DNA of 45,484 bases from a virus. The notes beneath the pieces were generated by a model. The model made no database searches. It saw only the letters and a program-made list of their open reading frames with translations, and was not told the DNA's origin. Each line of letters opens with the position of its first letter. The stretch's first letter is position 1. A program made the translations under genes and the position numbers. Positions 1 through 45,484 of the stretch are shown here, one piece after another. The stretch spans positions 1-45,484 of IMG/VR virus record IMGVR_UViG_3300027985_000652; one strand, written 5' to 3'.

Positions 1-399
1 CACGCTTATGCAAAATGGGCGTGGGAAAACCCTATATACAGGAATGAGCCTGTTAAATCAGGCGTGAATGCAGGTACTATAATGGCGATACCTAAGCCTC
101 GCCCACTGCTTATCGAAAGTTTCTGCCTGTTCGCGGGTATAAGTAAGCAAACTTTCTACAATTACGCCTCAAAGCCGCAATACCACTACCTATTTGACGC
201 GTGTAAAGAAATTCAGAACGCGGTTTACTCGCAAAATTTGGAGGCTGGATACGTGGGAGAGTATAATGCTACTTTAGTAGGCCGGAAGCTCGGACTTGTT
301 GAAAAACAGGAAATGTCCTCACCTGACGGCACTATGTCGCCGAAAATAAATATCGAATACAACGGTAAACCTATCTCATTGAAAGATGATACGGATTAA
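1..399 (+). CDS. Terminase small subunit, 5' end cut off by window edge
   Basis: Probable small terminase, which recognises phage DNA and hands it to the large subunit for packaging. The reading frame is open from base 1; the residues before the internal GTG at 64 (YAKWAWENPIYRNEPVKSG) look like genuine family sequence, so the true start lies left of the window and GTG 64 is probably not the start. A helix-turn-helix-like stretch follows (LCLFAGISKQTFYNY in pattern; the first residues here are ESFCLFAG), then a segment ending in GLVEKQE and a polar tail. This arrangement is familiar from small terminases of Bacteroidota phages. The gene overlaps the next by 14 bases and sits just before the large terminase. 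The call rests on sequence pattern plus position; no structure or search was available. Confidence 0.75.
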   Translation, partial: HAYAKWAWENPIYRNEPVKSGVNAGTIMAIPKPRPLLIESFCLFAGISKQTFYNYASKPQYHYLFDACKEIQNAVYSQNLEAGYVGEYNATLVGRKLGLVEKQEMSSPDGTMSPKINIEYNGKPISLKDDTD

Positions 400-625
400 A
401 GCCCGCTGGAACGATGCCGAAACCCAAAGGCTGGCAGACTTAGGCCTCGATCCCCCTAACTACTATTTTAAAGAGGTGTACATAAACCCGTCCCTCATAA
501 CCGCTATCGATGAATACGAAGGGTATTGCTGTATTTACTTTTCCGACGTAGATTCTGGCACGGTTCTCATAACCAACATACCTTGGGCGGATATAGAGGG
601 GCTGTTAAAGCATATACCTAAATGA
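386..625 (+). CDS. Small protein between the terminase genes
   Basis: An unrecognised 79-residue protein. It overlaps the small terminase by 14 bases and its stop overlaps the ATG of the large terminase (ATGA-type coupling), so it is almost certainly translated with them. The sequence is mixed alpha/beta with a central hydrophobic strand (VYINPSLITAI) and a second strand-like stretch (YCCIYFSDVDSGTVLITNI), giving a faint resemblance to FlbD-like small beta proteins. There is no signal peptide and no membrane segment. Its position suggests a packaging accessory role, but nothing in the sequence shows one. Confidence 0.6.
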   Translation: MIRIKARWNDAETQRLADLGLDPPNYYFKEVYINPSLITAIDEYEGYCCIYFSDVDSGTVLITNIPWADIEGLLKHIPK

Positions 626-1902
626 TTTTCGACCCTAATCCCCTTTTTTTCGAAATACTCCGGCTTTATAAAAGCTACAAAACCCCTGAAAACCTAGTAA
701 CTATATGCAACGAGGGGAGTTCTCGTAGCTCGAAAACTTTCGATTTCTTCCATTTTCTCGTTATGTTCTGCGATCACAACCGCGGTGCGGAACTTGAATT
801 TTACGTACTGCGCGATCTTTTAACGGATTGCCGGGATTATACCTATAAGGAATTTAAAAAGTGCCTAAAGATAATAGGCGTATGGGACGAAGAGGCGGGG
901 GTAACTTCGCCAAAACCCTATTACAATCTATTCGGAAACCATGTATTTTTCAGGGGACTGGACGACGATAAAGAAGCCCCGCCCTCAGATGGTATATTTG
1001 TGAACGAAGCTCTGGAAATAGATCGGGAAAGCAAAATAAAAGGCTGGCGTATGCGCTGCCGCTTATTCATGGTGTATGACTGGAACCCGAAATATACTGA
1101 GCATTGGTGTTTTAATATGAAAGGGAGGCCGAATACTTTCTTCACTCACTCCACTTACAAGAACAATAAGCATTTGGCTGTATCCATAGCTAACGAGATA
1201 GAGAGCTATTGCCCGTGGCATTTTGATGATCTCGATTTACCGGAGAACGAACGAAGGCCGCACCCTTACAATTTGCAGAACGGCACAGCCGATATATACC
1301 AATGGCTGGTATATGGGGCAGGGATACGTACCGCCCCCGAAGGGTTGATATTCCAGAATGTGAACTATATCGATGAATGGCCTATGGACGTGGCTCACGT
1401 TTACGGCCTAGATTTCGGCTTCACGGTCGACCCGTCCGCGCTAACCAAAGTCGGGGAAACGGCAACGGATATTTATTTAGAACTACTGCTTTATGAGCCT
1501 ACCGCTACGCCGGATATGCTGAACAGCTACGCCGAGGCTATCGGATTGGATAAATCGTTACCATGTACCGCCGATAGCGCGGATAAATACACAGGTGAGA
1601 ATCGCGGCACTGTTGAGATGGTGGAGGCTTTGAAATCTTTAGGCTGGAATATTACTAAAGTCTCGAAAACCCGCTCAATAATATTCTGGATCAACGAAAT
1701 GAAAAAGAAGCGTATAAATATAATACGTAACAGTTTAGTTCATAAAGCACGAAAAGAGCAGGAAAACTACCGTTTTAAAATGGTGAACGGAATAGCCATA
1801 AATCAACCTGAGGATAAATTCAATCATTTTTTCGATTCAAGTAGGTACGCTTATATGAGCCTGCATAGCGGGGCGATAGGAGTTAATCCCGCTTGGTTTT
1901 AA
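622..1902 (+). CDS. terL: Terminase large subunit (ATPase-nuclease)
   Basis: Motor protein that pumps DNA into the prohead and cuts it. A P-loop-like Walker A is seen at residues 32-39 (GSSRSSKT, Lys38). A Walker B-like segment ends in the catalytic Glu129 (IFVNEA). The C-terminal RNase H-like nuclease has acidic residues at Asp264 (YGLDFGF), Asp318 (TADSADK) and Asp405 (FFDSSRY). The length of 426 residues and the motif spacing fit the Terminase_3/Terminase_3C type. The Walker A loop has Ser where Gly is usual (RSSKT instead of RSGKT), a variation tolerated in terminases. Followed 36 bases later by the portal gene. Confidence 0.93.
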   Translation: MIFDPNPLFFEILRLYKSYKTPENLVTICNEGSSRSSKTFDFFHFLVMFCDHNRGAELEFYVLRDLLTDCRDYTYKEFKKCLKIIGVWDEEAGVTSPKPYYNLFGNHVFFRGLDDDKEAPPSDGIFVNEALEIDRESKIKGWRMRCRLFMVYDWNPKYTEHWCFNMKGRPNTFFTHSTYKNNKHLAVSIANEIESYCPWHFDDLDLPENERRPHPYNLQNGTADIYQWLVYGAGIRTAPEGLIFQNVNYIDEWPMDVAHVYGLDFGFTVDPSALTKVGETATDIYLELLLYEPTATPDMLNSYAEAIGLDKSLPCTADSADKYTGENRGTVEMVEALKSLGWNITKVSKTRSIIFWINEMKKKRINIIRNSLVHKARKEQENYRFKMVNGIAINQPEDKFNHFFDSSRYAYMSLHSGAIGVNPAWF

Positions 1903-1938
1903 TAATAAATATCGTAAATTGCGCGAAACGTTGATAAA

Positions 1939-3570
1939 ATGACCTTTAAGAATATAGAAGATATAACCGCCCTTTTAAAACAGGCTACCCCGGATTGGGT
2001 AGATAAAGCGAGGGAGTACCACAGAGAACTAAAGGCTTTAGTATACGGTGAGGATTACACCGATTTGCTTTTACGTATCGAACATATCGAGAGCGATAAA
2101 AGAGCAAAAGCCCGAAAGAACTATTCCCGGTCGATTCAAGATTTAAACGAAAGGCTGTTACGCCCGATCGATAACGTTTATTCGGCTACGGGGGGAACGA
2201 AAAACTATCAGTCTATCCCGGAAGCGCAGCGGAAAAATGTATTAAAAGCGGTTACACATATCCGTGATAACAAGTCTCTGGAAAAATTCTTGCAAACATT
2301 CTGGGCGAAAGATTTGTATATCGTTGATCCGGCCGGAGTTCTGTTTTTAGAATACGCCGAAGGGGTACCCCCTTACCCCGTTTATAAATCTATCGACTGT
2401 ATCCGCAATTATTATGCTGAGGGGCAGAATCTAGAGTGGATAGTATTCGAGCCTAAGCGCGTGAAGATAGCGGGCGAGGATAAAGAGCTTATCCGTTTTG
2501 TTGACGATCGAACGGATTATACTTTTATAAAAGATGGCGATACGTTTCGCCTTGTTGAGGAAAAAACTTTTCAGCATCCTTTTGGCCGCGTTCCGGGTTT
2601 AGTGAATAGCGATATTACCCGCCTTGGAAAACCTAAACGTTTCAGTTTACTCGATAATGTACTGGGGATAGAGCGCGAATTCATGCGCGATCAATCAGTA
2701 CTCACCATTTATAAGTTCCTAAATGGCTTCGCCACGCCCATACGCCCGGTAATGGTGTGCCCTTCTTGCCGGGGAATAGGTAAACGAGGTACTGATGACT
2801 GTCCAGATTGCGACGGCAAAGGCCACGTAATGCGGAAAGACGTTACCGACGAAGTATTACTGCCTATCTCTTTAGATAAAGAGAAAGGGTACAGCCTGCC
2901 TCCGGGTATATTCAGTTATATGACCCCTCCCTTAGATATTTGGAACCAATACACCGAAGAGGAAAAAAGACTGGAGAGCAGGGCTTCGGACACATTATGG
3001 GGCACTCATAAAGAAAAATTCGAAAACGAGCGCACGGCCTTTGAGACCTTCGTAGATGCGCAGCCAGTTATGAGTAAACTTTCGGAGATTTCCGAAGTAG
3101 CGGAGTTCATGGAATGGCAGTTTACCGAATGGCTTGTCAACTATTTTGTACCTACAAAGAAAAAAGAAGAGCCAGCCACAGTTATAAGTTACGGCAAAAT
3201 GTTCATTATCGAGCCTGCCGAAGCTATTATGGAAAAATACCGGGTAAATAAAGAAAAAGGCGTATCGGTTGTGATTCTTGACCGCCAAATGCTCGAATAT
3301 ATTACTTCTAAATATAAAAATAATCCAAAGGCTCTCAGAAATGAACTTATTAAAAAGGAGCTGGATTATTACGTCCATTATACTATCGATGAGGTGAATT
3401 CCATCTTCGGCGCGAGGGAGGCACAAAAGAAAATGTTATTCACCGATTGGTGGGAGACTTTGAACAGTCAGGATTTAGACGGGCAGACTGTCGAGACTTT
3501 GAAAACCCGCCGCGATACGTGGATAGATTCTCAATTAGTACTAATCAACAATATAAATACAAATGAGTAA
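1939..3570 (+). CDS. Portal protein with DnaJ-like zinc knuckle
   Basis: Forms the dodecameric ring at the capsid vertex through which DNA passes. Identified from its position between large terminase and scaffold/capsid, its length of 543 residues, and portal-like content rich in helices and charged residues. An unusual feature is a compact cysteine cluster at Cys274, Cys277, Cys288 and Cys291 in the form CPSCRGIG...CPDCDGKG, which matches the CxxCxGxG repeats of the DnaJ zinc-binding domain and would bind one Zn ion. It lies mid-protein, after a segment resembling the portal wing/stem entry. The last 8 bases overlap the next gene. The portal call is by context and general pattern; the zinc site is directly visible. 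Confidence 0.8.
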   Translation: MTFKNIEDITALLKQATPDWVDKAREYHRELKALVYGEDYTDLLLRIEHIESDKRAKARKNYSRSIQDLNERLLRPIDNVYSATGGTKNYQSIPEAQRKNVLKAVTHIRDNKSLEKFLQTFWAKDLYIVDPAGVLFLEYAEGVPPYPVYKSIDCIRNYYAEGQNLEWIVFEPKRVKIAGEDKELIRFVDDRTDYTFIKDGDTFRLVEEKTFQHPFGRVPGLVNSDITRLGKPKRFSLLDNVLGIEREFMRDQSVLTIYKFLNGFATPIRPVMVCPSCRGIGKRGTDDCPDCDGKGHVMRKDVTDEVLLPISLDKEKGYSLPPGIFSYMTPPLDIWNQYTEEEKRLESRASDTLWGTHKEKFENERTAFETFVDAQPVMSKLSEISEVAEFMEWQFTEWLVNYFVPTKKKEEPATVISYGKMFIIEPAEAIMEKYRVNKEKGVSVVILDRQMLEYITSKYKNNPKALRNELIKKELDYYVHYTIDEVNSIFGAREAQKKMLFTDWWETLNSQDLDGQTVETLKTRRDTWIDSQLVLINNINTNE

Positions 3571-3808
3571 AATCGTAGTTGCAAAACTTATCCGCCTCGG
3601 AAAAGATGGCGATAAGTTTAAAAAAGAATTAGTAGCCGCGACCCTTCGCGAGAGCGTAAAGATCGACGCGGATTACGTAGAAGATTTCAATAAGAATTGG
3701 CAGGTTTCCGGTCAGATGTACGTAGTCGATAAGGCGGCCACTTCGAAAAGGGATAAAGCCGAGGGCAAAGCCGAGGGCAAAGCCGAGGGCAAAAATGATC
3801 TTCTGTAG
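3563..3808 (+). CDS. Small basic protein with KAEG tail repeats
   Basis: An unrecognised 81-residue protein. Its start overlaps the portal gene by 8 bases. The first 57 residues form a compact, probably beta-rich domain (KIVVAKLIRLGKDGDKF...), and the tail is a low-complexity charged stretch with three copies of Lys-Ala-Glu-Gly from a 12-base tandem repeat. A hairpin terminator follows at 3829. Position suggests a head accessory or head-completion factor. The tail resembles the longer KAEP repeats in the gene at 29325, though the two genes are otherwise unrelated. Confidence 0.6.
   Translation: MSKIVVAKLIRLGKDGDKFKKELVAATLRESVKIDADYVEDFNKNWQVSGQMYVVDKAATSKRDKAEGKAEGKAEGKNDLL
3758..3793 (+). 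repeat. Three perfect 12-bp tandem repeats
   Basis: GCCGAGGGCAAA occurs three times without change (3758, 3770, 3782) at the 3' end of the small gene starting at 3563. Each unit adds Ala-Glu-Gly-Lys, so copy-number change by slippage would lengthen or shorten the tail without breaking the frame. Confidence 0.95.
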
Positions 3809-3828
3809 GCAGTTGGGTTTTGTACGCG

Positions 3829-3857
3829 AAAGGCTGGCTTTTATAGTCAGCCTTTTT
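3829..3857 (+). terminator. Hairpin terminator after the portal block
   Basis: AAAGGCTG (3829-3836) and CAGCCTTT (3848-3855) form an 8-bp stem with an 11-base loop, followed by a short run of T. It stands in the gap between the small KAEG gene and the scaffold gene and could reduce transcription from the packaging genes into the capsid genes, which have their own candidate promoter at 4717. Confidence 0.6.
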
Positions 3858-3889
3858 CAGATTATGAGTAGTAACCAAAATTTATATAG

Positions 3890-4729
3890 ATGACTAAAAT
3901 TAAATTCAATATCAACGGGGTAAACGTTGAAATGGAAAAAGACGAAGTTTCCAAGGCTATGGAAGCGGGTGAGATTAAAGTAACAACCGATAAGCTTTTA
4001 GTAAAAAGCGAGGATTTAATTACTTACAGTAAAGCAGATTTCGAGGTTTTCAAAAAGAATCTCGGCGACGACGAGTATAAAAAAGGCAAAGTGGCTGGCG
4101 AAGAAATGGCAGTTAAAGCCGTTCGCGATGAGTACGGCCTCGATTTTGAAGGAAAGACGGTAAAGAATTTCGCCGAGGCCTTTAAAACTAAAGTTCTCAC
4201 CGAGGCCAAAGTAGAGCCTAGTAAAAAGATTCAGGAGCTGGAGGACGATAAAATGAAGCTCCAAAAGAACCTTGCCGAAAAAACGCAGGAGTTCGAGGCC
4301 TTCAAAACGGACGTAACAACCCGGGAAACCCGTAGCCGTAAAGATTCATTTCTTACCGGGCTACTTCCCGAAGCAGGTTTACGGGTAAGTAAAAAAGTAA
4401 CTTTGCTGGCTCTGAAAGACGCGGGTATCGACGTGGATTTCGGAGACAACGGCACCCCTACAATAACAGTAAATGGGCAGGTTCAAAAAGATGAAAAAAC
4501 TCTCGACCCCGTAAAACCCGGAGATTTTATAAATGCCCGGCTTTCGACCCTCGATTTACTGGCCTCGGCTTCCGGCGGCACAGGCGGCGGAGATGAGGGC
4601 GGAGGCGCAGCGTCCGGCGGCTATGACGCTTTCGTAAAGGAGATGGAAAAAGCCGGAAAATCAGAGGGCTCCCAAGCCTTTAACGAGGAAATGAGTAAAC
4701 GTATTAGCGCAGGTACTTTGAAAATGTGA
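3890..4729 (+). CDS. Capsid scaffolding protein
   Basis: Probable internal scaffold that guides capsid assembly and is then lost. The 279-residue protein is highly charged. A helical, coiled-coil-prone middle section spans about residues 105-150 (KKIQELEDDKMKLQKNL and onward), a Gly/Ser/Ala linker (GGTGGGDEGGGAASGG) lies near residues 230-245, and a short helical tail follows that could be the capsid-binding end. It lies directly before the major capsid gene, the usual place for a scaffold. No protease motif is visible. The call is by position and composition. Confidence 0.7.
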   Translation: MTKIKFNINGVNVEMEKDEVSKAMEAGEIKVTTDKLLVKSEDLITYSKADFEVFKKNLGDDEYKKGKVAGEEMAVKAVRDEYGLDFEGKTVKNFAEAFKTKVLTEAKVEPSKKIQELEDDKMKLQKNLAEKTQEFEAFKTDVTTRETRSRKDSFLTGLLPEAGLRVSKKVTLLALKDAGIDVDFGDNGTPTITVNGQVQKDEKTLDPVKPGDFINARLSTLDLLASASGGTGGGDEGGGAASGGYDAFVKEMEKAGKSEGSQAFNEEMSKRISAGTLKM

Positions 4730-4748
4730 TAAAAATATCATATATTTA
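4717..4748 (+). promoter_or_regulatory. Candidate promoter for the major capsid gene
   Basis: TTTG at 4717-4720 and TATATTTA at 4741-4748 are 20 bases apart. The Bacteroidota consensus is TTTG at -33 and TAnnTTTG at -7 with similar spacing; the -7 box here matches 7 of 8 positions. It overlaps the end of the scaffold gene and leaves a leader of about 110 bases before the capsid ATG. This would allow extra expression of the most abundant protein. Confidence 0.45.
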
Positions 4749-4862
4749 GCCCGTACAGGGAAAAATTGTACTCAAAATTCTCGTAAAAATTAGCCATAGG
4801 GTATTTATTGGCGAGGGGAGAAGTTAAAAAACGCTTTAAACTTTAAAAATAAATATACAATT

Positions 4863-5921
4863 ATGGCTAATTTTGCATCCGCTAATTTAGTAAAGTATCA
4901 GGCCAAGATAACTCAGATGTTTCAGGCCGGAGAACTTCGGTTTCGCGATCCTGTTGTTTTCAACTTCATGCGCCGCCAAACCGAAATCATGATCCCGTCG
5001 CACACCGCGATTAAAAACGCTGCAAAGCGTACAACCGGGGAAATCAATTTCTTTAACCGTACTTCGCGCGCGTTGGGTAACGGCGGGGAGATTTACAACC
5101 ACACAGGTAGTAAAGGAGATTCGAGCGTACTGGTTCCTTCTTGGACTGCGTACGACGATAAAATGTACTACTCTTTGAAGCAGGCGAACAATTCAACTTT
5201 CGATCTTTCGGACGAGATCATGGCCGAAATGATTAACTTGAATGCCAACTTCGCCGAGGGCTTCGAAGGCGTAGCCGCAACCTATCTGCATACCAACCGC
5301 TCCGGCGTAAACGTGTATGCTTCGCAGGGTTCTTTCAACGGGGCTAACGATGTTTTTGAAATCACCGAGGATGATACCAACGTGAAGGCTACCGGGTTCC
5401 GGGCTATCCAGATCACTAAGTCTGCAATGGGCGCGAATAAATGGCGGGGTATGTCATTTACTTTCGTGTGCGATTCTGTGGCTTTCGATAAATTCGAAAC
5501 GATGGCCAACCAAGGCTCAGGCAACCAGAATAACCTTGCTTTCCAATACTCAGGCGTTGAGTTCCTGAAATCGTTCGAAATGGACGCGCTGGCTATTACG
5601 CTGGGTTATACAGACGGCTACTGGATTACTATTCCTGAAGGAACCACCGCCCTGTTGGATTGGATTCCTCAGCAATACCGCCAAGCTCTCGTAACCTCGG
5701 TAAATAAATACGGCTCTATCATTCACCCGGCGACGGGCGTGGTACTGGGTACGCATGAGTACGAAGCTCGCGCCGATGAGAGCGGTAACAACGCCGAGAA
5801 TCAGGACGTTAAAGTAGAGAACCAATGGTTCACCTACCTAGCCCCTGAACACGCGCCCCTTACTACCGCTGATGAAACGCCTTTACAGGCTTTCGCCTTT
5901 GTTGAACCCGTAATTGCATAA
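4863..5921 (+). CDS. Major capsid protein
   Basis: Shell protein of the head, 352 residues. The N-terminus (MANFASANLVKYQAKITQMF) begins a helical arm, followed by a mix resembling the spine helix and E-loop of HK97-fold capsid proteins (NFFNRTSRALGNGGEIYNHT), then long alpha/beta segments and a beta-rich C-terminal end. Position after the scaffold gene, size and composition support the call. It is preceded by an A/T-rich 133-base leader with a candidate promoter. The predicted fold was not tested. Confidence 0.85.
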   Translation: MANFASANLVKYQAKITQMFQAGELRFRDPVVFNFMRRQTEIMIPSHTAIKNAAKRTTGEINFFNRTSRALGNGGEIYNHTGSKGDSSVLVPSWTAYDDKMYYSLKQANNSTFDLSDEIMAEMINLNANFAEGFEGVAATYLHTNRSGVNVYASQGSFNGANDVFEITEDDTNVKATGFRAIQITKSAMGANKWRGMSFTFVCDSVAFDKFETMANQGSGNQNNLAFQYSGVEFLKSFEMDALAITLGYTDGYWITIPEGTTALLDWIPQQYRQALVTSVNKYGSIIHPATGVVLGTHEYEARADESGNNAENQDVKVENQWFTYLAPEHAPLTTADETPLQAFAFVEPVIA

Positions 5922-5925
5922 CAAG

Positions 5926-6384
5926 ATGAAAAAGTATCTATTCTTTATAGTAGCCCTTATTGGGCTACTTGCCGCCTGCGAGGCAGACGCGCAATCGACC
6001 CCCAGTAAAACGCTATCTTCCACGCAGTACTACTACGGGGACGACGCGAACTATTCACTAACTACCGCAGGGGATTCCGTGTTAAACTATACGATTCTCA
6101 TAAATAAACCCGGTGCGGTTTATTATGACGTACAGTTAAATCTGGATTCCGTAAGTGGTACGCCTTCTTACGTATTGGATTTGAAAGGTAAGGTATTCGC
6201 CTCTGATCCATGGACGGACTTAGAAACAGACGTTACATGGGTAGGCAGCAGCTCGGATACTACAGTTTTATTTCAAGAGCATAGCACCGCGCAATTTTAC
6301 AGGTATATCCAATTACAAGTAAAAGGGCAGGCAGGCACAGGAGCCGCAACCCTAGATAACGCTGAATTCAAATTCTGGGAATAA
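5926..6384 (+). CDS. Exported head/tail-region protein with Q-rule signal peptide
   Basis: An unrecognised 152-residue protein with a clear signal peptide: MKKYLFFIVALIGLLAACEADAQ. The ATG at 5926 is preferred over an in-frame TTG at 5914, because it gives a normal lysine-rich signal start. Two processing options are visible. One is a lipobox (LAAC) giving a lipoprotein; the other is signal peptidase I cleavage after ADA, leaving Gln, as in the Bacteroidetes Q-rule. The mature part is Ser/Thr/Tyr-rich and beta-like (KTLSSTQYYYGDDANY...), which could be a small beta-sandwich. It sits between the capsid gene and connector genes, an odd place for an exported protein. Confidence 0.65.
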   Translation: MKKYLFFIVALIGLLAACEADAQSTPSKTLSSTQYYYGDDANYSLTTAGDSVLNYTILINKPGAVYYDVQLNLDSVSGTPSYVLDLKGKVFASDPWTDLETDVTWVGSSSDTTVLFQEHSTAQFYRYIQLQVKGQAGTGAATLDNAEFKFWE

Positions 6385-6386
6385 TA

Positions 6387-7460
6387 ATGTACAATAAAAC
6401 TCAGGTTGTATCTAGTTTATATGGATTAGTGGGGTTCGAAAACCCTGCTAATCCTATATACCAACGCGTAAGTACGGAAAACCAAGCTTCGCGATCAGGC
6501 AGATTCTATACTGATAGCCCCTATTGTAAAATAGAATGGTTCGTCGATAATATGGACTATGAGGCTGCCGATACTACACAGATCAACGCTGAGTTAAAAG
6601 CTTTATCGGATAACGCCGTTATGCGTATCTGTGATAAAGTATTTGATAAATCTGATTATATCGACCGACAACTACTCTACCAGAACGCAAATAATAAAAT
6701 ACATACCGACAATTTACCTGCTGGTAATTTCGTAGGTTACCGGATACAGACTTCTTTAGAAAAAAACGTCGCCTTTAAAATCACACGCACGATATTGGAA
6801 TTCGAGGGTACAGGGGATTTAACCCTATACCTTTTCAATTCCGCCGAAAAAGAGCCTATTCAAAATGAGACCGTTAGCATAACCAGCGCAAATCAAAGCC
6901 TTACCCTCGATTGGGTTATTGATTACAACGCCTCCTACTATAAAGGCGATTTTTATTTCGGCTATCTGGCCGATGAGGCTATAACCGCCGGGCTGACCCC
7001 CATTAAAAGAGATTACAACGCGGCTAGTATAAAAAGTATTATAACCTACCAATGCTGGGAAAATATACAGGTGCCGGGGGTTACTACTGCCGAACTTTGG
7101 GATTTAGATAACATCGAAGGCACGGACGAGTGCTGGGGCTTAAACCCTGATATAACCGTGTATGAAGATTTTACCGATTTAGTAATACAGAATCAGCACC
7201 TATTCGCAAAGGCTATCGAGATGCAAGGGCAGATCAATTTCCTGCAAAAAATAATATCCTCCCGGCGATCTAATTTTAACGAGAGGCTCTCAAAAGAAGT
7301 AGCCAACAAATTACTTGTAGAGATCGAAGGGATCGCGGATACCAATAAAATTGGATTGAAAAGAGAATTACGCGCCGAACTGGGTACTTTGCGAAAAGAA
7401 ATCGAAAGGCTGCAATTAGGGTATTATCCCGGTGATTTTATTTTAAATACCCTATCCTAA
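6387..7460 (+). CDS. Structural protein of the head-tail region
   Basis: An unrecognised 357-residue protein. The first two thirds look beta-rich with many aromatic residues; the last 90 residues are helical and coiled-coil-like (LFAKAIEMQGQINFLQ, then LRAELGTLRKEIERLQ). There is no signal peptide. The gene sits two bases after the exported protein gene and overlaps the next gene by one base, so it belongs to the late operon. By position between capsid and tail-completion genes it may be a connector, head-decoration or neck-fibre protein. Confidence 0.6.
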   Translation: MYNKTQVVSSLYGLVGFENPANPIYQRVSTENQASRSGRFYTDSPYCKIEWFVDNMDYEAADTTQINAELKALSDNAVMRICDKVFDKSDYIDRQLLYQNANNKIHTDNLPAGNFVGYRIQTSLEKNVAFKITRTILEFEGTGDLTLYLFNSAEKEPIQNETVSITSANQSLTLDWVIDYNASYYKGDFYFGYLADEAITAGLTPIKRDYNAASIKSIITYQCWENIQVPGVTTAELWDLDNIEGTDECWGLNPDITVYEDFTDLVIQNQHLFAKAIEMQGQINFLQKIISSRRSNFNERLSKEVANKLLVEIEGIADTNKIGLKRELRAELGTLRKEIERLQLGYYPGDFILNTLS

Positions 7461-7999
7461 TGATACACGCGAAGCAGGACAGATACGGCCTAGACGCAAA
7501 GATTTATCAAATGCAGTTAGCTTTGCAGGAGGACTTATCATGGCAGGATTGCGCCGGGGATGAGGCGATAGCCATATACGGTAAAATTCAAAAGACTTTA
7601 AATAGTAACCGCCAACCTATCCCCGAAGTCTGGACTTGCCACAATGAGTACAGGCAGCCTTTTATAGAAGACACCAAAGCCGCTGAGATCGGGTTCCTCG
7701 TAACAGGTGCGCGGGATTTAAGCGGCAGCAAACGCCGGGTGAACCTAGATATAATATGTACGGTAAATCTGGATAAAATTTACGGCAACCGTGTGAGAGA
7801 GGATGAAAAGGCTTTGTCCGAATTTATAAAAGCGATAGAACGGGAGGGGGCGCACGATTCTATAAATCAGGTAAAAGAGGGTATATCCGAAGTATTTACA
7901 GGGTTCTATACTGACGATATAGTGCATAGAGATATGCAGCCGTGGTACGTTTTTTCAGTTAGCATTGGCGTTGAATATTTTGACGATTTTTGTCTATGA
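7460..7999 (+). CDS. Probable tail completion / terminator protein
   Basis: A 179-residue protein with no signal peptide. The C-terminal end (PWYVFSVSIGVEYF) is a beta strand pair of the kind that closes tail-terminator and head-tail joining proteins, and the central segment has alternating helices and strands. It is followed immediately by the tube-like proteins. Assignment is by gene order (connector, completion, tube, chaperone, tape measure) and general fold impression rather than by a diagnostic motif. Confidence 0.5.
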   Translation: MIHAKQDRYGLDAKIYQMQLALQEDLSWQDCAGDEAIAIYGKIQKTLNSNRQPIPEVWTCHNEYRQPFIEDTKAAEIGFLVTGARDLSGSKRRVNLDIICTVNLDKIYGNRVREDEKALSEFIKAIEREGAHDSINQVKEGISEVFTGFYTDDIVHRDMQPWYVFSVSIGVEYFDDFCL

Positions 8000-9852
8000 T
8001 TTGGGATGCTGAAAATATCGCACAGGGCACGCAGTTCCCCCAAGGGTGCGCGAAAGGCTCTGGTTTTAACGGAATAAAACACATTTATTTTGTTAAAAGA
8101 GGGTTTTCGTTCTCTACTTTAGCGGCTTTTCAGGATTCCGCAGAATGGACGCAGGCGATTAAAGGCGGATACATATTCCCTTTTTTAGGTAATAAAAATA
8201 TCGACGATCAGTCCGAGACCGTACAGACCGAAGTAAGTGCGCAGGGTATCACTTTCCGTAAATCAGATGGGAAGTATAGGTTTATACACTACTTCAATTA
8301 TGTATATGATTACGCAGCGGTATTGAAAGGATTTTCGGAAGGAGATTACGATTATATGTTCACCGATCGCAACGGAAATACTCTTGCCTATTCGCCGGAC
8401 GGAACAACGGTGAGAGGTTTCGATTTGGATTCCCTGATCGTTGAGAAAATGAACATAGGCAGTACTGAGCCGAACTGGACAAAGGTCGGGATCGAGTTAT
8501 CCGAAGCCGCTCAACTAGACAGATTCGCCGTAACGGTGAACGCTAAAGTATCAGGCTGGCGACCGGGAAGAGTATTAAACTTAGTGCCTGTAAAAATCAT
8601 CGAGATCGAAGAGGGGTCTTTACGATTCCGGGTTCTGGATTTACAATATAACACGCCTGTATCGGGTTTACAAGCCGCTGATATAACTATCGACGATAAT
8701 ACCGGGGCGATAACCTTTACAGATTTTCAAAGCCTTGGAAACGGTTACTATTTTTTGGATGGTTTAAGTGCGGCACTTACTTATGGCACCGTAAATGTGA
8801 ATACGCGTATCTATTACGGGTCAGGCAATTACACTTTCGGCAACGCTCCGGTAAGCATTATCAATATCGCGTTTAATAGTCTTACGGATTTCGAATTCGA
8901 TGTACGTTTAGATTTAGATAACTCGGCGGTCGAAGGTTTAGAAATAGCCGATTTCACAATAACTGACGATACGAACGGGGCTATATCGATAGGCTCTTTA
9001 GTTGAGTTCCCGGCGGGACATTACCGATTAAGCAGTCTTTCTGACGATTTAACGACCGGAACGATCGCCATAAGTGGGAACTATATGGGGTCAGCTAATT
9101 ACTCTTCGTCTGTGGCGGTGGATATTTATGATATTACCAACACGTACCCGTGGGTTTTATATTTTAAAGTCCGCGAAACTGTTTCCGGAGACCCGGTTAC
9201 AGGCCTTTTAAAAGCAGATTTTACGGTAACTGATAGTATCCTTGGGGTAGTACCTATATATACGCTTATTAGGCCTGCGCCCGGAGAATATATAATAACG
9301 GCAAGCGGTTTACCTTTATCCACAGGGGTTATAGATATTTCAGATATTGTTTATAACGGCTCTGAAAATTATGATATAACCGGAGCCACTATTCGAAACG
9401 GAGGGTATTTATCAGAAACGGGGGTCACTGATTGGGTGGATAGCGACGGAGATGGGAGAGCAGATTATATTTGGGGAGCTGCCCTTTCGGGGATGGTGTT
9501 TAGTATAATATCGGGAGACCCTGATTTTACAGGGAGAGCTCAGAAATTTGAAGTATCAGGTATATATCGCGCATTCAGTATGTACCCAAATTTCTACGGC
9601 ATAGGGAGAACCTATAAACTACATATAAAATATAAAGGTACCGCAGGTTCTCCCGGGGGCGTCTCGATTATATCCGACGGGAGATATAGTATAGATTATA
9701 TCCCATTTATAGGTGATGAAACCGCGAGGATCAGCTATGGCTCAGAATTTACGGTATTGCCTTCGGATACTGAATTAAGGATCTACATATCTGTAGGATC
9801 GTCAGGGCAGTATGTAATTATCGACGAACTTTATTTAATCGAAGTACTATAA
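7996..9852 (+). CDS. Tail tube-like protein with Ig-like repeats and jelly-roll-like C-terminus
   Basis: A 618-residue protein. ATG 7996 overlaps the previous stop (ATGA) and is preferred over TTG 7990. Residues 1-190 are paralogous to the next gene: both share the pattern [KQ]...GFSF..[AL]A.F.D, ..GYI.P, E...Q, G.I.GF.L. Three Ig-like repeats of about 85-95 residues follow, each with a V.GL...D[IF]T..D core, a G.Y...LS element, then a G...I.....Y.GS.NY end. The last 150 residues contain a Ca-loop-like DSDGDGRADY and a strand-rich domain of carbohydrate-binding jelly-roll style. This suggests a decorated tail tube subunit that may bind glycans. There is no signal peptide. Confidence 0.7.
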   Translation: MIWDAENIAQGTQFPQGCAKGSGFNGIKHIYFVKRGFSFSTLAAFQDSAEWTQAIKGGYIFPFLGNKNIDDQSETVQTEVSAQGITFRKSDGKYRFIHYFNYVYDYAAVLKGFSEGDYDYMFTDRNGNTLAYSPDGTTVRGFDLDSLIVEKMNIGSTEPNWTKVGIELSEAAQLDRFAVTVNAKVSGWRPGRVLNLVPVKIIEIEEGSLRFRVLDLQYNTPVSGLQAADITIDDNTGAITFTDFQSLGNGYYFLDGLSAALTYGTVNVNTRIYYGSGNYTFGNAPVSIINIAFNSLTDFEFDVRLDLDNSAVEGLEIADFTITDDTNGAISIGSLVEFPAGHYRLSSLSDDLTTGTIAISGNYMGSANYSSSVAVDIYDITNTYPWVLYFKVRETVSGDPVTGLLKADFTVTDSILGVVPIYTLIRPAPGEYIITASGLPLSTGVIDISDIVYNGSENYDITGATIRNGGYLSETGVTDWVDSDGDGRADYIWGAALSGMVFSIISGDPDFTGRAQKFEVSGIYRAFSMYPNFYGIGRTYKLHIKYKGTAGSPGGVSIISDGRYSIDYIPFIGDETARISYGSEFTVLPSDTELRIYISVGSSGQYVIIDELYLIEVL

Positions 9853-9865
9853 AAATTAAAATAAT

Positions 9866-10774
9866 ATGACTTTACAATGCACAACAGTTAAAGGGGTTGC
9901 ACAAACCTGTAAAACTAAAGCCCCTATTACAGCAGTGAAACAGTTGTTTCTGGCTGTTCCCGGATTCTCGTTTGCCAATGCGGCCGATTTTCTGGATAAA
10001 GACATTTGGCTCGGTTATATCGCCGATGGGTCGATAATCCCTATCGTAGATGTACGAGAGCATGAAAATCAGGATTTTGAAGACCCGATTATTGAAACCG
10101 CCAACGGTGAAAAGATCGGAACTTTCGAAGGGCAACGCGGAGCGATGTACTCAGTACTTTATGACCTTGACCAGCACCAACTTATCCGGCTAATGAACGG
10201 GGGTAATTTCGAACTATTCAAAGGCGACCGGAATAACAATATCCGCGGAGTATTGAATGCTGACGGGACTATCTCAGGCTTCCAGCTTTCTTTCTTCAAA
10301 GTGTGGAAAATGACCGACCCCGATGCTGAGAATGCACCTTATACCCGTATCCAATTACAGGAGGACGATCCGACCGAATGGGACGACGCTGGTATTTATG
10401 CAACCCCCACTTGGAGGGTTTCACGCTTGGGCGCACCGGGTAAAGGAGTATTACAAGTGGATTTGGCCTGCGGCGCTATTGCAGCCGGAGTATTTACCGC
10501 GACCGTTAAATACATTAACACCGCGAACCCACTCAATACCGGGGCAGCGAATGAACGCGCTATCACTGGCTTAGTAGTTGGTAATTTCCAAGTATACAAC
10601 CAAGCGGGCGCACTACTCACCCCGACAACGGATTACACTGTAACTGCAGTAGCAGGTCAGGATGGAGTGTATACGGTAGACACTACAGCAGGCACCCCGA
10701 TTACAGGGGGTACTTGCCAAGTGAAAGCCTCGGCAACAGCCTTATATAATTCTGAGGTAGAGACTTTATCATAG
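9866..10774 (+). CDS. Major tail tube protein
   Basis: A 302-residue protein and the probable main tail tube subunit. The N-terminal 190 residues have the same pattern as the preceding protein (GFSFANAADFLDKDIWLGYI against GFSFSTLAAFQDSAEWTQAI), so the two genes look like paralogues. The C-terminal 95 residues (ITGLVVGNFQVYNQAG... to the end) form one Ig-like domain, a common decoration on tail tubes. It precedes a small structural gene, the chaperone pair and the tape measure, as expected for a tube gene. Confidence 0.7.
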   Translation: MTLQCTTVKGVAQTCKTKAPITAVKQLFLAVPGFSFANAADFLDKDIWLGYIADGSIIPIVDVREHENQDFEDPIIETANGEKIGTFEGQRGAMYSVLYDLDQHQLIRLMNGGNFELFKGDRNNNIRGVLNADGTISGFQLSFFKVWKMTDPDAENAPYTRIQLQEDDPTEWDDAGIYATPTWRVSRLGAPGKGVLQVDLACGAIAAGVFTATVKYINTANPLNTGAANERAITGLVVGNFQVYNQAGALLTPTTDYTVTAVAGQDGVYTVDTTAGTPITGGTCQVKASATALYNSEVETLS

Positions 10775-10784
10775 CTTTTTGGTA

Positions 10785-11231
10785 ATGGAGGTTTTTGAGC
10801 AGCTTTTAGACAATATCCTTCAGGTGCAACGCGCTTTGCCGGGTATTGTCTATTCGGCTGCCCAGAATAACTCCGAAAGCCTGATAGATTTAAACGTCGG
10901 CCAACTCATGAAAGGCCGGACGAGTGAGGATAAACTCATAACGCCCGAATACACCTCGGACGATTACGCCAGATTGAAAAAAGCTTTAGGGTCGCAAGCC
11001 CCTTTAGGTACGCCGGATTTGATTTTAGAAGGGGATTTCACCGGAGCTTTTTATACTGAGCAGAAGCCGGGGGCTATTCTGATAGATTCCCGCGATTCGA
11101 AAACCGAAGATTTAGCGGGTAAATACGAAAATATTTTCGGCCTGAACAATAAGAGCCGAAAGGAATTCAGTGAAATAATGCTTTCCGAAGCAATAGAGAC
11201 TATCGAAAATGAAATCATTAGAGGCTTGTAA
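10785..11231 (+). CDS. Tail-region protein before the chaperone genes
   Basis: A 148-residue protein. ATG 10785 is used instead of TTG 10779. The pattern of helical N-terminus, LIDLNVGQLMKGRTSEDK, then FTGAFY and a closing IFGLN..SR.EF matches a small protein I recognise as recurrent in Bacteroidota phages and prophages next to tail genes; its function is not known to me. It overlaps the next gene by 23 bases. There are no membrane segments. It could be a minor tail or tail-completion component. Confidence 0.6.
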   Translation: MEVFEQLLDNILQVQRALPGIVYSAAQNNSESLIDLNVGQLMKGRTSEDKLITPEYTSDDYARLKKALGSQAPLGTPDLILEGDFTGAFYTEQKPGAILIDSRDSKTEDLAGKYENIFGLNNKSRKEFSEIMLSEAIETIENEIIRGL

Positions 11232-11604
11232 GAGCGGGGCTTTAGCCCATGCAACCGTAACCGGATTAGATACAGCAGTTATAAAACTGGCCGGAAAAGA
11301 TAATTTTGGTTATGTAACCGCCCGGAATGCTACCGGGAAAATTGTATTTTTAGCAAAAAAAGAAGGTGATAAAACCGTACTTTATGATAACGCAGGGCGT
11401 GAGGTTCGGCATATCGGAGAGGATAAACCGAGCAAAGGAGCAAAAAAGGGTAAAAAGCCTGAAAAGGTATACGACTTGCCGGACGCTCCCGGCAGAGAGG
11501 TTTTTCCAGATAGCGCAAACGGGGGATCGGACACTGTTATTGATAACGAAGAACTTTCCGAGTATCGAACCGCCGGATTTAGAGGATTTATGGACACAGA
11601 TTAG
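11209..11604 (+). CDS. Tail assembly chaperone, short form (gpG-like)
   Basis: A 131-residue protein placed directly upstream of the tape measure gene. It has a small beta domain (residues 15-70) followed by a lysine-rich linker and an acidic C-terminal tail. The long overlap with the following open frame, and the lack of a good start for that frame, fit a gpG/gpGT pair, in which a minority of ribosomes shift frame to make a longer chaperone. The second frame is +1 (equal to -2) relative to this one. The chaperone role is inferred from order and overlap, not from homology. Confidence 0.55.
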   Translation: MKSLEACKSGALAHATVTGLDTAVIKLAGKDNFGYVTARNATGKIVFLAKKEGDKTVLYDNAGREVRHIGEDKPSKGAKKGKKPEKVYDLPDAPGREVFPDSANGGSDTVIDNEELSEYRTAGFRGFMDTD

Positions 11605-12031
11605 ATTAGAGTACGAGGAACTATCAAAAGATAATTCTTTTTCTGCGAAGCTGGCCGATACTAACGAGACAGCGCAGGAAGCTAACTATATAAACCGTCT
11701 CATAGCTATTTATCAATTGATGTTAATGGGGGATGAGACAGTAATTAAAGAGGCAGAAGCAATTGGATTTGATTTTGAAAAAATAGACCTCGATTCTATA
11801 CAGGCGATAAAGCAAGAAATCGAACTTTCAAAAACAAATCTCGATATCTATCTGATGGTGAATTCCGGCGAGAAAAAGAACGAGTTTGATTTTTTACAGG
11901 AATTGCAAAGGCTTAGTAATTTTTGGGGGCGTAACATACCGAGAAGTATTACTATAGCAGAATGGGTCTTTTTAATAAGGGATACAAAAGCAAAAAATAA
12001 AAAGCATGGCGAGGCTTCAAGAATTCAATAG
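11366..12031 (+). CDS. Tail assembly chaperone, frameshift extension (gpT-like)
   Basis: An open frame in +1 relative to the previous gene. The credible protein part begins near residue 70 (PPDLEDLWTQIRLEYEEL) and is helical, ending in IPRSITIAEWVFLIRD, a C-terminal pattern I recognise from proteins that precede tape measures in Bacteroidota phages. The first 50 or so residues read like a shadow of the neighbouring frame, so I doubt that ATG 11366 is used. The part after about 11522 is probably joined to the upstream product by frameshifting, or started at TTG 11540. The end overlaps the tape measure start by 26 bases. Confidence 0.6.
   Translation: MIKPYFMITQGVRFGISERINRAKEQKRVKSLKRYTTCRTLPAERFFQIAQTGDRTLLLITKNFPSIEPPDLEDLWTQIRLEYEELSKDNSFSAKLADTNETAQEANYINRLIAIYQLMLMGDETVIKEAEAIGFDFEKIDLDSIQAIKQEIELSKTNLDIYLMVNSGEKKNEFDFLQELQRLSNFWGRNIPRSITIAEWVFLIRDTKAKNKKHGEASRIQ
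11521..11526 (+). other. Possible +1 frameshift site GGGGGA
   Basis: In the overlap of the two chaperone frames, the codons AAC-GGG-GGA contain five G in a row. A tRNA on GGG can move one base forward and still pair with GGG, after which reading continues in the long second frame. Other sites in the overlap (for example CTT-TCC near 11551) are possible. No downstream pseudoknot was worked out. Confidence 0.3.
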
Positions 12032-15000
12032 CGAGATACAAGCACTTAATAAATCTTTAGAAGCCGTTAAAAAACAGGTTTTAGCAGTATTGGATGCAAC
12101 TAAAGCACTCGATCAGCAATTTCAAACGGGGGCTACTAATCAAAAAGGTTTATCTGATCGGATAAAACAGACAAATACGAATTTAGATATTTTAGCAAAA
12201 TCCGAGCAAGAATTACAAAAGATTCAAAAACAAACAAGCGATACTATTGCTAAAGCCCGGGCGGAGCGCTCCGAGGAAAACAAACAACTAATAAAAGCGC
12301 AGGAAGCCCGCAAAGATCAAAATGCAAAAATAAAAGAGGGTATTAAGTTACAACAAGCCGAACAAAATTCTATATCTCGGCTGATTGCCGAAAATAAGAA
12401 ATTGCGCAAAGAACGCGATAGCTTAAATACCTCGACTGATGAGGGGAAAAAAAGAATTACCGAAATAAATTCAAAAATAAATGCCAACACTACTATAATA
12501 AAAGCCAACTCCTCAGCCCTAGAATCCCAAAAAATGAATGTCGGCAATTATAAGAGCGCTTTAGAAGGGCTATCAGGGGGGCTGGGAAAAATATCGCAAG
12601 GTTTTAAAATAGCAACGGCATCAATATTTGCAGCCCTAGCCGCCCTAAAGGGAACAATCGAAGGGATAAAGGCTTATGTAAATCTTAATCGCGAAGTGAT
12701 TAGTCAAACAGCAAAGACGGCGGCTATTTTTAAAATGAGTGAAGGAGAGGCGAGAAAACTTACCGGACAGATGCGTAAGCTCGGAGCCGCTTTTGATAAA
12801 GATTTTAACGATGTATTAAAGTCATCCACCATATTATCTAAAGAATTCGGTATTTCAGGTAGTGAGGCTGTCGCTTTAATCGAGGAGGGTTTTAAAAAAG
12901 GAGCGGACGTAAACGGAGAATTTTTAGAATTGCTCAAAGAGTACCCGGCGCAACTTAAAGGGGTAGGATTGAGTGCCGAAGAAACTATCGCGATAATAAC
13001 ACAAACCGAACGAGAAGGGGTGTTCTCGGATAAAGGTATAGACGCGATTAAAGAGGCTGGGATACGTTTAAGAGAACTGACCCCGGCTACAAGAGCTGCG
13101 CTTGACGGTATCGGGTTAAGTTCGAAGGAAATAGAAAAAAGTTTAGCTGATGGTTCGAAAACATTATTCCAAGTAACGCAGGAAGTTTCGGGGCAATTAT
13201 CGAAGCTGCCACCTCAAAGCGCAGCCGTTGGGACGGCCATAGCAGATATATTCGGGGGCGCGGGTGAGGACGCGGGTTTGAGATTTTTAACTACCTTAAA
13301 AGATATAAATACGGATTTATCGTCGGTCGAAACAACTTTATCAAAAGATGAGCAAGCCACCATAAGCCTAAGAGAGGCTTGGGAGGATATAAAAATGGCT
13401 TCCGTTGGCACCGGGGGCGCGATAACTTCCATAAAAAGCGGCTTAGCTTCTTTATTGGTTAGCGTTTTGAAATTTAGGAATGATTTCATAGAGGGCTTTA
13501 ACGATTTGATAAAAAGTAGCGCAGTATTTAGGGCTTTTATGGTAGTACTTGGTCAGTCCGTAAAACTTAGTTTCAAAACTATGAAGGAAAGCGTAATGTT
13601 GACCATAGAGCCGGTTATACTTTTAGGAAGGATTATAAAAGACGCTTTAGCGGGGGATTTTAACGCAGTAAGCCGTGTACAGCAGTCTTTTGAGGCTATG
13701 AAAAATAGGACAGTAGAACTAGGGGAAGCTTTTTTAGATTCAGGAAAAGCTATTGCTGAGGCGTATAAGGGAGATAATATAGATCAGTTCTTATTAGGAC
13801 AAAAAGAAATCCCCAAAACAGTAAATGAAACTACTGAGGCGTATATAAAACAAGCAGAGGTAATAAAGAAGACTGCTAAAAGTGCTAAAGATTTAGAAGA
13901 CGAGCGCGAAAAGAGAATAAAAAAATTTATGGACGCTATTGATTCTGAAACTGAAAAAGAAATAGTAGCAAATAAAAAGAAGCTCCTTACAAAAGAGATA
14001 GATGAACGTACTTTTAATCAAAACATATTAGCTATTCAAATAGCAGCTTTTCAAGAGCAGCTAAAAAATGCAGAATTAACTGCGAGTGAACGCCTAAAAA
14101 TAGAAAGTGAGTTGGTTGATCAGCAATTAGCTTTAGAAAAAGTCTTAACCGAGGAGCGGAGAAAGGATGCCGAAAATAGTATGGCTTTTGAGCTATTGGA
14201 GGAAAAGAAAAAGTTATTAGGATTTAAAGGAACGCAGGAAGAAAAGGCGAAAGCCTTTGAGGAATTCGCTATCGCAACTCTTCAAGCTCAGATACAACTT
14301 AATATACAGTTACTTGAAGATACAAGTATGACTGCCGAAGAAAGATTAAATATTGAAAGCAGTTTAGTAGATCAGCAATTGGCTTTAGAGGAAAAATTGG
14401 CTTCTGAAAAAGCCAAGAACGACGCCGAAGAACTGGCGCGAAAAAAAGCCATACAAGCGGAATTAGTTAATATAGCGAATGCGGCTTTTGATCTTAATGC
14501 GGCATTGAATGAAAGGCAATTGGCAGATTTAGAATTACAAAAAGAAAACGAACTAGCTTTAGTAGGCGACAATGAAGAGGCCAAAGCCGCTATTGAAGAG
14601 GACTTCGCCCGGCGTTCAGCTGAAATAAAACGTAAACAAGCTATCGCCGATAAACTACAAGCCCTTTTTAATATCGCTATCAATACCGCTCAGGGTATAA
14701 CTGCCGCCCTCGCGCTCTTACCGCCCAATCCCTTCCTAGCGACTTTCATAGGTATCACTGGAGGTATTCAGGCCGCCGCCGTTTTAGCTAGACCGATACC
14801 CCAATTTAAAGATGGGGTTATTGATTTTGAAGGAGGCAAAGCGATAGTAGGCGAGGCGGGTTCAGAGTTAATCACTTTAAAATCGGGAGAAACTTTTCTA
14901 TCCCCCGATAGGGCTACTATGCTGGATTTACCAGAAGGTACAAGCGTAATACCTCATGAGCAAACAAAAGAAATCATAAAATCAGGCATTACGGACGACC

Positions 15001-15155
15001 GAATAAATGAACTCATTGCGGAAACCCGGCTCACACGTAAAGCTATCGCTGCGCGTCCGCTCCGGCAAACATTGATAAACCAGCACGGATTTAAAGAAAT
15101 GACACGGAGGGGGAATAGCCAGACTGAGTGGGTAGATAGATACATAAAATCATAA
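12006..15155 (+). CDS. Tail tape measure protein
   Basis: Sets tail length; 1049 residues, which at the usual 0.15 nm per residue would predict a tail of roughly 150 nm. Order of parts: an N-terminal coiled coil (residues 1-170); hydrophobic segments near residues 195-215; a TMP-type domain at about 230-430 (SGSEAVALIEEGFKKGADVN, ...LPPQSAAVGTAIADIFGG), typical of phage minor tail proteins of the PhageMin_Tail type; long helices with two near-repeats around TASERLKIESELVDQQLALE and TAEERLNIESSLVDQQLALE; hydrophobic segments near 895-935; and a C-terminal GEAGSELITLKSGETFLSP region also common in tape measures. It overlaps the chaperone frame at its start. Confidence 0.93.
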   Translation: MARLQEFNSEIQALNKSLEAVKKQVLAVLDATKALDQQFQTGATNQKGLSDRIKQTNTNLDILAKSEQELQKIQKQTSDTIAKARAERSEENKQLIKAQEARKDQNAKIKEGIKLQQAEQNSISRLIAENKKLRKERDSLNTSTDEGKKRITEINSKINANTTIIKANSSALESQKMNVGNYKSALEGLSGGLGKISQGFKIATASIFAALAALKGTIEGIKAYVNLNREVISQTAKTAAIFKMSEGEARKLTGQMRKLGAAFDKDFNDVLKSSTILSKEFGISGSEAVALIEEGFKKGADVNGEFLELLKEYPAQLKGVGLSAEETIAIITQTEREGVFSDKGIDAIKEAGIRLRELTPATRAALDGIGLSSKEIEKSLADGSKTLFQVTQEVSGQLSKLPPQSAAVGTAIADIFGGAGEDAGLRFLTTLKDINTDLSSVETTLSKDEQATISLREAWEDIKMASVGTGGAITSIKSGLASLLVSVLKFRNDFIEGFNDLIKSSAVFRAFMVVLGQSVKLSFKTMKESVMLTIEPVILLGRIIKDALAGDFNAVSRVQQSFEAMKNRTVELGEAFLDSGKAIAEAYKGDNIDQFLLGQKEIPKTVNETTEAYIKQAEVIKKTAKSAKDLEDEREKRIKKFMDAIDSETEKEIVANKKKLLTKEIDERTFNQNILAIQIAAFQEQLKNAELTASERLKIESELVDQQLALEKVLTEERRKDAENSMAFELLEEKKKLLGFKGTQEEKAKAFEEFAIATLQAQIQLNIQLLEDTSMTAEERLNIESSLVDQQLALEEKLASEKAKNDAEELARKKAIQAELVNIANAAFDLNAALNERQLADLELQKENELALVGDNEEAKAAIEEDFARRSAEIKRKQAIADKLQALFNIAINTAQGITAALALLPPNPFLATFIGITGGIQAAAVLARPIPQFKDGVIDFEGGKAIVGEAGSELITLKSGETFLSPDRATMLDLPEGTSVIPHEQTKEIIKSGITDDRINELIAETRLTRKAIAARPLRQTLINQHGFKEMTRRGNSQTEWVDRYIKS

Positions 15156-17410
15156 TGAAACAGTACAAATACGAACTGACATATAACGATTTGGGGCTAA
15201 GTGAGGTGCTTAGTATTAATCCGGCAGGGGCCAGGGAATTGGGTATCGTATTTTCACGTAATGAAACCTATAATTCCGTACTTCGTTCGTTCGTACTCTC
15301 TTTACGGTTCCCCCGTAAGCCGGGGGGAGGCGGCACGAATATAGAAAATAGCTATTTTTTAAAAGGTATAAGCGCGTCCGTGGATGTTAGTATCAGTGAA
15401 TTAGACCCCGATACAAACACCTATTTAGTTATCTATACCGGAATTCTGGATTTTAACCCTGATAGGTTTACCCGGCAAAAGGATTTTATTGAAATAGGAT
15501 TAATCGATTCCGATAAACTCCAAAAGTTCAAAGCGCGCGATGATATAAATTTCGACGTAAACAGCACTACCAGTGCAGACGATGTGGCGGTAGCCGCATT
15601 TTCAAATACGCCCAGATCAATAATTTTCAAACCCATTGATATTTTGTTATCGGTCGAGCAGATATGTCGGGTACAAATAGACCGTGTTATTTTTACAGCC
15701 CCCCAAATAGCCACTTTGGTACCATATGAGTTCTATTATTATGCGTTATCAATAGGGCTGAACGAAAGCGGGGATAGATTGAGAACTGATACCGGATTAA
15801 CGGGAGCCACCTCGGTTATTTACCGAAACAGTACTGATTATTTAACGGAAATACTCTTTACAGACGTGGCGGTTTTAGGCGATACTGCTTTGGTTGATTT
15901 TTACGATATAAGGCTCAGTACAAGTGAGACGGCGGCCGCTTTAGTGCAAGCAGAATTAAAAATGCTCGTTAAAAATGATGATGAGCAACTCGGGGAAACT
16001 ATTATTTTTTCGAGGACAATCCGTTTTGAAAAAAATAGCGGCGATCCTATATATGCAACCCCTGATAGGGTTTATATAAATTTCGATTTATCTTCTATAC
16101 GATCTAGGGGTTTTTTAGTACCCTCTGGCGGGACTATGGAATTTATATTAACCATTTATCCCACGGCTTTAGATAGCTGGAAGGCGATGAGGGCGGAGGT
16201 TTTCGGGGCTTTAAGAAACAATATAAATTTTATAGAGAATGTACTCTCTGTAAATCAAACCCCCGCTGATAGTTTTCTACCTTATGAAGCTTTTACCCGG
16301 CTCATCCAGCTATCAACAAGCGAAACGGATACCTCAAAATTGTTATATTCTAATTTCTTTGGACGCACTGATAGCGAGTTTCAAACATACGGCGTAAACG
16401 GGCAGGGGGCTTTAGATGCGATCTCCTCAATATGGAATATACGGCAGTTCCCTAACCGGGCTTTTAACCTGAACATAAAAACACTATTTCAAACCTTTGA
16501 CGCTATTTACGCGCTCGGTATGGGTTACGATAAAATAAACGACCGCTTTTATATCGAGCCTATCGAGAACTTCTATAAGAGTTCATACCTTATGTTCGAT
16601 CTGGGCGAAGTGGCCGAATTCACAATCAAACCATATAAAGAGGCTTTCGCCAGTAAAATACTATCGGGATATGATGAGAAAGGGGACTATGAAGATTTAA
16701 AGGGGGTGAACGAGTACAACGTGCAAAATGAGCACTCCATGGTCTTACCCGTAGTGGATTCGGTCGAGTATAGAGGGGTGTACAATACGGATAGCCTCAC
16801 TCCCGAACTCGCGCGAAGAAAACAGTACGTGAATTATGCTTCCGAAGACACCCGTTACGACGATAAAATAGTTATAGTGCGCACTGATGGCACGACCACT
16901 ATAGTAAACGGTACAACGGCAACAGGTTTCAAAGGGGTTGAGCAATATTATAATATAGCCCTATCCCCCCGGGAGAACCTTATAAGGCAGGCGGGGCGAA
17001 TAAAGGCAGCTCTATGGCTCCACGATTTAAAGGTTAAATTTGTAAAAAGCTCGAAAAGTACTAATCTATCCTATAGAAACCAGCACGGGACTACGGTTAA
17101 CGAATTCGACGATCTGACGGCCGCCGACTTACAAAAATCCCAGCTATTCATCCCTGAGGTTTACGAATTCGAAAGTAAGATAACCCCCGCTATATTAGCC
17201 GCGCTAAATACTGATCCCCACGGTTTTATCAGGTTTAGTTTTAACGGCACCGATTACGAGGGTTATTTATTGAATCTGGAAAGCGGTTATCAGGATCGAA
17301 AGGCAAAATATAAGCTTGTAGCAAAAGAAATAAGCGAGGGCGATAATTTTATTTTTGAAGACGGTAACAATTTCGTATTTGAGGACGGAAATAATTTTAT
17401 ATTTGAATAA
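15155..17410 (+). CDS. Tail tip / distal tail protein
   Basis: A 751-residue protein directly after the tape measure, where distal tail and tail-associated proteins are found. It begins MKQYKYELTYNDLG and is strand-rich, with parts resembling the hub/distal-tail beta domains. The extreme C-terminus repeats the octapeptide DGNNF[IV]FE (three copies in slightly varied form), a low-complexity ending I associate with Bacteroidota phage tail proteins. Its stop overlaps the next start by one base (TAATG). No enzymatic motif is evident. Confidence 0.7.
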   Translation: MKQYKYELTYNDLGLSEVLSINPAGARELGIVFSRNETYNSVLRSFVLSLRFPRKPGGGGTNIENSYFLKGISASVDVSISELDPDTNTYLVIYTGILDFNPDRFTRQKDFIEIGLIDSDKLQKFKARDDINFDVNSTTSADDVAVAAFSNTPRSIIFKPIDILLSVEQICRVQIDRVIFTAPQIATLVPYEFYYYALSIGLNESGDRLRTDTGLTGATSVIYRNSTDYLTEILFTDVAVLGDTALVDFYDIRLSTSETAAALVQAELKMLVKNDDEQLGETIIFSRTIRFEKNSGDPIYATPDRVYINFDLSSIRSRGFLVPSGGTMEFILTIYPTALDSWKAMRAEVFGALRNNINFIENVLSVNQTPADSFLPYEAFTRLIQLSTSETDTSKLLYSNFFGRTDSEFQTYGVNGQGALDAISSIWNIRQFPNRAFNLNIKTLFQTFDAIYALGMGYDKINDRFYIEPIENFYKSSYLMFDLGEVAEFTIKPYKEAFASKILSGYDEKGDYEDLKGVNEYNVQNEHSMVLPVVDSVEYRGVYNTDSLTPELARRKQYVNYASEDTRYDDKIVIVRTDGTTTIVNGTTATGFKGVEQYYNIALSPRENLIRQAGRIKAALWLHDLKVKFVKSSKSTNLSYRNQHGTTVNEFDDLTAADLQKSQLFIPEVYEFESKITPAILAALNTDPHGFIRFSFNGTDYEGYLLNLESGYQDRKAKYKLVAKEISEGDNFIFEDGNNFVFEDGNNFIFE

Positions 17411-18228
17411 TGGCAGTATACGCACCCATATTAAACCCTGTAAGGTTCTACGACCCGACCCGGCTCCCGGATTATGCCGACCGTTGGCCGACCATGGACA
17501 ACGTAAGTGCCTTTGTTGAATGGCAGAAAGGTATTTTCGCTTCAAAATTTTATAGGGATTTCGTTCTCGATCAAACCCTGCCTCTACAGTTTAGATTCGA
17601 TTCCGGCGTAGCCGACCCGGAAATATTCGTGTATAAACTAAATACCTCAGATGGGAGCTATGCTATTTCCGAAACCCTCGTACCTACTAACGTAACTCCA
17701 TCGGGTTGGTCGGGAGCGAATATTTATAACTATGAATGGTCGCCGACTTCTACAGGGGTCTATTATCTGGACTTCGACGGGGCGGATTTAATAAGCGATA
17801 AAATAGTAGTACATAATGATCCGAAATATTTATCCAGACTAATAAAGCTGGAATATTACCACTACGAAAATAAATATGACATGCTTTATTTTCGTAACGG
17901 CAGCCCGGTTTATCAAGGGCTGACTTTTTTACAAGGGGCTTTAATGGCCGGAGAGCCTTCGAACGAAATAAGCGCGTTTATCGACGACCCCGGGACAGTG
18001 GAGCTACTCAGCGCAACCCCGCAACGGTCAGCTACTTTAGCACTATATCAACTACATTATACCTACGTGGATTTTGTAAATTTGGTCTTTTCAAATAGCG
18101 AAATTTTCATAAACAATATTCAATACCAAAACCAAGAAGCCCCAACAGTTGAGCGCATATCCGGCAGCGATCTGGTGAATATGGAAATAAAAGTATTTCA
18201 AAAAGTTGATAATTTTTTCATAACTTGA
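17410..18228 (+). CDS. Baseplate/tail tip protein
   Basis: A 272-residue protein coupled to the previous gene by a TAATG overlap. It is rich in aromatic residues and predicted strands (for example YYLDFDGADLISDKIVVHND), with no signal peptide or membrane segment. Position between tail tip and fibre genes suggests a baseplate or adaptor component. No family was recognised. Confidence 0.6.
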   Translation: MAVYAPILNPVRFYDPTRLPDYADRWPTMDNVSAFVEWQKGIFASKFYRDFVLDQTLPLQFRFDSGVADPEIFVYKLNTSDGSYAISETLVPTNVTPSGWSGANIYNYEWSPTSTGVYYLDFDGADLISDKIVVHNDPKYLSRLIKLEYYHYENKYDMLYFRNGSPVYQGLTFLQGALMAGEPSNEISAFIDDPGTVELLSATPQRSATLALYQLHYTYVDFVNLVFSNSEIFINNIQYQNQEAPTVERISGSDLVNMEIKVFQKVDNFFIT

Positions 18229-18232
18229 CAGC

Positions 18233-18661
18233 ATGGCAGATTTTAAATTAAGCGAGCTTAGTGAGATACTTGATTCTACCGGGGGGTACTTATACATAAT
18301 TGTGCCCGACGGTCTGGGGGGATGGGATTTTGGAAGGATAACGGCCAGCACTTTCCTTCAATCGTCGGATGATATTACACAAAAAGAGGTAAATATATCT
18401 TCCGATTTTGAATTCGTCGCCCCTGCCAGTTCTTTACTTCGGGGTATCCGTTTCCAATGGCTCTCAGGCAGCCCAAAGATAAAGGTAGGTACTACGCCGG
18501 GGGGCACTGAGATTTCACTGGTGCAGCATAATGTACCTAACAGCGACTATCTCAACCTAATGACTATAAATAAAAATTTTACAACCGCGACGACTGTATA
18601 CATATCGGTAAGCGGCGGAGCGGTTAATTTTAACATAGATTATAAAGAAAATGATTTTTAA
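18233..18661 (+). CDS. Small fibre-adaptor-like protein
   Basis: A 142-residue protein beginning MADFKLSELSEILDSTGGYL, an opening similar in style to the N-terminus of phage tail fibres that dock to the tail (KISEL...). The rest is strand-rich and ends in a beta sandwich-like segment (TTVYISVSGGAVNFNIDYKE). It overlaps the large fibre gene by 11 bases. It probably connects fibres to the tail tip or is a short fibre head. Confidence 0.55.
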   Translation: MADFKLSELSEILDSTGGYLYIIVPDGLGGWDFGRITASTFLQSSDDITQKEVNISSDFEFVAPASSLLRGIRFQWLSGSPKIKVGTTPGGTEISLVQHNVPNSDYLNLMTINKNFTTATTVYISVSGGAVNFNIDYKENDF

Positions 18662-21479
18662 GAAAATAATATTTGTGCCGTCGTTTTTACTGTTGGTTCT
18701 GGCTTCTTACGGGCAATCCGTTGGGCTTTTTACGTATGCTGTCGTCCGGGATTCGCTTTGTATCGGCGATAGCTGCGTAAAATTTCTTTACGGGGACTCT
18801 TTAGTAAGTGCCGATTTCTTGCGGGAAACTTTAGCGACTTTCGTAGCTGATTCAGCCGAATACGCTGATACTGCCGGCTATTCTTTTAAAACCAGATATT
18901 CGGAGGATACTACCTTCGTGGCTATCGATCTTAAATATATTGATTTTGACACGAACTATACCACCCCTACCTCCCCCGCATACCGAAAAGGGCGTAAATA
19001 CTACAATAGTACTACAGGTAGCTTCGTAAGCTACGTAAATGACCCCGAAGTATCCCTGAATGAGGGGCAAGAGCTATACATATACGGCCAGAATGCCACC
19101 AATACAACGCTAACGAACGGCACCGTCCTTTGGATAGATAGTTGCTCTACTTGCGCTTTTCCGGTGTTTCGCCGGGCGATAGCGGATAACCCCGAGATAG
19201 CGGCGGCGACTATCGCCGTAGCAACCCACGATATAGAGCCGGGTACTTTCGGGTATGGTACGCGATTCGGCGGGGTAGGCATCGACGCGACGGGGTTAGA
19301 TGATAACGTACTACTCTATGTTTCCCCGGTCGACAGTGGCCGACTTGTTAATTATTCCCCTAAGATGCCTTTCTATAAAGTGCGCGTAGGGCGTGTTATA
19401 AAAACAGGGGCACAGGGTACTTTAGGGGTAGACGTTGAGCCGTTCACGGGTAACGATACCCAAGTAGCCGCCGACGGGATACTGAATGGTATCATATTAG
19501 ACAATCAATCCCTACGAGATACGGTTATAGGGGGCATTCTTTATTTCGAAACCAATAACCAAACTAACGACACTATCGACCTGCCCTTCATGTATGAAAA
19601 TGAAATCCATCTTCTGAATACAACCTCGGGCGCGGGTAAAGACGGCCGGGCGCGCGTCGCTCTAACTTGGGGCACTGCGACAAATGCCACAACTAACTAT
19701 ATTTATATCGACAATTCAGGAGCGAACCCGGTACTGGCTGCAAATACTACCGGATTTCCTGCTAATGGGGTACGTCTAGCGCAGGCTAGCGCGTTCAACC
19801 AAACAGTGCACGAGGCGCAAGGGTTCGCAACTATGCAGAGGTTTAACAACAGCGTAAACGGCAGCCCAGCAGCGGGCTGGATAAGTAGGGCGGCAAAGCG
19901 TATTCGGGTTGATGGGTCAAAATACGAAAGCGGTATCGATCCAACGGTAACGATAATAACCAGTGCGGGGGTAGATAGTCTACAGGTCAGTACTACTTCG
20001 GGAGTGCAGTATCAATTCAATCAGCAAACTTTCGGGGCGCAAAACGGTAAAAGGTACCTGTGGGCGAATGACCCCGCAGTACCCGGGGGTATGACTTGGA
20101 TAACTGACCTGAACCAGATAACGGTAGATGCCAATAATAATACGCTGCGATTGAACAATACTCGATACGGGTTAAATCTGTTCAGCGTTCAGAATAGCGG
20201 GGATTACGAAAGCTTTATTCTAGTTATGACCCCTAACGGCTCTTATTCCAGCGATGCAAACGCAATCGCCGACGTAAATAGTTATGCTATATCGACCCCA
20301 CCGACACAATTTAGAAAAGTGGCTACCCGGTTATTTAGAATCGTTGTAAATTACAGCACGTCTGCAGGGGGTACGTTTACAAATCTTTTAGGCTCCGGGG
20401 GTTATCAGGATGAAAGGGGGTTCCCTTTAGGCACAGCCGGAGGCGGGGGAGGTTCTGGCGGAGCTTTAACGAATTTTAGCGACGCTGATTTCTACGTATA
20501 TAATTCCGCTGACCCTACGAAGATCGCGGATTTCGATATATCGGCACTTACTACAGGGGTAACACGCACCCTCACAATGGCCGATGAAAACGTAGATTTG
20601 CGAAAGCGCGTAGATACTACCGGAACTTCGGCAACTACTCAGGTAGCCCTATTCAGCAGCCCCAGAACTATCGAAGGGGACGCTAATTTCACGTATGCGG
20701 CTGACGTACTGAATGTGGACGAAGATGAGGGAGGTAGTTATTTTAATCTTGATTTAAAGCCAGATCGACCGACTTTAGATATTTATTTACAGGATACCGC
20801 TAACGGTTTTTCTTCTTATGGCAGCTATACCTTTGATTCCCGAGCTATGTATTTAGGGTATTATAAAGACGGGGACAGTACCCAATATTCGCAATATGGC
20901 GGCAATACCGCCGGGGCAGAGCCCTATGCTTGGTTTAAAACTGAATTCGCCAGAACCAATTACGGGGCTTCTGGTATCCAAAACGCCCCATATTTAGATG
21001 AAGCAACTTCCTTCATACCGGGGTTAAGCCTATACTACGATAGTGCTTTTTCAGGAGGGACCATCGATAAAGGTATTACCTATCTACAGATATGGAAAGA
21101 CGGGGTTACTGCTACACATAACGGGGTCGAAGTGCTGAATATCAATGAGGATAAATTAAATATTTACAAAGGGGTTGAGGTCGCCACTACCTCAGAAACT
21201 TTTGCAGCAACGAAAACGATTGATTTTTCAAGTCAGTACGATGTGGAATATACCGTAACCGGTAATACGGATATTACGGTAACGAATATCCCGGAGGGCG
21301 TAAGCCCTAAATTAGCTTTGATTTATTCAGGGAATTATACGGTAACTTTGGCGGGGGCTACTCAAATGGGAGGGAATACAGCGACCTTTCAAAATGTGAA
21401 CGGAGCTATAGACTTAATACAGTTCGACGAGATAAACGGTACGCAATACTATGCAATAATGAACGTAAACATACCCTAA
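18651..21479 (+). CDS. Large tail fibre-like protein with signal peptide
   Basis: A 942-residue protein. The N-terminus has a lysine start, a hydrophobic core (IIFVPSFLLLVLASYG) and Gln at the predicted cleavage point, fitting the Bacteroidetes Q-rule. After it come a motif typical of phage fibres (SFVSYVNDPEVSLNEGQE followed by YIYGQNATNTTLTNGTVLW), long Thr/Asn/Gly-rich stretches, a Gly-rich linker (GGGGGSGG near residue 600), and a C-terminal beta domain. A fibre or receptor-binding role is likely. Export of a fibre is puzzling, since tails assemble in the cytoplasm. It overlaps the next gene by one base. Confidence 0.7.
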   Translation: MIFKKIIFVPSFLLLVLASYGQSVGLFTYAVVRDSLCIGDSCVKFLYGDSLVSADFLRETLATFVADSAEYADTAGYSFKTRYSEDTTFVAIDLKYIDFDTNYTTPTSPAYRKGRKYYNSTTGSFVSYVNDPEVSLNEGQELYIYGQNATNTTLTNGTVLWIDSCSTCAFPVFRRAIADNPEIAAATIAVATHDIEPGTFGYGTRFGGVGIDATGLDDNVLLYVSPVDSGRLVNYSPKMPFYKVRVGRVIKTGAQGTLGVDVEPFTGNDTQVAADGILNGIILDNQSLRDTVIGGILYFETNNQTNDTIDLPFMYENEIHLLNTTSGAGKDGRARVALTWGTATNATTNYIYIDNSGANPVLAANTTGFPANGVRLAQASAFNQTVHEAQGFATMQRFNNSVNGSPAAGWISRAAKRIRVDGSKYESGIDPTVTIITSAGVDSLQVSTTSGVQYQFNQQTFGAQNGKRYLWANDPAVPGGMTWITDLNQITVDANNNTLRLNNTRYGLNLFSVQNSGDYESFILVMTPNGSYSSDANAIADVNSYAISTPPTQFRKVATRLFRIVVNYSTSAGGTFTNLLGSGGYQDERGFPLGTAGGGGGSGGALTNFSDADFYVYNSADPTKIADFDISALTTGVTRTLTMADENVDLRKRVDTTGTSATTQVALFSSPRTIEGDANFTYAADVLNVDEDEGGSYFNLDLKPDRPTLDIYLQDTANGFSSYGSYTFDSRAMYLGYYKDGDSTQYSQYGGNTAGAEPYAWFKTEFARTNYGASGIQNAPYLDEATSFIPGLSLYYDSAFSGGTIDKGITYLQIWKDGVTATHNGVEVLNINEDKLNIYKGVEVATTSETFAATKTIDFSSQYDVEYTVTGNTDITVTNIPEGVSPKLALIYSGNYTVTLAGATQMGGNTATFQNVNGAIDLIQFDEINGTQYYAIMNVNIP

Positions 21480-21835
21480 TGAGCGAAATACTTTATCGAG
21501 GCGAAGACCTCCAAATATTAGTGAGGCTTTATCAGGACGAAGCCAAAACAGTCCCTATCAATATCGACGACCTCGAAGATTTGGAAGTCCGGGCGTTTGT
21601 CGGAGCGGCAGATATAGGAATGTGGAATAAAACCGGAGGCGGCGATTTCACGGCTCTATCTCGGATCGATGCCTATAATTACTATTTTTATATTTCCGCT
21701 GGCAGCACTACCCCGGTCGGTAATATCGATCTGTGGTTCGAAGCCATTGAGGTAGACGCAGAGTTACCGGATGGTTTCAAAAATACCATTTCATCGGGGG
21801 CGGGAGTGATTTGTTTAAAAGATAAACCCTATTAG
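21479..21835 (+). CDS. Small baseplate-like protein
   Basis: A 118-residue protein with the opening YRGEDLQILVRLYQDEAKTVPINI, which resembles the Ig-like N-terminal domain of upper baseplate (BppU-type) proteins that mount fibres. The rest continues in beta-sandwich style. No signal peptide. It lies between two large fibre-like genes and overlaps the first by one base. Function inferred from pattern and place. Confidence 0.55.
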   Translation: MSEILYRGEDLQILVRLYQDEAKTVPINIDDLEDLEVRAFVGAADIGMWNKTGGGDFTALSRIDAYNYYFYISAGSTTPVGNIDLWFEAIEVDAELPDGFKNTISSGAGVICLKDKPY

Positions 21836-21836
21836 T

Positions 21837-22145
21837 ATGCAGGTAGATATTGTAGTTAATAACAGTAAAAAGATAGACGTAACGATCAATCGCGGCACTC
21901 TTATTTTTGAGTCAGTCCTCGATTTGACTGATAATGCGAATATAGATTTAGTTTCTGGGGTAAGCTATGAGTATCCGAATCCTTTTACTCTGCCTATAAA
22001 GCCCCGATTCGTTGACCTCTTAAGCCCTTCGGGGGATAACCTTTTAAAATTCGTCGATATTACTATCGATCAAACAACCGGGGATATATCTATTTATTCC
22101 GGAACTTCTTATACAAATGCAATTCTAAATATACAAGGATGGTAA
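21837..22145 (+). CDS. Small tail-region protein
   Basis: A 102-residue protein, strand-rich, with no signal peptide (VDIVVNNSKKIDVTINRGTL...). It starts two bases after the previous stop and overlaps the following spike gene by 7 bases. The size and place suggest an adaptor or chaperone for the spike protein. No family was recognised. Confidence 0.55.
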   Translation: MQVDIVVNNSKKIDVTINRGTLIFESVLDLTDNANIDLVSGVSYEYPNPFTLPIKPRFVDLLSPSGDNLLKFVDITIDQTTGDISIYSGTSYTNAILNIQGW

Positions 22146-24847
22146 AATATTTAATTATAGGGGCTTTCTTATTTTCAAACCTCGCCGGATTCTCACAACT
22201 AAGGCCGATAACTTACGACAGGCCAGTAATTTTTAACCAGCCTATAGCTTTGGGAGCGGATACGATAGATTCATGGGATAGTATCGGCCACCCCTATATT
22301 ATTGTTGACGATGTAACGGCGAGAGATACTATCTATTCAAAAAATAGGGTAGAGGGATTATTGGTTCATGTGAAAAACCCTTATTCATGGTACCAGCTGG
22401 TCGGGGGAACGGCAAACAGCGATTGGCTTGGGCTGGATATAAAGCGTATCGCCTCAACGGGTAGTGACGTTTATCTATATGTGGCCTCCACCGGATCAGA
22501 CCTCACAGGGGACGGTACGATAAGTAACCCCTATGCTACCTATAGCAGAGCCATCGAAGATATACCCGATATTAACATCGCTATCACGGTAACGATTCAC
22601 AACCTATTCGGCAGTCTGGCCTTCACTGATGCAGATAAAGCCTCTTTAGGGCGGAAAACATATAAATCCTGTTTCCTGACTTTTACCGGTGAAATGGCGA
22701 TCGTCGAGAGTGGAATAACTTTTACTGAAAAAGTTCTGAACAATATGGAATACACCGCTAGTAAAGCGGGGCTAACAATAGCAGAAAACCAATACAGGGG
22801 TATGTATCTGGCTGACGGGGCGCAGTACTACCCTATACCTTATAATTCTGCCGGAACTAATACCTTCGATTTAACCTATCTACGCGGGGCGCGTAACGGG
22901 ACGCGGAGCATAGTTGATAACGCCAGCACCCTGGACGTATCCGGTCAAGCTACCGATATATTGAATTTCAATTTCCCGGGCATTAATAAAATAACCTTTA
23001 TCAATTTAGAAATAGACGCCGGAACTAATAACATAGACTTTAGCCTCTTACAAAATTTTACGGAATTCGATTTCGCAACGCGTATAAAATGTGATCAGTT
23101 AATATTCGGGTCTAGCAATGACCCGAGCCAAGTAGTTTTCGGCCTTACGGGTGTAGTGATGGAAAGCAGTAATACAGGAGCTGCTGTAGACACCTACGAC
23201 GGGCAGGTAAATATAAATATCACCCGCAGTTATATTCAAAACGTGAATAATGTTTCAGCCTCAGATCAGGTGTTAAAGGCTTCTAAAAATTCCAACATAA
23301 GATTAAGGGAGTGCGCCATACGAGGAGGTGGTACCTGTTCAGGCTTAAGCGCAACCAGAGGGGCGTATTTTGATCTATCCAAGACGAATATATTCTACGA
23401 TCTAAACGCTGTTGCAGGCTTCGAATACGGGGGCGGCAAACTATTGAATGATCTTACACAAGGGTATTCCCGAGTACTGACCAGAAACACAAGTTACTTA
23501 ACAGCCTATTTAGAAGATGATACGCAAATATACGTTGGTGTACTGTATACCGATGGCTCCTATGTTGGTACTTTTGCCGCCGGGCTGGATGAGGTATATA
23601 TCGATCCGGGCAGGGAGATAGTGATTAAAGTTCCGAATGAATCGCAGAATTTTGTATTTAAAGATTCTGTTGTCACAGTGATGATGCCCGATACCTTAGT
23701 TAATAAAGCCTACGTAGATGCTAATATAGGGAGCGGAGGGCTAGCAGAGATACCCTATTGGAATAGGGTTGACACTGGCCAGACGTTTACGGGGACTATT
23801 TATTTAAACTCGTTAAAAACAAACTATAATAATTACATAGTAAATAATGATTTTACAATAAACTATGTATACAATTTAGCGAAGGGTACAACGAGCAGCA
23901 ATGTAATACTACTTGGTAACGGAGTTAACGTCGTTGATTTCGGGGGGGCTACACAAAAGGATTTGGCTTTTGATAATGCTGCAAATACAGCAAACGCAAC
24001 GTGTATTTGGCAACAAGGGGGTAAAGTATACTACTCTATTTATGATCAGTATATACTTGACGAGACCCCGCCTGTGCTACAGTCGGCGCAAGTTCCTGAG
24101 ACTGATAAGGGTATTATTGAATTAACATTCAATGAGGCCGTATATATCAGCTCTGACGGATGGGCAATAAACGGGGATACTATCACCGTGGCCAGCGTGG
24201 CTAATTCTGGAAGCGCGACCCCTAGTTTTATTTTGCATTATGATACGAATAAGGATAGCACCTATACGTTAACTTATTCATCAACAAGTGGCACTACCTC
24301 GGATTTAAGCGGGAATTATTTGGTTTCGTTAACCGATACCAGTGTGGCTTATAATTTTACCGGAGAAAAATTAGTGTCTCTACCTACGCGAACAAATATT
24401 GATAGTACAGAATTTATATTTGTTTCAACCACGTCCGATGCCACTGGGGTAAGCGATCAGACCCTGCCAGGTGATTTCATTTATTATTATGAATTCAATT
24501 CCGGGTTTGTAAATTCAGGTAGCGCTACTATTGGACTTGATTCACTAAGTAATCAGGAGCAGCAAAACGGATTCAAATATGGATATTATTACGTGAGTAC
24601 TAACGATTGGAGGGCAGTCGTAGATGGCAATGTGATAAGCGTATCTGGTGAGCCCCCCTTGCTAAATGGCGATTATATCGGAATACGAAGGGTAGGCACA
24701 ATTGTAGATATAGTACATAGTACGGATGCCGGGGCTACGTGGGATACGTATTATACATTTGCTAAAATATCCGATAAAACTTTATATATGAAAGTGTTCA
24801 TGGGACCAAGTGGAAGAGGGTTCTATAAGCTAAAAACAAGACAATGA
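22139..24847 (+). CDS. Tail spike-like protein: beta-helix and SwmB-like domain, signal peptide
   Basis: A 902-residue protein. A signal peptide (MVKYLIIGAFLFSNLAGFSQ) has Gln at the expected Q-rule site. Residues 115-145 carry VASTGSDLTGDG...NPYATYSRAI, the entry motif of right-handed parallel beta-helix proteins (pectate-lyase-like), followed by about 300 residues consistent with helix coils. A later domain (ETPPVLQSAQV...LTFNEAVY, near residues 645-750) resembles SwmB/Ig-like repeats of surface proteins. The C-terminal 150 residues form another beta domain. This layout is common in depolymerase-type tail spikes; no catalytic residues are identified. Confidence 0.65.
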   Translation: MVKYLIIGAFLFSNLAGFSQLRPITYDRPVIFNQPIALGADTIDSWDSIGHPYIIVDDVTARDTIYSKNRVEGLLVHVKNPYSWYQLVGGTANSDWLGLDIKRIASTGSDVYLYVASTGSDLTGDGTISNPYATYSRAIEDIPDINIAITVTIHNLFGSLAFTDADKASLGRKTYKSCFLTFTGEMAIVESGITFTEKVLNNMEYTASKAGLTIAENQYRGMYLADGAQYYPIPYNSAGTNTFDLTYLRGARNGTRSIVDNASTLDVSGQATDILNFNFPGINKITFINLEIDAGTNNIDFSLLQNFTEFDFATRIKCDQLIFGSSNDPSQVVFGLTGVVMESSNTGAAVDTYDGQVNINITRSYIQNVNNVSASDQVLKASKNSNIRLRECAIRGGGTCSGLSATRGAYFDLSKTNIFYDLNAVAGFEYGGGKLLNDLTQGYSRVLTRNTSYLTAYLEDDTQIYVGVLYTDGSYVGTFAAGLDEVYIDPGREIVIKVPNESQNFVFKDSVVTVMMPDTLVNKAYVDANIGSGGLAEIPYWNRVDTGQTFTGTIYLNSLKTNYNNYIVNNDFTINYVYNLAKGTTSSNVILLGNGVNVVDFGGATQKDLAFDNAANTANATCIWQQGGKVYYSIYDQYILDETPPVLQSAQVPETDKGIIELTFNEAVYISSDGWAINGDTITVASVANSGSATPSFILHYDTNKDSTYTLTYSSTSGTTSDLSGNYLVSLTDTSVAYNFTGEKLVSLPTRTNIDSTEFIFVSTTSDATGVSDQTLPGDFIYYYEFNSGFVNSGSATIGLDSLSNQEQQNGFKYGYYYVSTNDWRAVVDGNVISVSGEPPLLNGDYIGIRRVGTIVDIVHSTDAGATWDTYYTFAKISDKTLYMKVFMGPSGRGFYKLKTRQ

Positions 24848-25677
24848 GAATAGCAGTATTAATGTTATACCTGCCTATTTTGTGCTATTCGCAGGATGAG
24901 TATTTATACACCTTTCAACGTGAAGCCGTGGATACTATATTCGTAATATGGGACGGGAATTCAAACAATACCAGCGAAGCAGATACTTCATTATTTCCGA
25001 GTTATATTAAAACTCACGAATACACTTCGAAAACATGGTTTAATGGTGATTTTGAGGCGTTGAATTACCCAGTTAATCATAGAGGTATGATGCTCACAAA
25101 TACCGGGGCTATTGCGTTAACAAGTAAATGCGGTTCTCAGCTGGAATGCCTGTATAGAATCGAAACGAATACCAACCTTATGGTATATTCATTATTTGTA
25201 GGTCGAGCCGGAATGAAAATGTACGATGGTTTTAAACCATATACCTATCCGGGGTATGTCAGACTATCTACCAAGGTGGATAGCTGTTTGCAATATTTTG
25301 AAACCAATCATATTACGATAGATAAAACCTTCTATTTTGGCAGCGTATGGAATTTCGGGGATTTTGTAGAACCCTATGCAACACAATATAAAGCAAATTT
25401 AGAACTCTTAATAGACGCGATTCAGAACAATTTAGGACTAATAAAACCGAATATAGTTATACACAGAGTTCAATCCTATCATATAACTGATGCAACCCGG
25501 GCAAAGGTTCAAGATGCGCAAATGTCTGTTAGTAACGTAACCAGTTATTGCACTTGGAACGATCAGGACGGCTACGAAACAGGGGGCGATAATATCCATT
25601 TGAATGGAAACGGCCAGACTTCAAAAGGATATAACGAATTTCAATACATTATTTCACCGAGATACTTTACAAAATGA
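24844..25677 (+). CDS. SGNH/SASA-type esterase with signal peptide
   Basis: A 277-residue protein. The signal peptide MRIAVLMLYLPILCYSQ has Gln at the Q-rule site. In the mature part, DGNSNN (Ser40) matches the block I GQSN motif of sialate O-acetylesterase-like SGNH hydrolases, and GGDNIHLNGNGQ (Asp249, His252) matches the block V DxxH motif. Together they supply a Ser-His-Asp set. The likely reaction is removal of O-acetyl groups from carbohydrates. In its setting between spike-like genes it could act on capsule or surface glycan during entry or release. It overlaps both neighbours by 4 bases, so expression is coupled. Confidence 0.6.
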   Translation: MRIAVLMLYLPILCYSQDEYLYTFQREAVDTIFVIWDGNSNNTSEADTSLFPSYIKTHEYTSKTWFNGDFEALNYPVNHRGMMLTNTGAIALTSKCGSQLECLYRIETNTNLMVYSLFVGRAGMKMYDGFKPYTYPGYVRLSTKVDSCLQYFETNHITIDKTFYFGSVWNFGDFVEPYATQYKANLELLIDAIQNNLGLIKPNIVIHRVQSYHITDATRAKVQDAQMSVSNVTSYCTWNDQDGYETGGDNIHLNGNGQTSKGYNEFQYIISPRYFTK

Positions 25678-26606
25678 GATACCCGATTCTGTTATTGGTC
25701 GCGCTAAGTTTTAATGCGCAAGCTCAATTTGGATTGCTTTTTCAAAATTTCGAAACCCAGGAAAGCGGTTTTGTTTTCAAAGATGCGAACGCAAGGGCGT
25801 ACTACTATGCCCTTGAAGGGGCAGGTTATGATACTATGGCCGACTTTAGAAAAGAAGCAATAGATAGTCTTTTTTTAAGTATGAAAGGTTTACGCCCTGG
25901 AAACGATACGGCCTATTATGATAGTATCTCTATAGCCTATCTATTCATAGGCTATGATTCAGCGCACACCGGGTATAATTTGATCGATACAGGGGCTTTT
26001 AAAGGTAAGTTCCAAGGGTCTGGATACGCTTTTAATAATTATTACGATCGAAACTCACAAGAAAATTATATGCGGACAGGCTTCGATATGCGCGAGAACG
26101 GCCTGTTAGATAGCGCCTCCCTGAGTATTGGATTTGCTTTAATAAATGTAGCCGCAGGTTCATCAAATACAAGTGTAACAGGCCTACGCGGTTATGATTA
26201 TGCAAGTAACACGTCTTTCCATTATATAGAGATGCAACCGTCTACAGGGGATTTTCATTTCAGAAATAATGGGGTAGATAACGATAATTTAGTATCTGGC
26301 TCTGGTACTATAACGGAAGCGTTTTTCATAGGCTCTCGCCCCGACGCGTCTACGACTAAGGCGTATAACGGGACAACTATAAATACAGAATCCAGCACAG
26401 TAGATGAGGGTACGCCGTGTTTTGACCCTACTTTAGGTTCTTTGAACTTTGCCTCATCCGCAACGCCTAGTTGTGGAGGGTATTTGCAAGGAGGGAGTTT
26501 GGTATTTGATGTAACATGGTATTTTGTGGGAAAAGGGCTTTCTGATGCACAAATGCGGAACATGAAGACGGATATAGACAACTTTAATACTAAATTCAAC
26601 CGATGA
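25674..26606 (+). CDS. LamG/concanavalin-like protein with signal peptide
   Basis: A 310-residue protein. The signal peptide MRYPILLLVALSFNAQAQ is followed by Gln at the cleavage point (or one residue further). The mature part has a beta-sandwich pattern (SIGFALINV, FHYIEMQPSTGDFHF, LVFDVTWYFVGKGLSDAQM), ending with a short helix. GKGLSDAQM...K.DI is typical of the end of LamG/concanavalin-like domains in phage and surface proteins. Probable carbohydrate binding. It is coupled to the esterase (4-base overlap) and to the next gene. Confidence 0.55.
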   Translation: MRYPILLLVALSFNAQAQFGLLFQNFETQESGFVFKDANARAYYYALEGAGYDTMADFRKEAIDSLFLSMKGLRPGNDTAYYDSISIAYLFIGYDSAHTGYNLIDTGAFKGKFQGSGYAFNNYYDRNSQENYMRTGFDMRENGLLDSASLSIGFALINVAAGSSNTSVTGLRGYDYASNTSFHYIEMQPSTGDFHFRNNGVDNDNLVSGSGTITEAFFIGSRPDASTTKAYNGTTINTESSTVDEGTPCFDPTLGSLNFASSATPSCGGYLQGGSLVFDVTWYFVGKGLSDAQMRNMKTDIDNFNTKFNR

Positions 26607-27178
26607 AAAAAACCCTAATAATAGCAACCCTATTTTTGATAAACCTATCTATCTTCTCAAATTACCCGCCTTGGCTTGGTTACGCCGGAAAAGGAGCGCA
26701 GGCAGCGGCTTTTATAGGCGTTCCGTTAACTGTAGCCTACATACATTTTTGGTACCACGACGATCATTTTGAAAACGGATTTATACTTTCATCCGGCTTT
26801 GATATTAAAATGTTATCCGAAGGAAACGCGGATATAATGAGCCGGATCAGTTATAAAATTAATCGATTCCAGCCGGGTATCGATTTAGAATTATTCCCCT
26901 CTATAGGTTATGAGGGGTACGGAACTTTTTTAAATTACTCAATCATAGATCGGAAGATGGCTTTATTATCGGGTTGTGAAATTACCCGAATAATAAATAA
27001 GCAGGTTAATAATTACAAAGTAGTAACAAGCTACGGAATTAATAATGAAATTCGCTATATTGTCAACTCAAAGATAGCCATATCCGTGCTTACTAATTTG
27101 AAAACTCGCCCAGAGTTATCGGATAGTAAACCGGATATGATACTCAGTAATTATTTACAACTAAATCTAAAACTATGA
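26603..27178 (+). CDS. Exported, possibly outer-membrane beta-barrel protein
   Basis: A 191-residue protein with a lysine-rich start and a hydrophobic signal segment (TLIIATLFLINLSIFS). The rest shows alternating hydrophobic/polar strands (GFILSSGFDIKML, YKINRFQPGIDLELF, YKVVTSYGINNEIRYIV, ISVLTNLKT), ending in YLQLNLKL, which suggests a small eight-strand barrel. It does not end in the usual aromatic residue. It stands at the head of the lysis block, so it might help break the outer membrane or alter the surface to stop superinfection. Neither role is shown. Confidence 0.45.
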   Translation: MKKTLIIATLFLINLSIFSNYPPWLGYAGKGAQAAAFIGVPLTVAYIHFWYHDDHFENGFILSSGFDIKMLSEGNADIMSRISYKINRFQPGIDLELFPSIGYEGYGTFLNYSIIDRKMALLSGCEITRIINKQVNNYKVVTSYGINNEIRYIVNSKIAISVLTNLKTRPELSDSKPDMILSNYLQLNLKL

Positions 27179-27237
27179 GAACTCCCGGAAATGGCACCCC
27201 CGCGCACCCACCAGTAAAACCTCCCAAATGCCTATAG
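27175..27237 (+). CDS. 20-residue proline-rich mini-ORF
   Basis: MRTPGNGTPAHPPVKPPKCL. Its ATG overlaps the upstream stop (ATGA) and its 3' end overlaps the start of the next membrane gene at 27228, so it closes an otherwise empty gap. It could be a real micropeptide or a translational coupler for the membrane protein. It is too short for any family assignment. Confidence 0.35.
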   Translation: MRTPGNGTPAHPPVKPPKCL

Positions 27238-27617
27238 CTTTTTTTGGTTTGGTAATTTATTTGCTTAATGAATTGGTTTATGATCAATTCGGAGCCTTAA
27301 CTGTAAATTGGATGGTTTCTTTTTATGCGGTAAATTATTTGGCCATAACGCTGCTAGCATTAGAGCAGTGGGTGAGGAGTGAGCAACCTTTTTTAAGTTG
27401 CTCATTCGCTTTTCTTGCTATTGTTTTTTTATCTTTTATTTTTATTGAACTCAGTTTTTGGAACGCTTCTTTGGAGGTATACATAAAAGGTTTAGACAAT
27501 AAAATAATTAGTAATTTCTGGCTTATTATTGGTACCTTCTTTTTCGGCTTTATAACTTTCAGAATATGGGGAAGACAATTGAAAAACTTTTATTGGCGGT
27601 TGCTGGGTCATTGCTAA
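27228..27617 (+). CDS. Four-segment membrane protein (lysis block)
   Basis: A 129-residue integral membrane protein with about four hydrophobic segments (near residues 4-22, 27-45, 56-75 and 90-110) and a short basic tail (WGRQLKNFYW). It lies two genes upstream of the endolysin and overlaps the next gene by 52 bases. A holin-like or other membrane-lesion role is plausible by place; no family recognised. Confidence 0.55.
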   Translation: MPIAFFGLVIYLLNELVYDQFGALTVNWMVSFYAVNYLAITLLALEQWVRSEQPFLSCSFAFLAIVFLSFIFIELSFWNASLEVYIKGLDNKIISNFWLIIGTFFFGFITFRIWGRQLKNFYWRLLGHC

Positions 27618-27880
27618 CCTTTATTATGGGGTTTATCACTTTACGAGGCCAGGTGCTAAATAGTAAAGCGGATAGAGAAGAGATGCAGACTTTACAACAA
27701 GAAGTTATGTCTTTTTCTGAGAAAGGGGACGCAGCTTTAAAAAGTTATGTGGATACCCGATTCGATGTCCAGACAAAACATACTGAGCAAATAGTGCAGG
27801 GTATTAATGAACAACTAAAACAAATAAAGCAGGATCAGCAACAATTAATCCAGTTAGTAATCCAGATAAATAAAAAATAA
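27566..27880 (+). CDS. Membrane-anchored coiled-coil protein (spanin- or holin-like)
   Basis: A 104-residue protein. One N-terminal membrane segment (residues 8-27, LLLAVAGSLLTFIMGFITL) is followed by a long hydrophilic helix rich in Gln, Glu and Lys (QTLQQEV..., QIVQGINEQLKQIKQDQQQL). This is the plan of an inner-membrane spanin or a coiled-coil partner. It overlaps the endolysin gene by one base. Confidence 0.55.
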   Translation: MGKTIEKLLLAVAGSLLTFIMGFITLRGQVLNSKADREEMQTLQQEVMSFSEKGDAALKSYVDTRFDVQTKHTEQIVQGINEQLKQIKQDQQQLIQLVIQINKK

Positions 27881-28353
27881 TGTTCCATCTATCCGAAAAA
27901 AGTATTAAAAATTTAGAAGGGGTAAACCCTTGGCTAAAAAAGATCGTAACCCGCGCTATAGAACTATCAGAAGTTGATTTCGGCGTACTCTCTACAGGGG
28001 GCTTTAGAACTGCCGATCAGCAAAATGAAATATTCAAATCAGGGAATTCCCGCTGCGACGGCTATGTTAAAAAAAGTAAGCACCAGTTAGGAGAAGCGGT
28101 AGACACCGTGGCCTATATAAATGGCAAATACAGCTGGTCTAATAAATTAGCCTATATCAAAATTTATGAAGCCCTACAAAAAGCAGAGGAAGAATTAAAA
28201 GTGGCCGATAACATGCCTCAGGGCTTGTACATCCATCACGGTATGTTCTGGAAATGGAAGGACTTGGACAATAATGGTAAATTAAGCTCTTTTGATCAAT
28301 TGGGGTGGGATGTAGCTCACCATGAGATAAACGATTACCCCCAAAATATCTAA
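27880..28353 (+). CDS. Endolysin, M15-type L-alanyl-D-glutamate peptidase
   Basis: Cuts the peptide part of peptidoglycan to release phage. The 157-residue protein has the M15 pattern: GGFRTADQQN near 40-49, SKHQLGEAVD with zinc ligands His68 and Asp75, and GWDVAHHE with ligand His147 or His148 and Glu149. Between them lies a loop DLDNNGKLSSFD (128-139) with oxygen ligands at positions 1, 3, 5, 9 and 12, the spacing of an EF-hand; the related T5 enzyme is known to be activated by calcium. It lacks a signal peptide, so a holin is needed. It lies between membrane-protein genes of the lysis block. Confidence 0.9.
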   Translation: MFHLSEKSIKNLEGVNPWLKKIVTRAIELSEVDFGVLSTGGFRTADQQNEIFKSGNSRCDGYVKKSKHQLGEAVDTVAYINGKYSWSNKLAYIKIYEALQKAEEELKVADNMPQGLYIHHGMFWKWKDLDNNGKLSSFDQLGWDVAHHEINDYPQNI

Positions 28354-28355
28354 TA

Positions 28356-28520
28356 ATGAACTGGTATTTAGGCGTGTTTTTTATAGGGTTTTCGGCGGGG
28401 CTTATTGCCATGTACGCCCTATCTTCTAAAAATCAGGGCGTTAAAATTGGGAAAATAAAAAATAAAAATAGTACATTTACGAACCTATTTAAAAGAAAAG
28501 ACCGTGATCGAGACAATTAA
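28356..28520 (+). CDS. 54-residue membrane-anchored protein after the endolysin
   Basis: It starts two bases after the endolysin stop and overlaps the next gene by 17 bases. One membrane segment (MNWYLGVFFIGFSAGLIAMY) is followed by a lysine/arginine-rich tail (KIGKIKNKN..., FKRKDRDRDN). It may be a small anchor or regulator of lysis. The opening pattern is like small proteins I know from the same place in Bacteroidota phages. Confidence 0.55.
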   Translation: MNWYLGVFFIGFSAGLIAMYALSSKNQGVKIGKIKNKNSTFTNLFKRKDRDRDN

Positions 28521-28731
28521 AGAAAATCAGGAGCTAATACTGGCCGCTGTTGCTGGTATTATGGCGGTTACTAAATTGATCGTGAATATAACCCCAAGTG
28601 AGAACGATAACCTCATCTTTGCAAAGATTACGGTCTATATCGAAAAAGTAATTGATCTTTTTATACCTAACCTAAAAAAAGGGGGTGGTACTCACGGCGC
28701 GAACTGGTTACAACTATTGAAGAAAAAATAA
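28504..28731 (+). CDS. Small holin-like membrane protein
   Basis: A 75-residue protein from GTG 28504. A hydrophobic segment (residues 11-29, LILAAVAGIMAVTKLIVNI) is followed by TPSENDN and an amphipathic helix (IEKVIDLFIPNLKK). This layout recurs beside endolysin genes in Bacteroidota phages and is usually treated as a putative holin. It is the last gene of the late operon; a strong terminator follows. Confidence 0.55.
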   Translation: MIETIKENQELILAAVAGIMAVTKLIVNITPSENDNLIFAKITVYIEKVIDLFIPNLKKGGGTHGANWLQLLKKK

Positions 28732-28767
28732 GCACGCTGTAGGTGATTTAGGTGGATTTGAAGGAAG

Positions 28768-28794
28768 CCCGGAAATTATTTTCCGGGTTTTTTT
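28768..28794 (+). terminator. Strong intrinsic terminator of the late operon
   Basis: CCCGGAAA (28768-28775) and TTTCCGGG (28780-28787) form a perfect 8-bp stem with a 4-base loop, followed by seven T. It separates the structural/lysis genes from the replication programme. Confidence 0.9.
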
Positions 28795-28804
28795 ATGGAT
28801 TATC

Positions 28805-28824
28805 GTAACATTATGTTACCTTTG
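28805..28824 (+). promoter_or_regulatory. Promoter with operator-like repeat, copy 1
   Basis: GTAAC-ATTAT-GTTAC (28805-28819) is an inverted repeat whose right half runs into the -7 box TACCTTTG (28817-28824; consensus TAnnTTTG). The sequence continues GGCGTAAA. It lies upstream of the HTH gene at 28910. A clear -33 TTTG is not seen. The same arrangement recurs at 37216 and 43481, so a regulator binding GTAAC-N5-GTTAC could block or aid polymerase at all three. Confidence 0.7.
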
Positions 28825-28831
28825 GCGTAAA

Positions 28832-28858
28832 AGAGGGTGTAAACATTTTATTCCCTCT
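28832..28858 (+). other. Leader hairpin upstream of the HTH gene
   Basis: AGAGGG (28832-28837) can pair with CCCTCT (28853-28858) around a 15-base loop in the 5' leader of the operon. It has no T-run, so it is not a terminator by itself. It may stabilise the message or be chance. Confidence 0.25.
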
Positions 28859-28909
28859 CGCGCATTATAGGGCGGCGTAAATAAATATAAAAATTTAACT
28901 ACTGTTGCT

Positions 28910-29308
28910 ATGACACAAAATATTGAAATGATAAAGGAGCTTATATCACAGGGTAAGCGAGAATGTTTGATTAAACTATACAAGAGTTTAAAGCATGATC
29001 CCTTTTATGAAGTCCACCGAAACGAATACGACAAACAACAAATCGAAATAATAGAAAATTTTTTAAATGACAGCAAGAATATGGTTGACGTGAATAAATT
29101 GTATAAAGATTTTTGTAAAAAAAGATTTGAATTAGAAACCAAAGGGACAGTATATTCGAGATTAAATTGGACAAAAGCTGCCGAATTAATAGGAGTGCAT
29201 CGGAAAACCTTATGGCAAGTATTAGTAGCTGGCGAGCAGCCAAGCCAAGGAACTTTACAAAAAATAAGTGCTTGGGTCGGTGAGCCTATAGATAAATATA
29301 TTAAATAA
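28910..29308 (+). CDS. HTH DNA-binding regulator
   Basis: A 132-residue protein and first gene of the replication operon. The C-terminal part has a helix-turn-helix of the Cro/XRE type (residues 87-125, NWTKAAELIGVHRKTLWQVL, then PSQGTLQKISAWVG). The N-terminal part is helical and charged, with no known enzyme motif. It lies immediately downstream of the operator-bearing promoter at 28805, so autoregulation is likely, and it could also act on the two related promoters at 37216 and 43481. This link is inference. Confidence 0.7.
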   Translation: MTQNIEMIKELISQGKRECLIKLYKSLKHDPFYEVHRNEYDKQQIEIIENFLNDSKNMVDVNKLYKDFCKKRFELETKGTVYSRLNWTKAAELIGVHRKTLWQVLVAGEQPSQGTLQKISAWVGEPIDKYIK

Positions 29309-29324
29309 CCAATAAATAGAAACT

Positions 29325-29743
29325 ATGAACATTGAATTAAAGCTGGTCATAAATACGACCGATTACGAAAAATTGCAAAAGGTTACGGATTTCCTAAATT
29401 CATTTAACCAGAAAGCAGAGCCGAAAGCAGAGCCGAAAGCAGAGCCGAAAGCAGAGCCGAAAGCAGAGCCGAAAGCAGAGCCGAAAGCAGAGCCGAAAGC
29501 AGAGCAGCAGAGCCGAAAGCAGAGCCGAAAGCAGAGCCGAAAGCAGAGCCGAAAGCAGAGCCGAAAGCAGAGCCGGGCATAACCCTAGAGGATTTGCAAG
29601 AAGTACTACAAAGCAAATTAGCTGAAAACGATGAGAACCACGGAAAAATAAAAAAGTACCTAGAAAGTATCGGGGTAAAACGTATCAGTAATTTAGAGCC
29701 TTCGCAATATGAAGATATGTACGAATTCATTAAAACCCTTTAA
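29325..29743 (+). CDS. KAEP-repeat protein, frame broken inside the repeats
   Basis: The N-terminal 29 residues (MNIELKLVINTTDYEKLQKV...) and the C-terminal 58 residues (GITLEDLQEVLQSKL... EFIKTL) look like one protein joined by Lys-Ala-Glu-Pro repeats. The C-terminal part matches a domain (TLEDV.AVL..KS...K..LKKYG..K.SDL.P..Y) known from phage proteins next to recombination genes. Within the repeat tract one unit lacks 4 bases (near 29505), which switches the reading frame. The first frame ends at 29582; the C-terminal part is in the -1 frame. Possible explanations are sequence or assembly error, a true lesion, or ribosomal frameshifting. Function unknown. Confidence 0.55.
29412..29575 (+). 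repeat. 12-bp tandem repeat AAAGCAGAGCCG, about 14 units
   Basis: Seven exact copies (29412-29495), one 20-base double unit lacking four bases (29496-29515), then five exact copies (29516-29575). Each unit encodes KAEP, so normal slippage keeps the frame, but the 4-base deletion does not. The exactness of the other units points to recent expansion or homogenisation. Confidence 0.95.
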
Positions 29744-29745
29744 TT

Positions 29746-30891
29746 ATGCCCGGAACTCACGCCATTTTATCACCGTCCAGCGCACACCGTTGGCTCCGAT
29801 GTACGCCGAGTGCGCGTATTGAAGAGGAAATCGGAGACGATTCATCCTCTATTTATGCCGAAGAGGGCTCTTTAGCGCATGAATACAGCGAAGCCCGACT
29901 GAGATATAAACTGGGTTTGATTGGTGAATCGGATTTAGGTAAAATTCAGACAAAAGTAGCCGATTCGCCTTTCAATGCCGACGAAATCGTAGAGGAAACG
30001 GCCAAATACGTCGATTTTGTATGGGAAGAATACGTAGCCTCAAAGAAAAGGTTCGGACTTTTATTCATTGAGCAGAAAGTGGATTTCTCTGGCTTTGTAC
30101 CAGAGGGTACGGGTACCTGCGACGCGGTTATAATTGCGGACGGTACTATGCAAATACTCGACCTTAAATACGGTAAAGGTATCAGGGTAGAGGCCGAAGA
30201 GAACAGCCAATTAAAACTGTACGCCCTAGGCGCGCTTGAAAAGTATAAGGATTTATACGAGATTGATACGGTAGAACTTAATATCTGCCAACCACGATTA
30301 GATCGCACCTCAAAATGGGCTATCTCGACAACTGACCTTTACAAATGGGCAGAAAAAGAAGTCCGGCCTAAAGCTGAAAAAGCTTTTGAAGGTCAAGGGG
30401 TTCAAGTCGCCGGGGATCATTGCCGCTTTTGTAAAGCCGCCGGAAGGTGCGCTACTCTCGCCTCGCAAAATCTCAAAGTTGCGCAGCACGAATTTAAAGA
30501 CCCTCATTTGTTAACTGACGCACAGATACTTGAAGTGCATGAACTTATTCCCAGAATAGCGCATTGGATTGATGCTGTGGGGGATTATATGCTTCAATCT
30601 GCTTTAGACGGTAAAAAATGGCAAGGCCTTAAAGTCGTCGAAGGCCGCAGTCAAAGAAAATGGGCGGATAGTGAAAAAGTTTTGGAATTTCTTAAATCTA
30701 AAAAGTACAAAATTGCTGATATTGCAGAAACGAAAGTAAAAGGTATCGGGGCTATTGAAAAATTTTTAGGTGATAAATTCGATAAACTCATGTCGCCTTT
30801 TATCGTCAAACCGGAGGGGAAACCCGCTTTAGTTCCAGAATCGGATAAACGCCCTGAATTGAACTCAGCGAAAGAGGATTTCAAAGATTAA
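29746..30891 (+). CDS. PD-(D/E)XK nuclease, DUF2800 family, with Fe-S-type cysteines
   Basis: A probable exonuclease of 381 residues. The opening LSPSSAHRWLRCTPSARIEEE is the DUF2800 hallmark. The nuclease core shows Asp126 (GTCDAV) and Asp139-Leu-Lys141 (ILDLKYGKG), then QLKLYALGAL. Cys19 together with Cys226, Cys229 and Cys235 (CRFCKAAGRC) reproduces the one-plus-three cysteine layout that holds a 4Fe-4S cluster in AddB, Cas4 and Dna2. It is next to an SSB-like DUF2815 gene, its usual partner. Likely role: end processing for phage recombination or replication. Confidence 0.85.
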   Translation: MPGTHAILSPSSAHRWLRCTPSARIEEEIGDDSSSIYAEEGSLAHEYSEARLRYKLGLIGESDLGKIQTKVADSPFNADEIVEETAKYVDFVWEEYVASKKRFGLLFIEQKVDFSGFVPEGTGTCDAVIIADGTMQILDLKYGKGIRVEAEENSQLKLYALGALEKYKDLYEIDTVELNICQPRLDRTSKWAISTTDLYKWAEKEVRPKAEKAFEGQGVQVAGDHCRFCKAAGRCATLASQNLKVAQHEFKDPHLLTDAQILEVHELIPRIAHWIDAVGDYMLQSALDGKKWQGLKVVEGRSQRKWADSEKVLEFLKSKKYKIADIAETKVKGIGAIEKFLGDKFDKLMSPFIVKPEGKPALVPESDKRPELNSAKEDFKD

Positions 30892-30917
30892 TTTTTTTTA
30901 ACTTAATACGTAATAAT

Positions 30918-31448
30918 ATGAATGCAATGAGAGTGCGCACGGGAAAGGTGCGATTTAGTTACGCCCATGTTTGGGAGCCTTCGTCATTTGAAGAAGGGCA
31001 GGAAAAAAAGTATTCGGTAACTCTTTTGATCTCTAAAAAAGATAAAAAGACTTTAGCGGTTATCAATGCCGCGATCGAAGCCGCAAAAAAAGAATACAAA
31101 GAACGCGCGGGGGTTGAATATAACCCGAAAACAATGTGGTTTCCGCTTCGCGACGGCGACGAAGATAAACCCGATAATGAAGAGTACGAGGGTTGTTATT
31201 ATCTAGTAGCGAAGAATACCCGTAAACCTCAGATCGTAGACGCTGACAGGGACGAGATTCTGGATAAAGAAGAGTTTTATTCCGGGTGCTACGGGCGGGC
31301 TATTGTTACTTTTTTCCCCTATTATAAAAAAGGAAAGGGTATTGCCGCCAGCCTCGGGAATCTTCAAAAATTAGAAGACGGGGAGAGATTAGGTGCAGAG
31401 GCGACCAAAGCGGAAGACGACTTCGCCGATGACGACGACCTTTTTTAA
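30918..31448 (+). CDS. Single-stranded DNA-binding protein-like, DUF2815 family
   Basis: A 176-residue protein with OB-fold-like beginning (VRTGKVRFSYAHVWEP, then KYSVTLLISKKDKKT) and an acidic tail (DDFADDDDLF) like the protein-docking tail of SSB. DUF2815 proteins accompany DUF2800 nucleases in many phages. Likely role: coating ssDNA and recruiting replication or recombination proteins. It is followed by a hairpin at 31463. Confidence 0.8.
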   Translation: MNAMRVRTGKVRFSYAHVWEPSSFEEGQEKKYSVTLLISKKDKKTLAVINAAIEAAKKEYKERAGVEYNPKTMWFPLRDGDEDKPDNEEYEGCYYLVAKNTRKPQIVDADRDEILDKEEFYSGCYGRAIVTFFPYYKKGKGIAASLGNLQKLEDGERLGAEATKAEDDFADDDDLF

Positions 31449-31462
31449 TTTCACTTCACCCT

Positions 31463-31491
31463 AAAGAGGGCGGTTACGGCTGCCCTCTTTT
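31463..31491 (+). terminator. Hairpin between SSB-like and polymerase genes
   Basis: AAAGAGGGC (31463-31471) and GCCCTCTTT (31482-31490) form a perfect 9-bp stem with a 10-base loop, then only a few T. It could partly terminate transcription, giving more SSB-like protein than polymerase. Confidence 0.6.
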
Positions 31492-31505
31492 CACCTAAAA
31501 AACCT

Positions 31506-33452
31506 ATGAAATTACACCTGGATATTGAAACCTATAGCAGCGTAGATATAAGTAAATCCGGCTCTTACAAATACATAGAATCACAGGATTTTGAGATTTT
31601 AATGCTCGCGTATGCTCTGGACGAGGAGCCTGTGAGAATCGTCGATTTAACAGATTGTAAAGCTATTCCGTACAGATTTATCCGCCTATTAAAAGATAAA
31701 AAGGTAAACAAATGCGCTCATAACGCTAATTTTGAGCGGAACGCCCTGAAAAAAATTGGACTTGAAACAGACGTTAGCGAATGGGAGTGCTCAATGGTAA
31801 AGGCTGCGTATTGTGGGTTACCCCTCGGCCTCGACGAGCTATCCAAGGCTTTAAAACTTACTGATAAAGCAAAATCGGCGGAAGGTAAAGCCCTTATTCG
31901 CTATTTTTCCAGTCCCGTAAAAGCGACAAAGAAGAACGGGGGAAGAACACGGAATTATCCTGAGCATGACTTTGATAAATGGTTTGCCTTCAAAAGCTAC
32001 TGCATTCAGGACGTAGAGGCTGAAAGGGAGGTAACCAGACTGTTATCTCACTACGAGATACCCACCACTGAGCGGCATTTATACCAGTTAGATCAACAGA
32101 TAAACGACAGAGGGGTTCTAATCGATACTGGATTTGTTAAAAATGCGATAGCAATAGATACGGTCAATTCTGAAAAATTAACAGCCCAATTAAAACGACT
32201 TACAGGACTGGAAAACCCCAATAGCACTTCACAGCTTAAAAACTGGTTAGGAGGTGCGATGAAAACTGAGGTGGGTACCTTAGCAAAAGATGCGATACCG
32301 CAATTAATCGAAAAGGCTGGGGAGGGGTATGTCAGCAACGTATTAGAACTGAGGCAGAAGGCTTCAAAGACCTCCGTGAAAAAGTATGAAAAAATGCTCG
32401 ATTGCGTTTGCGCCGATGGCCGGGCGCGAGGGCTTTTTCAATTCTACGGTGCGAACCGCACAGGCCGCTGGGCGGGGAGGCTGATACAATTACAAAACCT
32501 GCCTCAAAATCATCTAAAAGATTTAACAGGCGCGCGGAAGGTTATTAATACGGGTAATTACTTGCTGGCCGATGTATATTTTGAGGATATAGCCGGAACC
32601 CTATCGCAGCTTATAAGAACAGCGTTTATCGCCCCGCCGGGAAAAGTTTTCGCAGTAGCGGATTTTAGCGCGATTGAAGCTCGGGTGATTGCTTGGCTAT
32701 CCGGGGAGGCTTGGAGGTTGGAAGTTTTTAAAACCCATGGTAAAATATACGAGGCTTCGGCCTCTAAAATGTTCGGGGTACCTATCGAAGAAATAACAAA
32801 AGATTCAGACTATAGAGCCAAAGGCAAAGTCGCCGAATTAGCTTTAGGCTATCAGGGCTCAGTCGGAGCTCTTACCAAGATGGGCGGCGAAAGTATGGGG
32901 TTAACCGAACCTGAAATGAAAGTAATTGTTCAGAAATGGCGTAAATCAAATAAAAAAATTGTTAAATTTTGGGGCGATTTAGAAGAGGCGGCGATAGCTG
33001 CCATGAGGCGCGAAAAGCAAAGTTCCAATTTAAAAGTACGCTTTGCCTATGACGGAAACGCCCTAACCGCTGAACTCCCCTCGGGTCGAAAGTTATTCTA
33101 TTGGAATGCCCGCCTAAGCGTTTCGAAGTTTAACAAGGTATCGATAAAGTACGAGGGGGTAAATCAGGAAACAAAGCATTGGGGCTGGGTGGATACTTAT
33201 GGGGGTAAAATCGCGGAGAACGTTACCCAAGCGATCGCCCGCGATTTATTGGCAGACGCTATGCTGAGAATAAATGCGGCGGGTTACGCTATATCTATGC
33301 ACGTTCACGACGAAGTAGTGCTGGAAGTTAATAATGAAGGAGCTGAACAGGCTTTAAAAAATATCGAAAAACTAATGAGCATAGCCCCGGCATGGGCAGA
33401 AGGCTTGCCGCTGGATGCTGACGGCTATATAACCCCTTACTACAGAAAATAA
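31506..33452 (+). CDS. DNA polymerase, family A
   Basis: The phage replicative polymerase, 648 residues. The N-terminal 3'-5' exonuclease domain begins with DIET (Asp6, Glu8). In the polymerase domain, motif A is ADFSAIEARV (Asp386), motif B is RAKGKVAELALGYQG, and motif C is HVHDEVVLEV (His601, Asp602, Glu603). All are intact. The short length without a 5' nuclease is usual for phage PolA. Its ATG overlaps nothing upstream; its stop overlaps the next ATG by one base, so the primase-helicase is coupled. Confidence 0.95.
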   Translation: MKLHLDIETYSSVDISKSGSYKYIESQDFEILMLAYALDEEPVRIVDLTDCKAIPYRFIRLLKDKKVNKCAHNANFERNALKKIGLETDVSEWECSMVKAAYCGLPLGLDELSKALKLTDKAKSAEGKALIRYFSSPVKATKKNGGRTRNYPEHDFDKWFAFKSYCIQDVEAEREVTRLLSHYEIPTTERHLYQLDQQINDRGVLIDTGFVKNAIAIDTVNSEKLTAQLKRLTGLENPNSTSQLKNWLGGAMKTEVGTLAKDAIPQLIEKAGEGYVSNVLELRQKASKTSVKKYEKMLDCVCADGRARGLFQFYGANRTGRWAGRLIQLQNLPQNHLKDLTGARKVINTGNYLLADVYFEDIAGTLSQLIRTAFIAPPGKVFAVADFSAIEARVIAWLSGEAWRLEVFKTHGKIYEASASKMFGVPIEEITKDSDYRAKGKVAELALGYQGSVGALTKMGGESMGLTEPEMKVIVQKWRKSNKKIVKFWGDLEEAAIAAMRREKQSSNLKVRFAYDGNALTAELPSGRKLFYWNARLSVSKFNKVSIKYEGVNQETKHWGWVDTYGGKIAENVTQAIARDLLADAMLRINAAGYAISMHVHDEVVLEVNNEGAEQALKNIEKLMSIAPAWAEGLPLDADGYITPYYRK

Positions 33453-35827
33453 TGAAACACGACGGAAACCTGACTATCGCAACCGGGCATAATGTAAATT
33501 CCCGAATATGGCACACCAAAGACATAGAATGGTCTGAACTCGTTGAAAAGTTATCTAAAGAACGCCGGACTTCTGAATCTTATAAAGATTTTATAAAAGC
33601 TTCAAAATCTGACCAGCTCCATATCAAAGGGGGCGGCGGTGGATATGTAGGAGGTTATCTCCGGGAAGGAAGGCGTAAGCCGGAAAATGTAGTATATCGG
33701 CAACTCTTAACTTTGGATATTGATTTTGCCCATGTGCAACTATGGGATGATCTGATACTATCCTTCCGAAATGCCGCCGTACTGCATTCTACGCATAAAC
33801 ATTGCAAAGAGGAGCCTCGTTTCCGTTTAATAATGCCTTTAGATCGTGAGGTAAGCCCGGATGAGTACGTGGCTATCGCAAGACAGGTAGCCGGAACAAT
33901 AGGTATCGATCTATTCGATAATACGACTTTCGAAACTAACCGCCTGATGTTCTGGCCGTCCTGCCCAAAGGATGCTGAGTACTATTTCAAATCGCAGGAC
34001 GCGCCGTGGCTTAACGCCGATGAGATACTAGCCTCCTATACCGATTGGACGGATTCGAGCCTGTGGCCTACGGCTGACCGCGAAGCTACCAAAATAGGGA
34101 TAAGCCTAAAAAAGCAACAAGACCCGCACGAAAAAGAAGGTATTGTAGGGTCTTTCTGCCGCTGTTATTCTATACAGGAAGCAATAGAGACCTATCTCGC
34201 TGAGGAATACTCCCCGGCCACGGAAGGGCGGTATACCTATACTAAAGGCTCTACCGCTGCGGGACTGGTGATTTATGAGGATAAATACGCCTATTCGCAC
34301 CACGGAACCGACCCGACGAGCGGGCTATTATGTAACGCTTTCGATCTGGTACGGGTTCACCGCTTTGGTCATTTGGATAGAAACCAGACCGAGATAGGCT
34401 CAAAATCGAAGAGTTTCAAAGCTATGCAGGATTTAGCCCGGGGTGATGAGAAAGTAAAGTTACTCATCGCGCGGGAGAATTTAGAGGCGGCGAAGTACGA
34501 TTTTAAAGAGCAGCCCGATACGTCCGAAGAAGCTTTAGAATGGGTAAAAGATTTAGAAGTCGATTCAAAAGGGAAATACCTTTCGACGGCGAATAATATA
34601 AACCTCATCTTTAAATACGATCCAAAACTTAAAGGCGTTTTTAAACAAAACGATTTTGATAATAAGAAGTACATATTTAAAAACGTTCCATGGAGAGATA
34701 TTCGAAAGCCTGAGCCTGTTAAAAATGTAGATTATTCGGGGGTGCGGAACTACATTGAAAGTATATACGGTATCTCGGGAGTAGTGAAAATCGAAGACGC
34801 GTTAAACCTTGAATTCGAAAGGCATTCCTTCCATCCTATACGTGAGTATTTAGAAGGTATCACTTGGGACGGGATTAAAAGGCTGGATACTTTATTGATA
34901 GACTATTATGGCGTGCGTGATAATCTCTATTCACGAGAGGCTTCACGAAAAACTTTAGTTGCGGCCGTGGCCAGAGTTTTCGAGCCGGGTGTTAAATACG
35001 ATACGGTTTTAACGTTAGTGGGCGCGCAGGGTACCGGAAAGAGTACCCTTGTTGAAAAGCTTGGGCGGGGCTGGTCGTCGGATACATTTACCACGGTTCA
35101 CGGGAAGGAAGCTTTCGAGCAGTTACAAGGGGCTTGGCTCATCGAAATGGCCGAACTCGCTGGGCTTCGTAAGGCGGAAGTAGAGAATATAAAGCATTTT
35201 ATTACAAAGCAAGTGGACACTTTCCGCCCGGCATACGGTCGCACCGCTGAAACTTTCCCGAGACAATGTATTTTCATAGCTACCACGAATAAACGCGATT
35301 TCCTGCGCGACCCCTCCGGAAACCGTCGTTTCCTCCCGGTAGATGTGGAGCCGAGCCGGGCGACAAAAGATATTTTTAAAATCACCGACGAAGAAATAAA
35401 CCAGCTCTGGGCAGAGGCGATGCACCTTTACAAAAAAGGCGAAAAGCTCTATATGACCAAAAAAGCCGAAAAAATGGCAAGTGTTGAGCAAAAGGCGCAC
35501 AGTGAAACAGATGAAAGGGCGGGAATTATAGAAATCTATCTCGAAAAGCCTTTACCGAAAGACTGGGAAGCTATGGATATTCTTGACCGTAGGGCGTACT
35601 ATGAAGCGGACGGAAAACCGCCGCGAGGGGCTTCGGTCAGGGATTACGTTTGTGTGGCTGAGATATGGTGCGAATGCCTCGGACATTCAAAGGAGAACAT
35701 GGATAGGTATAAAACCAGAGAACTAAACGATATATTACGCGGCTTAGATGGTTGGGTACAGTCAACCTCAACGAAAAACTTTAAACACTATGGAAAGCAG
35801 AAATACTATTACCGGGACTTATTTTGA
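33452..35827 (+). CDS. AEP-like primase fused to VapE-type P-loop helicase
   Basis: A 791-residue protein. The N-terminal part has AEP primase traits: acidic LDIDF (Asp89, Asp91), then STHKH and PRFRLIMPLDR, then TFETNRLMFWPS. The C-terminal part has Walker A GAQGTGKST (524-532), then EMAEL, and TNKRDFLRDPSGNRRFLPV, the signature of VapE/virulence-associated E helicases. Such fusions prime and unwind DNA for phage and plasmid replication. It is coupled to the polymerase gene. Together with polymerase, SSB and SNF2 helicase it gives a largely self-sufficient replisome. Confidence 0.85.
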   Translation: MKHDGNLTIATGHNVNSRIWHTKDIEWSELVEKLSKERRTSESYKDFIKASKSDQLHIKGGGGGYVGGYLREGRRKPENVVYRQLLTLDIDFAHVQLWDDLILSFRNAAVLHSTHKHCKEEPRFRLIMPLDREVSPDEYVAIARQVAGTIGIDLFDNTTFETNRLMFWPSCPKDAEYYFKSQDAPWLNADEILASYTDWTDSSLWPTADREATKIGISLKKQQDPHEKEGIVGSFCRCYSIQEAIETYLAEEYSPATEGRYTYTKGSTAAGLVIYEDKYAYSHHGTDPTSGLLCNAFDLVRVHRFGHLDRNQTEIGSKSKSFKAMQDLARGDEKVKLLIARENLEAAKYDFKEQPDTSEEALEWVKDLEVDSKGKYLSTANNINLIFKYDPKLKGVFKQNDFDNKKYIFKNVPWRDIRKPEPVKNVDYSGVRNYIESIYGISGVVKIEDALNLEFERHSFHPIREYLEGITWDGIKRLDTLLIDYYGVRDNLYSREASRKTLVAAVARVFEPGVKYDTVLTLVGAQGTGKSTLVEKLGRGWSSDTFTTVHGKEAFEQLQGAWLIEMAELAGLRKAEVENIKHFITKQVDTFRPAYGRTAETFPRQCIFIATTNKRDFLRDPSGNRRFLPVDVEPSRATKDIFKITDEEINQLWAEAMHLYKKGEKLYMTKKAEKMASVEQKAHSETDERAGIIEIYLEKPLPKDWEAMDILDRRAYYEADGKPPRGASVRDYVCVAEIWCECLGHSKENMDRYKTRELNDILRGLDGWVQSTSTKNFKHYGKQKYYYRDLF

Positions 35828-36305
35828 TTTCGGAATCTTTAAAGGCGATCGTTATAGGCACTTTGATAGCGTACTTTTACGGGCGATCCATAAGGCCTTT
35901 ACAGGCCGTACAAAAGTGAAGTTCATTTATAACGGGGTTACCTTAGTTGTATCCTCTGCCTCAGATCGCACGCGGATAAAAACCGCATTTTTAGAAGCGG
36001 AGCCGGGGGAAGTGTACGATTGTACCTTTGAAAAACCCGCCCGATTCGTCGCGCCGGAAAAGATTGAAGATTCTAACCCCATACAGCTAAAACCTGAAAG
36101 CTCTTACCCTTTATCCGAAGAGGCGGCGATAGCCGAAGTATGGGCGCGGTATATGCAGGAAGAACTAAAAAAGGGGGTGCCAGTACCAGAAAGTAAAGAT
36201 TATACTTTCGAAAGGCTCAATTTTCTCGGGATCACTGCCCGGCAGATGTTAATTATAAAGGGTATACTGTTTAAATACTGGATATATGGCGCGGAACTTA
36301 TTTAG
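35790..36305 (+). CDS. Hypothetical protein after the primase-helicase
   Basis: A 171-residue protein from ATG 35790, which overlaps the helicase end by 38 bases; an earlier in-frame ATG at 35748 would overlap by 80. Mixed alpha/beta with a basic first half (HKAFTGRTKVKFIYNG) and a helical, acidic second half (PLSEEAAIAEVWARYMQEEL). No signal peptide or enzyme motif. It overlaps the lipoprotein gene by 20 bases. Not recognised. Confidence 0.6.
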   Translation: MESRNTITGTYFDFGIFKGDRYRHFDSVLLRAIHKAFTGRTKVKFIYNGVTLVVSSASDRTRIKTAFLEAEPGEVYDCTFEKPARFVAPEKIEDSNPIQLKPESSYPLSEEAAIAEVWARYMQEELKKGVPVPESKDYTFERLNFLGITARQMLIIKGILFKYWIYGAELI

Positions 36306-36888
36306 CTCGATACTTGTTTGCGCTATTTTCAGCGCGTGTAACCCTGACTTATGCCCTGAGCCTGTTAATTGCGCCCTTACTTATAAGGGTATTGATACTG
36401 TTAACGGAGTGCCTTATTTAGTAGGTTCTGATAAAAAATACTACGTAATAAAAGATACTACGCTTTGGCGTATTACTTTTAAAGATACGGTAATCCTTAA
36501 ATGGGTTCTTAAAGATTCATCGATACTAAAACCCCCGAGAAAAACGCTTCTGAGTATCGAGGCCAAGGGTTCAGTCTGCCAAAACGTATGGCCTGAATTA
36601 GAGCTTTGGGTAAACGGGTCAAAAGTTAGAAATTTAACCGTGGATTACGCCTCTTTTAATACGTACCTATTAAATTTAGATTTCTACGATTACGAAATAA
36701 AGTCTTTAGAAATCACTTTTATAAATGATAAATATTCCCCTGAAACAGATGAGGATAGGAACGTATGGGTTAACGGCGTTTATTTAAACAGCACACGCCA
36801 AAAAATCAAAGAACTAACCGGGGGCGTGTATTATGGGGGCGAGATAATACTCATGGCCGGGAACGGCTCTATAGTAGTACAGTTATGA
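36286..36888 (+). CDS. Lipoprotein with CBM60-like domain
   Basis: A 200-residue protein. The N-terminal signal has a lipobox (FSAC, Cys18), so the mature protein should be lipid-anchored in the host envelope. The C-terminal domain (about residues 90-175) has VWPELELWVNG..., then TFINDKYSPETDEDRNVWV, with Asn147, Asp148, Asp155, Asp157, Arg158 and Asn159. This ND.Y.....DRN pattern is that of Ca-dependent xylan-binding modules (CBM60/CBM36-like). A sugar-binding surface lipoprotein amid replication genes suggests a cargo gene, for example for superinfection exclusion or surface change. Role inferred. It overlaps both neighbours slightly. Confidence 0.65.
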   Translation: MARNLFSSILVCAIFSACNPDLCPEPVNCALTYKGIDTVNGVPYLVGSDKKYYVIKDTTLWRITFKDTVILKWVLKDSSILKPPRKTLLSIEAKGSVCQNVWPELELWVNGSKVRNLTVDYASFNTYLLNLDFYDYEIKSLEITFINDKYSPETDEDRNVWVNGVYLNSTRQKIKELTGGVYYGGEIILMAGNGSIVVQL

Positions 36889-37157
36889 CCGTGTATTCAG
36901 AAAAATATCTCGAAAGGAAACTCAGGCAGGAGGTCGAAAAACACGGAGGCTTAGCTATTAAATTAGTCGCCGTACATTTTATAGGGCTGCCAGATAGGCT
37001 TTGCTTGTTACCCGGCGGGCGTTTGTTTTTTGCCGAGATAAAAACTACGGGCGAAAAGCCAACACGATTACAATTACATGTACATTGTAAATTAAGAGTT
37101 TTAGGTTTTAACGTCCATATTATAGACACCCTTGAAAAATGCTTATCATTAATATAG
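36885..37157 (+). CDS. VRR-NUC domain nuclease
   Basis: A 90-residue minimal VRR-NUC protein. GLPDRL with Asp37, then FFAEIK with Glu51 and Lys53, then TTGEKPTRLQ make the complete PD-(D/E)XK core. Stand-alone VRR-NUC proteins occur in many phages and are thought to act on branched DNA or replication intermediates. Its start overlaps the lipoprotein stop by 4 bases and its end overlaps a membrane micro-ORF by 19 bases. Confidence 0.85.
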   Translation: MTVYSEKYLERKLRQEVEKHGGLAIKLVAVHFIGLPDRLCLLPGGRLFFAEIKTTGEKPTRLQLHVHCKLRVLGFNVHIIDTLEKCLSLI

Positions 37158-37219
37158 CCGTATCCGTGTTTCTTTTATTTATTCTGATAGTTTTTATAGA
37201 CACTTGGAAAAAATTGTAA
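37139..37219 (+). CDS. 26-residue membrane microprotein
   Basis: MLIINIAVSVFLLFILIVFI followed by DTWKKL: one membrane segment with a basic end. It overlaps the nuclease gene by 19 bases and its stop overlaps the operator of the next promoter. It resembles in size and plan the microproteins at 38067, 41822 and 44254. Translation is not proven. Confidence 0.4.
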   Translation: MLIINIAVSVFLLFILIVFIDTWKKL

Positions 37220-37234
37220 CTTTTTGTTACTTTG
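37216..37234 (+). promoter_or_regulatory. Promoter with operator-like repeat, copy 2
   Basis: GTAAC-TTTTT-GTTAC (37216-37230) followed by TTTG and then CCCGTAAAAG. The layout copies the sites at 28805 and 43481, but one base is missing between GTTAC and TTTG, so the -7 box is a weaker match. It stands just before the cassette region; it may drive the YopX and duplicated HTH genes. Confidence 0.6.
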
Positions 37235-37359
37235 TCCCGTAAAAGATAAGACGATGAAACACAAATATAAATCAAAGCTTGCTTATAACGGTGGTAATAT
37301 GGCATCGAAAGCCAACCTGTACGCAACACACTTAATTAATGGCACAACTGCATAAATTA

Positions 37360-37404
37360 GCACTAACGCCTGTATGTTTTATGATGCGGTGTTAGGCTTA
37401 GTAC
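37360..37404 (+). repeat. attC-like junction before YopX gene 1
   Basis: ACTAACGCC (37362-37370) can pair with GCGGTGTTAG (37386-37395), with one mismatch, around a short loop. It ends in GTTAGGC, which is the only junction that fits the classical integron core GTTRRRY. The sequence upstream (37240-37359) has no gene; the preceding unit seems to be a remnant. Confidence 0.5.
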
Positions 37405-37824
37405 GGTAAATAATGAGACAACTTAAATTCAGAGCTTGGGATAAAAGCGACAATAAAATAATAAACGATATTTATCCTGCAACTAACGGAGATGTAGCAG
37501 GAGATTACAATGGTAGGTTTTGCCTTAGACTACCTGCTGAACGTGTAGTGATAGATCAATACATAGGCATTAATGATAAAAATGGAGTAGAAATATATGA
37601 GGGTGATTATTTAGTTGACCGCTACCCGATTGACGAAGAAGATTTAAGTAAAGGTTACAATGAAAGCTTATTACCTGTTGCTTGGTGTGATAAACAGCTT
37701 TGTTGGTGTGTAGATGCTTCATTTGCAAAAGATGGCAGTTACTTAACTTCTTTGGTGGAATATTTCGGGGAGTTTTTAGAAGTAAAAGGTAATATACACG
37801 AACGAACGTAGTATTAAGCCTAAC
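37391..37824 (+). repeat. Cassette 1: private inverted repeats around YopX gene 1
   Basis: GTTAGGCTTAGTAC (37391-37404) and GTATTAAGCCTAAC (37811-37824) are complementary at 13 of 14 positions and enclose the gene at 37413. The right copy overlaps the gene's stop codon. Directly after it the duplicated HTH gene begins (37828), so the rest of an attC is missing. Confidence 0.7.
37413..37811 (+). CDS. YopX-family protein 1
   Basis: A 132-residue protein with the YopX signature: opening LKFRAWDKSDNKI, then YIGINDKNGVEIYEGDYL, and a closing EFLEVKGNIHE. The family is common in phages and mobile elements; its function is unknown. The gene is the sole content of a unit bounded by inverted repeats. 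A related protein sits at 39354. Confidence 0.85.
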   Translation: MRQLKFRAWDKSDNKIINDIYPATNGDVAGDYNGRFCLRLPAERVVIDQYIGINDKNGVEIYEGDYLVDRYPIDEEDLSKGYNESLLPVAWCDKQLCWCVDASFAKDGSYLTSLVEYFGEFLEVKGNIHERT

Positions 37825-37827
37825 GCT

Positions 37828-38070
37828 ATGCAAACCAAAGACTTAGAAAGCAGAATTGCAAAATATTGTAAGGATAACCCATACGAAGCGATGCGTACCG
37901 CTGAACTTATTTACAAAAAATTGCAAATGCTACCAGTACGTGAATTTGCAGCAATTAGCACACTGTCAGAAAAAACAGTTTACAATATGGTTTCCGATCT
38001 TGAGAATGCAAAAATTGAGGTCGCCGTATTAGGCGGCATTAAATTCATCCCTAAAATTTTAAACCCATGA
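37828..38070 (+). CDS. Small HTH protein, copy 1
   Basis: An 80-residue protein. The helical N-terminal half (ESRIAKYCKDNPYEAMRTAEL) is followed by a helix-turn-helix-like segment (VREFAAISTLSEKTVYNMVS, residues 37-56) and a beta-like end (VAVLGGIKFIPKIL). It differs from copy 2 (41583) at only eight residues, five of them between 36 and 49 in the HTH. Likely a DNA-binding regulator. The ATG lies four bases after the end repeat of the YopX cassette, so its original leader has been replaced. Confidence 0.65.
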   Translation: MQTKDLESRIAKYCKDNPYEAMRTAELIYKKLQMLPVREFAAISTLSEKTVYNMVSDLENAKIEVAVLGGIKFIPKILNP

Positions 38071-38143
38071 ACGAAGATTTTAACCCTAAAGGCTGCCGGA
38101 ATCTATTTATTCTCTTATTCGTAATACTTCTAATATTGGTGAT
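37828..38143 (+). repeat. 316-bp direct repeat, left copy
   Basis: Matches 41583-41898 over 316 bases without gaps. The first about 100 and last about 135 bases are nearly identical; the middle differs at many positions. It covers a small HTH gene and the start of a membrane microprotein. The two copies flank 3439 bases of cassette array. Recombination between them would release a 3755-base circle. Confidence 0.95.
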
Positions 38144-38168
38144 ATACACGTATATAAAACGGAAGTAA
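38067..38168 (+). CDS. 33-residue membrane microprotein, copy 1
   Basis: MNEDFNPKGCRN followed by a hydrophobic stretch (LFILLFVILLILVIYTYI) and KRK. The ATG overlaps the HTH stop (ATGA). Copy 2 (41822) shares the first 26 residues and then ends differently where the direct repeat stops. Coupled translation and duplication of both genes together support a real gene pair. Confidence 0.5.
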   Translation: MNEDFNPKGCRNLFILLFVILLILVIYTYIKRK

Positions 38169-38257
38169 AAAGGGGGGAGAAAAAAGAAAAGAAAAAGACT
38201 TAACCCGCGAATGTTATTTACGAGAGCAGAACTTAAAGCACTTGTTTATAACGTATG

Positions 38258-39128
38258 GTTGTATGAAACGTAGCGACCAAGTTGCAGAAAAGTTGATTAA
38301 ATGAACAGAACTAAAAAATTAAAAATAGGGAGGGCTTTTTATGAAATATATGGGAAGTAAAAACAGAATTGCAAAGCACATATTGCCAATAATGCTTGAA
38401 TACAAAACACCCGAAATGTATTGGGTTGAACCTTTTGTTGGTGGTGCAAATATGATTGATAAGGTAGAAGGAAGGCGAATAGGTGCAGACTTGAACCCAT
38501 TTTTAATAGACGCTTTAATTGCAATAAGAGACTGCATAACCGACTTACCTAGAAATAACAAGGAGTTTACTGAAGCTGATTACAAAAAACTTAGAGCGAA
38601 CAATGACTATAAATACAAAGGCTATGCAGGGTTTGCATTTAGTTACAGTGGAAAATGGCTTGGAGGTTGGTGTAGGGATGGGAAAGGCAAGCGTGACTAT
38701 GTACAGGAGGCTTACAGGAATGCCTTAAACCAAAGCCCTAAACTAAAAGGCATTAGATTTGTTTGTGATAACTACCAAGATTTAGAAATACCACCAAACA
38801 GCTTGATTTATTGCGACCCACCATACGAAGGGACTACAAAATACAAAGACGACTTTAGTCACGGAGCTTTTTGGCAATGGTGTAGAAATAAAGCCAAGGA
38901 AGGACATAAGGTGTTTGTGAGTGAGTATAACGCACCGAAAGACTTTGAGTGTTTATGGCAAAAAGAAATAGTGAGTAGCTTAACAAAAGAGACTGGAAGT
39001 AAGACTGGAGTAGAGAAGCTTTTTACCCAAATGGTTTTGTAAAAACCAAAGTGCGTGGGCTTTTTAATTTTTGACCAAACAACACCAATGCTGATTAAAT
39101 GAACGAACCTAGCTATGTTTTATACAAC
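38258..39128 (+). repeat. Cassette 2: private inverted repeats around the Dam-like methylase
   Basis: GTTGTATGAAACGTAGC (38258-38274) and GCTATGTTTTATACAAC (39112-39128) are complementary at 15 of 17 positions. Inside, a GACCAA...TTGATTAAATGAAC motif is found near both ends (38275 and 39073). A weaker gene-free pair, GTTATTTACGAG (38213) and CTTGTTTATAAC (38241), lies directly upstream. Confidence 0.7.
38341..39042 (+). CDS. DNA adenine methylase, D12 class (Dam-like)
   Basis: A 233-residue protein. The opening MKYMGSKNRIAKHILP and EPFVGGANM form the AdoMet-binding motif I, and YCDPPYEG (Asp159-Tyr162) is the catalytic DPPY motif. No matching restriction gene is seen, so it is likely a solitary methylase used for protection of phage DNA from host restriction. 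The gene fills an inverted-repeat-bounded unit. Its 3' end shares a short tail with the other two methylase genes, with the stop codon in a small hairpin (GGTTTTG-TAA-AAACC). Confidence 0.9.
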   Translation: MKYMGSKNRIAKHILPIMLEYKTPEMYWVEPFVGGANMIDKVEGRRIGADLNPFLIDALIAIRDCITDLPRNNKEFTEADYKKLRANNDYKYKGYAGFAFSYSGKWLGGWCRDGKGKRDYVQEAYRNALNQSPKLKGIRFVCDNYQDLEIPPNSLIYCDPPYEGTTKYKDDFSHGAFWQWCRNKAKEGHKVFVSEYNAPKDFECLWQKEIVSSLTKETGSKTGVEKLFTQMVL

Positions 39129-39130
39129 GT

Positions 39131-39217
39131 GTTAGCAACTGTGCCTTATTTTTGGACAGCGAACGACACAACCAAAACATAGCAAAGGTTTATAGATTGA
39201 AAGGCATTGTTGCTAAC
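39131..39217 (+). repeat. Gene-free cassette-like unit
   Basis: GTTAGCAACTGTGCC (39131-39145) and GGCATTGTTGCTAAC (39203-39217) are complementary at 13 of 15 positions and enclose 57 bases without a reading frame. It begins two bases after the AAC that ends cassette 2, so the two units abut (AAC-GT-GTT). Confidence 0.6.
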
Positions 39218-39303
39218 GGCTACTTATATGAGTAGTAGCCGATTTGAAACATTAACTTTGAAATAATTACAAATGTTAAACAGAGTGATAAGCCCTAATA
39301 ATT

Positions 39304-39343
39304 GCACTACAACGGCTATTACTTATATAAATTGTTGTAGTGC
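39304..39343 (+). repeat. attC-like hairpin before YopX gene 2
   Basis: GCACTACAAC (39304-39313) and GTTGTAGTGC (39334-39343) form a perfect 10-bp inverted repeat with a 20-base loop. The same left arm recurs after the gene at 39721. Confidence 0.75.
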
Positions 39344-39730
39344 GTTTTGAGCGATGGCAAATCATAGACTTAAATTTAGAGCTTGGAATAAAGAAAGCAA
39401 TAAAATGATGCTGTGGGCGGACATACAGCGATTTAAAAACTTAAACAAACTTATTAGCCTTGATCATGTAATTGTACAGCAGTTTACTGGATTGTGCGAT
39501 AAACACGGAATTGAAATATATGAAGGTGATATACTTAGCGACTGGACTGAAACGGATGAAGGTTTAGTTCAAAGCAAGATGCAAGTGTTTTGGGAAGCTA
39601 AAATGGGGGCTTGGTTGCTTGATAATAGCTATGGGCAAAATAAAAGTAGCGGCGATTTGCTTTCGGATGAACTTGCAGGCTTTGCTTATGAAATTACTGG
39701 CAATGTGTGCGTAGGCTAATGCACTACAAC
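39334..39730 (+). repeat. Cassette 3: private inverted repeats around YopX gene 2
   Basis: GTTGTAGTGC (39334-39343) and GCACTACAAC (39721-39730), complementary at all ten positions, enclose the gene at 39354. The right copy starts directly after the stop codon. Confidence 0.75.
39354..39719 (+). CDS. YopX-family protein 2
   Basis: A 121-residue protein of the same family as the gene at 37413: opening LKFRAWNKESNKMM, then QQFTGLCDKHGIEIYEGDIL, and a closing YEITGNVC. Only the family signature positions are shared with copy 1, so they are old relatives and not a recent duplication. Unknown function. It is the sole gene of its unit. Confidence 0.85.
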   Translation: MANHRLKFRAWNKESNKMMLWADIQRFKNLNKLISLDHVIVQQFTGLCDKHGIEIYEGDILSDWTETDEGLVQSKMQVFWEAKMGAWLLDNSYGQNKSSGDLLSDELAGFAYEITGNVCVG

Positions 39731-39777
39731 GTAATGAATATGTGGAGGCTGAGGTACGAAGCTTACATATATTTGGT

Positions 39778-40732
39778 GTTAGTTGCTGTACGGGCAAATT
39801 AGTACCAAAGTTGATTAAATAGACGAATGTAAAATTTTTAAAAGCGAAGCGATGGCAAAAATAAGTTTAGATAAATACTACACACCTTCTGATTTAGCAG
39901 AATACTGTGTAAAGAAAACAAAAGAAGTAATTGGAGCTAAAAACATTACAGAATGGCTTGAACCAAGTGCAGGGGCAGGTGTGTTTTTACCTTACTTAGA
40001 CAATAACTACCTTGCATTTGATATTGAACCAGAAGCGGAAAATATTGAACAAAAGAACTACCTTGAATTAGATTTGCCGTACTTTAAAGGTAGGTGTGTG
40101 ATTGGAAACCCCCCGTTTGGAACAAGGAATACATTAAGTGTAAAGTTTTATAAAAACAGCTTAAAATATGGTGACTATATAGCTTTTATATTACCTGCAA
40201 GCCAATACAACAACAACCAACAATTGTATGAGTTTGATATGGTTTATAGTGAGCTTTTGCCTATTGTTGAGTATTGTGGCGTAAAACTACAATGCGTATT
40301 TAATATTTATAAGAGACCAAATGGAGGGTTAAATACAAGCCCAATAAACTATAAGCTAAAAGATGTAACAGTGACGGAGTACCGAAGGAATGGAACATAC
40401 CCTAAACCAAAAGATTATGACTTTGGTATGTGTACTTGGGGGAATGTAGGTAAGAAGGTTGATTATGTAGGGCAATTTGCACAAGAAAATTACATTAAAG
40501 TAAACAACGTAACACACAAGGATGAGGTGATTAAGTTAATGACTGAAACAGATTGGAAAAATTTATACCCATGTATTAGTACACCGAAAATACAAACTTG
40601 GAAAATTTACAAATACTTACGGGAGCAAATACCCCAATTGGTTTGAAAAACCAAAAGTGCGGTGGGGCTTTTGAAAATTGACAAGTTAGCACTACACTTG
40701 ATTAAATGAACGAAAGTAGTATTGCAACTAAC
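39778..40732 (+). repeat. Cassette 4: private inverted repeats around the NPPF methylase
   Basis: GTTAGTTGC (39778-39786) and GCAACTAAC (40724-40732) are perfectly complementary; extended to 14 bases the match is 12 of 14 (39778-39791 and 40719-40732). TTGATTAAAT motifs lie near both ends. Confidence 0.75.
39852..40646 (+). CDS. N6-adenine DNA methyltransferase (NPPF type)
   Basis: A 264-residue protein with YYTPSDLAEY near the start, AdoMet motif I EPSAGAGVFL (residues 37-46) and catalytic motif NPPFG (Asn86-Phe89). It is shorter than typical type I or II methylases and has no obvious target-recognition domain, so the target is unclear. Presumed role: protective DNA modification. The 3' end carries the shared hairpin tail with the stop inside (TTGGTTTGAAAAACCAA). 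Confidence 0.85.
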   Translation: MAKISLDKYYTPSDLAEYCVKKTKEVIGAKNITEWLEPSAGAGVFLPYLDNNYLAFDIEPEAENIEQKNYLELDLPYFKGRCVIGNPPFGTRNTLSVKFYKNSLKYGDYIAFILPASQYNNNQQLYEFDMVYSELLPIVEYCGVKLQCVFNIYKRPNGGLNTSPINYKLKDVTVTEYRRNGTYPKPKDYDFGMCTWGNVGKKVDYVGQFAQENYIKVNNVTHKDEVIKLMTETDWKNLYPCISTPKIQTWKIYKYLREQIPQLV

Positions 40733-40737
40733 GAATA

Positions 40738-41511
40738 GTAATATGGCAAGTGCCGAAATAACGCACTGCCGATGATGCGAGAGCGAATGTAATAATTAAA
40801 TATTTTTTTTGAAGGGATGGAAAAATACAACGTAATATATGCAGACCCAGCGTGGGAGCAAAAAGCAGGCAGACCACTAAGCGGTGGATATAAAAAAGAA
40901 AATGGAGTGCAGGTATTTAACCCTAAAAGCGACAAATCTGCTGATTTACCGTACAATACGATGAAATATGAAGATATACTTAAATTACCTGTAAATGATT
41001 TAGCTGCAGATAATTGCCATTTATACTTATGGGTAACTAACAAGTATTTAATGAAAGTGGAACAAGTTATAAGTGCTTGGGGCTTTAAATACTCAACTAC
41101 TTTAGTTTGGGCAAAAAAACCTATTGGGAGTGGAATGGGTGGCACATTTAAAGTATCAACTGAATTTTTGATATTTGCCACTAAAGGGAAAGTTGGAGCT
41201 ATTACCAAAGAGAAGGTAAACGGAACTTGGTTTGAGCAGAAAAGGCAATATGTAAACGGATACCCTTGCCATTCTAAAAAGCCAGACTTCTTTTATGAAC
41301 TTATAGAAAAAGTTTCTGACGGCAACAAGATTGAGTTATTCGCAAGAAATAAAAGAGAAGGTTGGGATGTATGGGGCAATGAAGTTGACTGCAGTATAAA
41401 CCTTAATGGTTTTGAAAAAACCAAAGCGGGCGGGCAAAAAAATATTTAATTATGGTCAAACTTGCAGAAACGACAATACGAAGCTACACACTAAGGCATT
41501 TGCTATATTAC
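40738..41511 (+). repeat. Cassette 5: private inverted repeats around the MT-A70 methylase
   Basis: GTAATATGGCAAGTGCC (40738-40754) and GGCATTTGCTATATTAC (41495-41511) are complementary at 15 of 17 positions. Here the core is GTAAT/ATTAC rather than GTTAG/CTAAC. A second copy of the left end, GTAATATGGCA, is present at 37294 in the gene-free stretch before the first YopX gene. Confidence 0.7.
40817..41449 (+). CDS. MT-A70 family adenine methyltransferase
   Basis: A 210-residue protein. IYADPAWEQ (Asp10-Trp13) stands where MT-A70 enzymes have DPPW, with Ala replacing the second Pro. Then come YNTMKYEDILKLPV, LYLWVTNKYLM and KPDFFYELIEKVS, then ELFARNKREGWDVWGNEV, all typical of phage MT-A70 proteins. 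Presumed N6-adenine DNA methylation. The last 15 residues are read through the tail that in the other two methylase genes lies after the stop, so the C-terminus has been extended. Confidence 0.87.
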   Translation: MEKYNVIYADPAWEQKAGRPLSGGYKKENGVQVFNPKSDKSADLPYNTMKYEDILKLPVNDLAADNCHLYLWVTNKYLMKVEQVISAWGFKYSTTLVWAKKPIGSGMGGTFKVSTEFLIFATKGKVGAITKEKVNGTWFEQKRQYVNGYPCHSKKPDFFYELIEKVSDGNKIELFARNKREGWDVWGNEVDCSINLNGFEKTKAGGQKNI

Positions 41512-41513
41512 GT

Positions 41514-41542
41514 GTTAGCTTGTCGTTTTAATGCAAGCTAAC
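41514..41542 (+). repeat. Minimal gene-free unit
   Basis: GTTAGCTTG (41514-41522) and CAAGCTAAC (41534-41542), a perfect 9-bp inverted repeat with an 11-base loop, two bases after the end of cassette 5. It is followed by TACTTATATA, which is also found after the unit ending at 39217. Confidence 0.65.
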
Positions 41543-41582
41543 TACTTATATATACACCCCCATAAATAAAAATCACAACATC

Positions 41583-41825
41583 ATGCAAGCCAGAGACTTA
41601 GAAAGCAGAATTGCAAAATATTGTAAGGATAACCCATACGAAGCGATGCGTACCGCTGAACTTATTTACAAAAAATTGCAAATGTTAACGGTACGTGAGT
41701 TTGCCAAACAGAGCAATTTATCCGAGCGGACTGTTTACAATATGGTATCTGATCCTGAGAATGCAAAAATTGAGGTCGCCGTATTAGGCGGCATTAAATT
41801 CATCCCTAAAATTTTAAACCCATGA
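41583..41825 (+). CDS. Small HTH protein, copy 2
   Basis: An 80-residue near-copy of the protein at 37828. The changes are T3A, K4R, P36T, A42K, I43Q, T45N, K49R and L58P; five fall in or next to the HTH. It could therefore bind a different site. The leader before this copy (A-rich, CATAAATAAAAATCACAACATC in part) looks like a normal phage leader, and the downstream gene order (microprotein, helicase) is intact, so this may be the ancestral location. Confidence 0.65.
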   Translation: MQARDLESRIAKYCKDNPYEAMRTAELIYKKLQMLTVREFAKQSNLSERTVYNMVSDPENAKIEVAVLGGIKFIPKILNP

Positions 41826-41898
41826 ACGAAGATTTTAACCCTAAAGGCTGCCGGAATCTATTTATTCTCTTATTCGTAATACTTCTAATATTGGTGAT
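41583..41898 (+). repeat. 316-bp direct repeat, right copy
   Basis: Partner of 37828-38143. Similarity ends inside the microprotein gene after GGTGAT: the left copy continues ATACACG, the right copy CCTATG, which leads into the helicase start. Confidence 0.95.
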
Positions 41899-41908
41899 CC
41901 TATGTTAA
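41822..41908 (+). CDS. 28-residue membrane microprotein, copy 2
   Basis: The first 26 residues equal the microprotein at 38067, then LC and stop. It overlaps the HTH gene by 4 bases and the helicase start (41902) by 7. The basic end of copy 1 is absent here. Confidence 0.45.
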   Translation: MNEDFNPKGCRNLFILLFVILLILVILC

Positions 41909-43275
41909 AAACCCTCCACCACTATCAGCTTACAGCTATCGACCATATCCTGAATAACCCTAAATGCGGTCTTTTTCTCGATATGGGTCTTGGTAAAACG
42001 GTATCCACTCTTACAGCTGTTCGAAAGCTTATATTCGAAGAAATAGAAATATCCCGGGTGCTGGTTATTGCCCCCAAGAGGGTTGCTGAGAGTGTATGGG
42101 GTGCCGAGATAGAAAACTGGCCGCACCTTAAAGGCCTCAGGGCGGTAAAAATAACGGGTACTGAGATGCAACGAAAAGCCGCTTTAAAAGAAAAAGGGCA
42201 TATCTACCTGATAAGCCGTGATAACGTGGCTTGGCTCTGCGGGCAATACGGAGGCTCCACACTCCCTTTCGATATGCTGGTTATTGATGAAAGCAGCAGT
42301 TTTAAAAACCCGAAATCCCTCCGATTTAAAGCCCTCAAAGCGGTATCCCCTTCTTTCGACCGGGTTATACTTCTTACAGGTACCCCCGCCCCGAATAGCC
42401 TTATCGATCTGTGGAGCCAGATATACCTACTTGACCGGGGCGAACGCCTCGGGCGATTTATAACACAATATCGCAAAGACTTTTTCACGCCGGGGCAGTC
42501 GAACGGCCATATCGTATACAATTACAAGCTTCAAAAAGGCGGGGAAAAAGCCATACATGAAAAGATAGGCGATATATGTATGAGCATGAAAACAGAAGAC
42601 TATTTAGAACTGCCGGAGAGGATAGATAACTTTATTAAAGTAAAATTCCCTGATGAGGTACAGAGCCTGTACGACGACTTCGAACGCGAAAAAGTCCTAC
42701 AATTATTCGAAGATAACGAGGTATCGGCGATAAATGCCGCTGCCCTCTCCAATAAGTTGCTACAGTTTGCTAACGGTGCCGTATACGATGAGAATAAATA
42801 TTATCACGAAGTACATAGCCTGAAACTAGACGCTTTAGAAGATTTAATCGAAGAGGCCAACGGCCAGCCCGTTTTGATTGCTTGGACGTATCGGCACGAC
42901 CGGGATAGGATACTCCGAAAATTAAAAAGTTATAAACCCCGAGAATTGAAAACTGATAAAGATATAAAGGATTGGAACTCCGGGAAAATACAGGTACTCA
43001 CCATGCACCCGGCAAGCGGGGGGCATGGCCTGAACCTACAGCACGGGGGTAATACTGTTGTATGGTTCGGCCAGACATGGAGCCTTGAACTGTACCAACA
43101 ATTAAATAAAAGGCTCCATAGGCAAGGGCAGACAAAGCCCGTAATAGTACACCATCTTATCGGTAGTAAAACTATAGATGAAGATGTTATGAAGGCCCTG
43201 AAAAGGAAGGAAGCCGGACAAAGCGGCCTTATGGAAGCGATAAAAGCACGAATAAATAAATATCAAAATGACTAA
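41902..43275 (+). CDS. SNF2-type DNA helicase/translocase
   Basis: A 457-residue superfamily 2 ATPase. Walker A DMGLGKT (27-33), Walker B DESS (129-132), motif III LLTGTP, and motif VI QLNKRLHRQGQ near residue 400 are all present. Phage proteins of this size and type are common near polymerase and primase genes and probably remodel or translocate on dsDNA. The DESS variant replaces the usual DEAH. It overlaps the microprotein at its start and the next gene by 8 bases. Confidence 0.92.
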   Translation: MLKTLHHYQLTAIDHILNNPKCGLFLDMGLGKTVSTLTAVRKLIFEEIEISRVLVIAPKRVAESVWGAEIENWPHLKGLRAVKITGTEMQRKAALKEKGHIYLISRDNVAWLCGQYGGSTLPFDMLVIDESSSFKNPKSLRFKALKAVSPSFDRVILLTGTPAPNSLIDLWSQIYLLDRGERLGRFITQYRKDFFTPGQSNGHIVYNYKLQKGGEKAIHEKIGDICMSMKTEDYLELPERIDNFIKVKFPDEVQSLYDDFEREKVLQLFEDNEVSAINAAALSNKLLQFANGAVYDENKYYHEVHSLKLDALEDLIEEANGQPVLIAWTYRHDRDRILRKLKSYKPRELKTDKDIKDWNSGKIQVLTMHPASGGHGLNLQHGGNTVVWFGQTWSLELYQQLNKRLHRQGQTKPVIVHHLIGSKTIDEDVMKALKRKEAGQSGLMEAIKARINKYQND

Positions 43276-43474
43276 TAAACAGATCGAAAAATTAAGCCGG
43301 GCGGCTACAGATGTTTGGCTGGGTACGAACAGTTTCAGGGATACCGCCAAATTCTTAGGGCTGACATTAAAAGAGGTTATTCACCTTGTAAAAGGCAACC
43401 CGGATAGTGCTGTTAAACTATTCAGGAAAAAGAAAACAGAGGATTATCCGCAATTTAATTTCGCGGAAGTGTAA
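43268..43474 (+). CDS. Small HTH-like protein
   Basis: A 68-residue protein, helical. SFRDTAKFLGLTLKEVIHLV (residues 22-41) looks like a helix-turn-helix; the tail is basic then acidic. It overlaps the helicase by 8 bases. A second operator-bearing promoter follows. Possibly a regulator. Confidence 0.55.
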   Translation: MTNKQIEKLSRAATDVWLGTNSFRDTAKFLGLTLKEVIHLVKGNPDSAVKLFRKKKTEDYPQFNFAEV

Positions 43475-43480
43475 TCTTTT

Positions 43481-43500
43481 GTAACCTTTTGTTACCTTTG
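43481..43500 (+). promoter_or_regulatory. Promoter with operator-like repeat, copy 3
   Basis: GTAAC-CTTTT-GTTAC (43481-43495) joined to the -7 box TACCTTTG (43493-43500), then TACGTAAA. The layout is the same as at 28805. The start codon of the next gene is 27 bases downstream. Confidence 0.7.
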
Positions 43501-43526
43501 TACGTAAACCTTTATAAAAAAATACT

Positions 43527-44069
43527 ATGAGATTACCAGAATTGCATCTCGCGCTCTCCAAAAACGCTATAAATCCAAGGAACAATCACATTTTTGTGAA
43601 TCAAAAACACGTAGTCGCCACGAATAATCATTTTATGGTCATACATGATCGTAACTTGTTGGATTTTATCTATGCGGTTCCTGACGAACTGCCGGAAGAG
43701 TTCTATATAGAGAGGGGTCAATGGGTGCCTTTTACAAAAGAGTTCACAGAGGCTGAATATAAAAAAGAGATAGGTATTATAGTAACCGATAAAAAAGGAA
43801 TGAAACAAATGGTAGCTATAAAGCCTATATCAGAATTCGTTTACCCAAAATACGAGAGTGTTATCCCTTCGAATTTCAACGCTGTTGAGGCTATAGGCTT
43901 AAGTCCTGAGCAGTTAGTAGACTTAAAAAAGGCTTGCACTATAAATAGAAGTCATTTTTTAAAATTGACTTTTACAAGCGAAAAAACTATCGTCGGCGTG
44001 GATGTATTCAGCATCGACGGAAAAGTGGAAGGGGTCGAGGCTTATATTATGCCCTATATCGCGTCTTAG
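43527..44069 (+). CDS. Sliding clamp-like protein (tentative)
   Basis: A 180-residue protein. VVATNNHFMVIHD near the start, PKYESVIPSN in the middle, and a closing EAYIMP resemble motifs of the beta-clamp fold in compact, partial form, as seen in small clamp-like proteins of Bacteroidota phages. It is much shorter than cellular DnaN. Directly driven by the third operator promoter and followed by the DnaQ-like exonuclease two genes on, so a processivity role is plausible but unproven. Confidence 0.45.
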   Translation: MRLPELHLALSKNAINPRNNHIFVNQKHVVATNNHFMVIHDRNLLDFIYAVPDELPEEFYIERGQWVPFTKEFTEAEYKKEIGIIVTDKKGMKQMVAIKPISEFVYPKYESVIPSNFNAVEAIGLSPEQLVDLKKACTINRSHFLKLTFTSEKTIVGVDVFSIDGKVEGVEAYIMPYIAS

Positions 44070-44071
44070 TT

Positions 44072-44278
44072 ATGAGTTATGAAGAAATAGAGTTCAGCTA
44101 TGGCCGATACCTTGGTTGTTATTTCGAGGTACGACCCGGGCAGTCAGAGATAAGGGACTTATGGCAGGAGGGTTGGCCGGATGAAATAATTATAAATAAA
44201 GTAGAATACAACGGCCGGGACGTTACCCGATGGTTCGAAAACCACTGTAAAAAATGCCTAACCTTATCAGAATTATAG
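44072..44278 (+). CDS. Small hypothetical protein
   Basis: A 68-residue acidic protein, rich in aromatic residues (YGRYLGCYFEVRPG, VTRWFENHCKKC). It begins two bases after the clamp-like gene and overlaps a membrane micro-ORF at its end. No family recognised. Confidence 0.55.
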   Translation: MSYEEIEFSYGRYLGCYFEVRPGQSEIRDLWQEGWPDEIIINKVEYNGRDVTRWFENHCKKCLTLSEL

Positions 44279-44340
44279 TGGCCTTGTTAGGTATCATAGC
44301 AGGTATAGTGGTATTCATCCTGATAGAGATATGGAAATAA
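44254..44340 (+). CDS. 28-residue membrane microprotein
   Basis: MPNLIRIIVALLGIIAGIVV then FILIEIWK: a single membrane segment. It overlaps the upstream gene by 25 bases and the exonuclease by 10, so it bridges them. It has the same plan as the microproteins at 37139, 38067 and 41822. Confidence 0.42.
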   Translation: MPNLIRIIVALLGIIAGIVVFILIEIWK

Positions 44341-44900
44341 TAAAAATTTTCTATGATCTGGAAACTACGGGTACTAATCCGTACAAACACAGTATCCACC
44401 AAATAGTGGGTATTATCGAGATAGGCGGGGTCGTGTATCAAAAATTCAATATTAAGACCCGGCCGCACCCGAAGGCGCAAATAGATGAAAAGGCTCTACG
44501 TATCGCCGGGGTTACTTTAGAACAGGTACGAGCCTATCAACCCATGGCGGAGGCCTTTAAAAATCTCATGCAGATACTTAGCTTTTACATAGACCCGTCA
44601 GATAAGCAAACCCGTGCTTATTTGGTCGGATTTAATAATGCCTCTTTTGACGATGAGTTCTTACGGGCGTGGTTTAGGCAGAACGGAAGCGAGGCGTTCC
44701 CGGCGTACTTTTGGTTCGGCTCTTTCGATGTAGCGGTATTCGCCTCGCATTATTTAGCCGACAAACGCCCTTTTATGCCTTCGTTTAAATTGCACAGGGT
44801 TGCGAAAACGTTAGGCGTACAGGTAGATAAATCGAGATTGCATGAGGCCGGGTACGATGTGGAGTTAACTCGTAAGATTTATCAGATAGTATGCAGATAA
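44331..44900 (+). CDS. DnaQ-like 3'-5' exonuclease (DEDDh)
   Basis: A 189-residue protein. Exo I is YDLETTG (Asp9, Glu11), exo II is GFNNASFDDEFL, and exo III is HEAGYDVELT with the DEDDh histidine. It probably proofreads or trims DNA during replication; the phage polymerase has an exonuclease domain of its own, so this may serve recombination or host DNA degradation. It overlaps the last gene by 10 bases. Confidence 0.9.
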   Translation: MEIIKIFYDLETTGTNPYKHSIHQIVGIIEIGGVVYQKFNIKTRPHPKAQIDEKALRIAGVTLEQVRAYQPMAEAFKNLMQILSFYIDPSDKQTRAYLVGFNNASFDDEFLRAWFRQNGSEAFPAYFWFGSFDVAVFASHYLADKRPFMPSFKLHRVAKTLGVQVDKSRLHEAGYDVELTRKIYQIVCR

Positions 44901-45157
44901 TATTATTACGGGCTTATTCTAAAAATTTACACGTCGCAAAATCTTTAGCACTCAGCAGCCCTGATGAGTTCGCGTGGATTTCATACCCTTTGACCTACCC
45001 ATACATACTACCGAAAAAGTCTTTAATTGTGATAGAAGGGGCTTTAACAACTGATTTACTTTTCATACTACCTCGGGCTAAAATATTATTTCCGGAGCCG
45101 TTCGGCTGGTCGGTACACGACCGAAAAGGCGAGATCGCAAAAATCATAGAACTGTAA
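44891..45157 (+). CDS. Hypothetical protein, last gene of the window
   Basis: An 88-residue protein, Rossmann-like in impression (ILLRAYSKNLHVAKSLAL, SLIVIEGALTTDLLFIL, AKILFPEPFGW). No motif identified. Coupled to the exonuclease by a 10-base overlap. Its stop lies in the stem of the terminator. Confidence 0.55.
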   Translation: MQIILLRAYSKNLHVAKSLALSSPDEFAWISYPLTYPYILPKKSLIVIEGALTTDLLFILPRAKILFPEPFGWSVHDRKGEIAKIIEL

Positions 45158-45182
45158 AGCCTCCTTTTAGGGGGTTTTTTTT
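45156..45182 (+). terminator. Terminator closing the replication operon
   Basis: AAAGCCTCC (45156-45164) pairs with GGGGGTTTT (45170-45178) with two G-U pairs and a 5-base loop, followed by more T. It marks the end of the last gene. Confidence 0.75.
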
Positions 45183-45233
45183 GGAAAAATTTTCCAAAAA
45201 TGGTTAAAAACGGCTTTGGAAAATTTTTCCAAA
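45178..45233. repeat. Two related palindromes with TTTGGAAAA half-sites
   Basis: TTTTTGGAAAA-A-TTTTCCAAAAA (45178-45200) and TTTGGAAAA-T-TTTTCCAAA (45215-45233) are perfect inverted repeats around one central base. Their centres are 35 bases apart. The first overlaps the T-run of the terminator. Candidate protein-binding sites. Confidence 0.85.
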
Positions 45234-45327
45234 ATCCTGAAAAAACCAAGTCAAAAAGATGGGGATACTTATAGCGGTTTTTACGTGTTGCAAACCTGTG
45301 CATATCGTGAAAGTTTTTGACGCGTTT

Positions 45328-45461
45328 ATTGTTTACGTGCTAAATAGTTGATTTTCAAGCATATGGGCGTAAACAATGTAAACAATGGTAAACAATGTAT
45401 TGTTTACGCGTAACTTATTGATAATCAGTATATATACCCTATGGTAAACAATGTAAACAAT
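45328..45461. repeat. Iteron-like cluster: seven copies of GTAAACAAT
   Basis: Direct copies at 45369, 45378, 45388, 45444 and 45453; inverted copies (ATTGTTTAC) at 45328 and 45399. All are exact. Copies 45388 and 45399 form a palindrome with a 2-base centre. The surrounding 45158-45484 (327 bases) has no gene. Such clusters are typical of replication origins, partition sites or operators. Confidence 0.9.
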
Positions 45462-45484
45462 AATATCATAAGAATTTAAGTTAG

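Follow-up and report, generated by a model that had tools for sequence, protein, structure and literature searches.

Signal peptides on genes of the structural block

In the textbook picture a tailed phage is assembled within the cytoplasm and leaves the cell as a complete particle, and the locus analysed here therefore raises the question of why five genes in a phage structural block should open with signal peptides for export. In the window, meaning the whole stretch of viral DNA analysed (45,484 nucleotides; IMG/VR record IMGVR_UViG_3300027985_000652), a first-pass annotation had ascribed to the genes starting at 5926, 18651, 22139, 24844 and 25674 a Sec signal peptide whose cleavage leaves Gln as first residue, and had proposed SignalP-type prediction as a check. 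This reading held, since our own rule-based caller gave Q-type calls for all five genes at these starts, the best cleavage site leaving Gln first in each. The genes, their called signal peptides (the slash marks the predicted cut) and the last gene of the block are as follows.

5926..6384, + strand: predicted exported protein of 152 aa with signal peptide, located between the major capsid protein (MCP) and adaptor genes (the slot), candidate decoration (cement) protein of the head
5926..5991, + strand: signal peptide of 5926, MKKYLFFIVALIGLLAACEADA/Q (ADA/Q), lipobox-like LAAC inside
18651..21479, + strand: predicted exported fibre candidate of 942 aa with signal peptide, first gene of the exported fibre block, after the tail-tip genes
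18651..18713, + strand: signal peptide of 18651, MIFKKIIFVPSFLLLVLASYG/Q (SYG/Q)
22139..24847, + strand: predicted exported spike or fibre candidate of 902 aa with signal peptide
22139..22195, + strand: signal peptide of 22139, MVKYLIIGAFLFSNLAGFS/Q (GFS/Q)
24844..25677, + strand: predicted exported SGNH-type carbohydrate esterase candidate of 277 aa, ATGA overlap with the preceding stop
24844..24891, + strand: signal peptide of 24844, MRIAVLMLYLPILCYS/Q (CYS/Q)
25674..26606, + strand: predicted exported protein of 310 aa with signal peptide, fibre block
25674..25724, + strand: signal peptide of 25674, MRYPILLLVALSFNAQA/Q (AQA/Q, alternatively FNA/Q)
26603..27178, + strand: protein of 191 aa at the end of the block, signal-peptide-like start without Gln according to the caller

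The Q-rule pattern of a positive n-region, a hydrophobic core, A, G or S at -1 and Gln at +1 is present in all five genes. Six of the 52 window genes received a Q-type call, the sixth being 27566, which we judged to be a holin-like membrane segment, and the numbers expected by chance for the same 52 genes are far smaller, with a mean of 0.17 (maximum 3) for shuffled N-termini and of 0.07 (maximum 2) for random residues, while none of 128 internal Met starts was called. Given each hydrophobic core, the probability of a chance Q site is 0.05-0.11 per gene, with a product of 2e-6. As to the starts themselves, those of 24844, 25674 and 26603 each overlap the preceding stop by 4 bases, that of 18651 overlaps the gene upstream, and translation of 5926 from its ATG contains no second Met. 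The five proteins are thus predicted from their N-termini to be substrates of the host Sec translocase and signal peptidase I. Export by the type IX system was also considered and was rejected, since an NCBIfam search with the five proteins returned no T9SS sorting family among its matches, i.e. no C-terminal sorting domain.

The head module and the slot after the capsid gene

The earlier designation of the five as tail and fibre genes applies to four of them, which lie in the fibre block, but not to 5926, since this gene comes immediately downstream of the capsid gene, within the head module. The slot is bounded by the following genes.

4863..5921, + strand: gene of the MCP, immediately upstream of the slot gene, aligned with those of Pan5 and LS06
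6387..7460, + strand: adaptor-like head gene closing the slot, matching phrog_8189 (E 1.6e-33, function unknown), gene order kept in relatives

The MCP is 27.5% identical over 99% to the annotated MCP of phage Pan5, whose counterpart of 5926 is annotated as a cement protein, and a small gene adjoining the MCP gene is indeed what is expected of capsid decoration proteins in tailed phages. Of the records that carry a related capsid gene, 34 could be assessed, and 14 of these have a signal-peptide gene in the slot, a count in which L069/L071 and L075/L076 are near-duplicates and to which five further records that end too early do not contribute, and Gln is found in all 14. G001, the contig of L005, was excluded from this count because it ends inside the MCP gene; its fibre block contains signal-peptide genes. 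A second MCP scan added only three new contigs (L184-L186), all of them slot-negative. When 12 divergent slot proteins are aligned, the only invariant columns are the +1 Gln and one Gly.

The slot protein was modelled twice, with low confidence each time (pLDDT 70 and 63.5), one of the models showing a beta-rich sandwich; Foldseek gave no match at E <=0.001, the best VIA match (Z 7.7) was to generic GH2 sandwich domains, and neither search pointed to a known decoration protein. A PHROGs scan of the 12 slot proteins returned weak matches only, one of them to a 'virion structural protein' at E 0.01. From position and the Pan5 annotation we infer a decoration role on the head for 5926.

The fibre block and its distribution in relatives

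The position of 18651 and 22139 downstream of the tail tip is clear, and 22139 matches phrog_4577 ('tail protein', E 1.6e-6), the match of 18651 to Pfam Phage_tail_fib (E 0.026) being below cut-off. The 24844 protein contains GNSN and DNIH motifs and matches Pfam SASA at E 2.5e-4 (21.2 bits, against a curated cut-off of 24.8). Searches of Pfam, PHROGs and NCBIfam gave no match for 25674, and likewise Pfam and PHROGs gave none for 26603.

Viral-contig searches with the 5926, 18651 and 24844 proteins retrieved no relative, nor did a search for the 24844 protein in named phages, and relatives were therefore sought via the terminase and the MCP. The window MCP is found in none of 20 terminase relatives, and in 49 terminase-relative loci (L005-L053) few Q-type genes were called, the full fibre block being read in a minority of these loci. 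Among phages with a readable fibre block, signal-peptide fibres occur in 7 of 8 that are slot-positive versus 2 of 10 that are slot-negative (Fisher p 0.015, the phages not being independent of each other). LS06-2018-MD05 has the slot gene but bears no signal peptide on its fibre-position genes (41947 and 43749), and a Chitinophagaceae host genome carries a prophage with two signal-peptide fibre-position genes. No signal peptide was called on the fibre genes of Fpv6, P12024S, mumin6-2, Streptococcus DCC1738, Vibrio 1.189.O, B40-8, B124-14, tant8-1, phage 1/32 or P12002L. In many related phages the Q-rule trait is found again after the capsid gene and at fibre positions. A single Q-type gene, encoding 138 aa, was seen in the Bacteroides thetaiotaomicron phage BT2.

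Signal-peptide proteins annotated as virion components

Cellulophaga phages phi19:1 and phi10:1 (NC_021799, NC_021802) likewise carry a run of fibre genes with signal peptides downstream of the tail tip, and the eight products (gp101-104 and gp091-094, respectively) are annotated as structural from MS/MS, a basis that is a database record note and that would also accommodate secreted proteins co-purifying with particles. Neither is a close relative of the window phage, and the likeness seen is one of position and signal peptides; a further difference is that no signal peptide is present on the gene that follows the phi19:1 capsid gene. The spike domain of phi10:1 is 44-50% identical to its counterpart in the spikes of phi17:2 and phi14:2, which have a different N-terminal part and no signal peptide.

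The O-glycosylation sequon

O-glycoproteins of Bacteroidota are described as non-cytoplasmic and modified at D[ST][hydrophobic] sequons in the portion of the literature drawn upon here (PMC12871550). Counting D[ST][AILVMT] against shuffles, we find 31 sequons versus 12.9 in the exported proteins of the window (12 in 18651, 9 in 22139 and 6 in 25674), and 19 versus 20.5 in its other head-tail proteins. The fibre-block proteins of relatives, from which the slot protein in L105 was removed beforehand, contain 104 versus 57.7, the proteins of these loci that are not exported 101 versus 95.8, and fibre-position proteins of phages without signal peptides, the 13 fibre-position controls being hand-picked, 40 versus 40.0; the two relative-set enrichments are not fully independent, since their loci overlap in L055 and the L081/L113 contig. 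Exported proteins of the Chitinophagaceae host genome are enriched likewise (61 versus 28.7), and those of Lacinutrix-genus genomes are not (46 versus 48.6), so that the signature is lineage-dependent. The shuffle null is imperfect, as counts of the reverse motif are also raised in some sets (exported 28 versus 19.3; non-exported 327 versus 252.6). Glycosylation as a universal reason for export must be rejected, because the Cellulophaga spikes are depleted in sequons (14 versus 36.5 in 12 hand-picked representatives). The sequon signature and the Cellulophaga virion annotations are two independent results, and together they favour real export.

A proposed route and its alternatives

We consider it probable, though by no means assured, that virion proteins of this phage pass through Sec and are attached to the particle outside the cytoplasm, during lysis or later. 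The five proteins would be made in late infection and exported to the periplasm, where signal peptidase I would trim them so that Gln comes first, a residue which glutaminyl cyclase of the host may convert to pyroglutamate, and where they would fold and, in the host lineage of the window, probably become O-glycosylated. Failure of the inner membrane during lysis would then bring the exported proteins together with tailed particles already assembled in the cytoplasm, the tail tip acquiring spikes and fibres and the head probably the small slot protein. We infer cleavage, the formation of pyroglutamate and the addition of glycans, and also when and where attachment takes place. The broader proposition, that many Bacteroidota tailed phages finish their virions outside the cytoplasm with Sec-routed, Q-rule-trimmed decoration proteins and spikes, host-glycosylated in some hosts, which join at lysis, such that the particles are infectious and glycan-bearing only once out of the cytoplasm, seems to us evenly balanced between true and false. 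Of the three uses suggested at the outset, decoration of virions outside the cell has the best support, which comes from the MS/MS-annotated signal-peptide fibres of two cultured Bacteroidota phages and from the presence of the trait after the capsid gene and at fibre positions in many relatives. Use of the segment for oligomerisation fits poorly, since what unrelated proteins have in common does not go beyond the hallmarks of a host signal peptide, the host-specific Gln among them. Free protein that strips or masks the cell surface may be an additional role, 24844 being esterase-like.

Such a role may also be the only one, i.e. the proteins could be exported without joining the virion. Free adhesins and enzymes (an esterase and pectate-lyase-like spikes), together with a small protein of the periplasm, would then alter or cover the surface of the host, prevent superinfection or aid escape of progeny from surface polysaccharide. 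Signal peptides and sequon enrichment indicate exposure to the envelope but are in themselves no evidence of membership in the virion, and, besides the esterase-like 24844, a 1362 aa signal-peptide protein of a Chitinophagaceae prophage has abhydrolase and PKD matches. Precedents may be found in the surface modification proposed for Q-rule phage proteins in the relevant part of one report (PMC10367356), and in lambda Lom, an outer-membrane protein with signal peptide which another, in its passages on this gene, places between spike and fibre genes (PMC12309495). However, this explanation has to contend with the virion annotation of the eight Cellulophaga proteins and with the occurrence of the same spike domain either behind a signal peptide or, in other phages, on another N-terminal part without one, and we regard it as rather unlikely, if the most serious competitor of assembly outside the cytoplasm.

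Two further explanations dispense with Sec-routed fibres or set 5926 apart from them. In known cases tailed particles are assembled in the cytoplasm, and the hydrophobic N-termini might act there, by docking spikes on the tail or membrane or as segments removed by a phage protease, with Sec unused; cleavage by the prohead protease has been suggested for signal peptides of major capsid proteins, as far as the pertinent part of the source goes (PMC10367356). This is improbable, however, since the pattern of n-, h- and c-regions, with the +1 Gln that is the rule for host signal peptidase substrates, is common to unrelated proteins, and since only signal-peptide proteins show a strong sequon signature, be it enrichment or depletion. 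Lipoprotein processing of 5926 is made possible by its lipobox-like LAAC, and the protein might then be cut by signal peptidase II and remain membrane-bound in the infected cell, a fate with no bearing on that of the fibres; LIGLLAAC fits the lipobox motif, and there is a weak Pfam LPAM_1 match (E 0.065, below cut-off). Among the 12 aligned slot proteins, however, the Cys is found in the window protein only whereas the Gln is kept in all 12, and this fate is accordingly very improbable.

Relation to known systems

Coat proteins of filamentous phages carry Sec signal peptides and are joined to the particle outside the cytoplasm, and are likewise Sec-routed virion proteins, but they differ in being extruded at the inner membrane, with no tailed particle and no lysis. 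Phage L Dec and T4 Soc are decoration (cement) proteins that are small, as is 5926, and can bind finished shells; to our knowledge, however, the known decoration proteins of tailed phages are cytoplasmic, unlike what the signal peptide of 5926 suggests, and no fold match to them was found for 5926. Sec export of virion proteins with assembly outside the cytoplasm would be an unexpected route for tailed viruses. Nixviridae prophages of Porphyromonas gingivalis have five Q-rule genes of unknown function, for which a change of the host outer membrane is proposed by the authors (PMC10367356); their signal peptides are likewise phage-coded and leave Gln first, but the part of that account concerned with them links them neither to the virion nor to the positions of head-decoration or fibre genes. 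Lambda Lom is also a signal-peptide protein coded between tail genes, but is a host outer-membrane beta-barrel and, within the section treating it, is not described as part of the virion (PMC12309495).

If the proposed route is true, the infectivity of Bacteroidota phages relies on host Sec, signal peptidase, glutaminyl cyclase and perhaps O-glycosylation, receptor-binding proteins may differ chemically from their gene-encoded form, and recombinant spikes from E. coli cytoplasm may be without native processing. Q-rule signal peptides on structural genes furthermore provide a cheap genomic marker of a Bacteroidota host, which casts doubt on existing host labels, e.g. those of Pan5 and LS06-2018-MD05.

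Signal peptides of the window and its phage group

The first-pass annotation had claimed that five tail and fibre genes of the window encode Sec signal peptides with Gln as first mature residue, and this is borne out, host-type signal peptides with a predicted Gln at +1 being found in all five. Our own rule-based caller, used in place of SignalP, makes six such Q-type calls (Gln at +1 after the predicted cleavage site) among 52 window genes, namely the five named genes and one holin-like segment, against chance levels of 0.17 on average for shuffled N-termini, 0.07 for random residues and 0/128 for internal Met starts. The description as tail and fibre genes fits the position of the fibre or spike candidates 18651 and 22139, the SGNH-type esterase candidate 24844 and the fibre-block protein 25674 (genes are named by start coordinate), all placed after the tail-tip genes, but not that of 5926, which lies directly 3' of the major capsid protein (MCP) gene. 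The starts of 24844 and 25674 are fixed, since each is set by a 4-base gene overlap. Gln is reported at +1 in 71% on average of predicted signal peptidase I substrates of Bacteroidota (PMC5837995), and its presence here therefore marks adaptation to a Bacteroidota host.

By terminase and capsid searches the phage, a contig of 45,484 bases, falls among tailed phages of Bacteroidota. The terminase is 59% identical to that of LS06-2018-MD05, its weaker matches being for the most part phages of Bacteroides, Flavobacterium and Cellulophaga and the rest including Streptococcus and Vibrio, while the MCP is 27.5% and 26.1% identical to those of Pan5 and LS06 respectively; an MCP profile found three contigs in the genome collection, all titled Bacteroidota. 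Pan5 (ON968456; Q-rule signal peptides at 5945-6346 and 20965-22086) and LS06-2018-MD05 (OP947161; 29163-29576) are labelled as infecting a cyanobacterium and Rhodobacteraceae, yet they are kin of Bacteroidota phages, and the host labels may be wrong.

The gene behind the capsid gene

The five-gene observation is right, includes a capsid neighbour and recurs across many Bacteroidota phages. Of 39 records with a related MCP, five end too early, and in 14 of the 34 assessable ones the gene after the MCP gene has a signal peptide, invariably with Gln (14/14; about 12 are distinct, L069/L071 and L075/L076 being near-duplicates). The remaining 20 have a gene without signal peptide in this slot, in most cases adaptor-like, and in L057 one of 144 aa. 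Twelve aligned slot proteins are highly divergent (16-45% identity to the first sequence), only the Gln and one Gly being invariant, and the Pan5 member was annotated "cement protein" by its depositors. Searched against 395 Bacteroidota genomes, a slot-protein profile matched five, including the source of L087, which is itself part of the profile; three of the other four matches (G114, G149, G396) lie in prophage-like regions with the Gln site kept and the fourth (G193) in host-locus-like surroundings. In the G396 prophage (L101), which has a sheath-like gene, a Q-type gene again follows shortly after a capsid-like gene, and G272, with a separate MCP match (L100), has the slot gene too. A slot-protein relative also occurs near endolysin-like genes in another prophage type (L098, 9373-9774), where no capsid gene is recognised before it.

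Signal-peptide fibres and virion membership

In the matching stretch of relatives, signal-peptide genes are found at the place of the fibre block in G424, G425, G426 and G428, and a Chitinophagaceae prophage (L103) has two in fibre position, of 990 and 1362 aa. The latter (10939-15027) has abhydrolase/PHB-depolymerase and PKD matches and 20 of the glycosylation sequons treated below. In those phages whose slot and fibre block can both be read, a set that leaves out G427 and G001, signal-peptide fibres occur in 7 of 8 slot-positive phages (the window, Pan5, G424, G425, G426, G428 and G022, not LS06) and in 2 of 10 slot-negative ones (G422 and G429), none being called in slot-negative G418, G420, G423, P12002L, B40-8, B124-14, tant8-1 and phage 1/32; this association (Fisher p 0.015) is only indicative, since the phages share ancestry.

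That such signal-peptide proteins may belong to the virion is supported by annotations in cultured Cellulophaga phages. Database notes list gp101, gp102, gp103 and gp104 of phi19:1 and gp091 to gp094 of phi10:1 as virion proteins from MS/MS; all eight have signal peptides, Q-type in all four of phi10:1 and in three of phi19:1, the gp104 site lying before Lys. Furthermore, over ~660 residues the pectate-lyase spike found here shares 44-50% identity with spikes of phi17:2 and phi14:2, whose N-terminal part is different and lacks a signal peptide, the phi14:2 protein likewise being annotated as a virion part from MS/MS. The enzyme domain is therefore joined to two different N-terminal parts, of which only one bears an export signal.

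Glycosylation sequons

Bacteroidota are described as attaching periplasmic O-glycans to non-cytoplasmic proteins at D[ST] followed by a mostly hydrophobic residue (PMC12871550). Relative to shuffles of the same proteins, the sequon D[ST][AILVMT] is enriched in the five mature window proteins (31 vs 12.9 expected, 31 being reached in 0/1000 shuffles) but not in 19 other head-tail proteins of the window (19 vs 20.5), and the same holds for relatives, in which 24 exported proteins, including many homologous slot proteins, have 57 vs 19.8 and 284 others 262 vs 252.4. With the slot family excluded, 22 fibre-block proteins have 104 vs 57.7, against 101 vs 95.8 for 80 non-exported proteins encoded at the same loci and 40 vs 40.0 for 13 fibre-position proteins from phages without signal peptides. 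None of the exported sets shows a rise of control motifs with D replaced by E, N or K; for the reversed motif, a rise is seen both in the 24 exported proteins of relatives (28 vs 19.3) and in the 284 others (327 vs 252.6). Since exported proteins of a Chitinophagaceae host genome are similarly enriched (61 vs 28.7; others 123 vs 107.8), the phage proteins resemble exported host proteins in a trait that is not dictated by the signal peptide, and the enrichment is a second, independent sign of export.

The signal-peptide spikes of Cellulophaga phages (fibre genes of L116 and L125-L129) are conversely about 3-fold depleted, with 25 vs 76.7 in 25 fibres and 14 vs 36.5 in 12 representatives, and exported proteins of the genus Lacinutrix show neither excess nor lack (46 vs 48.6). 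If the host glycosylates what it exports, such a lack of sequons would be consistent with glycans being avoided at binding or active sites. What the phage groups share is therefore the predicted export, whereas glycosylation would at most be an advantage gained in some lineages.

A possible export route of virion assembly

The findings are best explained, albeit short of proof, by virion assembly along an export route. Phage proteins would be exported by Sec and cleaved by signal peptidase I, the N-terminal Gln would cyclise, the proteins would fold in the periplasm, in some hosts with glycans, and they would attach to finished particles once the inner membrane opens at lysis. One possible benefit is stability of extracytoplasmic proteins, a function that has been proposed for the Q-rule (PMC10653852); others might be suitable folding conditions for beta-helix spikes, or that receptor-binding proteins are kept off particles until release. 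For the esterase-like 24844, surface polysaccharide is a possible substrate, whether the protein is particle-bound or free. Nixviridae of P. gingivalis have been reported to carry five functionally uncharacterised Q-rule genes, with a proposed change of the host outer membrane (PMC10367356), a finding cited in PMC10653852. Among the open-licence papers listed in literature searches we recognised no report of signal peptides on spike or decoration proteins as a virion-assembly route in tailed Bacteroidota phages, which is weak evidence for novelty.

Other features of the window

The tail protein encoded at 15155-17410 closes with three short, near-identical copies of an NNFxFEDG-type repeat (17350-17410), and a short protein (29325-29582) has KAEP repeats and, at its C-terminus, a series of SRKQ repeats. 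A predicted lipoprotein whose start region ends in IFSAC (36286-36888) lies among replication-region genes, and two 80 aa genes of nearly identical sequence (37828-38070 and 41583-41825) are found ~3.5 kb apart.

Follow-up and report, generated by a model that had tools for sequence, protein, structure and literature searches.

Integron-type cassette arrays without an integrase (CALINs) that carry methylases have already been described in phages (Qi et al. 2023, PMC9892861). In Polaribacter phage P12002L, the sites were scored as attC by HattCI or IntegronFinder; one of them, attC2, was active with IntI1 in the laboratory, and the top strand gave no recombinants (PMC9892861). The window analysed here is the whole stretch of 45,484 bases of an IMG/VR virus record, which may be incomplete. 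Like P12002L, it has one-gene cassettes between attC sites, no integrase and methylases as cargo. P12002L also encodes a D12 methylase homologue between attC sites, and its sites are recovered by the same attC model as ours. The published account notes divergent attC directions in P12002L but gives no mirror rule for the cassettes, and it does not have the leader and trailer elements, the insertion hot spot or the Bacteroidia recombinase that we report below.

The other close system is the chromosomal integron with an IntI integrase (TIGR02249). It resembles the phage arrays in its AAC/GTT cores, hairpin attC sites, complementary arms within each cassette and varying cassette neighbours. In contrast, the window and the related phage arrays lack IntI, most of their R boxes are not GTTRRRY, their spacers and gene orientation are reversed, and the stem of the phage sites has a conserved wobble or mismatch. 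According to one study (PMC7790495), acquisition of the I2 helix is held to have given integron integrases the ability to recombine single-stranded attC sites.

The insert and its place in the phage genome

The record encodes a portal, a tape-measure protein, a DNA polymerase and a primase-helicase. The closest phage relative of the helicase is Croceibacter phage P2559Y (62%), which makes a host among the Bacteroidia likely. The array lies in an insert of 4.7 kb with a lower G+C content, between a VRR-NUC-type gene ending at 37157 and a SNF2 gene starting at 41902. The insert encodes, in order, YopX, HTH, a D12 methylase, YopX, a second methylase, a MT-A70 methylase and a second copy of the HTH gene. 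A first-pass annotation, made from the sequence alone, had listed two YopX genes and three different methylases (D12, a weakly typed one and MT-A70), and we recover all five. The features are as follows.

36885..37157, + strand: phage gene for a VRR-NUC-type endonuclease, bordering the insert on the left (phrog_93 endonuclease, 8e-22)
37287..37393, + strand: degenerate left-end attC region (AACGGTGGTAATATGG ... GCGGTGTTAGGC), with 79% identity over 76 nt to the interior of an attC of locus L094
37391..37824, + strand: unit 1, arms GTTAGGCTTAGTAC / GTATTAAGCCTAAC, YopX gene 37413-37811
37828..38127, + strand: HTH-gene block, copy A (gene 37828-38070), which follows unit 1 directly and shares 92% identity with copy B along 300 nt
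38258..39128, + strand: unit 2, arms GTTGTATGAAACGTAGC / GCTATGTTTTATACAAC, D12 adenine methylase 38341-39042
39131..39217, + strand: gene-less unit of 87 bp, arms GTTAGCAAC / GTTGCTAAC
39215..39336, + strand: attC site, AAC 39215-39217, stems, GTT 39334-39336; spacers of 6 nt (5') and 3 nt (3')
39334..39730, + strand: unit 4, arms GTTGTAGTGC / GCACTACAAC, YopX gene 39354-39719
39720..39788, + strand: attC site with a GAGGTACGAA loop in common with a P12002L attC (model R1: 40.0 bits, E = 1.1e-6)
39778..40732, + strand: unit 5, arms GTTAGTTGC / GCAACTAAC, gene of the weakly typed methylase 39852-40646
40789..41511, + strand: unit 6, weak arms GTAAT / ATTAC, MT-A70 methylase 40817-41449
41514..41542, + strand: terminal hairpin GTTAGCTTG-TCGTTTTAATG-CAAGCTAAC, conserved end of the array, gene-less unit
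41583..41882, + strand: HTH-gene block, copy B (gene 41583-41825)
41902..43275, + strand: phage gene for a SNF2-type helicase, bordering the insert on the right (PF00176, 2e-24)

Two gene-less units (39131-39217 and 41514-41542) thus come in addition to the five units annotated initially. The mobile cassettes of units 4 and 5 would correspond to 39218-39730 and 39731-40732, respectively. Unit 2 has no hairpin (AACGTATG|GTTG). Of the named phages, P12002L has the methylase closest in nucleotide sequence to the D12 methylase of this unit (76% identity in the aligned pieces). Only two sites of the window are strong. Single-strand folding of the region around one of them (39209-39345) gives z = -4.7, and the left-end region has a weak match to the attC model at 37357-37401 (E about 1). 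The other junctions are degenerate or long-looped, and since three are degenerate, this copy of the array may be partly dead. Rfam returned no family in the window array or in six related loci. No PF00589 protein was found in the 45 kb of the possibly incomplete record; the initial statement that there is no integrase therefore holds, and the integrase gene that a complete integron has in the same replicon is missing.

The place of the insert varies in content between relatives. The matches to VRR-NUC and SNF2 are separated by only 22 bp in six loci (L001, L002, L004, L005, L010 and L021), which have an empty site. In other relatives, the junction is filled by other genes, apparently D12 methylases, HNH genes and, judging from open frames, cytosine methylases among them. 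Among the 60 best SNF2 relatives, attC sites are present in a single locus (L015). Hence, the array is not ancestral in the lineage of the window phage, and the junction is a general insertion spot in which a cassette array is one filling among several. A pattern scan for the HTH gene gave no homologues, yet there is one in L091, a locus where the terminal hairpin of the window array is followed by the same HTH gene. The terminal hairpin is a possible attI-like entry point.

Pairing of the cassette ends

The five genes had been described initially as lying each between a private pair of inverted repeats. The repeats are present, and four units are as described, but at anchored ends that of the MT-A70 unit (GTAAT/ATTAC) is much weaker than the 15/17 matches reported for it. 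When the two arms of each gene unit are compared over 12 nt, they agree at 11, 11, 11, 10 and 8 positions in the five units. We compared the best 14-nt inverted repeat between 130-nt flanks with that of dinucleotide-shuffled flanks. Taken singly, only the D12 unit stands out clearly (0/200); for the other four, shuffled flanks equalled the real repeat in 11, 12, 12 and 100 of 200 cases. For the seven window units as a set, the pairing of own arms scores highest, with no tie, among 5,040 pairings; these arms, however, had been picked for matching.

An unbiased test was made in related phages with 42 cassettes whose bounding attC sites came from a model blind to arm pairing. Own arms matched at 5.40 of 9 positions, against 3.15 of 9 for the arms of other cassettes, and none of 20,000 permutations was as good. 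The complementarity between the start and the end of a cassette is thus real, even if the window repeats alone would not prove it. The usual attC stem has 9 bp, 1-2 mismatches and about 4 bp.

Sites in related phages and exchange at the core

A pattern scan with a repeated 17-mer retrieved 30 viral stretches, many with long rows of cassettes. We built a covariance model from 27 short sites chosen by a stem-scoring scan. It has 14 pairs, 10 of them changed on both sides (9 of the 10 pairs of the inner stem), a covariation that is partly circular given the way in which the sites were chosen. The site scan gave 33 sites, and 7 in its reversed-sequence control. The model identified 77 sites in 31 other phage loci. 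Their R boxes often read GTTACC, GTTATA, GTTGTA or GTTAGC, with GTT constant. The departure from GTTRRRY pointed out earlier in the window is therefore true, but it is a general trait of the site class, which keeps only the GTT/AAC core, rather than a peculiarity of this array.

Comparisons between related phages revealed the same genes with different neighbours, as the first-pass annotation had proposed to look for, and its reading withstood the refuting tests that it had named. The loci L272 and L273 hold the second methylase of the window in a common cassette (968 nt, 87.5% identity), which includes the upstream hairpin and diverges exactly at the downstream AAC. The MT-A70 cassette breaks in the same way in L275/L278 and L276/L277. 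In L092/L108, a hairpin and the sequence downstream are in common, starting at AAC. In the gene-containing matches that we examined, the downstream hairpin does not accompany the gene, which indicates that each hairpin goes with the gene that follows it. Where the pairs are more diverged (L094/L102 and L083/L094), the match begins at GTT; hence, hairpins can also be replaced. Precise gain or loss at the core is thus seen in relatives (L272/L273, L275/L278 and L276/L277) and not in the window phage itself.

Judged by its sequence, the region is an integron-type cassette array without integrase, because it has attC-type sites, paired own ends and, in relatives, swapped neighbours with a break at AAC. 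Two attC sites in the window have AAC/GTT cores and paired stems (39215-39336 and 39720-39788), and cassette starts are complementary to their own ends. The suggestion that the array is moved in trans also gains weight from the compensated stems, the own-end pairing and the AAC breaks with different neighbours.

The methylase cassettes have a further layer of conservation. A leader (about 64 nt, up to 94%) and a trailer (about 92 nt, around 80%) are common to unrelated genes. Their elements in the window are the following.

38293..38307, + strand: D2 motif TTGATTAAATGAACG in the D12 leader; other copies at 39091-39105, 39811-39825 and 40698-40712
39025..39060, + strand: trailer hairpin NNNNTTTTGAAAANNNN plus GNGCGNGGGC; other copies at 40631-40666 and 41400-41435

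The motif TTGATTAAATGAACG is present in both leader and trailer, and in 20 cassettes five of the six pairs of the trailer hairpin are changed on both sides. The conservation of the leader and the covariation of the trailer hairpin, with unrelated genes between them, look new. They may be expression signals, and they would also act as homology arms for gene swaps within a cassette.

Orientation of the cassettes

Genes beside phage sites are on the same strand as the site in 127 cases and on the opposite strand in 8. With the same model, the sites of Bacteroidia genomes show 18 versus 152. The layout of the sites is reversed accordingly. Along the gene, the IntI-linked attC of the phylum read AAC, 2-3 nt, the stem with an extra base, stem, 6 nt and GTT (20/30 sites), whereas phage sites read AAC, 5-6 nt, stem, stem, 3 nt and GTT. 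In phages and chromosomes alike, better folding is predicted for the model strand (weakly in the window site, z = -1.3, and strongly in the Bacteroidia genome G447, z = -6.1). An attC at the 3' end of the gene, as in ordinary integrons, is not what we find: the phage sites are mirrored and the hairpin moves with the downstream gene. The phage cassettes thus read as mirror images of ordinary integron cassettes, with the hairpin on the 5' side of the gene, which looks new. This orientation shows that they are not host cassettes taken up unchanged. It would make phage and chromosome cassettes separate pools, and it bears on the genesis of cassettes.

Recombinases beside arrays in Bacteroidia

Among sampled genomes, 105 of 395 from the phylum encode an IntI above the curated cut-off, against 1 of 395 Bacteroidia; for this reason we rejected an IntI from Bacteroidia hosts as the enzyme. 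No attC sites were seen beside IntI in the single positive genome. The attC class of the window is present in 42 of the 395 Bacteroidia genomes. A weak IntI search of 14 attC-bearing ones revealed recombinases of 375-425 aa in most of them. They are XerA-like and carry about 100 additional aa at the N-terminus. Their best matches are XerA-type recombinases (NF040815; PDB 4a8e, 5hxy) and IntI4 (2a3v), from which they differ in this N-terminal extension, in the attC arrays adjoining them and in the lack of the IntI-specific patch. The first family member scores 206 bits with TIGR02249, whose cut-off is 265 bits, and none of the 14 genomes is above it. In the profile alignment, about 42 columns are missing between KDR and HxxRH, at the place of the IntI-specific patch, which we take to contain the I2 helix.

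In seven of these genomes (G447, G478, G545, G597, G626, G142 and G574), a XerA/IntI-like protein and array sites are on the same contig. Four further genomes, outside the training set of the family, have them at 0.3 kb (G420), 1.2 kb (G662), 1.8 kb (G605) and 6 kb (G673). In all eleven loci, the array is on the 3' side of the recombinase, in one relative strand. Three chromosomal loci have an integrase, a GTT core, a gene and an attC in this order, and in G447 and G478 the core ahead of the gene has a match in the outer arm of the attC. By their gene order, these chromosomal loci are laid out as an integron in which the array follows the integrase. Eleven arrays downstream of a XerA/IntI-like recombinase, in a class nearly devoid of IntI, look new. 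In a literature search of incomplete coverage, neither an integron integrase of Bacteroidia nor phage cassettes in mirror-image arrangement came up.

The family is encoded in about half of the Bacteroidia genomes (194/395). As a consequence, its presence says little and only adjacency is informative. A Sunxiuqinia genome with an array contig (L117) identical to a viral contig (L084) also encodes it. We also considered a phage-encoded enzyme and dropped it: the tyrosine recombinase within the array of L091 is generic (51.7 bits with TIGR02249) and most array phages have none.

Probable origin and movement of the phage cassettes

We consider it probable that the array consists of cassettes of an integron system native to Bacteroidia, carried by a phage without integrase and moved by a host recombinase. 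A cassette would read AAC^G - hairpin - GTTxxxx - leader - gene - trailer - xxxxAAC. Excision and circularisation would bring its arms together on the two sides of the hairpin and so complete an attC. A host tyrosine recombinase would bind the folded attC strand, cut at the AAC/GTT core, and insert or remove cassettes. Phages could thereby gather and swap anti-restriction methylases and other small genes. As the direction of the gene is opposite to the polarity of the site, the hairpin would be 5' of the gene and the foldable strand would be the coding strand. For the enzyme, the likeliest candidate is the XerA/IntI-like recombinase adjoining the same attC class in Bacteroidia chromosomes, as suggested by the sharing of the site class. 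This model starts from the array, sites, arm pairing, boundaries, orientation and adjacency observed in the sequences, from which we infer the excision of circles, the identity of the recombinase and the anti-restriction role. We lean, with less assurance, towards a broader proposal: a lineage of integrons of the Bacteroidia's own, with a XerA-like and patchless enzyme, and a separate pool of methylase-rich, mirror-image cassettes held by phages and circulating without a phage integrase.

The array could also be an ordinary CALIN, in which IntI-type integrons of other bacteria or mobile elements provided the cassettes and the activity, and Bacteroidia are not special. Methylase-bearing phage CALINs are published, the attC2 of P12002L is functional with IntI1 (PMC9892861), and IntI genes are present in IMG/VR contigs. 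Yet, the attC class of the window and the D2 motif are both missing from all of the 80 best IntI viral contigs, IntI is nearly absent from the sampled Bacteroidia, and the mirrored phage cassettes were not simply borrowed from the host. We thus regard this explanation as unlikely. More doubtful still is that the hairpins are conserved intergenic structures, such as terminators or RNA elements, and that genes are swapped by homologous recombination through leader, trailer and hairpin. The elements common to unrelated genes and the covarying trailer hairpin are compatible with it, gene homology often ends at the ends of the open reading frames, and the second methylase is also found without a cassette (L268). 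This leaves unexplained the pairing of own arms over 0.15-1.8 kb, the exact AAC breaks in cassettes that have no leader or trailer (L272/L273), and the chromosomal order of integrase, GTT, gene and attC. We give next to no credence to transposon-like units that a transposase would mobilise through terminal inverted repeats private to each: every unit has its own inverted ends, but those of neighbouring units differ beyond GTT/AAC, the searched proteins include no transposase, no target duplications were seen, and the window has no tyrosine recombinase.

Cassette arrays recur in Bacteroidia phages and are no rare accident there; their likely cargo is anti-restriction methylases. There is now also a concrete candidate enzyme open to testing. 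If a recombinase without the IntI patch does work on folded attC sites, either the trait would have arisen a second time or the enzyme would be an intermediate.

A motif of the phage cassettes

We had considered the motif TTGATTAAATGAACGAA as a possible recombination core, but it is missing from plain cassettes such as that of L272 and is therefore dispensable for exchange. A search in the genomes of about 85,000 bacterial and archaeal species found it in 34 stretches, and most of the contexts that we inspected are unrelated. Hence, TTGATTAAATGAACGAA is mainly an element of phage cassettes.

Conserved elements within cassettes and the array end

Methylase cassettes of many phages (loci L081-L110) carry the motif TTGATTAAATGAACG in leader and trailer alike, the conserved stretches before and after unrelated methylase genes, and its frequency in bacterial genomes is near chance. 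The trailer hairpin, NNNNTTTTGAAAANNNN then GNGCGNGGGC, covaries. The genes whose ends it overlaps are unrelated and read through it in differing frames; a search of the window array and six related loci found no Rfam family for this hairpin.

Repeated features of the window array
38293-38307, 39091-39105, 39811-39825, 40698-40712: copies of TTGATTAAATGAACG
39025-39060, 40631-40666, 41400-41435: trailer hairpin
37828-38127 and 41583-41882: HTH-gene block, two copies of 300 nt, 92% alike

Both HTH-block copies lie directly behind a cassette segment. The phage array L091 has the same terminal hairpin as the window, followed by the same HTH gene, which suggests from sequence that the array end is fixed. 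Within the L091 array also lies a generic phage-type tyrosine recombinase (L091 1389-2318, reverse strand).

Chromosomal arrays and the insertion junction

The order XerA/IntI-like gene, GTT core, gene, attC was found in the chromosomal loci L371 (G447), L376 (G478) and L386 (G545), apparently complete Bacteroidia integrons. In another Bacteroidia genome, G096, several contigs (L367-L370) terminate at nearly identical attC copies, hinting that a large repetitive array broke the assembly.

The VRR-NUC/SNF2 junction (window 36885-43275; relatives L001-L080) is a gene-insertion hot spot, where apparent C5, N6 and D12 methylases and HNH genes collect even without attC sites. A homologue of the window's second methylase (87% amino acid identity) is packed among phage genes, without cassette ends, in L268, L269 and L271.
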